Positions 1 to 64,000 of a stretch of DNA of 64,000 nucleotides are shown here, one piece after another. This stretch comes from Asterochloris sp. CNOR1. Taxonomy: Eukaryota; Chlorophyta; Trebouxiophyceae; Trebouxiales; Trebouxiaceae. Each line of letters starts with the position of its first letter. Positions within the stretch are counted from its first letter, which is position 1. The notes below the pieces were generated by a model that saw nothing but the letters and a program-made list of their open reading frames with translations, did not search any database and had not been told where the DNA came from. The translations under genes were made by a program, and so were the position numbers. The DNA lies in contig OZ017749.1 of the NCBI GenBank assembly GCA_963969365.1, positions 3,472,001 through 3,536,000 of the forward strand, written 5' to 3'.

Positions 1-196
1 GGCCAGGGTCAAGGGCTGCCCAGATGAGCCTGTCGATCCAGGTCAGCACCTTTGCAGACCACTCAGTGTCGGCTGCTCAGAATGCAAACACTGAATCTGC
101 GGGCAAGGGCGGCTAGCACAGGCAGGAGAAGGGGGCTGAACTGACTGCTCACGACACTGGGCTGCTGCCATGCCTCCCCAATGCTGGCTGCTGCAG

Positions 197-2186
197 GCGC
201 AGGGGCACTCCCGGCTGACAATGTCCAGCTACATGACGCCTGGCATGGGGGCGGCGCCCGGCATGAGCATGCCCAACATGGGCGCTCAGCAGATGATGTC
301 TCGCACCCAGCTGGGCAGCCAGATGGGCGCTGGAGCAGGCTCGTATGGCGGGAACCCCTCGCTGGCTGAGCTGCAGCAGCTGCAGGGGCTGTCAGGTGGG
401 CTTGTCTGCTGGGTGCTGGCAAGTACTCAGTTGCTGAGGAGCCATTGGGAGCAGCAGACATTTCGATGGTGATTGCAGTTCGCAGACAGCTGCAGGGCAT
501 GGCGGGTGGGCTTGACTGCCCACTGCTCGGCGCTTGACCTCTTTCTGGAGAGTAAGACAGGCACACCAGCATCAACTGCATTGCTCCAGGGCCTGCAGCA
601 GATGCAGGGGATTTGTGATGGCTTGGGGGTTGATGGTGCCTGCAGCTGGGTGCTCAGGGTCTGCTTCAGACGTGAAAAGCTCCGTGCCGACACAATTGAC
701 CCGCATGGAATCTGCTGCAAAGTACTGCCAGCTCCGAGGGGAGGAGCTGCCTACTGAACCTCCTGCACAGCGTGATAGCTGCTGCTGGGAGGACCAGACC
801 AGCGTGGGCTCCTATGCTCCGCTCATGGTTGCAGAGCTTGTAACAGCAACAGAGGTCCTCCGCTGTCTGGCATCCACCTAACTGTCCATGGCGCCTGAAG
901 CGCAACATGAGCCGCACTGCCCAGCACAGCAGGGAGCCAAAGCTGAGCCCTGAGTGTTTCTCTGCGCTCAGGTAGCGGCTGGACAAAACTACGTGGCTGC
1001 AAGCTCAGCAGCTTACCTCCTGCTCCCCTCACCTGAACTGTGCTGCTGGTGTTGCTTGCAGGGGGCCAGTCGCAGCAGGTCGTGATGGGTCTGCAGGGGC
1101 TCAGCCTGGGGGGCAACCCAGGCGCAGGCAGCCGCACAGGTGGCGTCGGCATGCACGGCGCCGGGGGCGGCGGCCAGGGGCTGGGGATGGGACCAGGCCC
1201 CAGCGTGCTGAGCATGCCCAACCTCCCAAACATTGCCACCGGGCAGCAGGCGGGCGGGGGCATGGCCCTCCCTGGATCCTCCATACCAATGGGGCTGGCG
1301 CACACAGGGATGGGGGACACTCAGGTGGGCAGCAGCACACAGAGCATGCACACCTGAGGGGCCTGGCTGGTGGCAACACACTGCTTTACTGTGGGTGAAC
1401 AATATTGGATATGGCTTTGGGGATGGCCAAACCTAAAATGACGTAGGCTTGAGCAGCATGATGTACCTTAAAAGACAAGCCTGATCACACATGTTCTGGT
1501 GCTTGTGAAGTCTTGATGCCATACCGCCGGAGTTGATGCTCACCAATGCTGAGGGAGCCTGAGCACCTTTGGTGCTGTGGGCGGTGTCATACCATTGCAC
1601 TTGGAGCAGCCTTTAACGGGTGACTCTCCTGGATGACATTGTTCTGTTTCAACCCTCATCACTGGCGGGGCTGCTGATCTTCTGCTTGCCCAGCTGAGGC
1701 CTGGCAATTGCTGCAGAGTCTGTGCCCCCACCCGCAGTTGCAGTCAGAGGGGATCTAAGATCATGTGCACCCTGCTTGCAAGCCATCGCTGCACACTTTT
1801 GTGCGGCGCAGAACTGCTGGTGTGCATGCACTTGAGAAATTTTGCCTGGCTGACCCCGCTGGGCATCTCACCTGCCAGGGACCTGGCTCAATCAGGAATG
1901 GCGCTTCACTCTATGGCCTAGAATGTGGCCTGAGCCATGCTTCCGTGCTGCCATGTAGAGCTTGGACCAGCGTCTGTCCCCGCCGCCGAATCGCGCCACG
2001 CAGCTGCTCAGGGAAGGGGCCATGGGCGGCATGGGCGGTGGACAGCGCTCGACGCCCAGATTCAGCAACTCCCCGACCACTCCGGGGAGCTCTGCTCCGT
2101 TTGCAATCCCAGCCCCAGCCAGCCGCCCTTTCTCGCCCACCCAGCTGGGGGGCAGCGCTCCAGGCCATGGGAGCTTCTTCACGTAA
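197..2186 (+). CDS. 3' part of a Gly/Met/Ser-rich low-complexity protein
   Basis: Three exons join with consistent phase: 197-395, 1062-1324 and 1959-2186, the last ending in TAA. Each is bounded by GTGGGC donors and CTTGCAG or ATGTAG acceptors. The product is about 230 residues of disordered, Gly/Met/Pro/Ser/Gln-rich sequence with motifs such as MSSYMTPGMGAAPGM and LAELQQLQGL, and a more polar C-terminus (SPPPNRATQLLREG). No catalytic domain is visible. Composition would suit the tail of a transcriptional or RNA-binding regulator, but I do not recognise the family. The gene probably begins before the window, because exon 1 opens at an acceptor. The stop overlaps a possible GTAAGG donor at about 2184, so a further exon cannot be excluded. 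Confidence 0.5.
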
Positions 2187-3121
2187 GGTCAGCGCTGGGA
2201 GGCAGCCACAGCACTGAAGCCTGCCCCCCCGTACGTGCTGGGGGCTGAGGTGTCAGAAGCCTGCCAGCCCCTGCACCATGGGGGGGCGCGAAGAAACCCA
2301 GTCCTCGGAGTTGACCGCACTGCGCCTACACACGCTGCACACGACGACCCGCGCTCCCCCCGCCATCACAGATGGTACCAAAAGCCCTGATACCCTGCCA
2401 AGCAGCGGCCTGCCCCCCTTATCCCCCTCACATGTGAGGCTCTTGGTCGCCTCTCACCTCGACTCCGCCTACCAGATGACTCACAGAGCAGGGTGTTGCA
2501 GACACCGTCTGCACACAGAATCCTTTAAGACAAGCATTTGGCCTGCAGCCATGCTGCTTGCTGCAGCGTTGCCTGGAGAGTCATTCGCGTAGTCCCCTTA
2601 GCAGCGTGCTCTGTGCACCACACCTTCCACAATAAGTCCCTGCTCTTGCCTCACCACCTTGCCAGTTCCTGACAGCCCTACTTCTGCATTCATGCCCCTC
2701 CTTTTGCCCTCTGTATGTCACTTTGAACAGGAAGGTAGCTTCTGGCTCTGCCCGTCGACAAAGAAACCCAGAGTGCTTCTTGTACCCTGTGGCCCCTTTT
2801 TGCACTGCCACCTATTTGGAGCCTCAACAGCTTAGTGCGTATGCTGCTCTGGCATGCCAGTGCGGCCTTTGTTTCCAGGAAGTACCCTTGGTCCACGTGC
2901 AACCCCTTTCGAATAAGGGCTTGATTGCGTTATCTTAGGTGCTGCTGGACAAGCAGCAGTTCATGACATTTATGTCCCCGCTTGAACCATATTCACCTGC
3001 CTCCTGACTGCTGATGAGGCTGTGTTGAAAGCAAACCCACCTTCAGCGATGATCCAGGGGCAGGAGGACTTGCATCTAAAGCCGGAGTACACAGTTTGGA
3101 AGTTCCTGCTTTCATGAGCTG
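2187..3121. other. Convergent intergenic region
   Basis: This lies between the 3' ends of the low-complexity gene (+) and EMC7 (-). It probably holds both 3' UTRs. I see no supported coding exon. Short open frames here have no domain and no good splice sites. Confidence 0.45.
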
Positions 3122-4461
3122 TCATCTGTGCTGCCGCCCTTTTATGGTAGGCACTTTCTCCTTTTCTGGGGCCGTTTCTTTTTGCCCCAGCATCTCCTTC
3201 ATCTCCTCTGGGTCCACCTTGAGCTTGGGCATGATAAACATGGCAAACACCATGAAGCCTGCAGCGACCTGGCAGACTTCGGCTAGCAGAGCTGCAATGC
3301 AGTTCACAAGGTGTGTGCTACAATGCAACAGGCTCAAGACAGTCTTGCACAGCATTGGGGATGCCGCAGACTGAAGGCAGGGACTTGGGCTCAGCGCAGG
3401 TGGAAGCTGTGTCAATGCAGGCGAAGGGCCTACAAGGTGAGCACAGGCTGAAGTGTCACATCTGGCAAAGAGCTGCAAAGCAGAGGGTGTGCAGGGCTGC
3501 TCACCAATCATCAGCCCGTAAGGGCTCATGATGAGGCTCCGCAGATCAAATGGCGGCCGTTTCTGCAGATAATCAAGTGCAACCTTTGGGAGCCGTCAGC
3601 GCAGATGCAGGCAGGCAAAGCAGCCACCAGCAGCATTTGGCATTGCAGCAGGAGGGCCCCTCGGGGCAGACAGTGAGCCAGAGGGAGCCAGTTCACCTCA
3701 TAGTACTCTGCTTTTGCAGCAGGCCTCAGCACAAGAGGCTGCGACTCCACCAACTGCAGACAGGAGGAGAACGGCTTCGGCCATGCAGCCACAGAGTCTG
3801 CGGAGAAGTCAAGCCGTGCAGCAAGGCAGCCGTGCCTGCATGTTGTCCTCAGCAAACGCTGCTGTTGCCTCCCCTGTGTGACTCACGTCCAGCCTGACCT
3901 GCATGCACACATTGACCGCTCCATACTCTGAATGAGCATGGGCGCATGCTCAGCCACATGATACAGCAGAGCTGGTCACAGTGTGCAGGACAGGTGCACA
4001 GTTGCTTCCAGCTTATTCGTGCTTGCACACAGCAGCAGCAGCAGCATGGCTGGCCACATGTCCGCTCCGCCTGCTGCAGCAGATCAGCGCTGACCTGGGG
4101 GTACATGAGGTGCATGGCCACCACATCCAGCATGTGTGTCCCAGCGGGCACATTGTGGAAGACAAAGCTGCCATCGGGCTTTGCAAATGCGCGCAGCTCT
4201 GCGCCTCCATTCAGGGCTAGAAGCACACTGATGTCATTGTGGGGGACCAGATGCTGGATTTGAGCTGCAGGCAGGCACACCTGAGATCTGTGATGTTTCA
4301 TGCCTGTGCAAATTGCCAGGGGGTTTACTTGGCACTTCACCACTGCAGGGCTTGCCTGGTATGTCAACTCTACCCTCTATCAAGTGACTGGAGGTGCTGG
4401 CATGTACCAAGGAGCAGCAAGCCAGCAACAGCCATGATTTCAATGCCAATGGTGCTGTCAT
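3122..4461 (-). CDS. EMC7: ER membrane protein complex subunit 7 (EMC7)
   Basis: Six exons (4461-4341, 4264-4095, 3898-3836, 3753-3697, 3562-3505, 3258-3122) join in phase to 201 residues plus TGA. The order fits EMC7: a signal peptide (MTAPLALKSWLLL, cut near VHA-S), a lumenal beta-sandwich with the family pattern GGAELRAFAKPDGSFVFHNV followed by PAGTHMLDV, a link ending EYYEKRPPFDL, then the MSPYGLMIG and MVFAMFIMPKL segment that forms the single membrane helix, and a short charged cytosolic tail. EMC7 is a lumenal and membrane part of the EMC, which inserts tail-anchored and multipass proteins into the ER. Length matches plant EMC7. Intron 3 (3835-3754) must use a GC donor (CAG|GC) to keep the conserved spacing. 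The start ATG is the only one giving a signal peptide. Confidence 0.93.
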
Positions 4462-4740
4462 GCCTGAGTATGACGCCGAGGCGGCCTGCAAAGCTGCTTC
4501 AGATCTGAGGCTTAGTAGAAGGGGAGCAGCTCTTGGAATCAAAAATCATTCCACAACGAAAAAGTCTCACTGCAGCCACAGCGCATCAGAGCTCTCAGGG
4601 GATCGCCTCTGGTGTCTGAGCACTGATCGCTGTGTGCCTCAGGGTGAGCACCAGCCTTAGTGCAGGCATTGTTGTTTGTTGCATCTTGACAGGCTGCAGC
4701 TGTATACAGAGAGCATAGTTAGTAGCAGCAGCAGGACAGC
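4462..4740. promoter_or_regulatory. Divergent promoter region, EMC7 and cyclin B
   Basis: This 279-base interval separates two opposite start codons (4461 on - and 4741 on +), so it must hold both 5' UTRs and both core promoters unless there are non-coding first exons. A locally AT-rich stretch lies around 4540-4565. I found no exact mitosis-specific activator core (AACGG); CAACGA near 4554 is only a near match. Confidence 0.5.
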
Positions 4741-7700
4741 ATGGCTTTTGCCAGGCCTCACGGTGACGAAAACATGACCAGGGAGAACAGGGCCAATGGC
4801 AAGGCCCCACAGCAGGCAGCGGGTGCAGCAGGAGCTCAGGGACCTCGCAGGTGAGCTGCAGCAGGGCATGGAGCGCTGTTTGACTCGCTGGGCCGCACAC
4901 CAACGGTACCATGGCAACTCAACACCGCCCCTACTGCCTCGCAGGGTGCTCAGCGATGTCGGCAACCTTGTGGGCGCCTTCCCACAGCGATGCAACGTCG
5001 GCAAGGACGCAGGGAAGAAGGCTGCGGGACTGGAAGGCCGGCCAGTGCAGGTCCGAGCACTCTCAGCAAAGCAGGCAGGACCTGCTGATTGCTAATCAGC
5101 AGCATCAGGATCTTACATGCATGCAGGCTTCATGGTGTTCTGCCTGCCCATGTTGGAGGATCTGATAAGCGCACACTGATGCAACTCTGCAGGACAGCAG
5201 CAGAGATCAACTCTGCCATGCCATGCAGATCCCGCAGGGAGGTGTGTTGACCAGGCGCCAGTCAGCTGCTCTGGCAGCAGCGCAGGGGGTCCAGGGGGAA
5301 GCTGATGCAAAGGTGCAGATCGCCTGCATCCTGCTTTGCTAGCTGTGGCAGCCTGCTGACGCATGCACAGGCCTGTGCTGGTGCCTGTCGCAACAGTTGC
5401 AACATCAGCTGTCAGCATGAGAAACATTTGACCACATGTTGTTGCTCTTCCCTGCTGAAACTGTGTACCTCCTGTGGCTGCCTCACTTGACACCTGTGCA
5501 CAACTAGGCATTTGACACTGGATGCAGCAGTGATTGCCCTGCCACTCGGAAGTCTGCCTGCAGGCTGCTCCAGTGCCCAAGCGCGCAGCCCTCTCCAAGC
5601 GCGACCCCAATGTGCCTGCTGCCGCAGCCCCTGCAGCTGCAGTGCCGGGTGCCAAGGAGACCAGGGTGGGACGTGGGCGCAGCATGAGCGCCCTGCTGCA
5701 GAGCAGAAGCGAAACAGCCGTCCAGGAGAGGCGCACCTCAGCCCCAGCTTCCCCGATGCCTGACATTGATTCCGAGGACAAGGTGGGAGCTGTGCTGCTG
5801 GATGCGAGGTACAGCACTCTGCAGCACACCAGCAGTATCGCTGCTGTTCAGGCTTGCTTTCTCATGCCTGGCAAGTCCAGGTGGGCGCTGAGCTGGTGTC
5901 CTAGGCTGTGAAGATTGGTGCTGCTGCTCTTCAAACCAGCTTTGCCCATACCTGACGCTATCCCCAATGGAGTTACGGACTTGCATGGCTCTGCTGCTGC
6001 CGCTGATCACAACATGCGCATCAGTCCGTCAAACAGCAGCAGGTGCCACTGCCTGGAATGCCTGTGACCTTGCTATACTAAGACTGGCCTAAGCGCCGAG
6101 AATCTGTGCATCCACTGCTGGCATCAGCCTTCACAGAGCCCATCAGGCCCTGCCTGATACATGTCTCCAGTGGCTCATGGCACCTGGCCTGCAGCCCAGC
6201 CTGATTCGTTGCTGCAGCTGTGCACATCCGCTGCTGCAGGATCCCCTGGCAGCGGGAGAGTATGTTGGCGACATCATCAGCTACTACAGGCGAGTGGAAC
6301 CACAGTACCGGGTGGCGCCTGACTACATGACCTCCCAGGTGAGCTGTCTGCTCTGCTATGGACGGCAGACTGGGTCCACAAGCACTTCCTGTTTTGCTTG
6401 CTTGCTGCTGCCCCCCCGCCACGTATGGCAGGAGCTGCTCACGTATTTGCAGTCTGCCCACTGGCAGGGCGTCTTCACTATGCTGGCAGACACTCTGCTT
6501 GCTAGGTGCTGTAGTCAGATGTCAGTTTTGTTTGCCTCTCTGCAAGTTGAGCTAGTCGCTGAATTCTCTCTCAAAGCAGTCTCCTGGCTGCTGCAGACTG
6601 ATATCAACGACAAGATGAGGGCCATCCTGATTGACTGGCTGGTGGAGGTGCACCTGAAGTTCAAGGTGCGCCCATGTTAGACGCCTGTGCTTCATAAGCC
6701 AGGGCCTCATCAGCAGGCAAGGAGTCCAGCCCAAAAACGACCTCAACTTCCCTTACTGTTGTCTCATCTCCTGCTTTGGCCAGGTTGACCAAGCTTGTGC
6801 ATGGCCTGCAGTTGATGCCTGAGACCCTCTTCCTCACCATGAACCTGATTGATCGCTTCCTGGAGGCCAGGAGCATGACCCGCAAGAACCTGCAGCTGGT
6901 GGGTGCTCGGTGCACACAGTGCTTGCACCTGCCTGCCTGATAGTTGGAGGTGGGCTGTGGAGGGAGCTCAGAAGATCGTACCATCACTGCTGAGCGTCTG
7001 CGGCACTGTATCTTGGCAGCGCAGCTGGCTGGACCAACATACGATTTGCCTTCTCGAGCACCTCACGAATTCCCCTCAGCAGTGGCAACTAACAGGAGTC
7101 TGCCTGCCTGGCACCCTGGGTGGCTGCTGTCTCAAAGGCATCGGGCTTCATTCTGGCCCTGCTGCAGCTCAGCGTGCCTGCACACAGCAAATGGAAGTAC
7201 GTCTGCCTGCCAACGACAGAGTGCTGTCACTGCTGTAGGTGGGCGTGACGGCCATGCTGATTGCCTCCAAGTATGAGGAGATCTGGGCACCGGAGGTGCG
7301 GGACTTTGTGTACATCAGCGACAAGGCCTACTCTCGGGAGCAGATCCTCAACATGGAGAAGCTCATGCTCAACACGCTGCGCTTCAAACTGACAGTGCCT
7401 ACCCCCTGGAACTTCCTGTCGCGGTCCCTCAAGGTGGGCAGAAGCAGCAGCAACGAGGTGCCAATGCAGCAGCATCCTGCACTGACTCACCTTAGTCAAG
7501 GTGGACAGCAGCAACAGTGGCTGTCTACAATCGGCTGCTCTTGCTTCAAGTCAGATGTGTACTTTCCCTTGCAAAGTCCCCATGTGGCAGTGCAGCCCTC
7601 AGCAGCAGTGAGCGTGCAGCCCAGTGACCTGCAGCCTTAGATATGACCAGCCTGTGTGCCCAGTTCAACGCTCCTTGTACCGACAGCTTATTGCTGCCTA

Positions 7701-8261
7701 CCATTGCAGCATTCTCCAGCCAGCAGCTTGCACAGCAATTGAGCAGCAGAAATGCTCTCCAGCCTGAGACAGATCTGCACTTAGGCAGCCCTTGTGCTGC
7801 AGTCTGCACGAATCTGAGTGCAGGCTGACAATCTTGACCATGCCTGGCTGCGTGCACATGGCCTGCAACATGTCGAAACCTGTGGCGCCTGTCTGGTGCA
7901 GGCTGCTGGCCTGAAAGACAACAAGACGGTATCCCTGTACGCGCACTACCTGGTGGAGCTGACCCTGCCCAACTACAGCATGTTGCGCTACCCCAGCTCC
8001 ATGATTGCTGCCTCAGCGGTGTACCTGGCTAACTGGGCCCTCAGGGATGAGGCAGAGCTGCCCTATGCACTGCAGAAGCACTCAGGCTTCTCCCAGGCCA
8101 CCATGAGGCCCTGCGTTGTTGCCCTGATTGAGCTGCACAAGAAGGCACCCTCAGCCTCCCTGGTGGCAGTGTACAAAAAGTACAGCAGCGAGAAGTATGG
8201 CAGCATCTCCAAGTTGCCCACGCCCATCAGCATTCTATCCCAGATGTCTGTTGAGGCATGA
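4741..8261 (+). CDS. CYCB: B-type mitotic cyclin
   Basis: Eight exons (4741-4850, 4945-5050, 5564-5782, 6240-6338, 6597-6665, 6812-6898, 7239-7433, 7902-8261) join in phase to 414 residues. A destruction box RRVLSDVGN (RxxLxDxxN) is rebuilt across the exon 1/2 junction near residue 36. The central linker is basic and Ala/Pro-rich. The cyclin box starts at EYVGDIISYYRR and contains the B-cyclin hallmark MRAILIDWLVEVHLKF, then LTMNLIDRFLE and the KYEEIWAPEV helix. The C-terminal cyclin fold (SLYAHYLVELTL, HKKAPSASLVAVYKKYSS) is complete. The product should activate a CDK for entry into mitosis and be degraded by the APC/C. All introns are GT-AG. Start choice: first ATG before the D-box, followed by the polar stretch MAFARPHGDENM. 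Confidence 0.95.
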
Positions 8262-8641
8262 TCCTCTCATGCTGGCCCCCTTTGCGAGCACATGTGGTTG
8301 CCCGCTGCCTTGCTCCTCCACCCCTGTTGTCAGCCGTGTGTGCTGCTGCCCCGCCGTGTCCTGCAAACTCAACAGCACCAGTTGCTTTGGCGGCAACTCA
8401 AGTCTTTGCCGTGCTTTTGCAAACATTTGATTAATTTCATCCACCTGCATGGAGAGCTCAAGACCCACGTTTCCTGAAAAGCCACCTCAAGATCGGGCAG
8501 GCAAAGTCAACGTTGATGAGTTTTGACTGCATGGCATGTGAGCAAACAACTGATCTCAAGGCTGCAGGAGGCCAGGCCTTCGCTCAAGGTAGAAAGGGCT
8601 GCACATGGTTGCTGCTTACAGCTCAGCAATCAGCTTGATGT
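8262..8641. other. Intergenic region downstream of cyclin B
   Basis: This holds the cyclin 3' UTR and presumably the promoter or an unseen first exon of the next gene. No TGTAA signal and no convincing exon is visible. The frame just before 8642 does not supply the missing first half of TPR repeat 1. Confidence 0.35.
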
Positions 8642-11600
8642 ATGCACAGATATGGTGCGCTGGCTGCAGGGCGGTTTGATGAGGCTCTGAGCCTGTTCAA
8701 CGAAGCTGTCAGGCTCTGCACACAAGACCAGCTGCCTGCGCTGCACAGCAACCGCTCAGCATGCTTCCTCCAGCTGGCCCAGCCCCAGGCAGCGCTGTCT
8801 GCTGCCCTGCTGGTGACAGCTCTGAGGCCTGCCTGGCCCAAGGGGCACCTCCGCCGTGCATTAGCGCTAAGCGCACTGAAATGCTTCCAGGAAGCCAGCA
8901 CTGCAGTCGAGCAGGGCCTGCAGCTGGCCCCTGGCGATGCAGATCTGCTCGAGATGCAGCAGAGCCTAGCTGAGCTGCAGCCAGGAGCGCGGCCAGGCTC
9001 CAGCGCTGTCTCTGCTGTACATGTTCCGCACAGTCATGCAGGTCGGCTAGCTTAGTCAGTATGCTGGCTGCATGCCGAGCATCGACGCAATGGACAGACT
9101 GCACCACGCTCACTGCTGCAGTATAGCGCATGTACTGTGTGCTCCAGTGACGACTGGTGGACCTTGAGGGATACATTGTATTTGTGCGAGAACTGTGACA
9201 CTTAGGCAAACCTTTGCCATGTTTCAGTGGTTGTCGAGACGATGTTAAGCGTCCTGTGGGTGCAGGCAGGCGCAGCAAGCTCCCAGTGACCATCCTGTCT
9301 GGCTTTCTGGGCGCTGGCAAGTCGACGCTGCTGAAAACCATCCTGCAGAGCACCCTAGCTCAGAAGGTGAGCAGCTGAGCAGTGGACAGCAATGCGGCCT
9401 CAGTGTTCTGGTGCAGGCAGATGATTGAGCTTCTCAGTGTGGACCTGACAGAGTTTGCATAGTGCCTTTTCTGGCCACGGCATGCCAAAGCATGGACTAC
9501 CTACCTGCTAGATCTGTCCTTGGTTATCACAAGCTGCAGTGCAATGTGCATGGCAGCAGCTGCGTCAGGACTCTGCTATTGGTGTGGCTCACCTAGACTG
9601 GTTGCTGTCATCAAACTCTGAAGAAGAGAAGGGCGCAGGATGCTATGCAGTGGATAACACTCACGCAGGATAGGACTGTCTTGGGGGTTTCTGCACACCA
9701 TGCCGTCCTTGGATGCTGTGCAGGTGGCCGTCATTGTGAATGACATGGCTGAGATCAACATCGACGCCCAGCTGGTCAGCCGGGGCAGCAGCCACAGTGA
9801 GGGCATCGTTGAGCTGACCAATGGGTGCATCTGCTGCACCCTGCGGGATGACCTGGTGCAGGTGACACGCCCCTTGTTCAAACATCTGCTGCTTGGCCTG
9901 GTGCAGCTGAGGTGACCTGATGGGCCCAGCACAGGCAGTGACACCGTCCACGCAGAGCTCTGCAGACCGGTCCCCAGGCGTGCAGCATCTGCTGCATGCT
10001 GCGCAGTGATGGTTGGAGGCCACTGGACCCAGGTGGCGAAGCGCCGCAACCGCATCAGTATCCGGCGCATGCAGCACAGATCCATGCAAGTGATGTCCAG
10101 CAAAGGCAGCAGCTTGGTTGACGCGCGCAACTGTGCTGCAGGAGGTAGCGCAGATGGCTGCAGAGGGTACCTTGGATCTGCTGGTCATCGAGTCCACCGG
10201 CAAGCTGCTCCCGCTTGGGCTCAATGAGCCCAGCCCGCCTGGCAGGCAGACACTGCCTTGCAGGGCCTGCATCTGTTGTGTGCACTGATGGCAGCTGTCA
10301 AGTGCACAGGCAAGCTGCTCCTGCTTGGGTGCATGAGCACAGCCAGCCCTGCATCCGGTGCTGGCATTGCAGGCCTTTGCTGGCAGGTCCCTGCACACAA
10401 TGGGCCCTGCCGCTGCTGCTGGTACGGCGCTTGCTGTCTGCAAGCTGCAAAACAGCTGCTTCTGCTTCTGGTGTGTGATTTGAAGGCGGCCATCGGGTGC
10501 ACAGGCAAGGTGCTGCTGTGCCTGCATTGCAGCTCTGTCACCTGCGCTGGCCAGTACAACGGTGCTCACCGTGCTTCAGCACCAGCTTGGCAAGCGATCT
10601 CAGCAGAGCTCCTGTGTGAGCAGCCTGTAGCAGCTGCTGCAGCCGGTTGTTTGCAGTCGCAATGCATCGGATGGAGCCAGTCCCTGGAACAAGACCTTCC
10701 CTGTGCCTGCAGGCATCAGCGAACCCATGCCAGTTGCTGCAGCCTTCTACTTGGAAGAGGGGGGCCGGCCCACCCTGGCAGACCTGACTGAGATTGACAC
10801 CATGGTGGGGCCTTGTCTTTTTGCTTTCTTGTCTTCTGCAGGCTGCAGGCCCAGATACGGGCTGCAAGGCCAGGGCTGCCCTGCAGCGTGGGGCTCTGCC
10901 ATGTGGTGGCACGCCTCTCATCATCCATCGGCCTGAGGTTGCACCAATTTCAGGTCACGGCGCCTCAAGCCTGCCACACCTTCCAGGCTCCCTGTGTGCC
11001 TGGGTGCTGCTGGGCCTTATCACGTGCTCTGGCCTGCCTGCAGGTCACGGTGGTGGACGCCAGCACCTTTGGCGCTACCATGGCCAGCAGCGCCACCCTG
11101 CAGGACTCAGGCCAGGCAGCCAGCGCCCAGGACCGGCGGAGCCTGGCCGGACTCCTGACAGACCAGGTTCTGGCTGCTGATACCTCGACTGCAGCCGCAC
11201 CACAGGGGGGTGGCGGGGATGGGGTGTAAAGTGGGGCTGCCTGCCTGCCTGCCTGCCTGAAGAAGCAGCAAGCTGGCCTGCCTGGCACCTGCACAGCATC
11301 GGCAGCCTGCCTGGCCATAGAAGCAGGAGAAGCTGGCCAGCCTGGCACATGTCCAGCATATCTGGCTTGTCCTCGCGCACAGCGGTGCAGAGGCAACCAC
11401 ACTGGCAGAGCCACACTTAGAGATCCCGAGGCATGCTACCGGCGCAGCGGTGCCTGAGGTAGTTGCGGCATCTGCTCTCAATGCAGCATCCTCAGCCTGG
11501 TTGGTGGTGCCTGCAGGTGGAGTTTGCAGATGTCATTCTCCTCAACAAGACAGACCTGGTGGGGCCAGAGCAGGCTGCCACAACCCAGGCCCTGCTGCAG

Positions 11601-12700
11601 CGCCTCAACCCGGCTGCTCGCGTGCTGCCCTGCCAGCACTGCGCCGTCCCCCTGACAGAGGTGTTGTGCACCGGCAGGTGAGATGGAATCAAAGAGGATA
11701 TCTGGAGCACTCTCCACGCTGTCTTGATGGGCCTTGGGTGAGTAACAGCAAGCAGGTGAATCTGCTGTGGCTGTTTTGTGACCCTTTTTGCCCATACCTA
11801 TTCGAGCACACGTGGTGCGAGTGATGGATGAGGTAAGCCCCAACCCCACTCAAATGCACTGCATAGGTGCTGGAGCCCTGCTGCACAGCTGCTATGTATA
11901 AAGTTGTGCAGCTGGCTTGCAGAATGAGAACGGCGGTGCAGCGCAGTTGGCGGCCTGCCGCAAGTCCCGCAACAAGCTTGAAGCACACCGCTGCCCTGCA
12001 GGTTCAGCCTGGAGCGTGCCGCCTCAGCAGCCGGCTGGCACCAGGAGCTGGCTGGTGCTGGCGTCCATACCCCTGAGTCTGAGCAGCTGGGCATCAACAG
12101 CTTTGTCTACCGTTCCAAGCGCCCCTTCCACCCTGAGCGCCTGTGGCAGGCAGTTGCAGAGGGCAGCGCCCTGCCCCCTGTGCTGCGCAGCAAGGGGTTC
12201 TTCTGGGTGGCAGCCAGGCCCTTGCTGGTCTGGCAGTGGTCCACTGCAGGTAGCTTGGTACATGTTGGGTGCTGCACACGCCTCTCATGTGTTTGTGTGG
12301 CGCTGTCATACCCACAAGCAATGGCAGAAGCCCCTGGGACAGCTGTACTTCGTGTGCTCAGGACTTGGCAGTTTCTGCCATTGACATGCCTGCAGGAGGT
12401 TGCAGGGGAGTGCTATTGCAAACGGACGTGTGCCCTTCTGGTCCCCACTGGCCAGTTCATGCCACAGGCACTGTTTGTGCTGCAGGTTGCAGCAAAAGCT
12501 TTGAGCCGTATGGTCTGTACAACCCCTGCGAAGGAGCCGCAGAGGCACAGCGGCATCAACAGCTTGTTTTCATTGGGCAGCAACTTCCACGAGACCAGAT
12601 TGTCAATATTTTGGACAGCTGCTTGCTTTCTGATCAGGAGATAAGTGCTGGGCAAGGAGATTGGCTTTCGATGAAATGTCCCTGGGACTTGCTTATCTGA
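8642..12700 (+). CDS. CobW/COG0523 (ZNG1-like) metallochaperone GTPase with N-terminal TPR repeats
   Basis: GTPase exons are 9266-9366, 9724-9861, 10142-10199, 10713-10804, 11044-11166, 11517-11677, 12002-12249 and about 12486-12700; the acceptor of the last is the least certain. Motifs in order: Walker A GFLGAGKST, metal-binding GCICC (CxCC), IEST, G4 NKTD (LLNKTDL), then the CobW C-terminal domain (SKGFFW, WQWSTAG, QQLVFIGQQL). The family delivers zinc or a related metal to client proteins. The preceding open frame, 8642-9041, encodes TPR helices of the STI1 type (GRFDEALSLF, ALHSNRSACF, WPKGHLRRAL) that keep the Asn and Lys/Arg positions of an Hsp70/Hsp90 carboxylate clamp. A CAG|GTCGGC donor at 9041 joins 9266 in phase, and the GTPase exon has no ATG of its own, so a single fused protein is likely. 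The first TPR helix is missing, so an upstream exon may exist. Intron 10200-10712 is GC-AG. Confidence 0.85.
10183..10524 (+). repeat. Intronic copies of the GTPase exon-3 edge
   Basis: The exon 3 end and start of the GC-AG intron (10183-10219, GGTCATCGAGTCCACCGGCA and onward) recur at 10290-10338 and 10486-10524. The shared core is CACAGGCAAGCTGCTCC or a close variant. The last copy, GGCCATCGGGTGCACAGGCA, matches the exon edge at most positions. The copies are degenerate and lie wholly inside the intron. Confidence 0.7.
11238..11345 (+). repeat. GCCT microsatellite and 60-base duplication
   Basis: About five GCCT units (11238-11258) are followed by two copies of a roughly 60-base unit built on GAAGCAG..AAGCTGGCC and AGCCTGGCAC. 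It sits in the intron between 11166 and 11517 of the GTPase gene. Confidence 0.65.
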
Positions 12701-13800
12701 AAGTTGCCCTGCAGCTTATGTCTAATGGCAATTTATTGGCTTTTGAGAGGAGCCTTGTTGAACTTTTGGTGTCCTGTTCCATACTCAGCAATGCTAGCAT
12801 GTTTGCAGTTGGCTCAAACTAGTCAACAAAAGCTGGCCATCATGATGCCTGCCAGTTCAAACTGTCTCCAAAGGACTCCCTTCAATTGCATGCGCAACCA
12901 GGTGTACATGAACATCGCAGCAGTGCACATTCAATGCTTTTGCCAGCAGCACTTGCTGTGTCATATGACACACGTTGCAATGACCACTTTTCTTGAGACA
13001 CAGCTGCAGCGAGACCTCACGAAGCTAAACTGCCCTGCACTGCCACCAATCTGTTGCTGTCAGCCTCTCCTTCACCAAATCAGGTACAGTCTACTGTTCA
13101 GCACAAGCCAACATGAAGGTCGCATCGTAAACAGGGTCTGGCTCTGGGCAGGCTGCTCAAATCCCGGACACAATACGCGCACTTGTCAGCTAATGTTGGG
13201 ATCACAAATGGTATACGCCCTTTCAACTAGTACTCTCTATGGCCATAGTGAAAAGCACCAAGTTGTCAGGACTATCACCCCAGTATGAACATGCATGTGC
13301 TTGAACCCTTGCCATTCCTTGCTTTATCACCATGCACATTGTGCCGCATGTGCCGACCCTCTTGCCATCTCACATGCAGTCTGTACAGCTCAGTGCCTGA
13401 CCAGTATTGACAGTCCGTCAGGCAGCCCTGAAATTGCACTGCCTGAAGCCGTAGACAGCCATTGGTGATTTGCACCAGTGACTAGTGTATGTAACTGATG
13501 CTTGGGTGAAGTGGTACACGAACAACACTTGATGGACGTGGCTCTGGGCACAATCAAAGGGTTCTTTTCAATGGCTGCCATTTAGATTTGCAAGCACGCA
13601 CACCGGCCACTGTTGCTGCGCAGCTCAACTGGAAACATGGTATGCACATTGGGGGCGCCAGTACTGATGAGCCTGCAGGGTGAGTTTGAGGACTGGGGAA
13701 TACAGGGTTGTAAGTTGCTCCTCATGGGAAACCCACACAGATCCAGTATGAGCTATTCATACACATCCTGCTGCACGCTGCAGCTACAGACCCGCACCGC
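12701..13800. other. Convergent 3' region with TGTAA poly(A) signals
   Basis: This separates the 3' ends of the GTPase (+) and the transporter (-). It is more AT-rich than the genes. TGTAA occurs on the plus strand at 13490-13494 and 13709-13713 and could end the GTPase transcript, giving a long 3' UTR of about 800-1000 bases. The 194-codon open frame at 12704-13288 shows no domain. Confidence 0.5.
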
Positions 13801-16800
13801 CTATGACTGGTCCTCCAGCAGAGGCTGCCGCAGATAGCTCTCCGGTTCTGTCAGGCCGCCAGCAACTGTGGGGACAGCAGCCTCCTCCTCAGGCATGGCA
13901 AGCGCCTCGCCAGTATCTGCAGGCGCCTCTCCGGGAACAGCAGGCTTCTCTGCAGCGCCTTCAGCACCAGCAGCGGGCTGGCGCTTGACCACCACGCCCA
14001 GCAGGAAGGTGCAGCTGCAGATGATGACTGCGCCAGCCAGTGACAGGCGGTTGGGCACCTGCACAGACCGGTACTACAGGTCAGGCGGGGGTCCCTGCTC
14101 CCAGCATCTTTGCTCCCACAAACTGAGCTGTGAGATCTCCCCTGCTTCCAGGGTCTTCACAACCTCACAGTGAGAAAGGTGCACACCAGCAATGGCAAAA
14201 GGTGAGAATGGCATGCACAGCAGCTCGCGAGAACTGCTGCGAGTGCATGCACTAGGTTGTGGCCAGGTTATTCCTTCGAAACCAGTGTCCTGCCTCCCTC
14301 GGCAGTGGCTCACTTCGTGGAAGAAAAAGTAGCCGCCCAGCAGGCCCCAGACGATGCTGAGGTAGCTCATGGCAATAGCTGGGGCTGCTTTGCAGTATTT
14401 CAGAGCAATTGTCATGCAGATCTGCGTGCCGTACCCAGTCGTCCCTGCAACAGTGGCACCAATCCAGTCAGTGCATTGCGGCTGCTGTTGACACGGAACT
14501 CCTCTATGCTGTGCAGATGCAGCCCCGCGTGGGCAGCGCACAGGGGCAAGGACTTGCTGTGGCACTGAGCAACAAGAAGACTGCAAGACACCTGAAGCAG
14601 GCAGGTGCCTGCTGCAAGGCTATACAGCCTCGATGATGCTGCCCTCCAGCTCAGCACTGGGATCATGCATGAAAGCAGGTGCAGCGGAATCTCCCCTGCA
14701 CCCATGACAGTTGACATACAGCTGCACAGAAGCACAGGAGGGATGCATGAAAGCAAGAGCAAAAATTTCCCTGCCCTGCATGTATGTCACTTGACACGGA
14801 GCTGCTGTGCTGGGCAGCCCTTAAGGGAGTGCAGGACTGCAGGTGCAGTGCTGAAAGGACGTCAGCATGTGCACTTGGCAGAAATCAGATGGCCTGTGCT
14901 GAGCAAGCTGGAGGGCCATCAGCCTGTACATGCGACAGCACAAGAGCACTTTGGCTGAGCAGGAAGAAGGCTGCCAGTGTGGACAGGTAGCCAACAAGGG
15001 TCTGACACAGCCTGCCAGTGGGAGAGAGCCGCCCTTACCAAAGAAGAGACAGACATTCTGTGCACCAGCCTCAGTGAACACCCACCCATCTTTGGGGAAA
15101 AGCTTACCGACGAGAGCAAACAGACCCCAGTCCACAGGCGCTGAGGGAATGACCACGCCTGCCCGACCAGTCAACCAGCTGACAGTCAGGGCAATGGTGG
15201 CAAACACGGTGGATGAAAAGGAGAGGTAGAACACACTGACGTTGGCAGTGTCTGTCTTCCTCAGCTCTCGCACACACATCTTGGCACAGGCTGAGAAGAA
15301 GGCCTGCACAGGGGTGTGGAAGTGAGCTGGTTGTGCTTGCCTGGTGGCGAGGTGAGTCACACTGACAACCATGGGCATGCGAGGCAGAGGAGCTGCTCCT
15401 CTTGACTGGCTGATGGAAATTTGCGGGGTTTAGGGTTGTGTGGGTAGAGTGTATGCACCCCATGAGGTGCTGAGCGGGGGCAGCGTCGAAACTCCAAAGA
15501 GCTGACGCCTGAGCCCGCGCAGCGAGCTGCTTTGCTAGGCCAATGATGGAACGCTGCAAGGCCGGAAGCAGATCAGATGCCAGAGCCTAATCCAGGCACC
15601 ATGGCCACTGGGCTCAGTCAGCCCAGATATCTGCTCTGCATGCTGGAAAGAGAGACCTGCGAAACCCACATGAGCAGCAGCACAGCATCAAGCCTGCAGC
15701 TTCCCACCCATCCACATGCTTATGGCCATGACTAAATTGCTGCGGTCCAACAATGAGAGATAGAGGTGCACAAACTACAGTCTAGGGGCTAAAGGCCATG
15801 CCTAGGTTGCTGTGCTCTAGACATGAGGCACAGAGGTGCACAAGCTAAAGTCTAGGGGGGTCATGACTAGGTTGTTGTGCCCCCAGACATGCGACATAGG
15901 GGTGCACAAGCCATAGTCTAGGAGCCAAATGCCATGACCCACTTGCTGTGCTCCAAACATGCGACATGGACTGCATAAGCTAGAGTCCGGGGGACAGCAG
16001 GAGCTCACCTGTCCACAGGCGCAGGCCATGCCCAGGTAGCTGCGCTTCTTGCCGTCCGACATGCCCAGCGCGGGGGGCTGCGTGATGAGGATGACGCCCA
16101 CCAGGCACACCGGGATGGCGGCAATTGTCGCCCTGCAGGCCCGGGGCAGCATGTCAGCCAATGTGGTCTGAGCTCAAGGGAACCGCATTTGCATCCAGGG
16201 CTGCTTGCGGAATAACCTGAGTGCTGCGGCTGTGCATCTGCCTCAACAGGCTTGGGCCACATGTGCACCTGTTATGCCAGCTTGTCATGGGGACTTTCCA
16301 TGGCTGCCTGCACTCTGCACAAGTCTACAGCTTATCAAAGTCCAGTAGGCAGCTGTCCCAGCACACCAGGTCTGCATCAGGAGTTGCTCAACGTACCTGT
16401 GTGAGAGGCATCGAAAAGCAGTGAAGCTGCTCAGCAACAAAGCAGGCGGCCACCCTGTGGCAGCATCAGCCTGCTGTCTAAGCTGCTGCAATGCCAGAAA
16501 CAACCACAGCCTACAACCTCTCCAGCAAGCCCCTCTCCCCAGAGGACATCATTTCATGAGGAACAAGACTGATGTAAACTACCCTGGCAGCTGCACCTGC
16601 CACCGCACAGCATCCCAAGCTGGCAATTGCTCCAGCCTCTCATCATTAGAACACAGAGCACAGCAGGCAGGCCAGGCCCAAGCCACAAACCAATGTATCC
16701 TCTCTTCTCAAGAGCCGGCCAACTCAGCCTGTTTCAGCTGTCATCATGCCAAAACAGCTCGAAAATGCAAGCAGCTATCAATCACTGGGAACAACCTCTC

Positions 16801-18312
16801 CTCAAGATCAAGGACTCCTACAGCCTGTGCTAATGGCGTCACTGGCAGGCTAAACGGGTCATGACTCAAGCAGTCCATCAGGCAGTCAGTGCACCACTCA
16901 CCAAGACAGCCTCTCCTTGAGGATGATGGGTGACAGCAGCGCCACCCACAGGGGTGCCAGGAAGGTCAGCACCATCGCATTTGGCAGCTCCATGTTAGTG
17001 ATGGCAAACAGGTAGCAGGTGATGGCCCCCACGCCAAACAGGCCCCGTATGGCCAGAAGGCCGCGTCTGCAGCAGCAAAGGCAGCTCTGCTGAGCAGTGG
17101 GCTCCCGCGTCCAAGATGCCATCTGCAGGCTCCACATTGGGTACCACAGCTGGGGATTATGGCACAGGACAGTCTATCAAATGCATGGCATGAGCAACAG
17201 TGGTCCTCTGATCCTGCTTCTTGAGTTGATCTGCAGTTTGTAACCAGCTAACACTGGAATCGACAAGCATACTGGCGCGTCTTGCAATACTGGTTTGCTT
17301 GCCGGCATAGCGCAGGCACCACGGCCGCACACACCTCAGCAGCACCTACAGAGCGGCAGCTCCTGCCTGTGGGAGGGCCTGCACGCTGCCATCAGCAGAG
17401 CCTCACCTCTTGCCAAAGGGGTTGACCTTCTGCCTGGCGCAGGCGATAAGGGCAAAGATCATGATGATGCTCCCCCGCGCCAGCAGGAGCTGGAAAGTGG
17501 GGTAGTGCTTCTTCTGGCCCAGGATCTTGGCCGCCACCAGCATCTGCAGGACAACTTGTCTGTCAAATGTGGACAGGAGGCTTGCCCTGGCCCAATCTCT
17601 CCAGAAAGTGTCCTGCTTGTAAAGCTGGGGGTGGATTCTGATTTCAACAGCCAGGCACTGGCTTCACTGGTCTGCAGAGCAGTGGGAGTGGCTACCATCA
17701 GGCTCATGACACAGTTCATCCGCTTCACCCTCTGCCCCAGATTGAGTGTGTTCCTGGCTGGGCTGCTGTTTTGAGAACTGACAGCAGCTCTGGCCCTGCT
17801 TCCTTTCAGGGTGTGCCTTGGGCATGTGCAGCACTTGCAGGGTTCTTGACAGATCGCATGATCATGGCAGTGCATGGCACTGCCAAGCAGATTGGCTGCC
17901 TCTCTGGTGCTGCTGAGTGGCAGGAGCAGCAACGGTTGTGGTGACAGAAGGTCTGCAGCCGCACAATGGGCTGCTCAACTTACGCCACTGGCAGCCCCTG
18001 AGAAAGCAGAGCGTGTGTGTGGCACAGTGCCTGTGGCCAAATCCCTCTCTCTCCCCGTAACATTGCGACTGTGAGAGCATGGCACTCCTGCAACAGAAGC
18101 AGTGTGCACAACATGCAAGAGGGGCAGGTGCTCACAGTGGCAAGGAAGATGGAACTGAGACAGTAAGTTCCCAGCCCCAGCAGGGGTTTGTCTTCTGCAT
18201 ATGTGGCCACAGTGGACTTGTTCTGCCCGTTGGCAGGCTCCTCAGCTGCGTCTCCCACCGAACCAGCCTCTACATCGTGCACCTGGCCGTTAGTCTCCTG
18301 CACAGTGCACAT
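13801..18312 (-). CDS. EamA/DMT-superfamily integral membrane transporter
   Basis: Seven exons (18312-18136, 17543-17407, 17066-16911, 16132-16009, 15303-15108, 14444-14314, 14058-13801) join in phase to 392 residues. Two EamA repeats give about ten membrane helices. Examples are LGTYCLSSIFLAT, FQLLLARGSIMIFALIACA, AITCYLFAITNMELPNAMVL with the repeat-1 end FLAPLWVALLSPIIL, IPVCLVGVILITQPPAL, and in repeat 2 VFATIALTVSWL, AIAMSYLSIVWGLLGGYFF and LAGAVIICSCTFLLGVV. The N-terminus is acidic; the C-tail is Ala/Glu/Pro-rich and ends near LRQPLLEDQS, which resembles a dileucine sorting signal. The closest general class is the SLC35G-like metabolite exporters, but the substrate cannot be read from sequence. 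All introns are GT-AG. Confidence 0.9.
14656..14804. repeat. Two diverged copies of a roughly 70-base unit in a transporter intron
   Basis: 14656-14725 and 14736-14804 share ATGCATGAAAGCA, a C-rich TCCCCTGC/TCCCTGCC core, and a GTTGACAT..AGCTG or CTTGACAC..AGCTG end. They lie between the exons at 15108 and 14444. No relation to an exon was seen. Confidence 0.5.
15724..16049 (-). repeat. Tandem array derived from transporter exon 4 and its donor site
   Basis: Units of about 68 bases start near 15929, 15859, 15794 and 15724 (plus coordinates), immediately downstream of exon 4 (16132-16009). Each carries, on the minus strand, a form of AGCACAGCAACCTAGGCATG, matching the exon 4 text AGCGCAGCTACCTGGGCATG in about 17 of 20 positions, then a CTAGACT..AGCTTGTGCA segment that matches the first bases of the intron. 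The repeat unit therefore spans the exon end and the start of the intron. Confidence 0.8.
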
Positions 18313-20414
18313 GAACACGTCATCAACGAGTCAGGGCTTGTGCAGAAGCCTGGCTCTCTACAGGACGGGGTCACCCATGCTCCTGGCTTTCACCTTGAGC
18401 AGAGCATTCCTGCTCATTTACAGCACAGAGGTGCTGATTGTGCCGAAAAGGGCTGATAGATGCCCTGCTGTCTTATGGCTCCGAGCTCGAGTGTGCGCGC
18501 AGGGGCCAACGGATGGCTGCAGAGACGTCTGGCGAGTCTTTTGCACCGCCAGGGGCTCTGCTACTGCTGAATATGCGTTCCTTACAGCAACCTGCTGAAG
18601 AGGGCGCACTGTGTAACAGTGTTTTCTGGATGGACAATGTCGTGGGGGTCAAGATCCAAGCAGTGGGGTGTTGTGTTTGACCTGCCTGTCCGTACTCTCT
18701 TTCTTGTCACCGCACCTGCGGACCATTGCGCATTCAGGAAATCAGACAGTGTGCTGCCAATCTGTGCCTTGACAACCCAATTCAATGAACTGCTTGCCAC
18801 TTGTCAACCATGGGCACAGTCCCCTGCCCCCAGCAAGGCAGGCCGCCTCACCTGGTGCCCAGTGCCCAAGCATAGCGTCACAATGTAACATACCGAAAGG
18901 ACAGGTAAAACAATGGGCATCAGGACAAGGACCCACCTGTGCTACTGGTCTGAGCTGCTGCAGTGCATGCACGACACCTTGCCTGTGGACCCAGGAGCAA
19001 TGCAAGGCTGACTTGCTCGAATGCAGGCGCCATGTGCCCGCAGGAGCTGCTGGGCCGCCACCCCTGCTGTTGCCGGCGGTGCAGCCACTTATCAGAGGAA
19101 TGGAGCAATTCTGGACACCTTGGACCTAGGCGAGCAGGCCTTGGGTATTTACTGTGCCAGTTGACCTTCAGCAACATGTAGTGCATGTGGTGTCTGATTG
19201 GTGTACGCCTGGCAAAGTGCACACACAGCACTGCTTCATGGTCATCCTGACGAGCAGGCCTGCCATACACTCCCCACAGACACCTGCCAGCACTGCGCAG
19301 AAGAGTGTTTGCACCCAGCAAAGCACCGCAGTACATCTGGCCATATCGATGAGGCTCCTTTCTGCCGAAAATCGCCATTGTCCTGGAGCCCGCAGTTGTT
19401 GCAGGTACTCTGGCACAGACTGCTGCATGCCCAGCTCACCTGCTGCAGTGGAGATAACAATTTCCTCGATTACTCAGAGGCCACCTGGCACATATTGCTG
19501 GCACATAGTGCCGGCTCACAGTGCTGCACACCGAAGCCACCTGGTGCATAGCCTGTCTGAGGCCGGCACCCTACCTAGTGAGCTGCCTGCAGGCAAGCTA
19601 TCCATCAGCCCTGCTGATCAGGGTAGGGTTGATAACCTTTGGGCTGCTGCCCAGTGCAGGTGGCAGTCATCTCACCCTGCACCCTGCTGGCTATGTGATA
19701 CACCTAGTTTCCAGCTGTCATCTGCTGACCCAGTGCTAGAGCTGCACATGAGACGCTTGATCTGCATGCTGCAGGCGCACCTGAAGCACCCTGCAGCTTT
19801 ACATCTGACTTCACCCTGAGTGCAGCGGTTGGCAGACTGTTCCCCTGTTGTATCACTGCAGGTAGCCACCCACTTCAGGCTGTCCCGCATTGTTCCCCAG
19901 GACCTTACCCTCTGCAGCCAATGTGTTGGTCCTGGCGACCTGGTCCAGCCCAGCCGTCCTGCTGGTGCACTGCCCAGGCGAGAGTGGCATGAGGTCAACA
20001 GCCACATCGTGGCCCCGCATGCTTGGGCGCCACGATGTGCCCCTGAGTCCCACCTTGCTGCCTGCAGGTGCGGTGCCAGGCCCTTAGGCAAGCACTGTGG
20101 ACTGCCTGCTGCAGGCACTGCGGTCTGCACTGGCCCCGGCCCTGCTTGGCCACCCTGCAGCTGCAGTGTGCAGGCTAGGCAGGCATGGTGGCCGCCCTGC
20201 TGCAGGGCACCAACACACATGCAGGCAGCCGAGGTCTCACTCTGCAAGCTGCAGGCACCACATCATGCCCCTGAGTCCCGCCTGGCCGACTTGCTCGTGC
20301 CAGTGCCGACGCCACAATTGCAGCCCTGCGCAGCATGCTGCAGACGGTGTTGGTCGCCCTGCCCCTTCGCCACCTTGGTGGCGTGGTGCTAACCCCTTCT
20401 GCTGCTGGCTGCAG
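18313..20414. other. Divergent region between the transporter and PurU, including the unplaced PurU 5' end
   Basis: The transporter start is at 18312. The first PurU exon I can define opens with an acceptor at 20415, so at least one 5' exon (start codon and probably a targeting peptide) must lie upstream, most likely in this interval. I could not pick it out: several short open frames on both strands lack recognisable content. The last 500 bases hold copies of the ACT exon, listed separately. Confidence 0.4.
19956..20315 (+). repeat. Decayed copies of the PurU ACT-domain exon start
   Basis: At least four segments resemble the exon stretch around 20441-20500 (GCCACCTTGATGGTGCAGTG and onward). 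19956-19994 reads TCCTGCTGGTGCACTGCCCA, 20052-20090 carries CCTGCAGGTGCGGTGCC, 20140-20210 carries TTGGCCACCCTGCAGCTGCA then GGTGGCCGCCCTG, and 20276-20315 carries GCCTGGCCGACTTGCTCGTG. They are broken by stops and indels and sit upstream of the real acceptor. Confidence 0.65.
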
Positions 20415-23400
20415 GCGAAGCAGATGGCGCTGCCCCACGGCCACGCCTGGCCACCTTGATGGTGCAGTGCCCCGACAAGAAGGGCGTGGTGGCTGCCCTG
20501 GGGCAGCTGCTGTACGGCCTGGGCTGCAACATTGTGGAGAGCGATCAGTGGACGGATGCTGACAGCGGCACCTACTTCCAGCGGTGAGCGTGGGTGTGTG
20601 AAGCATGGAAATTTAGCACTGAGCCACAGTGCTGTATGACACAGTGATTTCAGGGGTTGGGGAAGCAGGGTTGTCCACTTTGGACAACAGCAGGCCTTTG
20701 AGCCTGATGGCAGAGCTGCCCCTGGGTGCACGCTTCAGGCATCAGGCTCATCTTTCACAGGTGAGCCCTGAGATAGCAGTGTGTAGGCATCACGGTCTGC
20801 ATCAAGGGCCAGACCGTGGGGGAGGCAGGGCTGGCGGTGAGACGACAAAAGGGTTGAGGGCAGGGCTGTGCAGCGCAGGCCAGATGCAAGCACCAGGGGG
20901 CTTGTACCTAACAGTGAGCCCTGGAGTGACGGTGATTGCGTACTGTGGCCATCTGTTGGGCACTGCAAAGTGGGCCCAGGGTCAGTCTGAACTTGATGAC
21001 CACAGGCAGGATGCAGACTGATTGCAGAAGGGCCTCAGAGACCTGATGTGCAGCCTTCCTGCATGTGCCAGCGGAACCATGGTACGAGTCACTGGGCACT
21101 AAAGAAGTGGCGCTTCCCTGACTAATATGCAAAACTCAACCTATGCGCCAGCAAATGGTAGCAATGCAAGTAACAGTGCACATGCTGGTGTGTGGAGCGC
21201 CCGTCAAGGGTGTTGCTGGCAGCCCAGGAGGCCCACGAGGGCTTTCAAAAGCTGTGCAATGCTGGACTGCTCTGTGGTGGCTCACTGGCGATCATTCATG
21301 CTGGTGCCTTGAGAGCAGGTGCCTGTTCCTCTACCTGCCTCTGGCCAGCAAGCTTCCGTGCCTCTGCACGGCTCCTGCCTTTGGGTTGTTCCACATCGCC
21401 ACAGGCAGGCTCTGTGCCACCAGGCAGACAGCAGCTGCAGGTTGACCACAGCTCTGTGCCAAACTCTCGTGGTGGACTGGGGTGACATGAGTAGCTCACC
21501 AAGAAGCCTTCATGTCCACTCCTTGCACAGCATTGCCAAGCCAGCCCACCTAGCGCCGTCTCTTTTTGAGTTTCATGCTGTGCAATGCAATTGCTCTCAG
21601 ATGGGGGTTTTCGTCAGCAGCCGTCCTATACTGCCCCACAGAGCTGTCTGTCTTGCAGGATCCGGCTAGACTACGGTGACATGCTGGTGGGAGCAGGCAA
21701 CACAGACATTCTGGAGCGCAGCATTGCAGAGCTGGCTGCCCGCTACAGCATGCAGTGGCGCGTCAGCTATGGCTCCATCACCAAGCGTGTCGCTGTGCTG
21801 GTCAGCAAGCTGGACCACTGCCTCTGGGACCTGCTGATCAGGCGAGATGGCACTTATTGTATGCAGTGGGTGAACGCGCTGTTGGGCGTGCTCGCAAGGT
21901 GCTCTGATGGGTGTGTGCCGGGCAGTGAGCTGATCACTGCCTCCTCCTTGGACCTGCTCATGAGGTGGGCTGGCACTGGCTCAACTGTGGACTGGCTACT
22001 CTCAGATGCAACTGTGTGGGCTGCTGATGATACCCTTCTGGTATCTGTCAGGGGGCATGGCCAAGGGGTCTCAGGGGGCATAACTGTCGATTCACGGGGG
22101 TTTTGGCCGTGCAGTAGGGCTCAATCTGCTTCAAAGTGCCTGTGCACATGTGCAAGGTATCCTGCCCTCACGTTTGGCCGCCTGCCAGTGACACAAGTCA
22201 AGCCGCTGCACCTCTCCCCCTGCAGCCAAAGGCGCCGAATCCTACCTTCAGCAATTTTGGGGCCCCTCCACTGCTCACAGGCAGCAATGCTACCCTGTCT
22301 CACCTCTCTTGCTGCCCTGCAGGCATAAGGCTGGGGAGCTGAACTGTGAGCTGCCCATCATCATCAGCAACCACCCCGACCTCGCCCACATCGCAGCCAC
22401 CTTTGGCATTGAGTTCCGCCACATTCCCATGGCCACGCGCAATGCTGCGGGCAAGGCGGCCCAGGAGGCCGAGATAGACTCTGTCCTGCAGGAGCTGGGC
22501 ATTGACCTCATTGTCATGGCGCGGTACATGCAGGTGGGGCATGAGGTCTAGGGTTTCTGCTGGTTGTGAAGGTCCCAGCTGCTGCTCATGTAAGGTGGAA
22601 GTGCACAGTGATGGCCAGCCTGCAGCCTGGCCAGCAGCAGCAGCCATATGGCTGCATGCGCACATATGGCTGAATCACTGTCACAGCAGATCATGGGCAA
22701 GCTGCAACCAGGTGGCGGAGCGCAGCACATTGCACAGCTGTCATGGCTTGCATATCTGCCGAGACAGAACAGCATGTCCCTGGTGGACCTGAACTGCATT
22801 GCTCCTGTTTCTGCCCCACACCCACCTTCTTGCCCAGTTGGCCTGCCGCCCCTCAACTGCTTTAACAGGAGCTTTGTTCCCAGCAAGCTGTGCCCACCAG
22901 CACTGGCTCCTGCCAAGAGCACCATACTGTCTCCGCAGGTGCTTTCTGAGGACTTCTGCCGCAAACATGCTGAGCACACCATCAACATCCACCACAGCTT
23001 CCTCCCAGCCTTTGAGGGGGCCAAGCCCTACCACCGTGCCCACCAGCGGGTGAGCTCTGGATGACCGCTGCACTTGCTCATCAATTGTTGATGGCGGGTC
23101 GCACTCCCTGAGCAGCTCATGGTAGGCCTTGGAGAGACCCATGGCACATGTGGGCCAGGTGGGGGCCGGTGCGACATGCTGTGGGTCTGTACGAGGGGAG
23201 TCAAGTGAGCTGTGCTGCTGTTTGGCCTATCCCATGCGTCATCAACACTGTCACTGGACCACCCATTTGCTGTTGCATCCTATCATTGGTGTTGCAGCCA
23301 CTGTGCCAAGCCGCTGCTGAGTCTACCCTTTCTGTGCTGATGCTAAGAAGAGTTGCCTTGCCTGCTGACTTTGACTGATGTGCCCGCAGGGTGTGAAAAT

Positions 23401-23761
23401 CATTGGGGCAACCGCTCACTTTGCAACAGCTGAGCTGGATGCGGGACCAATCATTGAGCAGGATGTAACACGCATCACGCACCGGGATTCAGTACAGGAT
23501 ATGATTCGCAAGGGACGGGACCTGGAGAGGATTGTGTTTTCAAGAGCAGGTGCGGCTGCTGAGCTGCCCTCTCACCTGTTGGTTGGCTGCTTTAGGTTGG
23601 CCTCAGTTCTGCTCCTTAAGTCATGAAGGACAGTGTGCTCTTGTCAACTTTGCATCCTGAATTGGGCTGCACACTGCAGCAAGGCTTTCCTGGCTGCAGT
23701 CCAATGGGTTCTTGAGGACCGGGTCATGGTGCACGGCAACAAGACCGTTGTCTTTGTTTGA
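20415..23761 (+). CDS. PURU: Formyltetrahydrofolate deformylase (5' end not located)
   Basis: Exons 20415-20583, 21659-21841, 22323-22533, 22939-23049, 23390-23549 and 23700-23761 join in phase to about 300 residues. An N-terminal ACT domain ([20 protein letters not shown]) is followed by a GART-type formyltransferase fold with [26 protein letters not shown], the catalytic segment [20 protein letters not shown], then [20 protein letters not shown] and a C-terminus [12 protein letters not shown]. The HxSFLP motif and the Asp of ATAHF..LDAGP are intact. The enzyme hydrolyses 10-formyl-THF to formate and THF (EC 3.5.1.10); in plants it is mitochondrial and protects glycine decarboxylase in photorespiration. 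No targeting peptide was found because the first exon is missing from my model. Intron 21842-22322 requires a GC donor to restore ..LLIRHKAGEL.. Confidence 0.93.
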
Positions 23762-23977
23762 ACTCGTCCTTGGCCCCTCCTTTGCGATTAGCGACCCGCA
23801 AAACCCCCCCCACCCCCCGACTCCAGCTTGGTGTCAACCATTCTGTATTGAATGCATGAACAACAATGATTCTGAAGCAATGTCCCTCATTGTTTGAACA
23901 GCATGGGCACCCTCAATTGCGGGGTGTGAAAAGCTCAGGTTGGGTTGACTGGCGTGCTCTCTGATTGCTGGTGTTTG

Positions 23978-25083
23978 TCAAAGGTGCCCTGCTGCCGCCT
24001 GCTGCGGGAGGCACTGCCCCCTTTGCCTTGGCAGCAGCATCCCCCTGCAATAGAATGGCATCAATTTGCTGCATGCTGCGCCAAAGCCGTGCACCTTCGT
24101 GGACTGAGACATGCTTGACATGGGCCACAGACAGCTGACTACTGCACATGCAGCAAACAGCAGGGCAGTAGCGACAAAGCCCACCTTCATGAGCTGAGAC
24201 ACCCTGGTTTTGCGTGTGGGGCTGCAGATAGCCTGCACCCGCGCCATGATGCGGGCCTCCACTGTGCCCAGGTCGCCGCCCTCACCAGCTGCTGCAAAGG
24301 AGGCGGCTGCTGGGGCAGGAGAGTACTGCCCTGCCTGCCGTGACATCGCGGCCTCGATGGCAGCGGCTGCGCGACTGCTCAGGCTGCCATCTCCACTGAG
24401 CTGCCTGCACAGGGGTGATGCAAGGGGATGTGAGCGCAGGGCGCAGGTAAAGGGCCAAATCTCTTTAGCCAGCGCTAGGCAGCCTGCAAAGGAAAGAAAG
24501 CATTCAACGTTGCTGGGATTATGTCTCTGGGTAATGGGGCCAGACAGGTATCACAGCCTGGCTGCTGTGTCTCGAGGTGCCATCAAAGCTGAGCTGTCGG
24601 CACAGCGGGAGATATTTGGACTCTCAGCTGTGATTTGACATGCCTGCACAACAAGACTTCTGACTCCATGTTTACATGAACTGCAAGTCGGACCAATTCG
24701 TTCTAACTCAGTTTGTTGACGCGCATAGCGATGGACGAGCAGCATGCTGTGCAATTCAAAAATCACACCTGCTCCACCCACTGGGGCCGTCATCAGTGTG
24801 TGCATGCACAGGGCTGTGTGAGTTGACCACTGTAAGGCAAGGCTGTTACCTGTTTGAAGGCCTGGCACATGCTAGCAGTGCACCATACTGTGCAGAGTAG
24901 AACTCAGAGCAAGACCCACCTGCTGGGGCCATCAGCATCCAGATCTGGGCTGTTCTCCTTGCCGCCACTCTTGGCAGCACCATCGCCCTCGGGGGAATTG
25001 CCCTGACTGTCACAGGCCAGTATGCTGTGCAGGCTGGCGGCTGTCCCTTGCACTGCGCTGCCGATGGCCGCCTCGATCTCCTC
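23978..25083 (-). CDS. Unidentified protein with a C-terminal membrane anchor
   Basis: Two exons are well supported: 25083-24920 (GAG GAG ATC onward, ending AG|GTGGGT) and 24404-23978. The joined text runs EEIEAAIGSAVQGTAASLHS, then SPEGDGAAKSGGKENSPDLD, then RAAAAIEAAMSRQAGQYSPA, and a basic stretch TRKTRVSQLMK just before one strong hydrophobic helix (VGFVATALLFAACAVVSCLW). The tail after the helix is about 37 residues in this frame; a splice there could change it. The layout suggests a tail-anchored protein with its bulk in the cytosol, or an inner-nuclear-membrane protein. Upstream exons very likely exist up to about 26.3 kb (for example a frame containing PLYVTPNSKRNMMLAGRG near 26.1-26.2 kb). 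I do not recognise the family. The gene is convergent with PurU. Confidence 0.55.
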
Positions 25084-25163
25084 CTGCAGGCAAGAGGGCA
25101 GGGAGTGGCCGTGGTGACGCTTGTGCCCTGCACCGCACTGCCAGTGACTGCCTTCAGCTCCTC
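25083..25163 (-). repeat. Tandem copy of an exon 5' edge with its acceptor
   Basis: The exon starting at 25083 (TGCAG|GAGGAGATCGAGG, protein EEIEAAIGSAVQG) is preceded 80 bases upstream by TGCAG|GAGGAGCTGAAGG starting at 25163 (protein EELKAVTGSAVQG). Both copies have an acceptor and an open frame at the start. Confidence 0.7.
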
Positions 25164-25904
25164 CTGCATGGGTGTAACAGGTGTAGACGCGCAGTGCAAA
25201 GCACTTGACGTCTCTTGCCTGGATTTTTAATTACACGCAATGGCTTGCTGCCAATGAATACCCTGCACCCTCTCACAGCCAGCACCGTCGTGTGCCCCAG
25301 ATGTTCAAGACCCGCTGTTGTGCAACTTGCCAGCCTGTCATGCCCTGCTCAACTCAGCGTTACTCAATCTGGCTTTCCATCATGCTGCTCCACACAGTCC
25401 TCCTCTGCTCAATGCAGCATGACATCTACTCAACAGAGACCTACATTTGACAGCCGGACAGGCCCGCTCTGCTCCGCAACTCCAGGCACGCAGCCCCACC
25501 ACTTCAGGCATGCAGCCCCCTCAAGGCTTCAGGCACGCCCCTCCAGTGCTTCAAAGGAACCAAGCTGCATCAGGCGCTTTAGACAGCGCAGCTGCTCTGC
25601 CCAAACCGTGTTGCCATGAACAGCCTGAGGAGCCTTTGTGTACAGAATGTCTGCTGCAAAAGCCATAACCAGGTCCTGCCAAAGCAACATGGAGGCAGCT
25701 GTTGTGCTGCTCGCCTGTACAGTGTCCTTCTGAAGCAGGGTGCCCACAACCAGGCACTACCACACGATGACACAGCTCCGCTGCTGTGCTCAGCAGTGAG
25801 CATAGGCATGGTGAGTCAGTGTCACGCATGGACGTCCTCTCCCTTGCCGGCATCCTCCTCTTTTGCGCCAACAGAGCTTTTTTAACATGGCGACCTGTCA
25901 AGTA

Positions 25905-26165
25905 GAGCCCCACTCTGGGACTGCCAGGCAATGCCACCCTGGCCCTCCGTCCTGCCAGCATCAATTTGCCCTGACAGCCGACTTCACTGGTCTGAGCCAT
26001 GCCAAACAGTCCTGTGTCATCCCCCTCACAGCTGTGATGGCACGATTACCAACAGGCGGCATCAGCAGCTGTCAGGCAGGGTCCCACTTTGGACTGCCAG
26101 ACTGTGCCGCCCTGTTCGGCTGCCCTGCGCCCCCTCCCCGCCAGCATCATGTTGCGCTTGGAGTT
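25905..26165. repeat. Direct repeat about 185 bases apart
   Basis: Plus-strand CCCACTCTGGGACTGCCAGG with a downstream CCAGCATCAATTTGCCC (25911-25970) recurs as CCCACTTTGGACTGCCAGAC with CCAGCATCATGTTGCGC (26088-26157). On the minus strand the copies read GKLMLAGRRAR and KRNMMLAGRGRR. This is either a duplicated exon or an exon plus a decayed copy. Confidence 0.6.
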
Positions 26166-26749
26166 GGGCGTCACATACAGCGGGCGCTGCATCAGGCTGG
26201 CTGGCTGGACGCACGAGCGCTCTGACGCGGAACGCGACGTGGCGTGCCCTGCCTGGGGCAGTGCTGCGTGCTTCACTGGCACCCGCGCCCTGACAGCCAG
26301 GTACCTACAACAGATGCAGTGTCGCAGACAGCTCAGCAGACTGTAGCAACAGTAGAGCAGGCAGGGCACTGGGCTGCTTTGGTCAGTGGACACTTGCCCT
26401 GATGGCCTGGAACCTGCAGCAGGATGCTGGAGTCTGGGCGCCGTGCTGCATGCTTGACAGGCAGCCTTGCTTGCCTGGAGCAGAAGCTGAGGCTAGGGCA
26501 GCCTTCCAAAGTAGGACCTTGCTGGACAGCCTCCCAGGCGGGAGCCAGCACTCTGCTGGCTCAATGGCTGCTTATAGGGTATCAATGAAACCCCAGCTCG
26601 GGTCCCTGCTGGCCTGTACGTACCCCAGCCTCACTGCACGCCTGCTAGCCTGCTTGAGGTGAAGTAATCCACACTGCTCTGCACAAGCCCCCTCAACGCT
26701 TCTCCAGCACCGTCACTCGCTGCCAGCTTGGAGGGTCTGCCCAAGCACG

Positions 26750-29700
26750 TTAGCTTCTGCAGGGGCAATGCAGTGCCTATCAGGGCAGTGGCCTGCCCAA
26801 GCCCTAGCTGCATGAGCCCTCACCGCACAGCCTGCTCCAGGTGGAATCGCTCCCTGAGCAGGGCCATGCACTCCCTCCTCATCTCCTCCAGCTCCTGCTT
26901 CAGGCGCAGGTGGTACTGGATCTTCTGCTTGGGGTTGTTGTGTCCCAGGCCTGAGGTACCCAACAGCTCCTGCAGGCAGAGGCAGGTCTGTGTGCGCAGC
27001 CGCCTCTGCAGGACATTGTTGCGCCTTGCGCCTGCAGTCCCCAGCAGCCACATTCCTCACAAAAATGCACCGGCGTTCAGCAATGTAAACCTGCAGAAGC
27101 ATCGCCAGAAGCAGAACAAGCCCCTGGCCCCCTCATAGATGTACCCTGTCTATTTTGCTTGGCTGGGCAGGCAGTCTTGCTGAGGCAGCAGGCTGCAGCA
27201 CGACACTCTGCATGCCTCACCTGCAGGTCTATCTCCATCTGGCGAGTGCGGCTGGCCAGCAGGGCATTGTCCTCAGCCAGGCGCTGCATCTCAGATGCCA
27301 TGGCCTGTCCAGCCTCTGCTGCCTCTCGGGCTGCCTCTGCCTCTGCCTGGGACGCTGCCAGCTGCTGGGCTAACTCCTGCACGCGATCCTGCAGGCCCGC
27401 AGGTGATGCGCTGAGTCATCACAGAAAGCACGTTGCCATCTCTACTGCAGGCTGGCAGGTAGCCCTGCTGCAGAGCGAGCACTGACATGCAGATCTGCAG
27501 CATACGCAAGGCTGAGCCCATCTGCAGAAGATCAGCAGCAGTCTTGTGACTCTAGCCTGACAAGCTGCTAGCTGCTAAGGCAGCCCCTACACCTGGTCCT
27601 GCAGCTTCACAGACCATGTGTAAGCTTGACGCCTTTGATCTAAGAGCAATGACGTTTGTGAAATTTGCACACGCTCCTGCAGGCCCTTAAGAGCTCCTTG
27701 TGCGTATGTGCATGCCAATCATGCTGGGAGGCTGAAAAGATCTTGCGTGTTTGCCCTGCTGGCAACAGCTGCTTTGTCAAGCCCTGACTGTGCACCCTTC
27801 ATGCAGGGCAGGTACGTTGCAGCATTCCAGGCTGGAGCAAGGTGGCAGCAGACCACTGGCCACTAGCTTCACCTCAGGATGCGACGCAGCTGCCTGCTCC
27901 AGCTCTGATTGCAGCTCTGCAGCGCGCTTGTCAGCCACTTCGAGCGCTGCATATGCTGCAGCCTGCTCCTCCTGCAAGGACACAGTGGCAATGATCAGCT
28001 CTGCAGAGAATGCTGCCAGTCTAACTGGCTTGGGGCTGCCTGCTCTGCTCCAGCTCAGGTGCAGGACATGCTTTTGTTGAACATAAGCAAGTCCAGAAGG
28101 CTGCTAGTGGGGCTCACTCTCTCTCAAGCATAGCACATGGGGCTGCGCCATGAGTGGTGTTTGCAGTCAGGCAGGCAAGATCCCTGGAGCTTGATCAGTC
28201 AGCAAGAAGGCAATGCAGCAAGCAGAGCTAGCTGAAGGCATCCTACAGCTGCACAGTTCTAGGACAGCAGACGGCCACAGCTGTTGCTGCCGGCATTGGC
28301 CGCACGCCTGCGGAGTCAGAGATGGCCTGTTCCAAATTAGCACAATGTGAACCTGACACTGAACCTGCCTGGGTGCCCTCTGCCTCCTGCAGCTGCATCC
28401 GCACCCTCTGCAGCTGCTCAGCCATCTCAGCACCTGCAGGATGACAGTGAACTCTCCACCCACAGCCCACAGTTTCCTGTCAGTGCATCCATGCCACAGC
28501 CTTGACATTGTGTGCAGCCAATAACAGGTGCAGGCTGACACATGTACAGCTTCCCTCCAGAGGTGGGTGCTGTTGCAGGCCGCCACATGTTCGGCTTGCC
28601 TCTAGAGGTCAGTGCTGTTGCAGGTTGCCACATGTACAGCTTGCCCCCAAAGGTCAGTGCCCTGTGTGAAGCTGCAGCAACGCTGAAGGTCTCCATGGGC
28701 TCCACTGGGCCATCTAACAGCAAGGCAAGGGGCTGGCAAGCCTTTCCACAGCACACAGCACGGGCTTCCTCACCAGCTGCTTGGTGGGCGGCCACGTCAG
28801 CCTGGCTCTCCTCCAATTGGATAGTCAGGGCTGCTGCTGCAGCATCAGCCTCCTGCTGCCTTCCCTCAGCAGCGCAGAGTCTTGCCTGTAAACCCATAAC
28901 CAAGCTGTCAGCCTGCACAACATCTACCCTGCATGCTTGTGCTTGGTGCCCGTCTCAGCAGGCAGCAAAGTGCCCACAAGGAGCCAAGCTGCTGAACAAC
29001 ATACAAGACCCTGATGGGCATCCCCTGTCTGCAGCCCCAATGGACTGCTGTGCTACCTTTGCAAGTGATCTAGATGAGCCAGTCAGGCCGACACCTCCGC
29101 GAGCAATTGCTGCCAGCATTCAATGCAGAGCGTGGATTGATTCTAGCAGACACAGAGGTGGCCTTGCTCCAGGTAATCTTGCTGCAGCTGTCTGGGCTTC
29201 CGCGACAGGCTTCTCAGTTAGCCCCTCAAAGCTCAGGGACACATCCATTCCGCTGCTTTGCCTGGGATGCAGCTGTGTCAGCATGTACACACTCGTGCCC
29301 CAGGTGTTGAGCGAGACAGATCTTGCCTGCAGCTTGGTCTGCGCTGCAGCTGTGTCGGCCTGCAACTTCTCATGCTTCAGACGCCACTCGGCCCCCATGA
29401 CTGCTGCAGTTGTCTGGGTCTGCTGCAATCTGGCCTGGACACTCTCCAGGTGGGCACGTGCCTCATGCGCCTGGGCATCAGCTGCAGCCTGTTGCGCCTT
29501 GGCAGTCAGCCTCTGCTGCTCCAGCTGTGCTGCCGAAGCAGCCAGGTCTGCCGTCAGCTTCCCTTGTAGCTGCTCAGCGACCACCTACAGAAGCAGGTGG
29601 TTGTCAAGTGCCTCCCTGCATGGAGGGGCAGCTTGGAACATGAGACCTGCACTAGCTGGGACAATAGCATGCGCAGGAGTGCAGATAGTGGTGGATTGCT

Positions 29701-32700
29701 TTTCACACAAAAGTCGGCACTTTCTGCAGCCTGACGCTCAGGTGCTTGGTGTGAAACGCAAATGCTATCAACACTGAAGCGGCCTGCCAGTGTGAAGGCT
29801 AGGTCCCACCTGGGACTGTGCCAGTCGGGCATTGGATGCCTGCACCTGCTCCTCAGCTGCTTGCAGCTTGGCCGACAGCTCTGCCTGCGCGCTCTCAACA
29901 TGACATAGCAGCTCGTGCTTGGCAGTCAGGCGGTCCTGCAAACAGATATGAAGCTCACCAAGTAGCAGCCCAATGCGCAGCATAGCATGCAACAGCATCA
30001 GGCCTCCTGAAGCCACAGAGCAGATGGCAGACATACAGGAGCACCATGCCAGCAAGCAGAAGCACAACATCTGCTGAACACGCTCGTTCAAAATGGACGT
30101 GATTAGTGTTGCATGGCAGATGCACCTTAGGCACAGGCGCCCTGCACGTGCATGCTACTTGTCACCCACACCTGCAGCTTGAGCACCGCCTCTGCAGAGT
30201 CAGCCTCACGCTGCGCTGCCTCAGCCAGGCTGGACCTCAGCTGCTGCAGCAGATCTTGCAGGTCCTGCTCAGCCGCCTGCGCCTGCTTGCGTTGGGCAGA
30301 AAGCAGCTCCGCAGAGGTGGCGAGCTCGGCCTGTGCTGCCCGCAGCTCGCCCTGCAGCCGGTCAGCTGCCTCCTGGGCCTGCTGCAGGCGGCTGGCTGTG
30401 GCAGCGCACTCCTGCTGCGAGTCTGCCAGGCTCTTCTGGGCTTCCCCAAGCTCGTCCTGCAGCCTGCCAGCTGCTTCCTGCGCCAGCTGCCGGCGGGCAG
30501 CCACAACCATGCACTCCTGCTGCGAGTCTGTCAGGCCCAACTGAGCCTCAGCCAGCTGCGTAGTCAATGCAGCACCGGCCTGCTCAGCTATGCGCAGCTG
30601 CTCACTGGCCTCTGCATGGCACTTCTCCCTGTGTGCCAGCTGTGCAGTGAGTGTAGCGCTGGCCTGCTCTGCCACGCGCAGCTGCTCTATAGCCTCTGCA
30701 TGGCGCATCTCCCGGTCTGCCAGCTGTGCAGTGAGTGTGGCGCTGGCCTGCTCTGCCATGCGCAGCTGCTCAACAGCATTGGCATGGCGCCTCTGCTGGT
30801 CTGCCAGCTGTGCTCCTGCCTCCGCCAGCTCCTGCCTCCAGCCCTGCTCAGCCAGCGCCGCGGCGTTCAGCTGCGCTCTAGACTCGGTGCAGTCCTGCTG
30901 GGCGGCAGCCAGATTCCCCCTGAGATCCAGTGCTGTCGCTTCTGCCGCGCCCAGCTCGCTCCTGGCTGCGGCAAGGTCGCTACCCAGCTGCTCTGCCCTG
31001 GTGTCAGCCTGTGACAGGGCATCGCGCAGCCCAGAGGCGGAGGCCTCTGCTGACTGCAATTGGTCCCGCTGCAGCTGCAGCTGCCCCTCAAGCTCCAGCA
31101 CCTGAGCCTTGCTGGCGTCTGAGGCAGCACAGGCCTCCGTCCTTGCCTGCTGAAGTGCCGCCGCCGCTTCAGACAGCTGGGCCTGCAGTGAGCTGAGGCT
31201 GGCCTCAGCTGTCTGGGCTGCAGCAGCGGACTCCCCTGCCTGTTGCCGCAGCTGCTCCTGGGCATCAGATAGGCTGCCCTGCAGGGCAGTGGCGCTCTCC
31301 TGGGCCGCCTGAGCAGCAGCAGCTGCCTGCTGCTGCTGCTCACACAGCTCAGCCTCTACAGCAGCCAACCTGGCAGCTAAGTCAGATGCAGCTGCGTCGG
31401 CCTGGCGCTGCTGGGCCTGCTGCGCCTCTTCCAAGGCAGCCTTCTGAGCAGCCCAGTCCCGGGCTGAGGCTTCAGACTGAGCACTCTGCTCAGCCAGCTC
31501 TGCCTTAGCAGCCGCCAGCGCCTGCGGCCAGAGCATTGTGCGCTTAGTCCATCCCATGCAGAGGGGCCAGCTGCCCTTACTATGTGCAGTGCACGCGCAA
31601 GGCCTTTTTTTACAGTAAGCAAAGTTCCAGGTGGTGGCAATCCACTCTCCAGGCAAAACAAGGACGCATTGAGCACACTCAAGCCCCAGCCATATCTGAG
31701 ATGGCCTGACAGGAGACAGGCACCTGCACACTTCCGGTCCGTTCTGTAAAGGACGATGCCTTGCACACTGCCTGACTGCATGCATGACCAATGTCTGTTC
31801 GCAACCCGGCACAGTCACCTGACCATGTGCGACTGCTGCAGCACCAGCCTGCTCCTGTAGGCGCTGATATTCCTGTGCATCCCTGGCCTGTGTGACCACA
31901 AGCTGCTGCTGCAGCGCCTCCACCTCTGCTTGTGCATTTACGACCTGCCTCTGGCTTGCTTCCAGCATGCCCTGCCCCTGGTGGCAGTCAAGCTGAGACG
32001 TGTACAACCGCTCCTGCACAAGGCATGTCGCAGGGCAACTTACAGGGCGGTCACCTTGTCACAGCAGGCCTCAGGAGGAAGTAGTGCAATCGGCCAGCAC
32101 AGGCTTGCTAGATTAGCATACAAGCATTTTATGACGTCCAGTACAATTAAGGTGCAGCGCTCAGCAATGCTGCCGCAGTATCTGAGTGAATGCCTCGAAT
32201 GCAATTGTGCCTGACAAGCACGGTTGTGCTTGTCAGGCACAACCCAATATTGACAGCAGATGCCGTCTTCAATAGCTTCAGACACAACACCTCACCTGCA
32301 GGCTGGCCACCTCAGCCTCTGCAGCAGACATGGCGGCCTCAGCCCCTTGCAGCCGCTCATGGGCTGCTACTACCTGCTGCTGCACAACTTCAAGGCAGGC
32401 TTGGGTCTGGGCGCCATCACTCTGTGCCGCATGCAGGTGGGCCCGCTCCTGGGCAGTCTGCTGCTGGCTGTCCTCAAGTGCCAGCTGCAGGCTGGCCACC
32501 TTCTGCCGTGCTGCTTCCAGGCCTGCTGCCTTGTCAGCTGCACGCCAGCAACACACTGCTGAAGGTCAAGCTGAAAGATGACACGAGCATGAAATTTTGC
32601 AATACCTAAGCAACAGTAGCGGATGATGTTGCTGCACACAAGTACACCCGCCACTTGCGACCAGCACAACCAATCTTGGGTGGATGCTCACCCCGTGTAG

Positions 32701-35700
32701 TCAGCAGCTGGCCACTGACGATTTCCAGCTCGTTGGCAACCTGGGCCAGCTTGGCTTCCCAGCTCTGCTGCGTCTGCAGCACTTGAGCTTGGCTGGCCTT
32801 CAGAGCTGCCTGCCCCTGGCTGGCCTCCTGCTGTGCTGAGTGCAGCCTGGCCTGCAGGTCTGCAGCTGCAGCTTGACTGGTCTGCAGCTGTTCAGCCAGG
32901 TCCATGACTTGCTGCTGGGCACCCTCAAGAGCCGCCAGCCCCTGGCTGGTTTCCTGCTGCGCACAGTGCAGCCTGGCCTGCTGGTCTGAGGCCTCGGCCT
33001 GGCTTGCCTGCAGCTGCCCAGCCAGGTCCATGGCTTGCTGCTGGGCACCCTCAAGAGCCGCCCGCCCCTGGCTGGCCTCCTGCTGTGCAGAGTGCAGCCT
33101 GGCCTGCAGGTCTGAGCCCTCGGCCTGGCTACCCAGCAGCTGCTCTGCTGCCGTGGTGGCGGCTGCAGCAGCAGCAGCCTGCACTTCAGCCAGCTCCTGC
33201 TGAACGGCAGCAGTTGCCCGCTGACTGGCCGTCAGCTTCTGGTGGAGAGCAGCTGTTTTGCCCTGGCTGGCCTGCAGCAGCTGCTGAGCGGCTTGCGCTG
33301 CTTCACGTGCAGCACTCTGTGCATCCCGCAGCTCCTGCTGCAGAGCAGCAAGCTTAGCCTCACTCACCTCCAATTGCTGAGCAGCAGCCCTGGCAGCCTG
33401 CTCTGCAGCAGCCCGACCAGCCTGCAGCTCCCGCTGGGAGGCAGCTGCCTCGCCCTGACTGGCAAGCAGCTGCTCTGCTGCCGCGGCGGCAGCATCAGCA
33501 GCAGCACCCTGCACATTAATCAACTCCTGCTGAGCAGATGCTGCCTCAGCTTGACTTGCTCGCAGCTGCTGCTCCGCAGTCTTAGCAGCCTTTGCAGCTG
33601 CAGCCTGAGACCTCTGCAGTGCCCCCTGCGCAGCAGCTGTCTTATTCTGGCTTGCCTGCAGCTGCTGTGCCGCAGTGGCGCCAGCCTCCTCAGCAGCAGA
33701 CAGCGCCTCTGTAAGCTGCTGCTGCAGGCCCTTGCTGTGCATCTGCTGCTCTTCGAACTGAGCTTGGACTACAACAAGTTGGCCTTCCAGGCGAGTGTGT
33801 GCATCACACACTGCAGCCAGCTCAGCCTGAGTGCTGTTCAGGCTGCCCTCCAGCTCTGCCCGGGCCCCCTGCGCACTTGACAGAGCAGCCTGTGCCCCTC
33901 CAAGCTGGCGCTGCAGTGCCTCTGCCTGCAAGCTGGCCGCTGCCTGCTCCTGCTGCTGCTGAGTCTCTGCCTCAGCCAGCTGTGCAGCCACAGCAGCAGT
34001 CTCAGCCTGGCTACTGCGCAGCTGCCCGGTCAGATCTGCGACCTCACAGCGTGCCTGCTGTAGCAATGCCTCTGACTCTGCCAGCTGGGCAGCCACTGCA
34101 GCAGCCTCAGCCTGGCTGCTGTGCAGCTGATCAGCCAGGTCCTTTTGCTGCACCATACGCTCTGCGATGTCAGCCTGTGCTTGCTGCAGCAGGCCGTCCA
34201 GCTGTGTAGCATGCCGCCTGGACTCCTGTAGGTGCTGCTGCTGCGCAGCAAAGTCAGCATTGAGCTCACCAGCCTGCACCTGCAGGCAACAGCAACATCT
34301 GCCAGTGCAGTGTCTGGAGGACAGAAGAGCTGCAGGACCGGCAGCTGTGCAGGGTCAGCTGATCAGTCTTTCCAAGCACACTGTACGCCTTGCAGATATA
34401 TAAGGTCAGCGTCACTGGTCATGCAGATCCAGGAGTGTGCACTTCTGCTCAGTACAGTTTTCTCAAAGGGTAGTCGAGCACGCTGTGCACACAACAAGCA
34501 AGCGCTTGATGTGCAGAGTCAGCAAAAGGGAGTCTTGCCCCTGCCCAGTGCTGGTCCTGAGGAGGCCACTTATGCAGCAACATCGCGTTCAGTCAGTTGT
34601 GGCTGAAGCGGGAGATGGCTGTGCTGACCGGCTCAAGCTGCGTGCCCTTGATCGTAGCCCCCATAGTGATGTTGCTTGAAAGTTTGGCTGACACCGGGAT
34701 GCATGCATACCTGCAGGTGGCATAGCTGCTCCTGCAGCTCCACAGTGGCTGTCTTGCGCTGCTGAAGCTTGCCCTGGACCTCATCACGCTGCTGAGTGAC
34801 AACCTGCAATCATATCTGGTGTTGAGAGCACTTTCTGGCCCACCCCTAATAGTCCTGCAGAAGTTGGACTGGAAGCAGACCCCTGCTGGGTACTGGGGCT
34901 GGGCTGCCCCTTGCTAAACAGGATGAACTGATGCAAGCTGCCTGCAGTCATCTGGATGCTGCCTCACATCACAAGCGCAGCGCATCAAACAAGTCAACAT
35001 ACCATAGCAGACCAACCAGCAGCATGGAGAACCTTGCTGCTGATGCTGGAGGAGATTATTTTGTACATTGAACAAGTTGCTGCACCTGCAGCTCCAGTGT
35101 AAGCCTGGTAACGTCCTGAGCTTGCGCCGCTGACTGACCTTCTAGATCAGCGATGCTAGCCTGGTGAGCCATGTCCTGCGAACAGGTCAGGCAGTAGTTC
35201 AGTCTGCAGCAAGTTCAATCATTGAAGAGGCACTCATGCAGATGCAGACCCCGGAGAGACCAGCTGATGGGCGGCCCAAGACAACGCATTCTGTGATGCC
35301 CTGCAGGCACAGGAGCAGCATGCATAGCCCCCTAGCATCAGACAATCAGCATGCAGGCTTGCCGAGCTGCCCCCAAGTAATACACCTACCCAGTTCGCAC
35401 CTGCTGTTGAAGGCTTGCAAGGTCAGCCTGCAGCTGATTGTGCTGCTGGACCAGCTGCTCCTGAGCCACTGTGAGCTGGGAGTGGGCATTGGCCAGTTCG
35501 TTGTACTGGGTAGTCAGCAGGACCTGCAGGGCACCAGATGGGGCCAGTTGCAGGAGCTATAATGACCAGTTTTGTCATGACCAGTCACCATTGCTGGCTG
35601 CAAAATGCAATGCCTATCAATGGGTTCCTGGCCTCACTTTGGATGTGTCAGTCCACGGCTGGCAATCTGCACACGAAGACATTGACAGCTGCCCACGACA

Positions 35701-38700
35701 GGCAGAGCAGCAAGCGCAAGCTAGGGCTTGGCTTTGAATGGTAAGTAATCACTCTTCTGGGGCCCATCTCAGTATAGCTGGGTCATGGCTGCAGTCATGG
35801 TGACTTTCTGCACAGTCAGCGCCTTACAGAACACATGTGATCACTTGGCGCTCCTGCCGAGATGCATCCCACCAACAAAGCACGTCAAAGCCACTTCACC
35901 GATGTGCAGTGAACCTGACAGCACCAGGCAAGATTGGGTACTTTTTGTGCTGCCAAGCATGTTGTTTGCTTCCCCCTGCCTGCAAGATTGAGCTGACCGC
36001 GCTCTTCAATTACTGTATCAGCCTGCTGATCATGACTTATTGGCTTTGTCCATGGCCGCCAGGTGTAGGGTGCAGGTGCATGGCAGGTGACCTTCTGACC
36101 TACCTGAGACTTGTTGGCATCTTCCAGCTGCCTGAACACCGCAGTCTTCTCCTCCTGGAGAGCGACAATGTCTCTATTCAAGCCTGCCTGGGCCGACCGC
36201 AGCTGTTCAGCCTTAGCCTGCTCAGCCTCCAGCTGCCTTTGGAGGGCAGATGCCTCATCCACCCTGCCCTGAAAGGCTGCCTCCAGCGCGGCTACAGCAG
36301 CAGCCTGCCCAGCCAGACGGCTGCCCTGCTCTGCATGCAGCGCCTCCAGCTCCGCCCGACTGCTGCCCTGCTTGTCTGCCTCTGCCTGGGCAGCCCTGAG
36401 CCTGGCCCCCTCAGCCTGCAGCTGCCCCTGCAGCGCGGCCTGGCCATGCATAGCGCCGTCCAGGTCCTTCTGCAGCTGAGTTTGCCTCTGTTCTGCAGCA
36501 TCCTGGCTCCCTTGGAGCGCAGCATGAGCCTCCTGCAGCCTCATGTGAGCCTGCTGCAGCTGCTCGTGGGCGCCCGCCAAGCTACTGTAGCGCCCCTGGT
36601 GCTCTGCAGACAGGGCCGCACTGGCTGCCTGCGATGCCACCAGCTCCACCTGCAGACCGCCGTGCTGCTGCTGCAGGTTGCCATGCTCGAGGTGCAGCTG
36701 CTCCAGCTGCTGGGTCAGGCCCTCCTGCTGCTCGTGGGCCTCGTGGGCCAGCTGGTCCATCTCAGCCTGATAAGCCTGTAGCACAAAACATTGAAGAAAG
36801 TGTGGAGTCGAGCGCTTACTTGTGCCTGATGGGCCATCTGGTCCATCTGCACCCGTCGAGCCTGCAGCACAGCTGGTTGGTGAGCATCTGCTTGTGCCTG
36901 ATTGGCCACATGGTCCAATAAAGCCTATTGAGCCTGTATCAGGTGTGGGGCAGATGTCTCCAGCAACACATACCTCTCTGGTCCAGCAGCCTGGTGGGTC
37001 TCAGAGCGCCGGCCACAAGCCACTATGTAGCCGACAAACATGGGCTGAAAGCAATTCTGCATCCCCCAAGTGACAGTTCTTGCCAAAGGCTGAAGCAAGT
37101 GACTGGCAACTCACGCGACACTGCTGCTAGACCTGACAATGGCTGCGTCTGGCACCCAGGCTGCAGTTACACTGCCCCAGCCAAAGGTTTAAAGTGTCCC
37201 TCAGGTGACCCCCTGCACCCAACTCAGAGGCACCTCAGCAACTTAGGCGATCACCGTGCTGGAGACCACAGTGCAAGACTGCGCACTGGCAGCATTTGTA
37301 TGCCCCACCTGCAGAGTCTCAGCATCCTGGTGCAGCTTGTTCTCCGCAATCTCCGCCCTCTGCTGCAGCTCGGTCAGCTCGCTGCCCTGGTCAGCTAGCT
37401 TGGAGGCCAGCTGAGCGATCTGCAGGGTCAAGAATGGGCGGTGCTGAATCAGAGTGGCCAGCTGAGCAATCTTCAGCATTGGAAATGGGCTGAGTTGCAT
37501 CCAAGAGGCAATTTGGACAATCTGCCATGGCAAGATGGAGCTGTTTTGTGTCAGAGGTCGACTTTCTGCACAAAAGCACACTGAGGGGGCTGAGAGGGCT
37601 CTGATGGGGTGCGGGCAAGACTGACGGCAGCAAGGTTGCACAGAGACGCCATCAGAAGCCACGCAAGGTACCCTTGGGCTGCTGGCAGAAGTGAACATGG
37701 CACCTGGCTTATGTTGACTTCCAGGGAGTGCTCCTTGGCCGTCAGCTGCTGCCCAATCTCCTGCTTCTCTGCTATCACATCCTCCAGCTTGGCCTGCAGG
37801 CAAGCGCTTTATATATGTGCATGTTGATGACAGTCAGCTTTGTCCCAGTCACAAAGCAAGGCCCCCCACACGAACCCCTGTGGCATCAGAAAGGCTGCTG
37901 GCTGCATTGTGCTTGCGCTCATGCATGCATTACAGTGCTGATTGCTGCTTTTCATGAACACTGGCTGCCTTGTGCAGGAGGGTGTCAGGAGACTTGGGGC
38001 ATGCCCTTCTGAATGCTTGGCTTCATCAGCAGATGCCCTGTCAGCTGTCAGCATCACCCAATGAGCAGCAAGCTCCTTCTCTTGAGCATGCCTTTCCAGC
38101 GGTTGAGCTACCCCAGCGCATGCAGACCAAAGTCGTGCCCTTGGCTCTCCTGGCCATCAGCACCCAATTGCTCACACAGTGCAATGCATGCTTCCTGTAC
38201 TGATACAAAAAGGGTGTGCACCATGCTAACAGCTTTACCTTAAGCTGAGCTCCCTCTGCTGAAGACTCCTTCAGAATGCTGAGCCCATCAGAGCACAAAG
38301 ACAGAGGCCTCCATCTCTAATGTCACCTCAAGCTGGGCAGCATGCTCTCTGCGCCGTGCCAGGTCCTGTTCCAGCTGAGTGCGCTGGCTGATGGCATCCT
38401 GCTGCAGCTGGGCGCTTTCGGCCTGGGCCTCTGCCAAGCTGAAGTTGGCAGACTCCAGCTGTTCCTCCAGTGTTGCTGCAGGAAGCAGGGAAAAGGAGCT
38501 CAGTGTAGATAGCACTGCTGTGTCACAGCAGTGCTGGGTAGCCCCTGCACTGGTCCAGTTAACAGACAGCCCCCCTGCAAAGATGGCAAATGGCTTGGTC
38601 GAGTGTGAGTAGGCGCAGGGGCATACTGTGCGGTCAAGCACACAAAACGATTTTTGCTTAGTCATAGGGCTTGGGCATCAGCAGCAGGCCTCGTTCTTGC

Positions 38701-41162
38701 TGCTCAGTAGCACGGCAGAGTTTGCCTGCAACGCATAACAGTCGAGTGACCCAGGCAGCCAGTACAGCCTGGTATCTTGCTCATGCTGCCAGCATGTCTG
38801 ATGGCACCGACAGCCCAGCCTTGACCCCACCTTTGGCAGCTTGCGCTGATGCCAGCGCCTCAGCATTGCCAGCCATGAGCTCAAAGGATGACTGCTGCTC
38901 AGCGCGCAGCTGCTCCAACTCTGCCAGCACAGATGTCACAACAGTCTGCCCCTCGTCCACCTTCTCAACTGACTCGGGGCTCAGCTGCTGCACCAGAGCC
39001 TGCCAGCCAGCGCAAGCCTGCTGCTGAGCAGCAACTGCTGCCTGACCCTGCAAGTGTGGGCAGGGCACCTAGTGGGTGCAAAGGCTGGCTGCCTCATCGG
39101 TGAAGAGGTGATTGTGGCGTCACCTTGCTATGGGACGATACTTGCCTCAGCTTTTTGTCAAGACAAGCAGCGGGCTGCACAGGGTGGCAGGTGCTGCCCA
39201 TTCCTGCTTGCATGGGCAGGTGTTTTTGTGGTGAAGCAAAGTTATACGCTTATCATATCATGCGCCAGACAACGACCTGCACGTGCATTGGGCGCGTCAT
39301 GGCCAATCTTGAACAGCATACCACGTGCAGCGTAAGACTGCCGCACTGCACGTTCAATGACTGCCATCTGGGCACCCTGCAACATCAGCCTTCTCCATGC
39401 GCTGTTTACTGCGTTCTGTCTGAAGTGACATGCTGTGCACACCAGATAAACAGGCTCATCTGCTCCAGCTCCAGCCTGGCTTCTGCCAGCTCTCGCATGC
39501 CGTGCTTAGGCAGCCTGATCATGCTCAGTCACATGATTGCCAGACTCTGCATGTGAAGAGTGTTGCACAAGACACAAGTGCCGGCCCGGCTGTGCACAGG
39601 CTGAACTACCTCAGCTCCTGCCTGACTGGTGCCAATGGCCCCTCCAGTCGCATGTGGGATTTGGTGCCCACCACAAGATGTCAAACACCGACCATAAGCC
39701 AGAGACCGACCTGCTCCAGCTCCTGCCTTGCTGCTGCAAGCTGCTCTTCCAGCAGGGCTTCGGCGGCCTCATGCTGCTCCAGCACAAGGTGCTGCTGGAC
39801 AGCAATCTCCTGGAACTCTGCCTTCTCGCGGTCCAGCTGGCCCCTCAACTCCTGCCGACAGGGGCAGGGGTGAACGCGGGGTGCATGGGTCTCAATGTGT
39901 TTGGACTACTGGGGCCTGATAGGAACGCGCCTCACCAGAAGCTGCATTGGCCAACATCTGGCCCACAGGATGGCTGGAGAAGGCCGGGACATGCCAGGTG
40001 GGCACATCCCTGCGCCTGCCAAAAGCTGGCAGGAAGGCACTTCCATATAGGGGCTCCCTGGACATCCATACCAGAATGTGATGTAGGCAGCCCCCAATTG
40101 CAGCGGGGGTGATGCGGCAGATGAGGTGGACGTTTGGCCCTGCACCCAGACCTGCTGCCTCAGCCAGGCCTGGTGATGACTGCCATCCTTCACCTTGCAG
40201 ACAGATACCTCACTCTGCATGCAGCTGCACACTTCCTGCCCTTTGTGCTGACAACACCCCTACATATACCACACCACTCCTTCTCCGGCACGCACCCTGA
40301 TCCTGGCCCTGGCCTGCTCCACTTCTTTCTCCAAATCGTGGATGCGCTGCGTGGCCCAGCTGAACTTGCGCCCCTCAGCAGTGGGGGGCTTGGTGCGCGC
40401 ACGGGGTGGGGACAGGTCCGGAGCTGCGCCTGCAGGCAGGATAAATGGTTGTTTCTGTCTTGTGCATGACCACTGGGCCAGGGGTGTGTGCTGGTGCGTT
40501 TCTGCACTGCATGGCGCTGTGGTGCATGTATGCTGAGAAAGAGCGCTGCCCCTGGCAAAGCTTGTGTGGCACAGAGAGAAGCCAGGTGGCACCCCTGGCA
40601 GCAAGTGTTGTCATTTTGCATGTTGAACAAAGCAATCACTTGGAGGGCCAATGGGCCCCCTTGCTGTGCGGCATGAGTTGGGAGCACCACTGAGTAGCTG
40701 AGGTCTGCTGGCACGTGAGCGCCAGACCTCACTTTGTGCAGCAGCCAGTGGCCACTGGGTTCCAGAACTATTTGCAGTGGTGCAGATGAGCAGGAGAAAT
40801 CTTCAGCCACGAACACAAGGCTTGGCTTGATCCCTCTGGAGGGGCAGCTTTCAGCCAGGGGAAAGGCCGGTAGAGCCGCAGAATCTGGCACAAAGCTAAC
40901 CTTGCTTCTCGAGCTCATGGAAGCGATCGCCTGTCAGGAAGCCTGACTTGGGGTCTGCCTTGTAGCCTTTGGCATCAGAAGGGTCATAGTCACCAGGCCC
41001 TGTATATACATGCGCAAAAGAGCCACTGGCAGGCATTGACATGGCATGTGCGAGTGTGTCATGTTGCTTTGACTCCCTGTCCAGGTGCAGAAGCAGCACA
41101 TCACTACCTGGTGTACGATCCAGGCTCTCACGAAAACGCTGCCCTGCGCCCCAGCTGGCCAT
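26750..41162 (-). CDS. Giant coiled-coil protein, HMMR/RHAMM-like
   Basis: About 28 exons encode roughly 2,000 residues or more. Exon 1 (41162-41108) gives MASWGAGQRFRESL; exons 2-3 (40999-40901, 40429-40296) give TPGPGDYDPSDAKGYK, a PG-rich N-terminus like that of HMMR, then WATQRIHDLEKEVEQARARI where the coiled coil begins. Long Ala/Gln/Glu/Leu heptad exons follow: 39851-39711, 36775-36103, about 34279-32690, about 31520-30172, 29585-29320 and others. The last exons (27390-27225, 26969-26824, 26756-26750) encode the HMMR C-terminal signature GHNNPKQKIQYHLRLKQELE and end ..HLEQAVRS. HMMR proteins bind microtubules and spindle poles; that role is inferred from the two ends only. Several middle junctions (40.2-39.9, 38.7-37.3, 35.6-34.7 and 28.9-27.9 kb) were not fixed exactly. 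Confidence 0.8.
28541..28675. repeat. 45-base tandem repeat, three copies
   Basis: Three units begin ACATGTACAGCTTCC, ACATGTTCGGCTTGC and ACATGTACAGCTTGC, and each is followed by a GAGGT or AAGGT core and GTGCTGTTGCAGG or a decayed form. They lie in an intron of the HMMR-like gene. Confidence 0.75.
30578..30830 (-). repeat. Coding 84-base repeat (28 residues, four heptads)
   Basis: Three consecutive units inside the long coiled-coil exon read ASATLTAQLADREMRHAEAI.., ASATLTAQLAHREKCHAEAS.. and AGAALTTQLAEAQ... The period of exactly four heptads preserves coiled-coil register. Confidence 0.85.
32205..32242. repeat. Perfect 17-base inverted repeat with a 4-base loop
   Basis: TTGTGCCTGACAAGCAC (32205-32221), loop GGTT, then GTGCTTGTCAGGCACAA (32226-32242). 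The arms are exact reverse complements. The hairpin sits in an intron of the HMMR-like gene, close to exon ends at about 32296 and 32012. Confidence 0.95.
32780..33120 (-). repeat. Coding 126-base repeat (42 residues, six heptads)
   Basis: Three units with the pattern LQARLHSAQQEASQGRAAL.., QQARLHCAQQETSQGLAAL.. and LQARLHSAQQEASQGQAAL.. follow each other in the longest coiled-coil exon. Between the first two the shared link is EGAQQQ(A/V)MDLA(G/E)QLQ. The length is again a whole number of heptads. Confidence 0.85.
36775..36933 (-). repeat. Three copies of an exon start with acceptor, one possibly a new exon
   Basis: The exon at 36775 begins ACAG|GCTTATCAGGCTGAG (protein AYQAEMDQLAHEAH). A copy at 36861-36820 begins GCAG|GCTCGACGGGTGCAG (ARRVQMDQMAHQAQ), ends in a GTAAGC donor and is 42 bases, phase 0. 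A third copy from 36933 begins ACAG|GCTCAATAGGCTTTA with an in-frame TAG. Confidence 0.75.
37419..37521 (-). repeat. 51-base tandem copies upstream of an HMMR-gene exon
   Basis: The exon beginning at 37419 (CTGCAG|ATCGCTCAGCTGG, protein IAQLASKLADQG) is preceded by similar starts at 37470 (ATTGCTCAGCTGG, IAQLATLIQ) and 37521 (ATTGTCCAAATTG, IVQIASWMQ). The spacing is exactly 51 bases both times. The frame is open through all three, so the array could also be coding. Confidence 0.75.
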
Positions 41163-41335
41163 GAGGCCTATGACTGTAAAGTCAGCCTTTATTGGCTCTT
41201 GCTCATCAATGGGCTAGATCAGAGCAGTACATGTTTTGAGGGAGCTCATCTGCCTGCTGGCTGCCTAAATTTTCAGCGAGAGGGAAAACTTGTCTTCTTG
41301 CAAGCTGCTCCCCATTGGGATTCTGACAAGGACCA
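41163..41335. promoter_or_regulatory. Upstream region of the HMMR-like gene
   Basis: This lies directly upstream of the HMMR-like start at 41162 and possibly divergent from the uncertain plus-strand gene at 41.3-42.9 kb. No clear TATA box or named element was recognised. Confidence 0.3.
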
Positions 41336-42868
41336 TGTCACTTTTGGAAACGTGAGCTCACCCCTTGCTCATACCCAATCCCCCATAACAGCGGTAAGCT
41401 CGAGGCCTGATCCATGCGTCGCCCCCATGCTCCATTGCCTTGATTTGCCGGGGATTTCCCCCCCAGCTTGCGCTGCGGCGCCCGCTCAAGCGACTGCCAT
41501 TGCTTTCGCTGATGCCGGCAAGGCACAGGAGCCATTGGCTGCACTCCTCGCAAAAGCCCTCTAGCTGACGAGAGCTTGGGCCTGCAGGTTGGACCGCTCC
41601 TGGCAATCCTGGACCCTGTGATTGGAGCCATTGCAGCAGGGGCACTGCCTGCCATTCAGACGGGCAGCGCGGCATTGGAGGTTCCAGACAGATGCAGTAC
41701 GCCTGTACACCAGTCGCAGAGGCTGCAGCCTGGAGCCGCACCTCCACCTCCGGTGAGGCCGCTGGGGTTGGACACACCGCCAGACGTGCCTGCAGAGCTG
41801 CTCAGCCTGCTGCACTGTGGTGCTGCCTGGCCGGCCGCCCTGGAGGAGCAGTAAAGCACATTCTGCCCCTCGGCAGCCCAGGGGGCCCTGTCCTGCCCCA
41901 CCCCTGAGATGCTGGCGGGGAAGCCCTGCGATATGGGCCTGCTGCACCAGACGCTGGCTCCACACACGTCGGCTCATGCTCCACTGTTGTTCCCTGAGGA
42001 CCGAGGCCTGGCTCCGAGCAGCAGCAGCAACAACCTGCTGAGGCAAATTCAGGGGTTGCCCTCCTCCCTGGAGCTGCTGCAGCAGTTCACTCGCACCAGC
42101 AGCGTCCAGAGTGCTGACAGCACCCAAACCCGCTTTGGAGTGGACGCGGCTAAGGGCACAGGCGACTATTGTGACAAGCAGAGGTGACCCCTGCTTTTCA
42201 ATTGGTGTTTTGCGTGTGAAGAGGATGCAGCCCTCTATGGCCATGATGTGGCCCAACTGCTGCATCATCATGTTGGCAGTTCGAACTCCAGTCTGACACC
42301 AACAACCCACTTGCTGGCGCTGGTTGCCTGTGGGGCCACAGTTGTCGTGCCATGCAGTCCCCCAGATCTGCAGCCGTTTTGTTGGTGCCAGGGCCTCTGA
42401 ACAAGTCTGGTCACTGACACCCCAACAGCGCCTGGAAGCCAGCAGTTGCCTCCTGTTGCAGAATTGTGCAGAGCAGCCTGGAGGACGTTACTGCAGACAC
42501 TGTGAAGGAATGTGGGTTCAGCATGACTCAGCGTTACACGAAAAGGTCGCCATTGATTAAGCCCCAGCTGCTGTCAGGCAGCAGCCAGGTGCCTCAGGAG
42601 CGCCCTCAGCTGTTCAGGAGCACTGTGTCAGATGATGCTGACTCAACCGCCACCAAGAGGTGCGCAGGTTCTGCTAGATTTCCCCCCTGGCACATCTACA
42701 CCATTCCAGCTGTGCAGGTAACAGTGTTGGGCAATGCTGTCTCAGCTGCCAGCCAGAGCCTGCCATATCTTGCTTGGCATTCAATCTGAAGCTGTGTTTC
42801 CAGCCGCCCAAGCTGAAGATCCGCCGAACCCCTTCTCTGGCAAGATCTGCAAAATCTTGTTTGTTTGA
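41336..42868 (+). CDS. Possible multi-exon gene, unidentified
   Basis: Several plus-strand segments look coding, but the model is incomplete. 41576-41760 encodes PLLAILDPVIGAIAAGALPA and ends at a GTGAGG donor. 41883-42187 holds the most protein-like text, MLAGKPCDMGLLHQTLAPHT and NNLLRQIQGLPSSLELLQQF, then a Ser/Thr/Asp-rich stretch. A segment at about 42450-42560 and a last exon after TTTCCAG at about 42804, reading ..DPPNPFSGKICKILFV with TGA near 42868, may follow. The start is guessed. No domain was recognised. The opposite strand also has a long open frame, judged a shadow. Treat this as a candidate only. Confidence 0.25.
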
Positions 42869-43578
42869 TGCCCCCCTGTGTGTCGTGGTGTGGGGGCAAT
42901 GGCCGGCGGGCCTTCCTCCAGCTGCTCCTTTCTGAGTAAAACTTAGGTCGCGGTGGCTCCTTAGAGTGACACCTCCCAGACTGAGTCTGGCACTTGCCGC
43001 GATGTGAGTCAGGAATATGGCTTCATAAATCTATTGACCTGTTTTCTGGCTTCCCTGCAGGCTGAAGACTTGCACCAGGGGTGCCGCCCTTCTGCGGTCT
43101 GGGCGTATGCACCATGGAGATACATCTCGTTCGGTGGGCGCCCCACTGCGCATGCACCCAGAACTTTTGGCCGCCCGCCTGCGCCCGCTGATATGTTGCC
43201 CATGCCATGGCAACGGGCCCATGCCAGGGCAGCTTGCCTGAGCACAAGGAAAAATTGCTCTGCTCTTGTTGTACGAGGCGGCTTTGCACACAGCATTCTG
43301 GCTGTCTGTTCAGCGGTGCTTCTCCCAGAGCATGTCGCATGCCTGAAAAGGCCACCTTGGCTCTGCTTGTGCAGCCTGCCAGTGCACACAGCATGGGTGT
43401 GCTGTGCCTACGATTGCTGATCTGCACCCCAGTCACTCGATGTCTTGATCAGCTGGCCCCCAGGCTCAAGGCGCCTTGCTATCAAGACTGCGGGTGCTGC
43501 CAGCACATAATCACGCACTGCGTGTCTCACTGCCTCTATGTCTGCTGCTGCAGCACACCATTGACACCCTCCTTGAAT

Positions 43579-43752
43579 CTATTCAGCCTGCAGCAGCAGG
43601 CTGCCTGTAGCAAATAGGACGTCTTTCGAATCCACCACACAAGTGAGCTGTGCATCCAGGTTCACGGCTGCTGCACGGCCGTCAGCAGCACCAAACATCA
43701 TGTGTGTGACAGTGCCGCCCACAAGGGCATAGTCAGCGGGCACCCGTGTTTC
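43579..43752 (-). CDS. 3' exon of an unidentified protein
   Basis: A clean terminal exon: the acceptor CCGCCCAG precedes GAA ACA CGG, and 57 codons run to TAG. The text (ETRVPADYALVGGTVTHMMF, GAADGRAAAVNLDAQL, CVVDSKDVLFATGSLLLQAE) has the alternating pattern of beta strands and reads like real protein. It could be the last part of a beta-barrel or hotdog-type fold, but I do not recognise it. The 5' exons were not found; a frame starting MSASMGAMVAVLQDARPG at 44021 on the same strand is a possible partner. Note the apparent conflict with the plus-strand candidate starting at 44052. Confidence 0.4.
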   Translation of the reverse strand, partial: ETRVPADYALVGGTVTHMMFGAADGRAAAVNLDAQLTCVVDSKDVLFATGSLLLQAE

Positions 43753-44051
43753 CTGGGCGGGATGCCTGCTGTTTCAACCATCGTGCTGTGGGTCACTCAG
43801 GCATATCATGGCATTGCTTGGGACTCATAGAGGCTGCCATGAGCTGGGCACCCTGCAGCAGTGTGAATGTCACTCTGGCTGCTGGAGGACCCTGGATTCA
43901 ACGCGGCAGCTGCATGTGTGACATTGCGCATCTGCTGTGGAGGCAGCATTTCCTGGTCACAGAGGCTGCCTGGCCTGGCATCCTGCAGCACTGCAACCAT
44001 TGCGCCCATTGAAGCGCTCATGTCGTGTCTTGCCACCCTGTGCATGCTGCC

Positions 44052-44978
44052 ATGTCTGCTGAACGCTGTCCACCTGGTGTGCTGCAGGAACTGCTATCAG
44101 ATTACATTCCAGACTACGCAACCCTTACTTGTGCATCTTGCCCCTGAGTGGCCATGCACATCGCCGTGAGAGTGTGCTTCCTCAGTGAGAGATGTGACCG
44201 TCTGTATGTGCGTCAAGCCCCCATGAGTCAAAAGTCACTGAAAAATTGGCCCAGCGCGCCAACTACGCAGTTTTTCTGCCAAGAGCTTGGTAGATTCGTT
44301 CAATTTTGCCTATTCCTCAGAAGTGAGCGCAATGCTTTTGTTATTGTTGACGTTGACAGCAAGCTTTCCTATCATGTTGCCTCCACAGTGTTTGCAGCTG
44401 GCAAATCTCTTCCATTACCTGACTCTGCATTGTTCCATTGCTCAGCTGTCCCATTCCAGTGCCCTGCCTCTGCTACAAGCTTACTCGGTAGAATATGAGC
44501 TTGCCTGCTTGTGACAGCCTGTAATACTATCCTCAAGGGGGACAAGCGCCGGCTGCAGTGCGCTGGGCATTTGCTGGCAGTGTGGCTCGAACAAAGGTGC
44601 TTGGGTATAATTTACAAGGTGTTGGATGCCTTGATTGAGCAGTTGGTTACCCTCCAGAAGCAACTTCATGTGAGTTCCATGATTCCATCTGGAAGCAATT
44701 TGACTGTGGGCATGCCTCATCCAAACATACCTCCAGACTTGAAGCCCATCCTGCAGCACAGGGAGGGGTTCATTAAAGAAGCTCACGCAGCTAGCAGGCA
44801 ACTCACAGCTTTGCCTTGGCCAGCGCAGAGCCTGCTCAGCAAGCAGGTCCTCACAGGTGTGCAGTGGGCAAGGCGGTGGCTGAGCAGGCGGGCAGGCCAC
44901 TGCAGCTGTGCCCCTTGCGCGGCAGAGTCCCTTCAGTCGAAACGTGGGCAGGCCAGAGCAACTGTGCACAGCAGCTGA
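44052..44978 (+). CDS. Possible multi-exon helical protein, unidentified
   Basis: An ATG at 44052 opens MSAERCPPGVLQELLSDYIP. Later segments read SLVDSFNFAYSSE with a GTGAGC donor near 44322, then after CCACAG LQLANLFHYLTLHCSIAQLS, and LLQAYSVEYELACL. A frame at about 44515-44978 gives GDKRRLQCAGHLLAVWLEQR, KVLDALIEQLVTLQKQLHVS and PNIPPDLKPILQHREGFIKE. All are helix-rich and protein-like, but I could not fix every junction phase. The 3' end overlaps what should be the 3' UTR of the glycine-rich gene on the other strand. The family is unknown. Confidence 0.35.
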
Positions 44979-45017
44979 AGAGGCAAGGCAGAGCCCACCC
45001 AGCAAGCAGGCAGACAC

Positions 45018-48000
45018 TCACAGCTTCTCTATGACAGAGGCCGGTACAGGGATGCCTGTCTTGCTCTGAATCATCTGGGCCAGCATGCTGTACTGAGAGC
45101 TGTGCCCTGTGAACTGCTGGCCAGTCTGGCCTGCAGCAGCATGCAGTCACGTCAGCAACGGGCTGGACGTCACTCTGACCATGAGGGCACAAAGCGATGC
45201 TCTGCACTTCAGCAGGACGACCAGCCCAGTGGCTGGCTGAAGGATGTGCTATTGGCACTCGCACAGAGCAAAAGTGCTGGTGGTCAATGCAAGCTCACTT
45301 TGAAAGTGTGAAAGGAGGCCGCTCAGCTGCAGGCAGAAAGCGCAGTGTCAGAAAAGGGGGGACAACGCTAAGATTTGAGGTTGTTTGAAGCAGAGGTTGA
45401 TGGGCAGCACACTCAAGAAGGGCTGCCTTCCTGCTGCCATTGCAGGCGTCCCAGGCATAACAGTAAGGACCCCAACCATGCGATTCACCACGAAGCTGGG
45501 GGATGCCAGGAGTTGCAGAAGGCACAGGCACGTGCACCTTGTACCCACGCGCAGATGCGTCACACTGTCACACATGTGCTGCAGGAAAAGCAGCCCTGAC
45601 CCCATCAAGCACACTTGAGGTTCATACATGCTGCGATAGGTCATCACATGTGCATGCTGTTGTGGTGGCTCACCGTAGAGTTCATGGCTGAGGGGTTGGC
45701 CCCGCCTGAGCTGCCTCCCATGCCCCCTCCTTGGCTGCCGCCACCGCCACCGCCACCCATCATGCTGCTCATCATACCGGCCATACCCCCGCCTGCAGGC
45801 AGGTCAAAGCCTGGCTGCTGCTAATGTCAAGCACAACTTGGGAAGTTTCTTGACAGTATGTGTTTGCAGAATCATACCTCCAATACCTTTGCAGCGACGC
45901 CTGGCTTGAGGCAGAATTAAGCGATTGTCATTCAGAAACAGGCACTGCTGAGTGCAAGCAAACATGATAGGCAGGCTTCCATGGTATCAAAGGACTGCCT
46001 GTACTTGGCAGCTTGGTGGGCTGACTGGAGCACGACCTGGCAGGCTGGGAGAGGTCATGACAGACTACTACTGTAGGCAGGTTGTTGCAGAGACAGACAG
46101 GCAGCTGACCTCTGCCCTGTCCTCCACCTCCCATGCCACCTGCAGCCAGATGCAGGACAATGCTGGCACCACAGCAGCCAGACAACCCAGTGGGCGGCTT
46201 CGAACACAACGGTTGCAGGCCAGGAAGCAGGTCTCAACGTGGCTCACAAGGTGCAGTTTGCATTCCACAGGAGTAAGTGTCAAAGCTTGCCATGGCAATG
46301 CAGCTTGTGCCACGTTGACCCCTCTCCCTGCTGCCACAGATTTAGAAAGCAGGGCCAGCGTGGGATAGCCCAGGCCTGAAGATGCAGGCGACCTGTGCCA
46401 CATGGACACCTGCTGCGGCTGCCCTGTCTGCCACAAAGTCACAAAAGGGCAACTCTGCTCTGCACAAGGCCTACCAGGTGTCACCCTCTACCAGCCAGAT
46501 ATATTATAGAGGACAGGACACAATCCCACCAGCGTGGCTGGATGGCCCCAGGCAAGCTCTGAATGGCCAGCAGATATAGATCCTCCCTGGACTGGCCCTA
46601 GCCATTTGATGCGGCAGGCAGCTCCCAGCACAGCAGGACCAGGACCAAAATCTGGAGTGAAACTGAAGCACCCCAGGCATGCCATAAATTGGCCAGCACA
46701 CTCACCTCCACCCTGATTGTAGCCTCCACCAGAGCCTTGATTATAGTTGCCACCACCGCCACCCATGCCACCTGCAGACATGGTGTGGTGAGGTACACAG
46801 CCAATGTTGAGAAGGTATGTAAACAAGGTGTTGCTGCAGCATGCAACGTGCGCTGCTACAAAATCTGCAGACTGGAAAGTTGCCAGGACATCTGCCAGGT
46901 CGCAGTTGTGCGGCAAAAGCAGGCAGGCCTCCATGATTGGACCACAATCAGCAATGGCTAAGGTCTGCAATGGGACCTCAGCATTCCAGTGCCAACTTTG
47001 ATGCAAGAATGCCCCTTGCAGGCGCAGGGACTGTCATGCACAAAGGCATGCTCTGCACATGTGTGACATCTGCTTACTATGTTGCCAGCCTGCCTGGCCA
47101 GCAAACCAACACTGACACGGCAGTCTGCTGCAGATACTGGCTGCCAGCCTGCCTACACAACACAGTCACATTGCAGTCTGCTCACCTCCACCAAAGTTGC
47201 CTCCACCGCCACCGCCACCGCCGGCAGGGTAGCCAGCAGGAGCCTGCGGTGCAGACACATACCATCTGCGTCTCAAGCAGCCAAGCTGCGTAAGAGGGAC
47301 GCTCCCTCTTGAGGCAAAGGTGCTGGTCAAGAGGCCTGCCAGCACTCTATGATGGCAATGGCTTGGCATTCACTCATTGCGATGGGCAATATACACTGGC
47401 AAGCATGTCACATATCTGGCCATAGCTCTGCTGTTGCTACCAATTTCTTGAGCCGTGCACAGCCAAGAACAAGCGGCTTGACAGACATCAACCCAGATGA
47501 CATACAGGTTGCGTTAACAGTTTAGAAGGTAAGCTCAAGCTCAAACCCTGAAATGGCAAGAACAGAGAGAGACAAGCCAGGGGGGCGGCAACGCTGACCA
47601 GCCCAAGCCAAGTTGCCGCCCTCAAAATGGTTTCGTATTAGGTAGCCTCCGCACCAGCACACTGTCTGCTGAGAAATGACATCACTGCTAATTTGCTCAT
47701 CTGTTTACGATTGTGCAGGGAAGGCGGCCATGACAGACAGCGTAGGAGAGCTTGGCAGGCTCACAGCCTCTATTACTGTTGCCTTACTGCTGCGCCGCAC
47801 AGCCTACCTGGACAGAGCAGCACAGAGCAGCACAGCACAGCAGCCAGCTCACCTTCCCAGCGCCGCCGCCGTCATGCTGCTGCACATTACTGACACGTGG
47901 CGAGGTGTTTCAGGAGAAAGACAGCCTCGACGCTCTGCCTCTACACCAGCCTTGATAACATCACCACCTGGGTGTGAGGCCCCTCGCCAACCTCCTGTAC

Positions 48001-49843
48001 GCATCCTGCCCCAAAACGCAGCCCTACCTTTTGCGCCAGAGTGCCGCCGACTGCGCACAGCCTCTTGACGGATCAGTGTGCTGCCCCAGTCACCTCTGCG
48101 AGGAGCTGGGCAGGGCAGCCAGCTCACCCCGCTGGTGCCCTCCACCACAGTGCAGACTTGCAACCCACCTCACCAAGGTGGGCAAGCAGCCAGCTCCCCT
48201 GGTCGCATCTGCCGAGGCAGGCAGGACGCCTCGCGGCGACATGAGCGACCAGCTCAGCTGCTGTCATTTGCAACTGATGGCCATGCAGTGTGGTGCGCTT
48301 CCAACTGCAAATGAGCAGCTCCATAGGCCGATAGCCCGGCAAATGCCACCTGAGTTTTGGTGTTGGAACCAGACCATCATCACGCACCTCCTCGTACCCT
48401 CCTCCTCCCCCACCATACTGCTGCTGGCCCATGCCCATACCACCGCCGTAGCCGCCACCCCCGCCCCCACCTCCGTAGCCTCCCTGCTGGCCGCCGCCAA
48501 AGTTGCCACCCTGCGCCCAAATAGCCCGAGCTTGCACGTTGCACTTTAGACCTCTTGTTTTACGTTGCTGCACATTACGAATTGAAGCAGCTGGCATTGC
48601 ATTTTACATATTTTTGTTGTAAGCTGCCTGAGCTGCCGCAGGGCAGGCAGTGCTGGAGAGCAGCAGACAGGGCCAGCTGTTTGCAGACGCAAAAGAGAAA
48701 GGGCAGCTGCGAGAGACCTGGCCTTGCTGCCCAGGTCTCGGTGCCTGACTGCCAAAGGTCAGGACATGCAGTCAGCCAGGGGGTACCATGAGCACTGACC
48801 TCTTGGTGGTGGTGGTGCTTCCCACGGTGCTGCTCTCCTTCATAACCGTCGCCACCACCCCCACCACCATAGCCACCACCGCCACTACCGTAGCCTTGCT
48901 GCTCACCCCCATAGCCGCCTCCGCCAAAGCCTCTGGAGCCTTCCTGCAGGGGGCCACCCTGCAGAGGACAACGTGTGAGGGTCCCAGAACCTGTTCCTGC
49001 TCTGGCGAGCATCAGCAGATTGCTGTGGTGCATACTCAGCGCGATTGCGGGCCAGGCAGGGCCGCATGATGCAGCAGCGGAGAGCTGTGGTATGACCCTG
49101 GGGAGGCTGAGTTTGCTTGTTTGCTGCTCATGGCGGATGCCCAGCAGGGATTGCAACAGGTGTGCTCCATTGCTGAGGGACATGGGTAGAGATGGCAGGA
49201 ATGTCCACACTGTCCCACGTGCTGGCTGACATCGCCCACAGCTGGCATCGTCCACAGTGACCCCTATTGCAAAGCAACACCAGCTCAAATGATGAGCTGC
49301 ATGGCACCTGCTGCCCGCCACCACCACTGCCAGTTCTGTCGTTCATCCTGCACAACAAGCCATGGTGAATCATTGTGTCACGCTGCCAGCGCCCAACACC
49401 TTTCCGGCCACGCACATTGCTCAGCTGCTTACTTGGACATGAAGGTGTCATAGTCAGGCTGGCCATCACCATCAGCGTCCTGAGGATCAGCAGCAAGCAC
49501 CTCTATCAGAGTAAGCGCAGGTTGGGCAAGGCTCAGTGCATGTCTGGCAAGACAGAGCTTGATATCCTGCATGTGCCAGCAAACGGGCGGCCAGTATCAA
49601 TGCATGCCTTTGATGATGCATGCCTTGCCTGCACTGCACCGATCATGTTCCCAAGGTGAGACCAGTCCAGTTCTCCCATATCGGCCGCTTTGATCTGATG
49701 TGGGGTTTGGTTGTATTTGGGACCGGGCTGCCTCAAAGATGCGAGTGGAAGCTGGTAAGCAAGAACGGAAGTGGCATGGGGCCATGCATCACGCCAGCTG
49801 GAGACTCACCATTGGCCAGCCAAATACCTCCACCACCTGACAT
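45018..49843 (-). CDS. Glycine-rich protein with conserved N- and C-terminal segments
   Basis: The start ATG at 49843 gives MSGGGGIWLAN (exon to 49810). Next come KYNQTPHQIKAADMGELDW (about 49.68 kb), VLAADPQDADGDGQPDYDTF (about 49.45 kb; the DxDxDG spacing resembles a calcium loop) and KMNDRTGSGGGGQQ. At least seven short Gly-rich exons follow (about 48.9, 48.5, 47.87, 47.2, 46.75, 46.1 and 45.7 kb) with GYGG, NFGGG, NYNQG and MMSSMMGGGG motifs. The last exon, about 45115-45018, is not Gly-rich: SSQYSMLAQMIQSKTGIPVP then ASVIEKL and TGA. Many donors are GTGAGC. It could be an RNA-associated or scaffold protein; no RRM or other domain is visible and I do not recognise the family. A TGTAA signal on this strand lies at 44616-44612. 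Some small exons are approximate. Confidence 0.65.
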
Positions 49844-50607
49844 GCTGCTGCAAGTTTGCAACATGACGGAGAACTGGAGGGCCTGCTGAAATGCACAACG
49901 GTAAGAAGAGCCTGGAGGCGCCTTGTGCCAGAACAGGAGCCACATATTGAGCACACCAGCTCTGAGGTTGCTGGTGGTGACTAGGTGAGGCACATGGCTG
50001 CATCTTTGAGCCTGCAAGTTGAGATGTGCAACTCAGATGTGTACTTGCACAATCCATGGCACTCATGCATGCCTGCAAACTTTAAAGCATGTCAAAAGAG
50101 CAGCAATGAAGGCAGCGCCATCCCTGAAGACCATCCATCATATTGATAAATAGTTGAAGGAGTGAAGGTCACCAGCGTGTGATTGGACGCTCTCCTGTCA
50201 CAAGCTTGCCAATGGCTGCATGAACAGGTGTCAGGATGTTGAAGGGAGCTTGCCAACTGCAGTCAGGCTGTTTCTGCAGAGCAATCTTGGACTTGCCCTG
50301 CATGTCCAAATGGCTGTAGAGGGCTCCTGCAAACACTGCATGCCAGGCCCACCCTCCGATGTCATGGATTGATAATGTAAAATGCAGTACACCAGATTGC
50401 ATGCAGTGATATCACTGCCTTCAGACTCTAGCAATGCAGCAGTTCACCAATCTCTGCCCGTCAAATGGGTCCAGAGAAATTAGATGGGCACTCACACGCT
50501 CCCTCTACTGAACCACTGGGGAGTTGCTGCCTGTCTCCCCAGATTTGGGGTGGTTGCTCTATGTAAGCACGCTTCCCTGGGCATCCTGGTTGCCCCCGTC
50601 GTTGCAG
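49844..50607. other. Region between the DnaJ gene and the glycine-rich gene
   Basis: Both flanking genes are on the minus strand, so this should hold the DnaJ 3' UTR and the promoter of the glycine-rich gene. It is relatively AT-rich near 50130-50400. No coding exon was supported. Confidence 0.4.
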
Positions 50608-53600
50608 TCAAATCATGTATTGCTCAGCTGGGCTTCTGCCCCCCCAAGGGACTGCTCCCGAGGAGTGTGCGCGCCTCTGCGCCGCGGTTGGCGCAGCTGC
50701 CTTCCCTTCTGCACCATACCCCGCAGCTGCTTCTGAGTTTGGTGCGCTGGGGTCATGCCACCGAGGGGGCGCAGGGAACTGCACCCCATACGACGCTGGC
50801 CCACCCCAGCTGCTTGCCACACCAGCAGGCACCCTCTGCTGCTGATGTGTGGCACCAAAAGACGGCTGCTGGTAGGTCGAACCGGTGGCAGGCTGCTGGT
50901 ACTGGTAGTTCGAACCGGTGGCAGGCTGCTGGTACTGGTAGTTCGAACCAGTGGCAGGCTGCTGGTAGGGTGCAGCACTGAGGCCATAGTGCACTGGCAC
51001 CTCTGGCGCAGAGTAGAGGTGCTGCTGCTGCGGCGGCTGGCCCCACATCTCAGCTGCAGCAGCGCGGTAGACTGGCTGGGGTTGCGGGCCCTGCACAACA
51101 TAGGGGAGCGACTGTCAACGGTTTTCACTTTGTAGTGTGGAAATATGCATCAAGTGACATCTTCAAAGCAGGGCTCCCTGCGGGTGGAAGGCACTTATGC
51201 CAGCCAGCTGAAACCCGGCCCCATAGGCGCAGCACAACTAGCTGCAACTTATCTGGAGCCCTGTGTAGAGACAGCGGCAATGTCTACCAAAGATCAAGAA
51301 ACAAGATCCATGCAGCAGCGCCCATGTGCAGTCTCATGGCACCTGTCTGGGCTTACACCAGTTGCAACACTGTGACTCCTGTTGGAACACCTGCCAGCCT
51401 GTCAGCAACACCACAGCTGGAGGCAGCCGCCACCTGTGCCAGCTGGAGCCCTGAACAGGATACTCAGCGCCCACCTGAGCTGCGCTGCTGGGGCGCTTGC
51501 CAGCGGCAGCACCGGGCTGCACCGGCGTGAAAGCCTCAAACCCATGGACGCCTGCAGCAGCGCCAGCTTGTCCCGCTGCCTCTGTGGCAGCCGTACCCCT
51601 CCCCATGCCGCCACTTACATAGCTGACACCGCCAGCAGGACCTGCAGCGCAGGTAGACATTGCGGTGGGCTTTGGAGTCCCCACAGGCTGTGTGATGAGT
51701 GCGGGTTGAAAGGCGGCGGCCGCAGGTGGCCTGCAGAGCAGGGCAGCATGCTGATGAGTAGCGGGGCAGGGCTTATGTTGGGCCATGGGGTGGACATGAG
51801 GGCATGGTAGCAAGATGCTACCGAACAATACAAATGGGCCACAGCTAGGCTTGGGCACAGGTGGGGGTGGCCACAGCAACTGCAGCAAGGGCAGGGGCTG
51901 AGCACTTGGGAAAGCGTCCTGCAAGGGCAGTGTAAACCTGCAGAGTTTGGGGGTTATAGCTCTTTGACCCACCTGCCCCCCTGCGCCCCTGCCAGCTCCA
52001 CCACTTCCCTGGGGTCCTCTCTTGACCTGAGGCCCCAGCACACCAATATGAACACAATGGCAGCCGCAGTTGAAAGCAGTTGAAGCCACATGAGCGATGT
52101 GATGCCTGTTGGCTCCAGTACATGCTGGACGCAAAGGTCTGGCAGGGTGCGCAGTGTGTGCACATAGTACAGCAGGCAGGGCAGGAAATTGCTGCTCACC
52201 GTAGGGGCCTGCAGGTGTGCCCTCCGGTCCAGAGGGCCCCACTGGATGTGTAGGGTCTGTGCTGGCGCCACTGTACTGCCTGTAGCTACGCTTGGCGCCC
52301 TGTATCAGGGCAGGGCGCTAGACTGGATGCAGCAACTGCAAGGGTTAGTGAGGAGGGCTGGACAGCAGCCACTTTGGAGTGTCTCAGCAGATCAGGGCCG
52401 GACCAAAACAGAATGCTCTGTGCAGACATCAGCAGCAGTGCCCCGATAACGGCCCTCTGGCCTCTGCACAGCAGGCTGCCCTGAGCAGAGCCAGCTGTGC
52501 GCTGCACATGAAAATGTGCAGCGATTTGAGACTGGTGCAATAGGCTGCCTGCTCTCAGCTGGCACACTCAGACAAACCGACACCTTCAGGTGATGCTGCA
52601 CGTGTGTCAGACTGCCATGTTGTGCCTGCCACCTCTGCAAGGATGAGCACTTGACACCACAGCTGTGGCTTACCTGCATGACACTGGCAAGTTCCTCCAT
52701 CACGGCTGTGGCGCTGCCGCGCTGTGCAGGCGTCCTGTTGACGTCATAAAAGGCTTGGCCAAGCTTCCTGACTGCCTTGGCTCGGGTGCGCAGTTCTCGC
52801 CTGTTCACCCCTGGCTCTGAGAGGACCTGCACCCAAAGCAAGGAGCACTGTCAATCAACACTGTTTCCAATCTTTGCTGCAGCGCTAGCAAGCTGAGCTT
52901 CCTGACTGCCTATGGTCAGGTGCACAGCTCTTGCCTGTTCACATTTGGCTCCACACGGACTTGCATGCAGGGCAAAAATGCGTGAGGATGCCCTGCCAGG
53001 CATGCATGCTGACCCTCATCCAGGCTGCTATGCACTAGTCTAGGGTCGCGGCCTGAAAGGCACTGCTCTCAGGTTGTAATGCTGGCAACAAAGCCCTCGA
53101 GGGATACACATTGCGTACCCGCCCACAGCTGGCAAGGAAGGGATGCCCCACCCTGCAGTGCACCCCTGCCTGATGTGCCCACAGCTGGCTGTCACCACGA
53201 GTTGCATGATGTCAGCTTTGACAGTGCTGAGCACCTCACCCACAGCCGGCTGTCACACCTCTGGGCAGGATGTCACGTCTGACTGGTGCTGGGCATTCAC
53301 CCACAGCCGGCTGGCAGACCTTGTTGCATGATGTTACGTCTGAACTGTGCTGAGCAACTCACCCTGTCCACCACGCGGCTCAGTGTTGACTCGATGTCCA
53401 GCACGTTCAGTTTCCACAGACTGTCTGTGATCTGCTCCTTCTTCTGCTCAAAGAAGAGCGCAGCAGTTGCATCTGTGAGCTCCCCTGTCTCTAGTCCCTT
53501 TGCAGCTTCCTGTAGGCACAAACAACAGCAGGTTGCACTTATTGTGTACAGCATGATACGCAAATGTTTCCTGACGAGTGACCATCTGCTGCACCTGTGA

Positions 53601-56600
53601 AGCCTCCCAAGCACTGCTGACATCGCCAGCAATATACGTTAATGCTGTTGATCTGACTGACCTCATCAGCCACTCCAGGCTCCACCACCAAGGGGGCAAG
53701 AGATGGTGTGTGCAGGATGTGAGGTGAGCCAGCTGCTAACTCAACACCAAGGGTGCAACCTCTGCACCAGCACTGAACGTCCCGCATCCGTTAGACCTGG
53801 CACAGGCTTACACATCTGCTCCTGCTATCTGTGACAAGCTATCCGTGCAGTGAAGCCCTTGTGCCATGGAAGCCCTCCACTGAACTTCTGCCACCTTGCG
53901 CTGCCCTTGCACCTGCTGCACCTCCACCAGGCTATTACAGCTCCTGACATCCATTGCCAGCAGCCCTACACCAACAGCCAAGGTGACGCAATGGTAGACC
54001 TCGCCATGGAAATAGACGGGCTGAGGCTTATCATGCCACTCTGCTGGGGAGCAGCTGCCTGCTGCTATGTACAATGCACAATGGCTGCCCACCTGGTGCA
54101 CTCTCTTCCAGCTTGACTGTGCCCATCACCCTCCACAATAAAGCCTGCTGCCTGGACTTGCCTGCTACACCTTCACATACCCACAAACCGCACTTATGTT
54201 TGCTGCCCTATGCCCCAAAAGTCACCTGCTGCACCTCCATCATCTTGACTGTGCCCACCACAGCGTTGAGGGTGGACTTGATGCTGTGCCCGCGCTGCCG
54301 CATCCACTCTGCAGCAAAGGGCACCCCAAGCATCTTGGGGTCCTTGCCTAGCACCAGGGCAGCCCGCCTCATGTACATGTACCTGCAGCATGAGAAGCCA
54401 GCAGCCTGGAACACAGTGCTGTAGGGGTCTTATGGGGTGCCCTACTGCTCTGCAGCACGACACAATTGCACAAGCAAGGCTCACTGTACTAAGAATGCAG
54501 CATGTTAGGCAATGCCAGGGTCTGCTGCAGGGCAGCACCCTTGCTGAAGTATTGCGAGACATGCTGTGCAAGGCAGGGGATTTCATAGTAATCAGCAGCC
54601 AGGGCACGGCATGGACGAGTATGCAGGCACTCAACCTGGCCAGCCCTGCTCATCCCAGCCAAAGTGGGCAACGCTGACAGCACTGCCTACACATGCATGT
54701 ATGGACCCAGAGGATGCAGTGCAAGGCGCACAGCCACTCTTAGGCAGTTTGAAATCACATCCACTGGCACAGCCAGCGCTCGTATTGTCAGGCAGGCTTT
54801 AACCTCTTCACAGAAGCAGTGGAAGTGACAGTAGCGGCAGGAGCATGAGTCTTGAGTGATGTGAGAGGGCACCATGCAAAAGCACACAGGCGACTGCTTT
54901 TCCATAGCAAGTGCGACTGGCATCGCACCCGATGGTGTGGAGGAAGGCGGTGCCAAAGGCCTTCTCTGACAGGTGCTTGGCCTCTGACATAGCAGATACC
55001 ACAAACATGTCCTCATCCCCTTGCACGAAGGGTGTGATCTTGGTCCGCAGGTTGTTGATCAGCCTGCGCTCCCGCTCCTGCATGAGGCACCCAGACAGCT
55101 GAGCTACATGCTCGCGTTATTTCGGAGTCACAGCTGCCTGGCTAGGCGCAAAAAGGGAAAGCTTGGTCTGGGCTCTGCAGCCGTACATGTCCAAGATCAT
55201 TAGAAGTCAAGGCAAGCACATCTCTTCTGCTTGTATGGCCATGATAGGCAGCTGCTGAATTCAGCGTCCCAGCTTACGGCGGCAGCCGCTGCTGGCTGTG
55301 CGCTTGCAGCAACATGAGCTGGATGGTGGCAGAGGTGACGACGTGAGCCCAACATGACCCACAGCAGGAGCCCAGGTCACCAACGAGATTTGCAAGCATG
55401 CCAAGCTCACCATTTGCATGACATTGAGGCGCTCTGTGGCCTTCTCCTTGTTCTCCTCGCCTCCCAGGCCAGCCAGCATGGCCATCTGCAGGCACAGTCA
55501 CCCTGTCTTGGTGGGCATTCTATAATGCCCCCAGCAAGAACCTGCTCCACCGAAGGCACAGCTGTCTATGTTGATGTCTGACTCATGCAAGCACCCCGCC
55601 ACAAAAGGCTCCTCCACAGACATGGCTGCCTGTGCTGGTGTGCGACCCATCATGCGCCCAACCAGCACATGCTCGTGGTGTGCCAGGGATGCATGTCTGC
55701 CTTGGGGACACATCTGTGCTCGTCACAACCAGGAGGCCTTGTCAAGGTGCACAGATATGCTAGATGCAGATATGCTTAACATGGCTACTGCCAAGGCACA
55801 GTTTGACAAGGGGTTGGCCAGGCTTGCCCTCAGAGTGCTGGAGTCTGTGAGGCGGCCAGCCATGCTATGCAGTGATTCAGTTAGGCCGCCAGCTAAGGCA
55901 AGCAAGCCTGTGACACCCCAAGACCGGCTTGCCAGCTCCTGTTTTGTTCCAGGTGTGCCGTGCTGACCTGCAGCTGCCCGATGTACTCCTCAAAGGCATC
56001 GCTGCCGAAGAGCATGCCAAACACGGCAGCTGGGTCCATGAAGCCAGCGCCGTCAGCGATGCCCTGCTTGCCATGCTCATCATACTTCACTCGCTGACTC
56101 GGATCTGACAGCACCTGCAGTCAGGCTTGAGTTAGACACGTGAGGTGCAGGTTAGATAGTCTGTGGGCCCAGAGGTGTTGCAGTGGCCAGGCTATGCTGT
56201 AGGTCTGTGGGGCACTCAAAAGCTATGCTTCAGCTCCACGAAGTAACCTGCATTGCAGTGGCTGTGCCTGTGCAGTGTTGCTGCTATGTCTTTCATCCTG
56301 GGACACTGACTCCCAGCCTGGTCAGCGGCTTCCTTGGCGGTGGTGCCCTTCATGGTCAAGACTGACAGCCGCTGCACCTCTCGTGGCCACAAGCAACCCC
56401 CTGGCAGGGGGAGCTGCGCACAAGTAGCAAGCTGGCAGTATACCAGATGCAGCCGAGTAGCAGAAGACAGTTGCAGCCTCCAGTCTGCCCTTCCTGCATC
56501 TGACAATTTCTCAGGCCTGCTGCAACATGGCAATTTCAAGGGCGCCATGGAGTCACCTGGTAAGCTTCTCCCAGCTGCTGAAAGTTTGCTGCAGCCTCTG

Positions 56601-56793
56601 GGTCGCCAGGGTTCTTGTCAGGGTGCACCTTCCGGGCCCTGATGTAGTAAGCCTTCTTTATCTGCAGCCATAACCATCAAAGTAAACAAGGATGACTCAA
56701 CTGCTGCGTTCATGCAGGAGTCTTGGCTACCTGGTCTGCACTGGCGTTTGGTTGAACTCCCAGAACATCATAGAAAGCTGTGTCCTTGACCAT
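50608..56793 (-). CDS. DnaJ (Hsp40) co-chaperone with DNAJ-X domain
   Basis: Exons 56793-56731, 56661-56557, 56114-55968, 55485-55411, 55077-54929, 54382-54226, 53509-53363, 52826-52674, 52299-52200, one or more near 51.7-51.4 kb, and 51090-50608. The J domain (residues 1-70) starts [20 protein letters not shown] and contains the Hsp70-activating HPD in [16 protein letters not shown]. The DNAJ-X domain follows ([71 protein letters not shown]), as in plant ATJ10 and yeast Djp1/Caj1. The tail is Pro/Gln/Tyr/Gly-rich and ends SPAEQYMI. It has no Gly/Phe or zinc-finger region, so it is a class C J-protein acting with Hsp70, probably on organelle-bound clients. An exon between 54226 and 53509 may be missing from this model. 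Confidence 0.9.
50868..50966 (-). repeat. 33-base coding repeat in the DnaJ tail
   Basis: Three nearly identical units encode YQQPATGSN(Y)Q; 50894-50926 and 50927-50959 are the full 33-base copies and 50868-50893 is a shorter one. The unit is in frame (11 residues) and adds aromatic/Gln low complexity. Confidence 0.9.
52895..52968 (-). pseudogene. Decayed copy of DnaJ exon 8 start
   Basis: The stretch matches 52761-52832, the start of exon 8, over about 70 bases; both contain AGCTTCCTGACTGCCT on the plus strand, and both are preceded on the minus strand by a GCAG acceptor. Translated, the exon reads [19 protein letters not shown] and the copy reads [11 protein letters not shown] followed by stops. 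It sits about 135 bases upstream of the real exon. Confidence 0.8.
53122..53361 (-). repeat. 61-base minisatellite carrying repeated donor-like sites
   Basis: Four units begin at about 53122, 53178, 53239 and 53300 with CCCACAGC(T/C)GGC. The array ends exactly at the donor of exon 7 (53363). On the minus strand the three clearest units start GTGAGTTGCTCAGCAC, GTGAATGCCCAGCACC and GTGAGGTGCTCAGCAC, so the real donor is the first of a row of donor-like sequences. Confidence 0.85.
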
Positions 56794-57169
56794 TGCTACA
56801 GGGAGCGGCCTTCTTCAAATGTGTTGTGTTCTCCCTTGGGCACTGAGAAACGGTCTGCCAGCTCCCTGGGCCGTTCTGAGGCTACGCCTTGGGAGCTGAC
56901 AACTGTAGGAGAACTTTGCCAGTGCGTGTCACAGTGACCAGGGTGCCACAAGATGACTTGCTGTACGCAGATCTACGCCTCTGCCGAGTTTGGTGATTTC
57001 CGGTGGAAGAAGCTGGCTGCGAAGAAGGCAAAGTCTGAACATGACCTCCATCTAAGATTCCATAATCTCAGATCCACAGGGCCCAGTGCTGCTGCTGTAG
57101 CAGACTCTTCCTAGTCTGGAAAAATACCATGCATCTCATAAGCCAAGATGCCAGGTTGCATGCCTGACC
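56794..57169. promoter_or_regulatory. Divergent promoter region, DnaJ and SET genes
   Basis: This is 376 bases between opposite start codons. It holds several GAAGAAG and TTCTTC blocks (for example 56811-56820 and 57003-57025), but I could not find a strict nTTCnnGAAn heat-shock element. No TATA box is obvious. Confidence 0.45.
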
Positions 57170-60100
57170 ATGATGTGGCCAGCAAGGGGTAGTGCCATGC
57201 TCATTGCCCTCATAGTGCAGACATCAGCATCGCATGCATCCCAGAGCCAGCATCCAACAGCTGCCCTGAAGACACTGCTGGAGTGGGCCCCATTGATGGG
57301 CATCAAATGCCCCAACATTGGGCCCTACATATCTCCGTCAGGGCTGCAGGGGATGGCCGCAATACAGGACATCCGGGCTGATGAGGTTCGCTCAACCTGT
57401 TGTGCCGAGAAGACACCGCAGCAGAGGCGGCAGCAAAGCAAGTGTCCATACTTCATGATAGAGCCAAGCTGCACTTTGCTGTTGCTGGAGCGCAGCTGGG
57501 CCTCCCTATTGGGATAGTCAGTCACTGGCATGATTGTGCGCTTTGCATTGCACAGCACATGTTGCCCAGCACCAATCATCAAAAGCTGCCATTCAAGTCA
57601 GGCCTGCTGCTGTGTAGGTCGTCATCAGTACGCCACTGGAGGCCACCATCAAGGTGCGCAGCTTATGTCACCTCTACCCTGTTGCACAAGGCCTGTGCAC
57701 TGGCTCTGCATTGGATGTGGAAGGCAAGTAAGCTGGATGTGCAGTGTGTGCAGTCTGTGCTACCTGGCAGTGCTGCTCTCCTTCTGCTATGAGCCTACTG
57801 CTGAGGCAGGGCATGGTTGACTCTAGTAGCTGCGCTGGGACTGCGTCTAGCAGCACAGGCCGAGCTTGCCGCTCAGGCCAGACATGGTCGACTTCTGTGG
57901 CTCCAGGACCACAAGCCCAGCCTGCTGCTCAAGCCGGGCATGCTCGACTCCTTTGGCTGTGTTCAGTCTGCCTTTAGCAGCGTAGGCCAAGCTTGCTGCT
58001 CAGGCTGGGGTCAACTTCTTGGCTGCTGTCACGCTGGCCCCAATCTGCTGCATAACCTCGATTTTCAGCAGCACAGCCCTGCCTGACTGCAGGCACGGCA
58101 GGGCCAAAGCAACCCAATCCCCCACCTGGTCAGCTCCAAGCACTGGCAGCTCATCTCAGAGCAGCAGCACGCGGACCAGGACCACCACTGGCAAGTGACC
58201 TGCACACCCAGCACCGCCTCTGACAAGTCATGATCTTGAGAGCTGTCCTGACTGGGCTGCCTGTCCCGCGCGGGCAGAAAACATATGTCTGACTGGACAT
58301 CACCCCGCCAGATTGCTTGCATGACATGCACAGCCCCACCACTCATGCCTGTTCATATCCCAGCAGTTATACATGATGGGACAGACCCTCTTTCTGACAG
58401 GACTTCCTGGCATAGATGTTGTCAAGACCTGCTGGAATCTGCCTGACAGCATAACAGAGCTGTATGCAAGCTAATGTACATGACGAATCGGCAGACACAG
58501 GCAGCGCTGCAGCAAAGCCCTGGCTCATTGCCCTGTCAGAGTGCTGCACAAACTGCTGCACAGCTGCACCACAGCCTGCCCGATCACTGCCAGTGCTGCT
58601 GTGGCTGGCACATGGTCCCACCATGCTGCAACATCAGCTCACCCTGCAGTGCTGGGACAGCAGCAGCCAGCTACAATGATGTAAAGCACAAACATCTGTG
58701 GGCACGCCCTGCAGGCATGAGCCCTTGACGCTGCTCCTGCTGAGCGAGGTGCTGGCAGGGCCACGCAGCAAGTTTCAGGTGTACCTGCAGTATCTGCCTC
58801 AGGAATATGACATCCTGCTGCTGTGGGCGCCTGAAGAGCTGCAGGAACTCCAGGATCCTGTGCTGGAGGCAGAGGTGAGGCAGGAGCCCTGCCCAAATTC
58901 AGAGAGGGTCTAGGATTATGAGTGTTCAATGCTGTATCATGGCGATCCGGGCCGTTCTGCTGCTGGCAGTGGTAAGGGGCTTGTTTGAAAGCTGGAGGAT
59001 GGTGCGTGTGGGGCTGCATCCCTGAGTGGTCGAGTGCAGGGTGCCGGTACAAAGCTGCGCAGCTGCTGCTGTCTATTGCATTTTAGAAGACTCCAGGGTT
59101 GAGCACAGTAACAGGCTGGAGCCACAAAGGGTCTAATGAGAGGCCCTCATGTAGCCCACATTGGTATTGTTTGCCATGTGGTCATGCACTGTGCTTGCCT
59201 GGCGGGTCATGCCTGCCCGAGGCGCGAAGCACCTGCAGCCAGAATTGTTGCCTGCCCCCTGACTTGGCTGGCCGATGCTCTGCCTGGACAAGCCAGCATG
59301 CTGGCAGATCTGCACTGCAAAGGGTATGGTCTGGAGGGCACAGCTGTTGCTCCCCACATCTGCAGGCCAGAGGGTGGGGGGGAGAGGCAATGCTCTGGAA
59401 TCCGCACCTGCAGATTTGGGGGAGGGCTGCAATGCTCTAGAGCCGCAGCTGCAGGTCAGAGGGCCCCTGCGATGCTCTGGAAAATTGCACCTGCAGGTCA
59501 GGGGGCCCCTGCGATGCTCTGGAAGCATCTAGAGGAGACGCCTGTGACTCCCCTGTGCCTCCAGGTCAGGGACGAGCTGCACTGCCCAGGAGGTCTCTGG
59601 GGAAGGCACCAGGGGGAAGACCTACATGGCGTCCACAGAGTGTCTGGAGCTTAGACCTGTGACTCTGTCTGCACATGCAGGTCAGGGAGGACCTGCAGCG
59701 CGTCCAGGCAGGCTACCGCCTGCTGCATCGGCAGCCCATTGTCAAAATGCACAATGTGACCCTGGAGCAGTACCAGTGGGCCGTGGCCACCTGCCGCAGC
59801 CGCTCGTTCGCCATTCCCCAAGCACGTGAGTGGCTTGTGCGGCCGATCCGGCTTCAGATGTGCAGTGGGGTTGTGAGAAGCAGGGAGGGAGCCATGCATC
59901 ACTTGTGCTGCTCTGGAGTCACAGCTGCTGCCTCCAAGCTTGTGAAAGGAACATCGTGCCGGGCAATGCATCAAAGCGTGGAGCTGATGCAGGATTTTGC
60001 TCTGCACCATATAACCCTCCCTGGGTGACACACTGCTGCAACAGTGCAAGCCTCAGCTAAACAATGCTGTGCAACCAGGGGCGAGGCGCTTGCATCCGCA

Positions 60101-62324
60101 TACCTGGTGGAGGCCTTCCCTCACCACAGAGCCTGCTGCGCTTGGCACTGCTCCAGCCCAGCACGGCGCTGTTGTGGCTTGCAGTTGATCTGCACATACG
60201 GACTCTGTTCATCCTCTTGTAACCCAAATGGCACAGTGCTGCCCCGTGCTGCTCTCAGCATTGTATGATGATCCTGCTGAGCCCCTTCTGAACCAGGCTT
60301 TTGGCCAGTCTGTCCGGCCTATGGCAGCAGAGCAGCCCTTTTGCTGCTTGTGTGCTGCCTCCTACTGCCCTGCCGCGCTGCACAGCATCAATGATGATCC
60401 AACTGATCCCTCCAGACCCGCCTCCTGCAGCGCCTCTCAGCTGTCGTAACCATGTTGCTCATCCTCTATGACTCAGCCCCTGATGCCGATTCCCCCTTGC
60501 TGCCCTGTAGCTTTGCTGGGCGTTGGGGCAGCCCCTCTGATGGTGACCCTTCTCATCGTCTCGCTGTCCCTGGGGACATCCTTTGCCCAAGAGAGCATCC
60601 CACACAGCAGGCTTCTGCTGTCAGGGTGCCAGGTGCTCATGGCTGCCATCGTGGCCTGGTGGATCATCGATCAGCGCCTGTTGGGCCACGCCCAGCCTGT
60701 GGTAGCCCTGGTCCCTGTGGCTGACGCATTAAACCACCATCATCAGTCCCAGGTAGGGTGCAGGTCAAGCATCATTTGTGGGCTGTGTCTGACGCCCACT
60801 CATCAGCCTGGCTGCTGTCATACCATCAGCCATTTGGTTGGCAAAGGGCGACCACACCTGCCGTCACTTCATGCAAAGTGCAAGGGTTCCATGCTGTCCT
60901 TTGTTCTACATGTGCATCCTGTTTTGGTTGCTGCGGCCAGCACATACCCACAAGGCCTGAGCTACTTGTGCCTTCGAGTGTTGACAATGCAGGCCAAACC
61001 CCACTTCCTGCATGCAGACCGAGTTTGTGATGTCCAGGCAGCCAGCCTTCCAGGTGGTGGCTGGGGCAGGGGGCTTCCATTTGGGCCAAGAGGTGCCTCA
61101 TCCTGCCTGCGCAGGCACGTCAAGTCTCTGCCAATGCATCACGCTTGCCTGAGCACCCGTATGCCCTGCTCTCAGTCGCCCTCTGTCTGCTCTTCCAGAA
61201 GCTTGCCAGGACAGCGCCACGGCAGATGCCCTGCCACCGTCCCCTGGGGTGTGCCTCTGCAGGTGGATGACTCTTATGGCAGGAAAAGCCACGCAGAGTT
61301 TCTGACAGGCTACGGTTTCCTGCCCACGACTGAGGTCGATGAATACGGCATCGACCTGCTGACTCTCCTCCAGAGCAGGCCTGACTTCCCTCAGGAGAGG
61401 CTGGGGGCCCTGGTCACAACAGGTGGCAGCATTGTGCTGGAGACCTTACAGAAGGTCAGCGCTGCCCAGGCTTGAGAGCCTTCTGTGAGCCCGTGAGATG
61501 TCTGGTGCAGGAATGCAACCTCTAGCCTGGACTGCTGGTGCAGTAAAAAGCTAACATTGCCTGCTGTGGCCTGAGAGACCTGCGTGGTGGCTGAGCACCT
61601 GCGGCCCAGCATTGCATCCTGCGCCTTCGGCAACCTGCGTGGTGGCTGCCCACCCCGGGCTGCCACACATGCCGGGCTGCATGCACATGCATGGAACGCA
61701 TTCCAATCTGGCACGGATGCAGGCGAAGGTGTCGGGACATGGCCTGGCCCCTGGCAGCAGGGCAGCAGTGCGGGCCCTGCTGTGCAGTCAGGAGGAGTGG
61801 GAGGCCTCTGCCGCGATCTCCCCAGTGCGCTGGCTGCAAGATGCTGTGTCTCACCGGCTGGTCCCCTCCGCGCTGAGCTTCTTCCAGCTTCCACGCAATG
61901 CAAGCCTGGAACACGTGGTGACACAGGTGAACCTAAAATCTGGCTTCCACTCACCCAGTCTTGCATCGAGCAGTCTGGTCGAAGTGAGCTTCTGGACATG
62001 CTACAGCGGTGTGCACACACTTCAAGCATGCTATGTATGACTCCAATCACATCACGCTGCCGGTCTAGACCTGAGCAGCAAGTGTGTGTAACTTCGACGA
62101 ACATCCCAGCAGTGAGTGCCTGTCAGCACACTTACTGTTGCTGTTGTGCAGTGCTGCAGGTCACTCAGGATTGTTGCAGGGCAGCGCTGGATGGCAAGGC
62201 GACTTCCTTGCAGCAGGATCAGGAAGTGCTAGAGCAGAGTGCTAGCAAAAGGTTCCGGCACCGGCTGACGGTGCAGTACCGCATCGGTCTCAAGCAAGCC
62301 CTGGCAAAGTGCGCCGCCCTTTAA
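57170..62324 (+). CDS. SET-domain protein methyltransferase, Rubisco-LSMT/SETD type
   Basis: Exons seen: 57170-57385, 57618-57653, 58715-58874, 59681-59825, one ending about 60749, 61263-61454, 61723-61926 and 62160-62324. At least one exon between 57653 and 58715 and one near 60.8-61.2 kb remain unplaced. The N-terminus starts MMWPARGSAMLIAL, then LLEWAPLMGIKC and GMAAIQDI, the usual SET entry. The split SET core includes the insert-type helices (LLLLSEVLAGPRSKFQVYLQ, RSFAIPQA), the SAM-site Asn-His in VPVADALNHHHQ and the tyrosine segment SYGRKSHAEFLTGYGFLP. The C-terminal Rubisco-LSMT substrate-binding helices end VQYRIGLKQALAKCAAL. The family methylates lysine or histidine on Rubisco, aldolase or other proteins; the substrate here is unknown. 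The catalytic core is complete except for the unplaced exons. Confidence 0.88.
57806..58040 (+). repeat. Minisatellite with 71- and 56-base units in a SET-gene intron
   Basis: Four units start with GCAGGGCATGGTTGACT, GCCAGACATGGTCGACT, GCCGGGCATGCTCGACT and GCTGGGGTCAACT, and the first three end in GCTTGCCGCTCAG, CCTGCTGCTCAA and GCTTGCTGCTCAG. The alternation of long and short units suggests unequal exchange. Confidence 0.75.
59361..59681 (+). repeat. Five decayed copies of a SET-gene exon start with acceptor
   Basis: The real exon begins ATGCAG|GTCAGGGAGGACC at 59681. Upstream lie CTCCAG|GTCAGGGACGAGC, CTGCAG|GTCAGGGGGCCCC, CTGCAG|GTCAGAGGGCCCC, CTGCAG|ATTTGGGGGAGGG and CTGCAG|GCCAGAGGGTGGG, at about 59563, 59497, 59455, 59413 and 59364. 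The CCTGTGACTC tract before the last two acceptors is also duplicated. Confidence 0.8.
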
Positions 62325-63776
62325 GGCTGTGTCTTGCTTTCTGGCTGCACACTCTAGCCTGGCACAGGCACTGCTGCTACAAGCCTGAGGTAGCCTTACC
62401 CCTCCTAAGTCAACTGGGCGTCCCCATGCGCCATGTCTCTGGAAATCAAAGCTCACCCCACCAGACAAGCTCTCACTTTGTGCCTTGTACCGTAGATTGC
62501 AACATTTGACAGACTTGGCAATCGAAGACCAGGAACAGATCGTTGACAGTGCCCAAGACTCATCTGGAAGCTGCTTGTGGGCAAGATCACATAGGTGAAT
62601 CTCACCACATTTCAAAGGCTCTTTTGCGACTAGCAACAGGCACCTGAGACTGCATAAGTGCACACATCAGGCATTGCCAGTGCATCGGCCAGTGACCTGC
62701 TGAGCACTAGCTCTGTCAACACTTGACACTGTACCAGAATATGCATCAAGGTTGTTGCCGGACGCACATCCAAAGGTCCACGCCTCAAGCACATGCAGCT
62801 TTAGTAGGCGTATCAGTCAAGCAGGATGCATCCTTCTGCAGCCAGGTGGTGTGGCCTGTAGGCAATGTCTCAGTGCACTCTCAGGTGGGGGATTGGCATG
62901 CAGAAGCATCATGGTGGGGTACCACCTGGCCAGGCATTTGTCCTCTGGCAGTCCCAGTCCTCAGTGCACGTGATGGTACGCTGTACTGCTTTGCATGTAA
63001 AGCTTTCACCATCGCGTGCGCTCCTTTCTGTAGCCAGATTGATGTGTAAATGGTGATGGCCGCCACAAGACCATTTGAACTTCAGGAGAAAGCTCTCATG
63101 CTAGAACATCCACATGCGTACCACTTGGGAGAGCAGGGTGTAGCTACCCACCTTGTTGGTCATGGAGAGCTGCCCAAGGGTTGGCATGCTGGCCATATGC
63201 ATATAGCAAGTGCATCTGTACATGTCACAGAATTGGCTTTGCGGTCGCAGCTTAGCCACATTGCGCAAGCACTGCCTCTGCTGCATGAGCCAAATGTAGC
63301 CAGCTGGGACAGTGATCTTGCTGAGAGGGATGTGCCACTGGCACAAGGCGTTGTCCCCAGCTGTGCATTGCAGTAGCGCATTCTCAAAGTATTGATGTTG
63401 ATATGCTGCAGCATAGCTGGCAGCACACCCCAAGGTCCCTCCAGTTGACACCTATACAAGTGACTCAGGAAAGACTGGTCTTCGAGACAGCTCGGCACTG
63501 GCCTCGAGCCATGTTGCCGTCTTCCGGCAGTGCCTGTCATTGTCCAGGGTCTTGAAGAATTCTGCTGGCTCAGTTGTCGCTGCTTCCCTTGACTCAGTAC
63601 TATTTTGACTTGTCCTTTCTCCTTATGCTACCTGTATAAGAAGGTGCTGGCTGTGTACAGTCGTTCAATCTTATTTGCTTTGATTTAGAGGAAAGGAAGC
63701 TGGTTAGTTAACAACCTAGAATGTTAACCACCTGACGCGTCAGTGCGAATCCTTGCAGGAGCTCTCTGAGGGCACC
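62325..63776. other. SET-gene 3' region and promoter of the next gene
   Basis: TGTAA occurs at 62996-63000 and 63045-63049 on the plus strand, about 700 bases after the stop, as expected for a chlorophyte poly(A) signal. Nothing coding was supported; minus-strand open frames at 63.1-63.5 kb have no splice signals or domain. TATAA at 63635-63639 (CCTGTATAAGAAGG) lies 138 bases before the next start codon and is a plausible TATA box. Confidence 0.55.
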
Positions 63777-63836
63777 ATGGCAAGACTCCTGCAGCTGCTG
63801 TGCCTTCTTCTGGCAGGATCTTGTGTCATGGCGCAG
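63777..63836 (+). CDS. First exon of a secreted or membrane protein (runs off the window)
   Basis: ATG at 63777 in a strong context (GGCACCATGG) opens 20 codons, MARLLQLLCLLLAGSCVMAQ, a typical signal peptide with a Leu-rich core and an Ala-containing end. It is followed by a consensus donor CAG|GTGCGT. The rest of the gene lies beyond or near the window end, so the product is unknown. An open frame on the other strand covers the same bases but lacks comparable signals. Confidence 0.6.
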
Positions 63837-64000
63837 GTGCGTGCTGCTGGGCGTTATCTCGACACCTGTTATCTTGACACCTCCTGTGGCCCCCATCAGC
63901 TGTAGACAGTGTCTCTCAGTCTTTGCCAGATCTGCAAAGCAACCACCTGCTTCCAGCTCCAGCAGCCATACCTTGGAAGGCACTCCTTCCCCCTGCTTCT

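Follow-up and report, generated by a model that had tools for sequence, protein, structure and literature searches.

The window analysed here is a 64,000-nucleotide stretch of the Asterochloris sp. CNOR1 genome (contig OZ017749.1, positions 3,472,001 to 3,536,000). It carries a CobW-like gene with a Pfam cobW match, a PurU gene homologous to PDB 3w7b, an EamA gene, a coiled-coil gene, a DnaJ-X gene with a Pfam DnaJ-X match and a SET-like gene, whose name is a reading of the sequence, as no Pfam match was found for it. All gene models were obtained by HMM prediction from DNA alone, so that every exon edge given below is a predicted one. The window test covered 118 splice junctions of 59 introns in seven gene models, two introns shorter than 150 bp being omitted.

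The plus-strand CobW-like gene holds two junctions that recur in the adjoining intron. An exon end with its GC-type donor, 10188..10234 (p = 0.002), is repeated at 10298..10343 with 39/47 identical positions and an offset of 110 bp. The same intron also contains the repeat pair 10267-10334 and 10462-10527. The donor junction 9861/9862 (9827..9873, p = 0.010) is repeated at 9985..10030 (34/48, offset 158). In PurU, also on the plus strand, an exon end followed by a GC-type donor-like site (21794..21854) has a copy approximately 120 bp downstream, at 21914..21977, which is open and in frame. This donor copy was recognized from protein homology: query stretches 29-133 and 169-355 of PurU both align to residues 102-107 of 3w7b.

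Several minus-strand introns display the same arrangement. In the coiled-coil gene, intron 25084-26087 contains copies of both of its junctions: the acceptor, 25042..25088 (p = 0.004), is repeated at 25122..25168 (36/47, offset 80), and the donor, 26069..26128 (p = 0.016), at 25895..25955 (45/61, offset 173). Acceptor copies were likewise found in introns 27389-27872 (original 27338..27394, p = 0.002; copy 27547..27604, 44/59, offset 210) and 36776-37308 (original 36735..36785, p = 0.004; copy 36821..36871, 41/52, offset 86). The acceptor junction of intron 37420-37703 (37405..37454, p = 0.002) is repeated at 37456..37507 (38/52, offset 53), and TRF reported a 51-bp array of three units, 37403-37556, at this junction. 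Donor copies are present in introns 28886-29326 (original 29315..29362, p = 0.002; copy 29238..29285, 37/49, offset 77) and 39000-39710 (original 39685..39769, p = 0.016; copy 39439..39516, 62/85, offset 253).

The DnaJ-X gene also lies on the minus strand. The acceptor junction of its intron 52827-53362 (52767..52841, p = 0.002) is copied at 52901..52975 (59/77, offset 134), and a head-to-tail array of 3.1 units of 61 bp, 53178..53364 (p = 0.002), runs up to that intron's donor junction. The donor junction of its intron 53510-54225 (54223..54261, p = 0.002) is copied at 54090..54129 (33/40, offset 132). In the plus-strand SET-like gene, the acceptor junction of intron 58875-59680 (59656..59712, p = 0.016, and p ≤ 0.01 in the sample-wide tests) is copied at 59541..59593 (43/57, offset 115). 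Other arrays lack an exon edge. A 70-bp array of four units at 15718..15993, to which no strand is assigned, lies 15 bp from the donor of the EamA-gene intron 15304-16008. Coordinate comparison, in which some exon calls are weak, places this array and those at 11247-11359, 28529-28660, 57792-58051 and 59387-59524 wholly inside introns.

The window list at p ≤ 0.02, for which the exon stretch was longer and 500 controls were used, comprises 13 junction copies in 11 introns (2.4 expected) of the CobW, coiled-coil, DnaJ-X and SET-like models. At p ≤ 0.01, 10/118 junctions matched, compared with 1/118 reverse complements; at p ≤ 0.05, the figures were 22/118 and 2/118 respectively. A separate window table, made with 35+35 base windows, contains 12 junction matches, six of which are absent from the p ≤ 0.02 list, the window design being different. 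Single junction calls near the threshold are noisy, but the totals are not. A preliminary description of this DNA had counted at least nine arrays in seven genes, each built of an exon edge plus its splice site; five genes reach the threshold, and several conspicuous arrays in the window are the intron-internal ones listed above.

The same description had proposed that the pattern extends beyond the window, and this was borne out in a sample of approximately 354 kb from the 56.4-Mb genome. The available part of the Asterochloris glomerata report (PMC6652019) gives a similar genome, of 56 Mb with 56-62% GC and approximately nine introns per gene; GC in the present window is 58%. Introns were tested if predicted, at least 150 bp long and flanked by well-supported exons. 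One sampled locus (L001, contig C19) was excluded from gene finding and tests. Removal of introns shorter than 150 bp reduced 175 introns to 167, and removal of duplicates from overlapping loci left 162; the edge, interior and donor-versus-acceptor counts use 167. Whole-intron repeat scans omitted very long introns and used the remaining 159.

A copy of the intron's own donor or acceptor junction was detected at p ≤ 0.01 in 53/162 introns. A second run gave 56/162, against 4/162 for reverse complements, and five window designs gave 43-59/162 against 2-6/162. Among introns adjoining a Pfam-matched exon, 14/29 carried a copy (reverse complement 0/29). Acceptor and donor junctions matched in 32/167 and 31/167 introns, and their reverse complements in 2/167 and 1/167, a same-strand excess within approximately 500 bp that also holds over shuffled intron pairings, as the preliminary description had predicted. 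Exon edges alone were copied in 26/167 and 26/167 cases at p ≤ 0.01, whereas exon interiors stayed at chance (1/130 and 2/127). The whole-intron comparison with matched shuffles gave 49/159 direct and 8/159 reverse complement, with 7.6 expected; an earlier, unfair control (59/159 direct, 63/159 reverse complement) is superseded by it. Given the shuffled and reverse-complement controls, neither chance nor composition can be the entire cause. That the copies are unusually frequent is a statement relative to these internal controls only.

Could the copies belong to an introner-like or other dispersed repeat family? According to the accessible portion of PMC9860276, introners have mostly turned up in lineages that evolve fast, green algae among them, and introners, like the present copies, shape introns in many genes, algal ones included. 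Those introners are dispersed mobile families, however, while the copies in this alga are strictly local. The repeat units are local exon sequence, and 0/123 acceptor junctions matched another intron of the same locus. Both window stretches searched against the whole genome, the DnaJ-X array 53178..53364 and the EamA-intron array 15718..15993, matched only themselves; these two arrays are not a dispersed family. A dispersed family can hardly be the source.

The copies lie 50-511 bp from their originals (median 117) and, in the five better-preserved examples displayed, the units stand head-to-tail. The median exon part is 40 bp. No copy among 63 covers 90% of its exon, the largest share being approximately 70%; whole-exon duplication and mutually exclusive exons were rejected on this count. 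RIP-like hypermutation was also rejected (289 transitions, 329 transversions). Intronic copies decay neutrally: differences by codon position are nearly flat (202/946, 175/929 and 241/936), and the splice dinucleotide is retained in 20/31 cases for AG and 18/30 for GT. In favour of selected alternative 5' or 3' exon ends, 25/61 copies contain a site scoring as high as 90% of real sites, against a background of 5.8% for AG and 5.5% for GT, and the PurU copy reads through in frame. However, copy distances modulo 3 (0/1/2) are distributed 21/15/25, with no frame preference, 22/61 copies are open in frame, and the codon-position differences are nearly flat. A role as functional alternative exon ends is very unlikely.

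Most of the duplication events look old. Exon-part identity exceeds 85% in only 3/53 copies, an identity spectrum that contradicts the earlier characterization of the process as continuing. TRF (score at least 60, period at least 15) reported 182 arrays in real and 76 in shuffled DNA; only periods of at least 50, absent from the shuffle, were used for dating because short periods are too mixed with chance. The proposed link with intron lengthening fared better. Longer introns bear copies more often (median length 538 vs 344 bp), the length trend being 1/23, 7/41, 14/38, 23/47 and 8/13.

Local repetition is not confined to junctions. The excess of local 10-mers is strongest at offsets below 140 and reaches baseline from 500. 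Introns contain 258 direct 10-mer pairs (117 shuffled) and 103 reverse-complement pairs (62 shuffled); part of the direct excess is compositional, since the reverse-complement pairs also exceed their shuffles. Strand-switch gaps, which lie between opposite-strand genes, contain 146 direct pairs (51 shuffled), with at least four pairs in just 8/23 gaps. Stringent tile matches number 6/357 in gaps and 16/459 in introns. By score, 72 direct and 0 inverted repeats were found at 28 or above, and 123 direct and 8 inverted at 22 or above. The repeats are minisatellite-like, being same-strand, local, head-to-tail and present in introns and in intergenic DNA, the latter judged from strand-switch gaps only.

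Junction windows matched more often (63/334) than mid-intron windows (15/167), which is what would be seen if splice sites or splicing initiated the duplications through R-loops, transcription-coupled breaks or splice-like microhomology. Outer gene edges, for which a purely general process would predict the same behaviour as for splice junctions, have a low rate (1/46 at p ≤ 0.01, the reverse complement likewise 1/46; 8/46 at p ≤ 0.05), and the well-preserved unit at locus L039 is flanked by CAGGT on both sides. Against this, gaps between opposite-strand genes have a direct-repeat excess as well, no recurring breakpoint motif was found, and AGGT, CAGG or GCAG occurs near distal exon breakpoints in 9/60 cases where 13.3 are expected, so that a splice-like motif there was rejected. 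A lower mid-intron rate is also predicted by two-sided decay. When 20% decay was simulated in the exon half, 16/63 junction copies stayed detectable, from which approximately 5% is expected for mid-intron windows, the observed figure being 15/167. At predicted gene ends, exon edges matched in 1/21 cases and, in three further settings, in 0/21, 0/26 and 4/71; all these tests of gene ends and outer edges are underpowered, and the low rates are a weak discrepancy, because gene ends are poorly predicted. A junction-specific mechanism is not needed: two-sided decay accounts for the commoner junction copies, with the gene-end rates weakly contrary. Junction-targeted duplication is judged improbable. 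It is somewhat less doubtful, yet still unlikely, that much of intron length arose by a one-way ratchet pushing exon-edge duplications into introns preferentially at junctions, with introns serving as archives of exon edges and as a standing supply of second-best splice sites, 25/61 copies being still of real-site strength.

In the Rogers model, introns are proposed to arise when an exon piece that bears AGGT undergoes tandem genomic duplication (Rogers 1989 and Hellsten 2011, cited through the available part of PMC3443670). The donor CAG|GTGAG and the acceptor CTGCAG|GT both contain CAGGT in this alga, so such births would be easy here. The likeness to that process, as far as the same excerpt describes it, lies in a head-to-tail genic unit with splice signals and in an mRNA that can stay unchanged. 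Unlike in that process, existing introns grow here, and an intron's donor junction does not resemble its acceptor junction: the pair matched in 0/167 cases at p ≤ 0.01, and the 9/167 at p ≤ 0.05 equal chance. The copies, moreover, sit within the intron next to a surviving junction. Intron gain, which the preliminary description had mentioned as a known hypothesis for such duplications, is not supported by these counts, and intron birth is extremely unlikely to explain the copies.

The pattern probably stems from a wave of short tandem duplications that was general and lies mostly in the past, and from which selection let introns grow in one direction only. The repeats show that short stretches of the nuclear genome were often duplicated locally and head-to-tail; slippage, template switching and fill-in repair of staggered breaks are candidate causes. 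A duplication wholly within an exon would usually alter the protein and be lost. One that spans a junction would create two tandem splice sites; with the outer pair kept in use, the mRNA would be unchanged and the surplus exon edge and splice site would turn into intron. Junction-spanning events would therefore only lengthen the intron, as a one-way ratchet. The intronic copy then decays neutrally, as the counts above show, and selection maintains its exon counterpart, so that junction-spanning events should remain recognizable longer than duplications with both copies in non-coding DNA, as the simulation supports.

How introns grow longer when transposons play no part has found little explanation, and discussion of tandem duplication has centred on intron birth. 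In the accessible part of PMC4974935, the potato RdRp gene shows a tandem duplication of intron/exon structure and an 83-bp duplication inside an intron of the same gene. As here, the unit there comprises an intron end and an exon start, with splice signals taken from the parental structure. The potato case, in that excerpt, is a single recent gain in one gene, whereas in the alga approximately one-third of the sampled introns bear copies that are old and decayed, with no sign of new introns. Nearby duplicate splice sites could also shift an exon edge, as in the intron sliding and novel intron positions of Drosophila, in the portion of PMC2891723 at hand; unlike those, the algal copies look neutral and favour no frame. 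In the titles and abstract openings surveyed, no report was seen of introns lengthened across a genome through duplication of their junctions, although this survey mostly excludes subscription papers and does not prove absence.

With oriented and datable copies of their own junctions in approximately one-third of cases, the sampled introns are a direct record of intron growth. The selection-filter model, in which only junction-spanning or non-coding duplications survive, becomes numerically testable with them, and the many natural duplicated splice sites allow tests of the spliceosome's choice between copies. There is also a caution for ab initio prediction: in a genome of this kind a gene model can extend straight across a decayed copy, which is what the predicted PurU model did.

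Same-strand copies of exon edges, as claimed in the preliminary description, occur in the adjoining introns in clear excess of controls. In the main test, the 70-base window across each junction was aligned to the remainder of its own intron, the control being 100 length-matched samples of other introns. At p <= 0.01, copies were found for 32/167 acceptors and 31/167 donors, against 0 to 4 per set with reverse-complement controls. At the same threshold, exon edges alone (first and last 60 bases) gave 26/167 and 26/167, exon interiors 1/130 and 2/127, mid-intron windows 15/167 and the last 70 intron bases 13/167. The donor or acceptor was copied in 53 of 162 introns, and both in 10 (6.1 expected). 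Five window designs returned 43–59 of the 162 introns (reverse complement 2–6), and introns adjoining a Pfam-matched exon had copies in 14/29 cases (reverse complement 0). By origin, copies were found in 23/77 for the 10-kb places, 8/35 for the window and 25/50 for the loci around Pfam matches, with reverse-complement counts of 4, 0 and 0 respectively. Acceptor junctions compared with another intron of the same locus (own and next excluded) gave 0/123 matches. Whole-intron self-comparison exceeded all 20 shuffles in 49/159 introns in direct orientation and in 8/159 in reverse complement, where 7.6 were expected.

These introns came from approximately 354 kb of the genome (56.4 Mb, 21 contigs), namely the window, 20 places of 10 kb each, picked arbitrarily, and loci surrounding exons of protein kinases and ABC transporters. 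The genome has 31 matches to PF00504 (light-harvesting protein exons) and thus belongs to a photosynthetic eukaryote; a published Asterochloris study gives 56 Mb, 56–62% GC and about nine introns per gene (PMC6652019), and the size and GC found here are compatible with these values. Genes were predicted with a small exon-intron HMM, seeded with Pfam-matched exons and then retrained, which often fused same-strand neighbours, so that gene counts are approximate. Both flanking exons were well supported for 175 introns, of which 167 were at least 150 bp long and 162 were unique. The retrained splice consensus was CAG|GTGAGC for donors and CTGCAG|GT for acceptors. In predicted introns of the genome sample, T, G and C at acceptor positions -5 to -3 each exceeded 90%; the pyrimidine preference further upstream, taken from the first, discarded gene model, was weak. 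Five of the six window proteins tested matched a Pfam family over most of a domain (matches were to cyclin, CobW, formyl transferase in PurU, DnaJ with DnaJ-X, and EamA), and the Pfam search returned no match for the SET-like model, whose name is a reading of the sequence alone. L001, a sampled kinase locus (G000:C19:8667-12416), was excluded from the tests. Its match lies within one unbroken frame of 713 aa, whereas most kinase matches elsewhere are exon-sized; the contig, of 43 kb, may come from an organelle, a symbiont or a contaminant.

Within the window, 118 junctions in seven gene models yielded 13 copies in 11 introns at p <= 0.02, plus one in PurU. Six of the 12 window matches in the table of 63 copies are absent from this set because window design and controls differ. 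The description of the arrays as exon edge plus splice site holds for these junction copies but not for several of the most visible arrays, which are intron-internal. The two array stretches searched against the whole genome, 15700-16000 and 52750-53380, matched only themselves and so are not a dispersed repeat family. The PurU model reads through a copy of its exon end. The solved enzyme 3w7b aligns to it over query 29-133 and again over query 169-355; both stretches use chain residues 102-107, and query 134-168 has no match. This double alignment supports independently, at the protein level, the reading that the second exon end duplicates the first, and it gives an example of how errors in gene models lower the copy count. 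GC-type donors end conserved exons at 10200 (CCG|GCAAGC) and 21842 (CAG|GCGAGA), and in PurU the duplicated copy has a GT donor versus a GC-type donor at the conserved exon end.

The 63 junction copies lie at offsets of 50–511 bp (median 117) with a median exon part of 40 bp, and extended alignments still cross the junction in 61. None of the 63, by reading of the table, covers 90% of its own exon. The five better-preserved copies inspected are head-to-tail units. At sampled locus L039 the two copies abut and share the 5-base CAGGT, and at L042 and L037 the repeat extends beyond two units. At L037 the copies derive, in decayed form, from the end of an ABC-transporter exon with the Walker-B motif.

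An intron that arose when an AGGT-bearing piece of exon was duplicated is expected to have matching junctions. Donor and acceptor junctions of the same intron matched in 0/167 cases at p <= 0.01 and 9/167 at p <= 0.05, and this route to intron gain, raised earlier, was rejected. Introns with copies are longer (median 538 bp vs 344; Mann-Whitney p = 3e-6), and the share with copies runs from 1/23 at 150–250 bp through 7/41, 14/38 and 23/47 to 8/13 at >=800 bp, a trend partly built in because a copy needs room. The junction copies are intron lengthening, not birth. A review (PMC3443670), a potato case (PMC4974935), an introner survey (PMC9860276) and a Drosophila study (PMC2891723) treat tandem duplication or elements as a source of intron gain or sliding; among the literature matches listed, with subscription literature largely outside the scope, none reports genome-wide lengthening of this kind.

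When the window, cut into 10-kb pieces, and the 20 places were compared with themselves, 72 repeats scoring >=28 were direct and none inverted (123 and 8 at >=22). Fifty-three of the 72 were <1600 bp apart, 45 of them at 100–400 bp; a direct repeat within 800 bp was present in 17 of the 21 sources. In non-coding DNA, 10-base matches showed a 3.5- to 12-fold excess at offsets <140, became fewer beyond and were at baseline from 500. Repetition is thus strong, local and same-strand. If neither copy of a duplication lies in coding sequence, both sides decay. After simulated 20% mutation of the exon half, 16 of the 63 detected junctions were still detectable, predicting about 5% in mid-intron (observed 15/167). 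Direct 10-base pairs numbered 146 vs 51 shuffled in opposite-strand gene gaps (reverse complement 56 vs 42) and 258 vs 117 in introns (103 vs 62), with at least four direct pairs in 8/23 gaps and 24/162 introns. Of the tiled windows, 34/357 in gaps and 58/459 in introns reached p <= 0.05 (8 and 18 for the reverse complement), and 6/357 and 16/459 reached p <= 0.01. Given the two-sided decay and the excess in gaps, a general local duplication process without junction targeting would suffice to explain the copies. Against it count the low rates at outer gene edges (1/46 at p <= 0.01, 8/46 at p <= 0.05) and at exon edges of predicted gene ends (1/21; 0/21, 0/26 and 4/71 in three further settings); these ends are uncertain.

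Exon-copy differences by codon position (202/946, 175/929 and 241/936) are near-flat, as expected for freely drifting copies. AG survives in 20/31 copies and GT in 18/30, approximately as neighbouring identity predicts, so copied sites look neither purged nor kept. Distances to the true junction modulo 3 (21/15/25) lack a clear frame preference, and 22/61 copies are open in frame. As 25/61 score as well as 90% of real sites (background AG 5.8%, GT 5.5%), some would be predicted to serve in alternative splicing.

Were duplication steady, young copies, the easiest kind to detect, should be numerous. Among the 53 copies whose exon part has 20 or more bases, only 3 exceed 85% identity in that part, and none of 16 mainly non-coding TRF arrays of period >=50 reaches 85% (shuffled control, 0 such arrays at score >=60). 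The duplication was earlier called continuing; with young copies so few, a past episode or dropped rate is more likely, although young in-frame copies may sit hidden in predicted exons, as in PurU. In the coiled-coil gene model (24185-40999, minus strand), the five strongest coding repeats (TRF score >200) have periods of 84, 96, 105, 126 and 192 bp, all multiples of three, as are those of 32/47 coding arrays in the whole sample. This fits exonic duplications surviving solely in frame; coiled coils repeat anyway.
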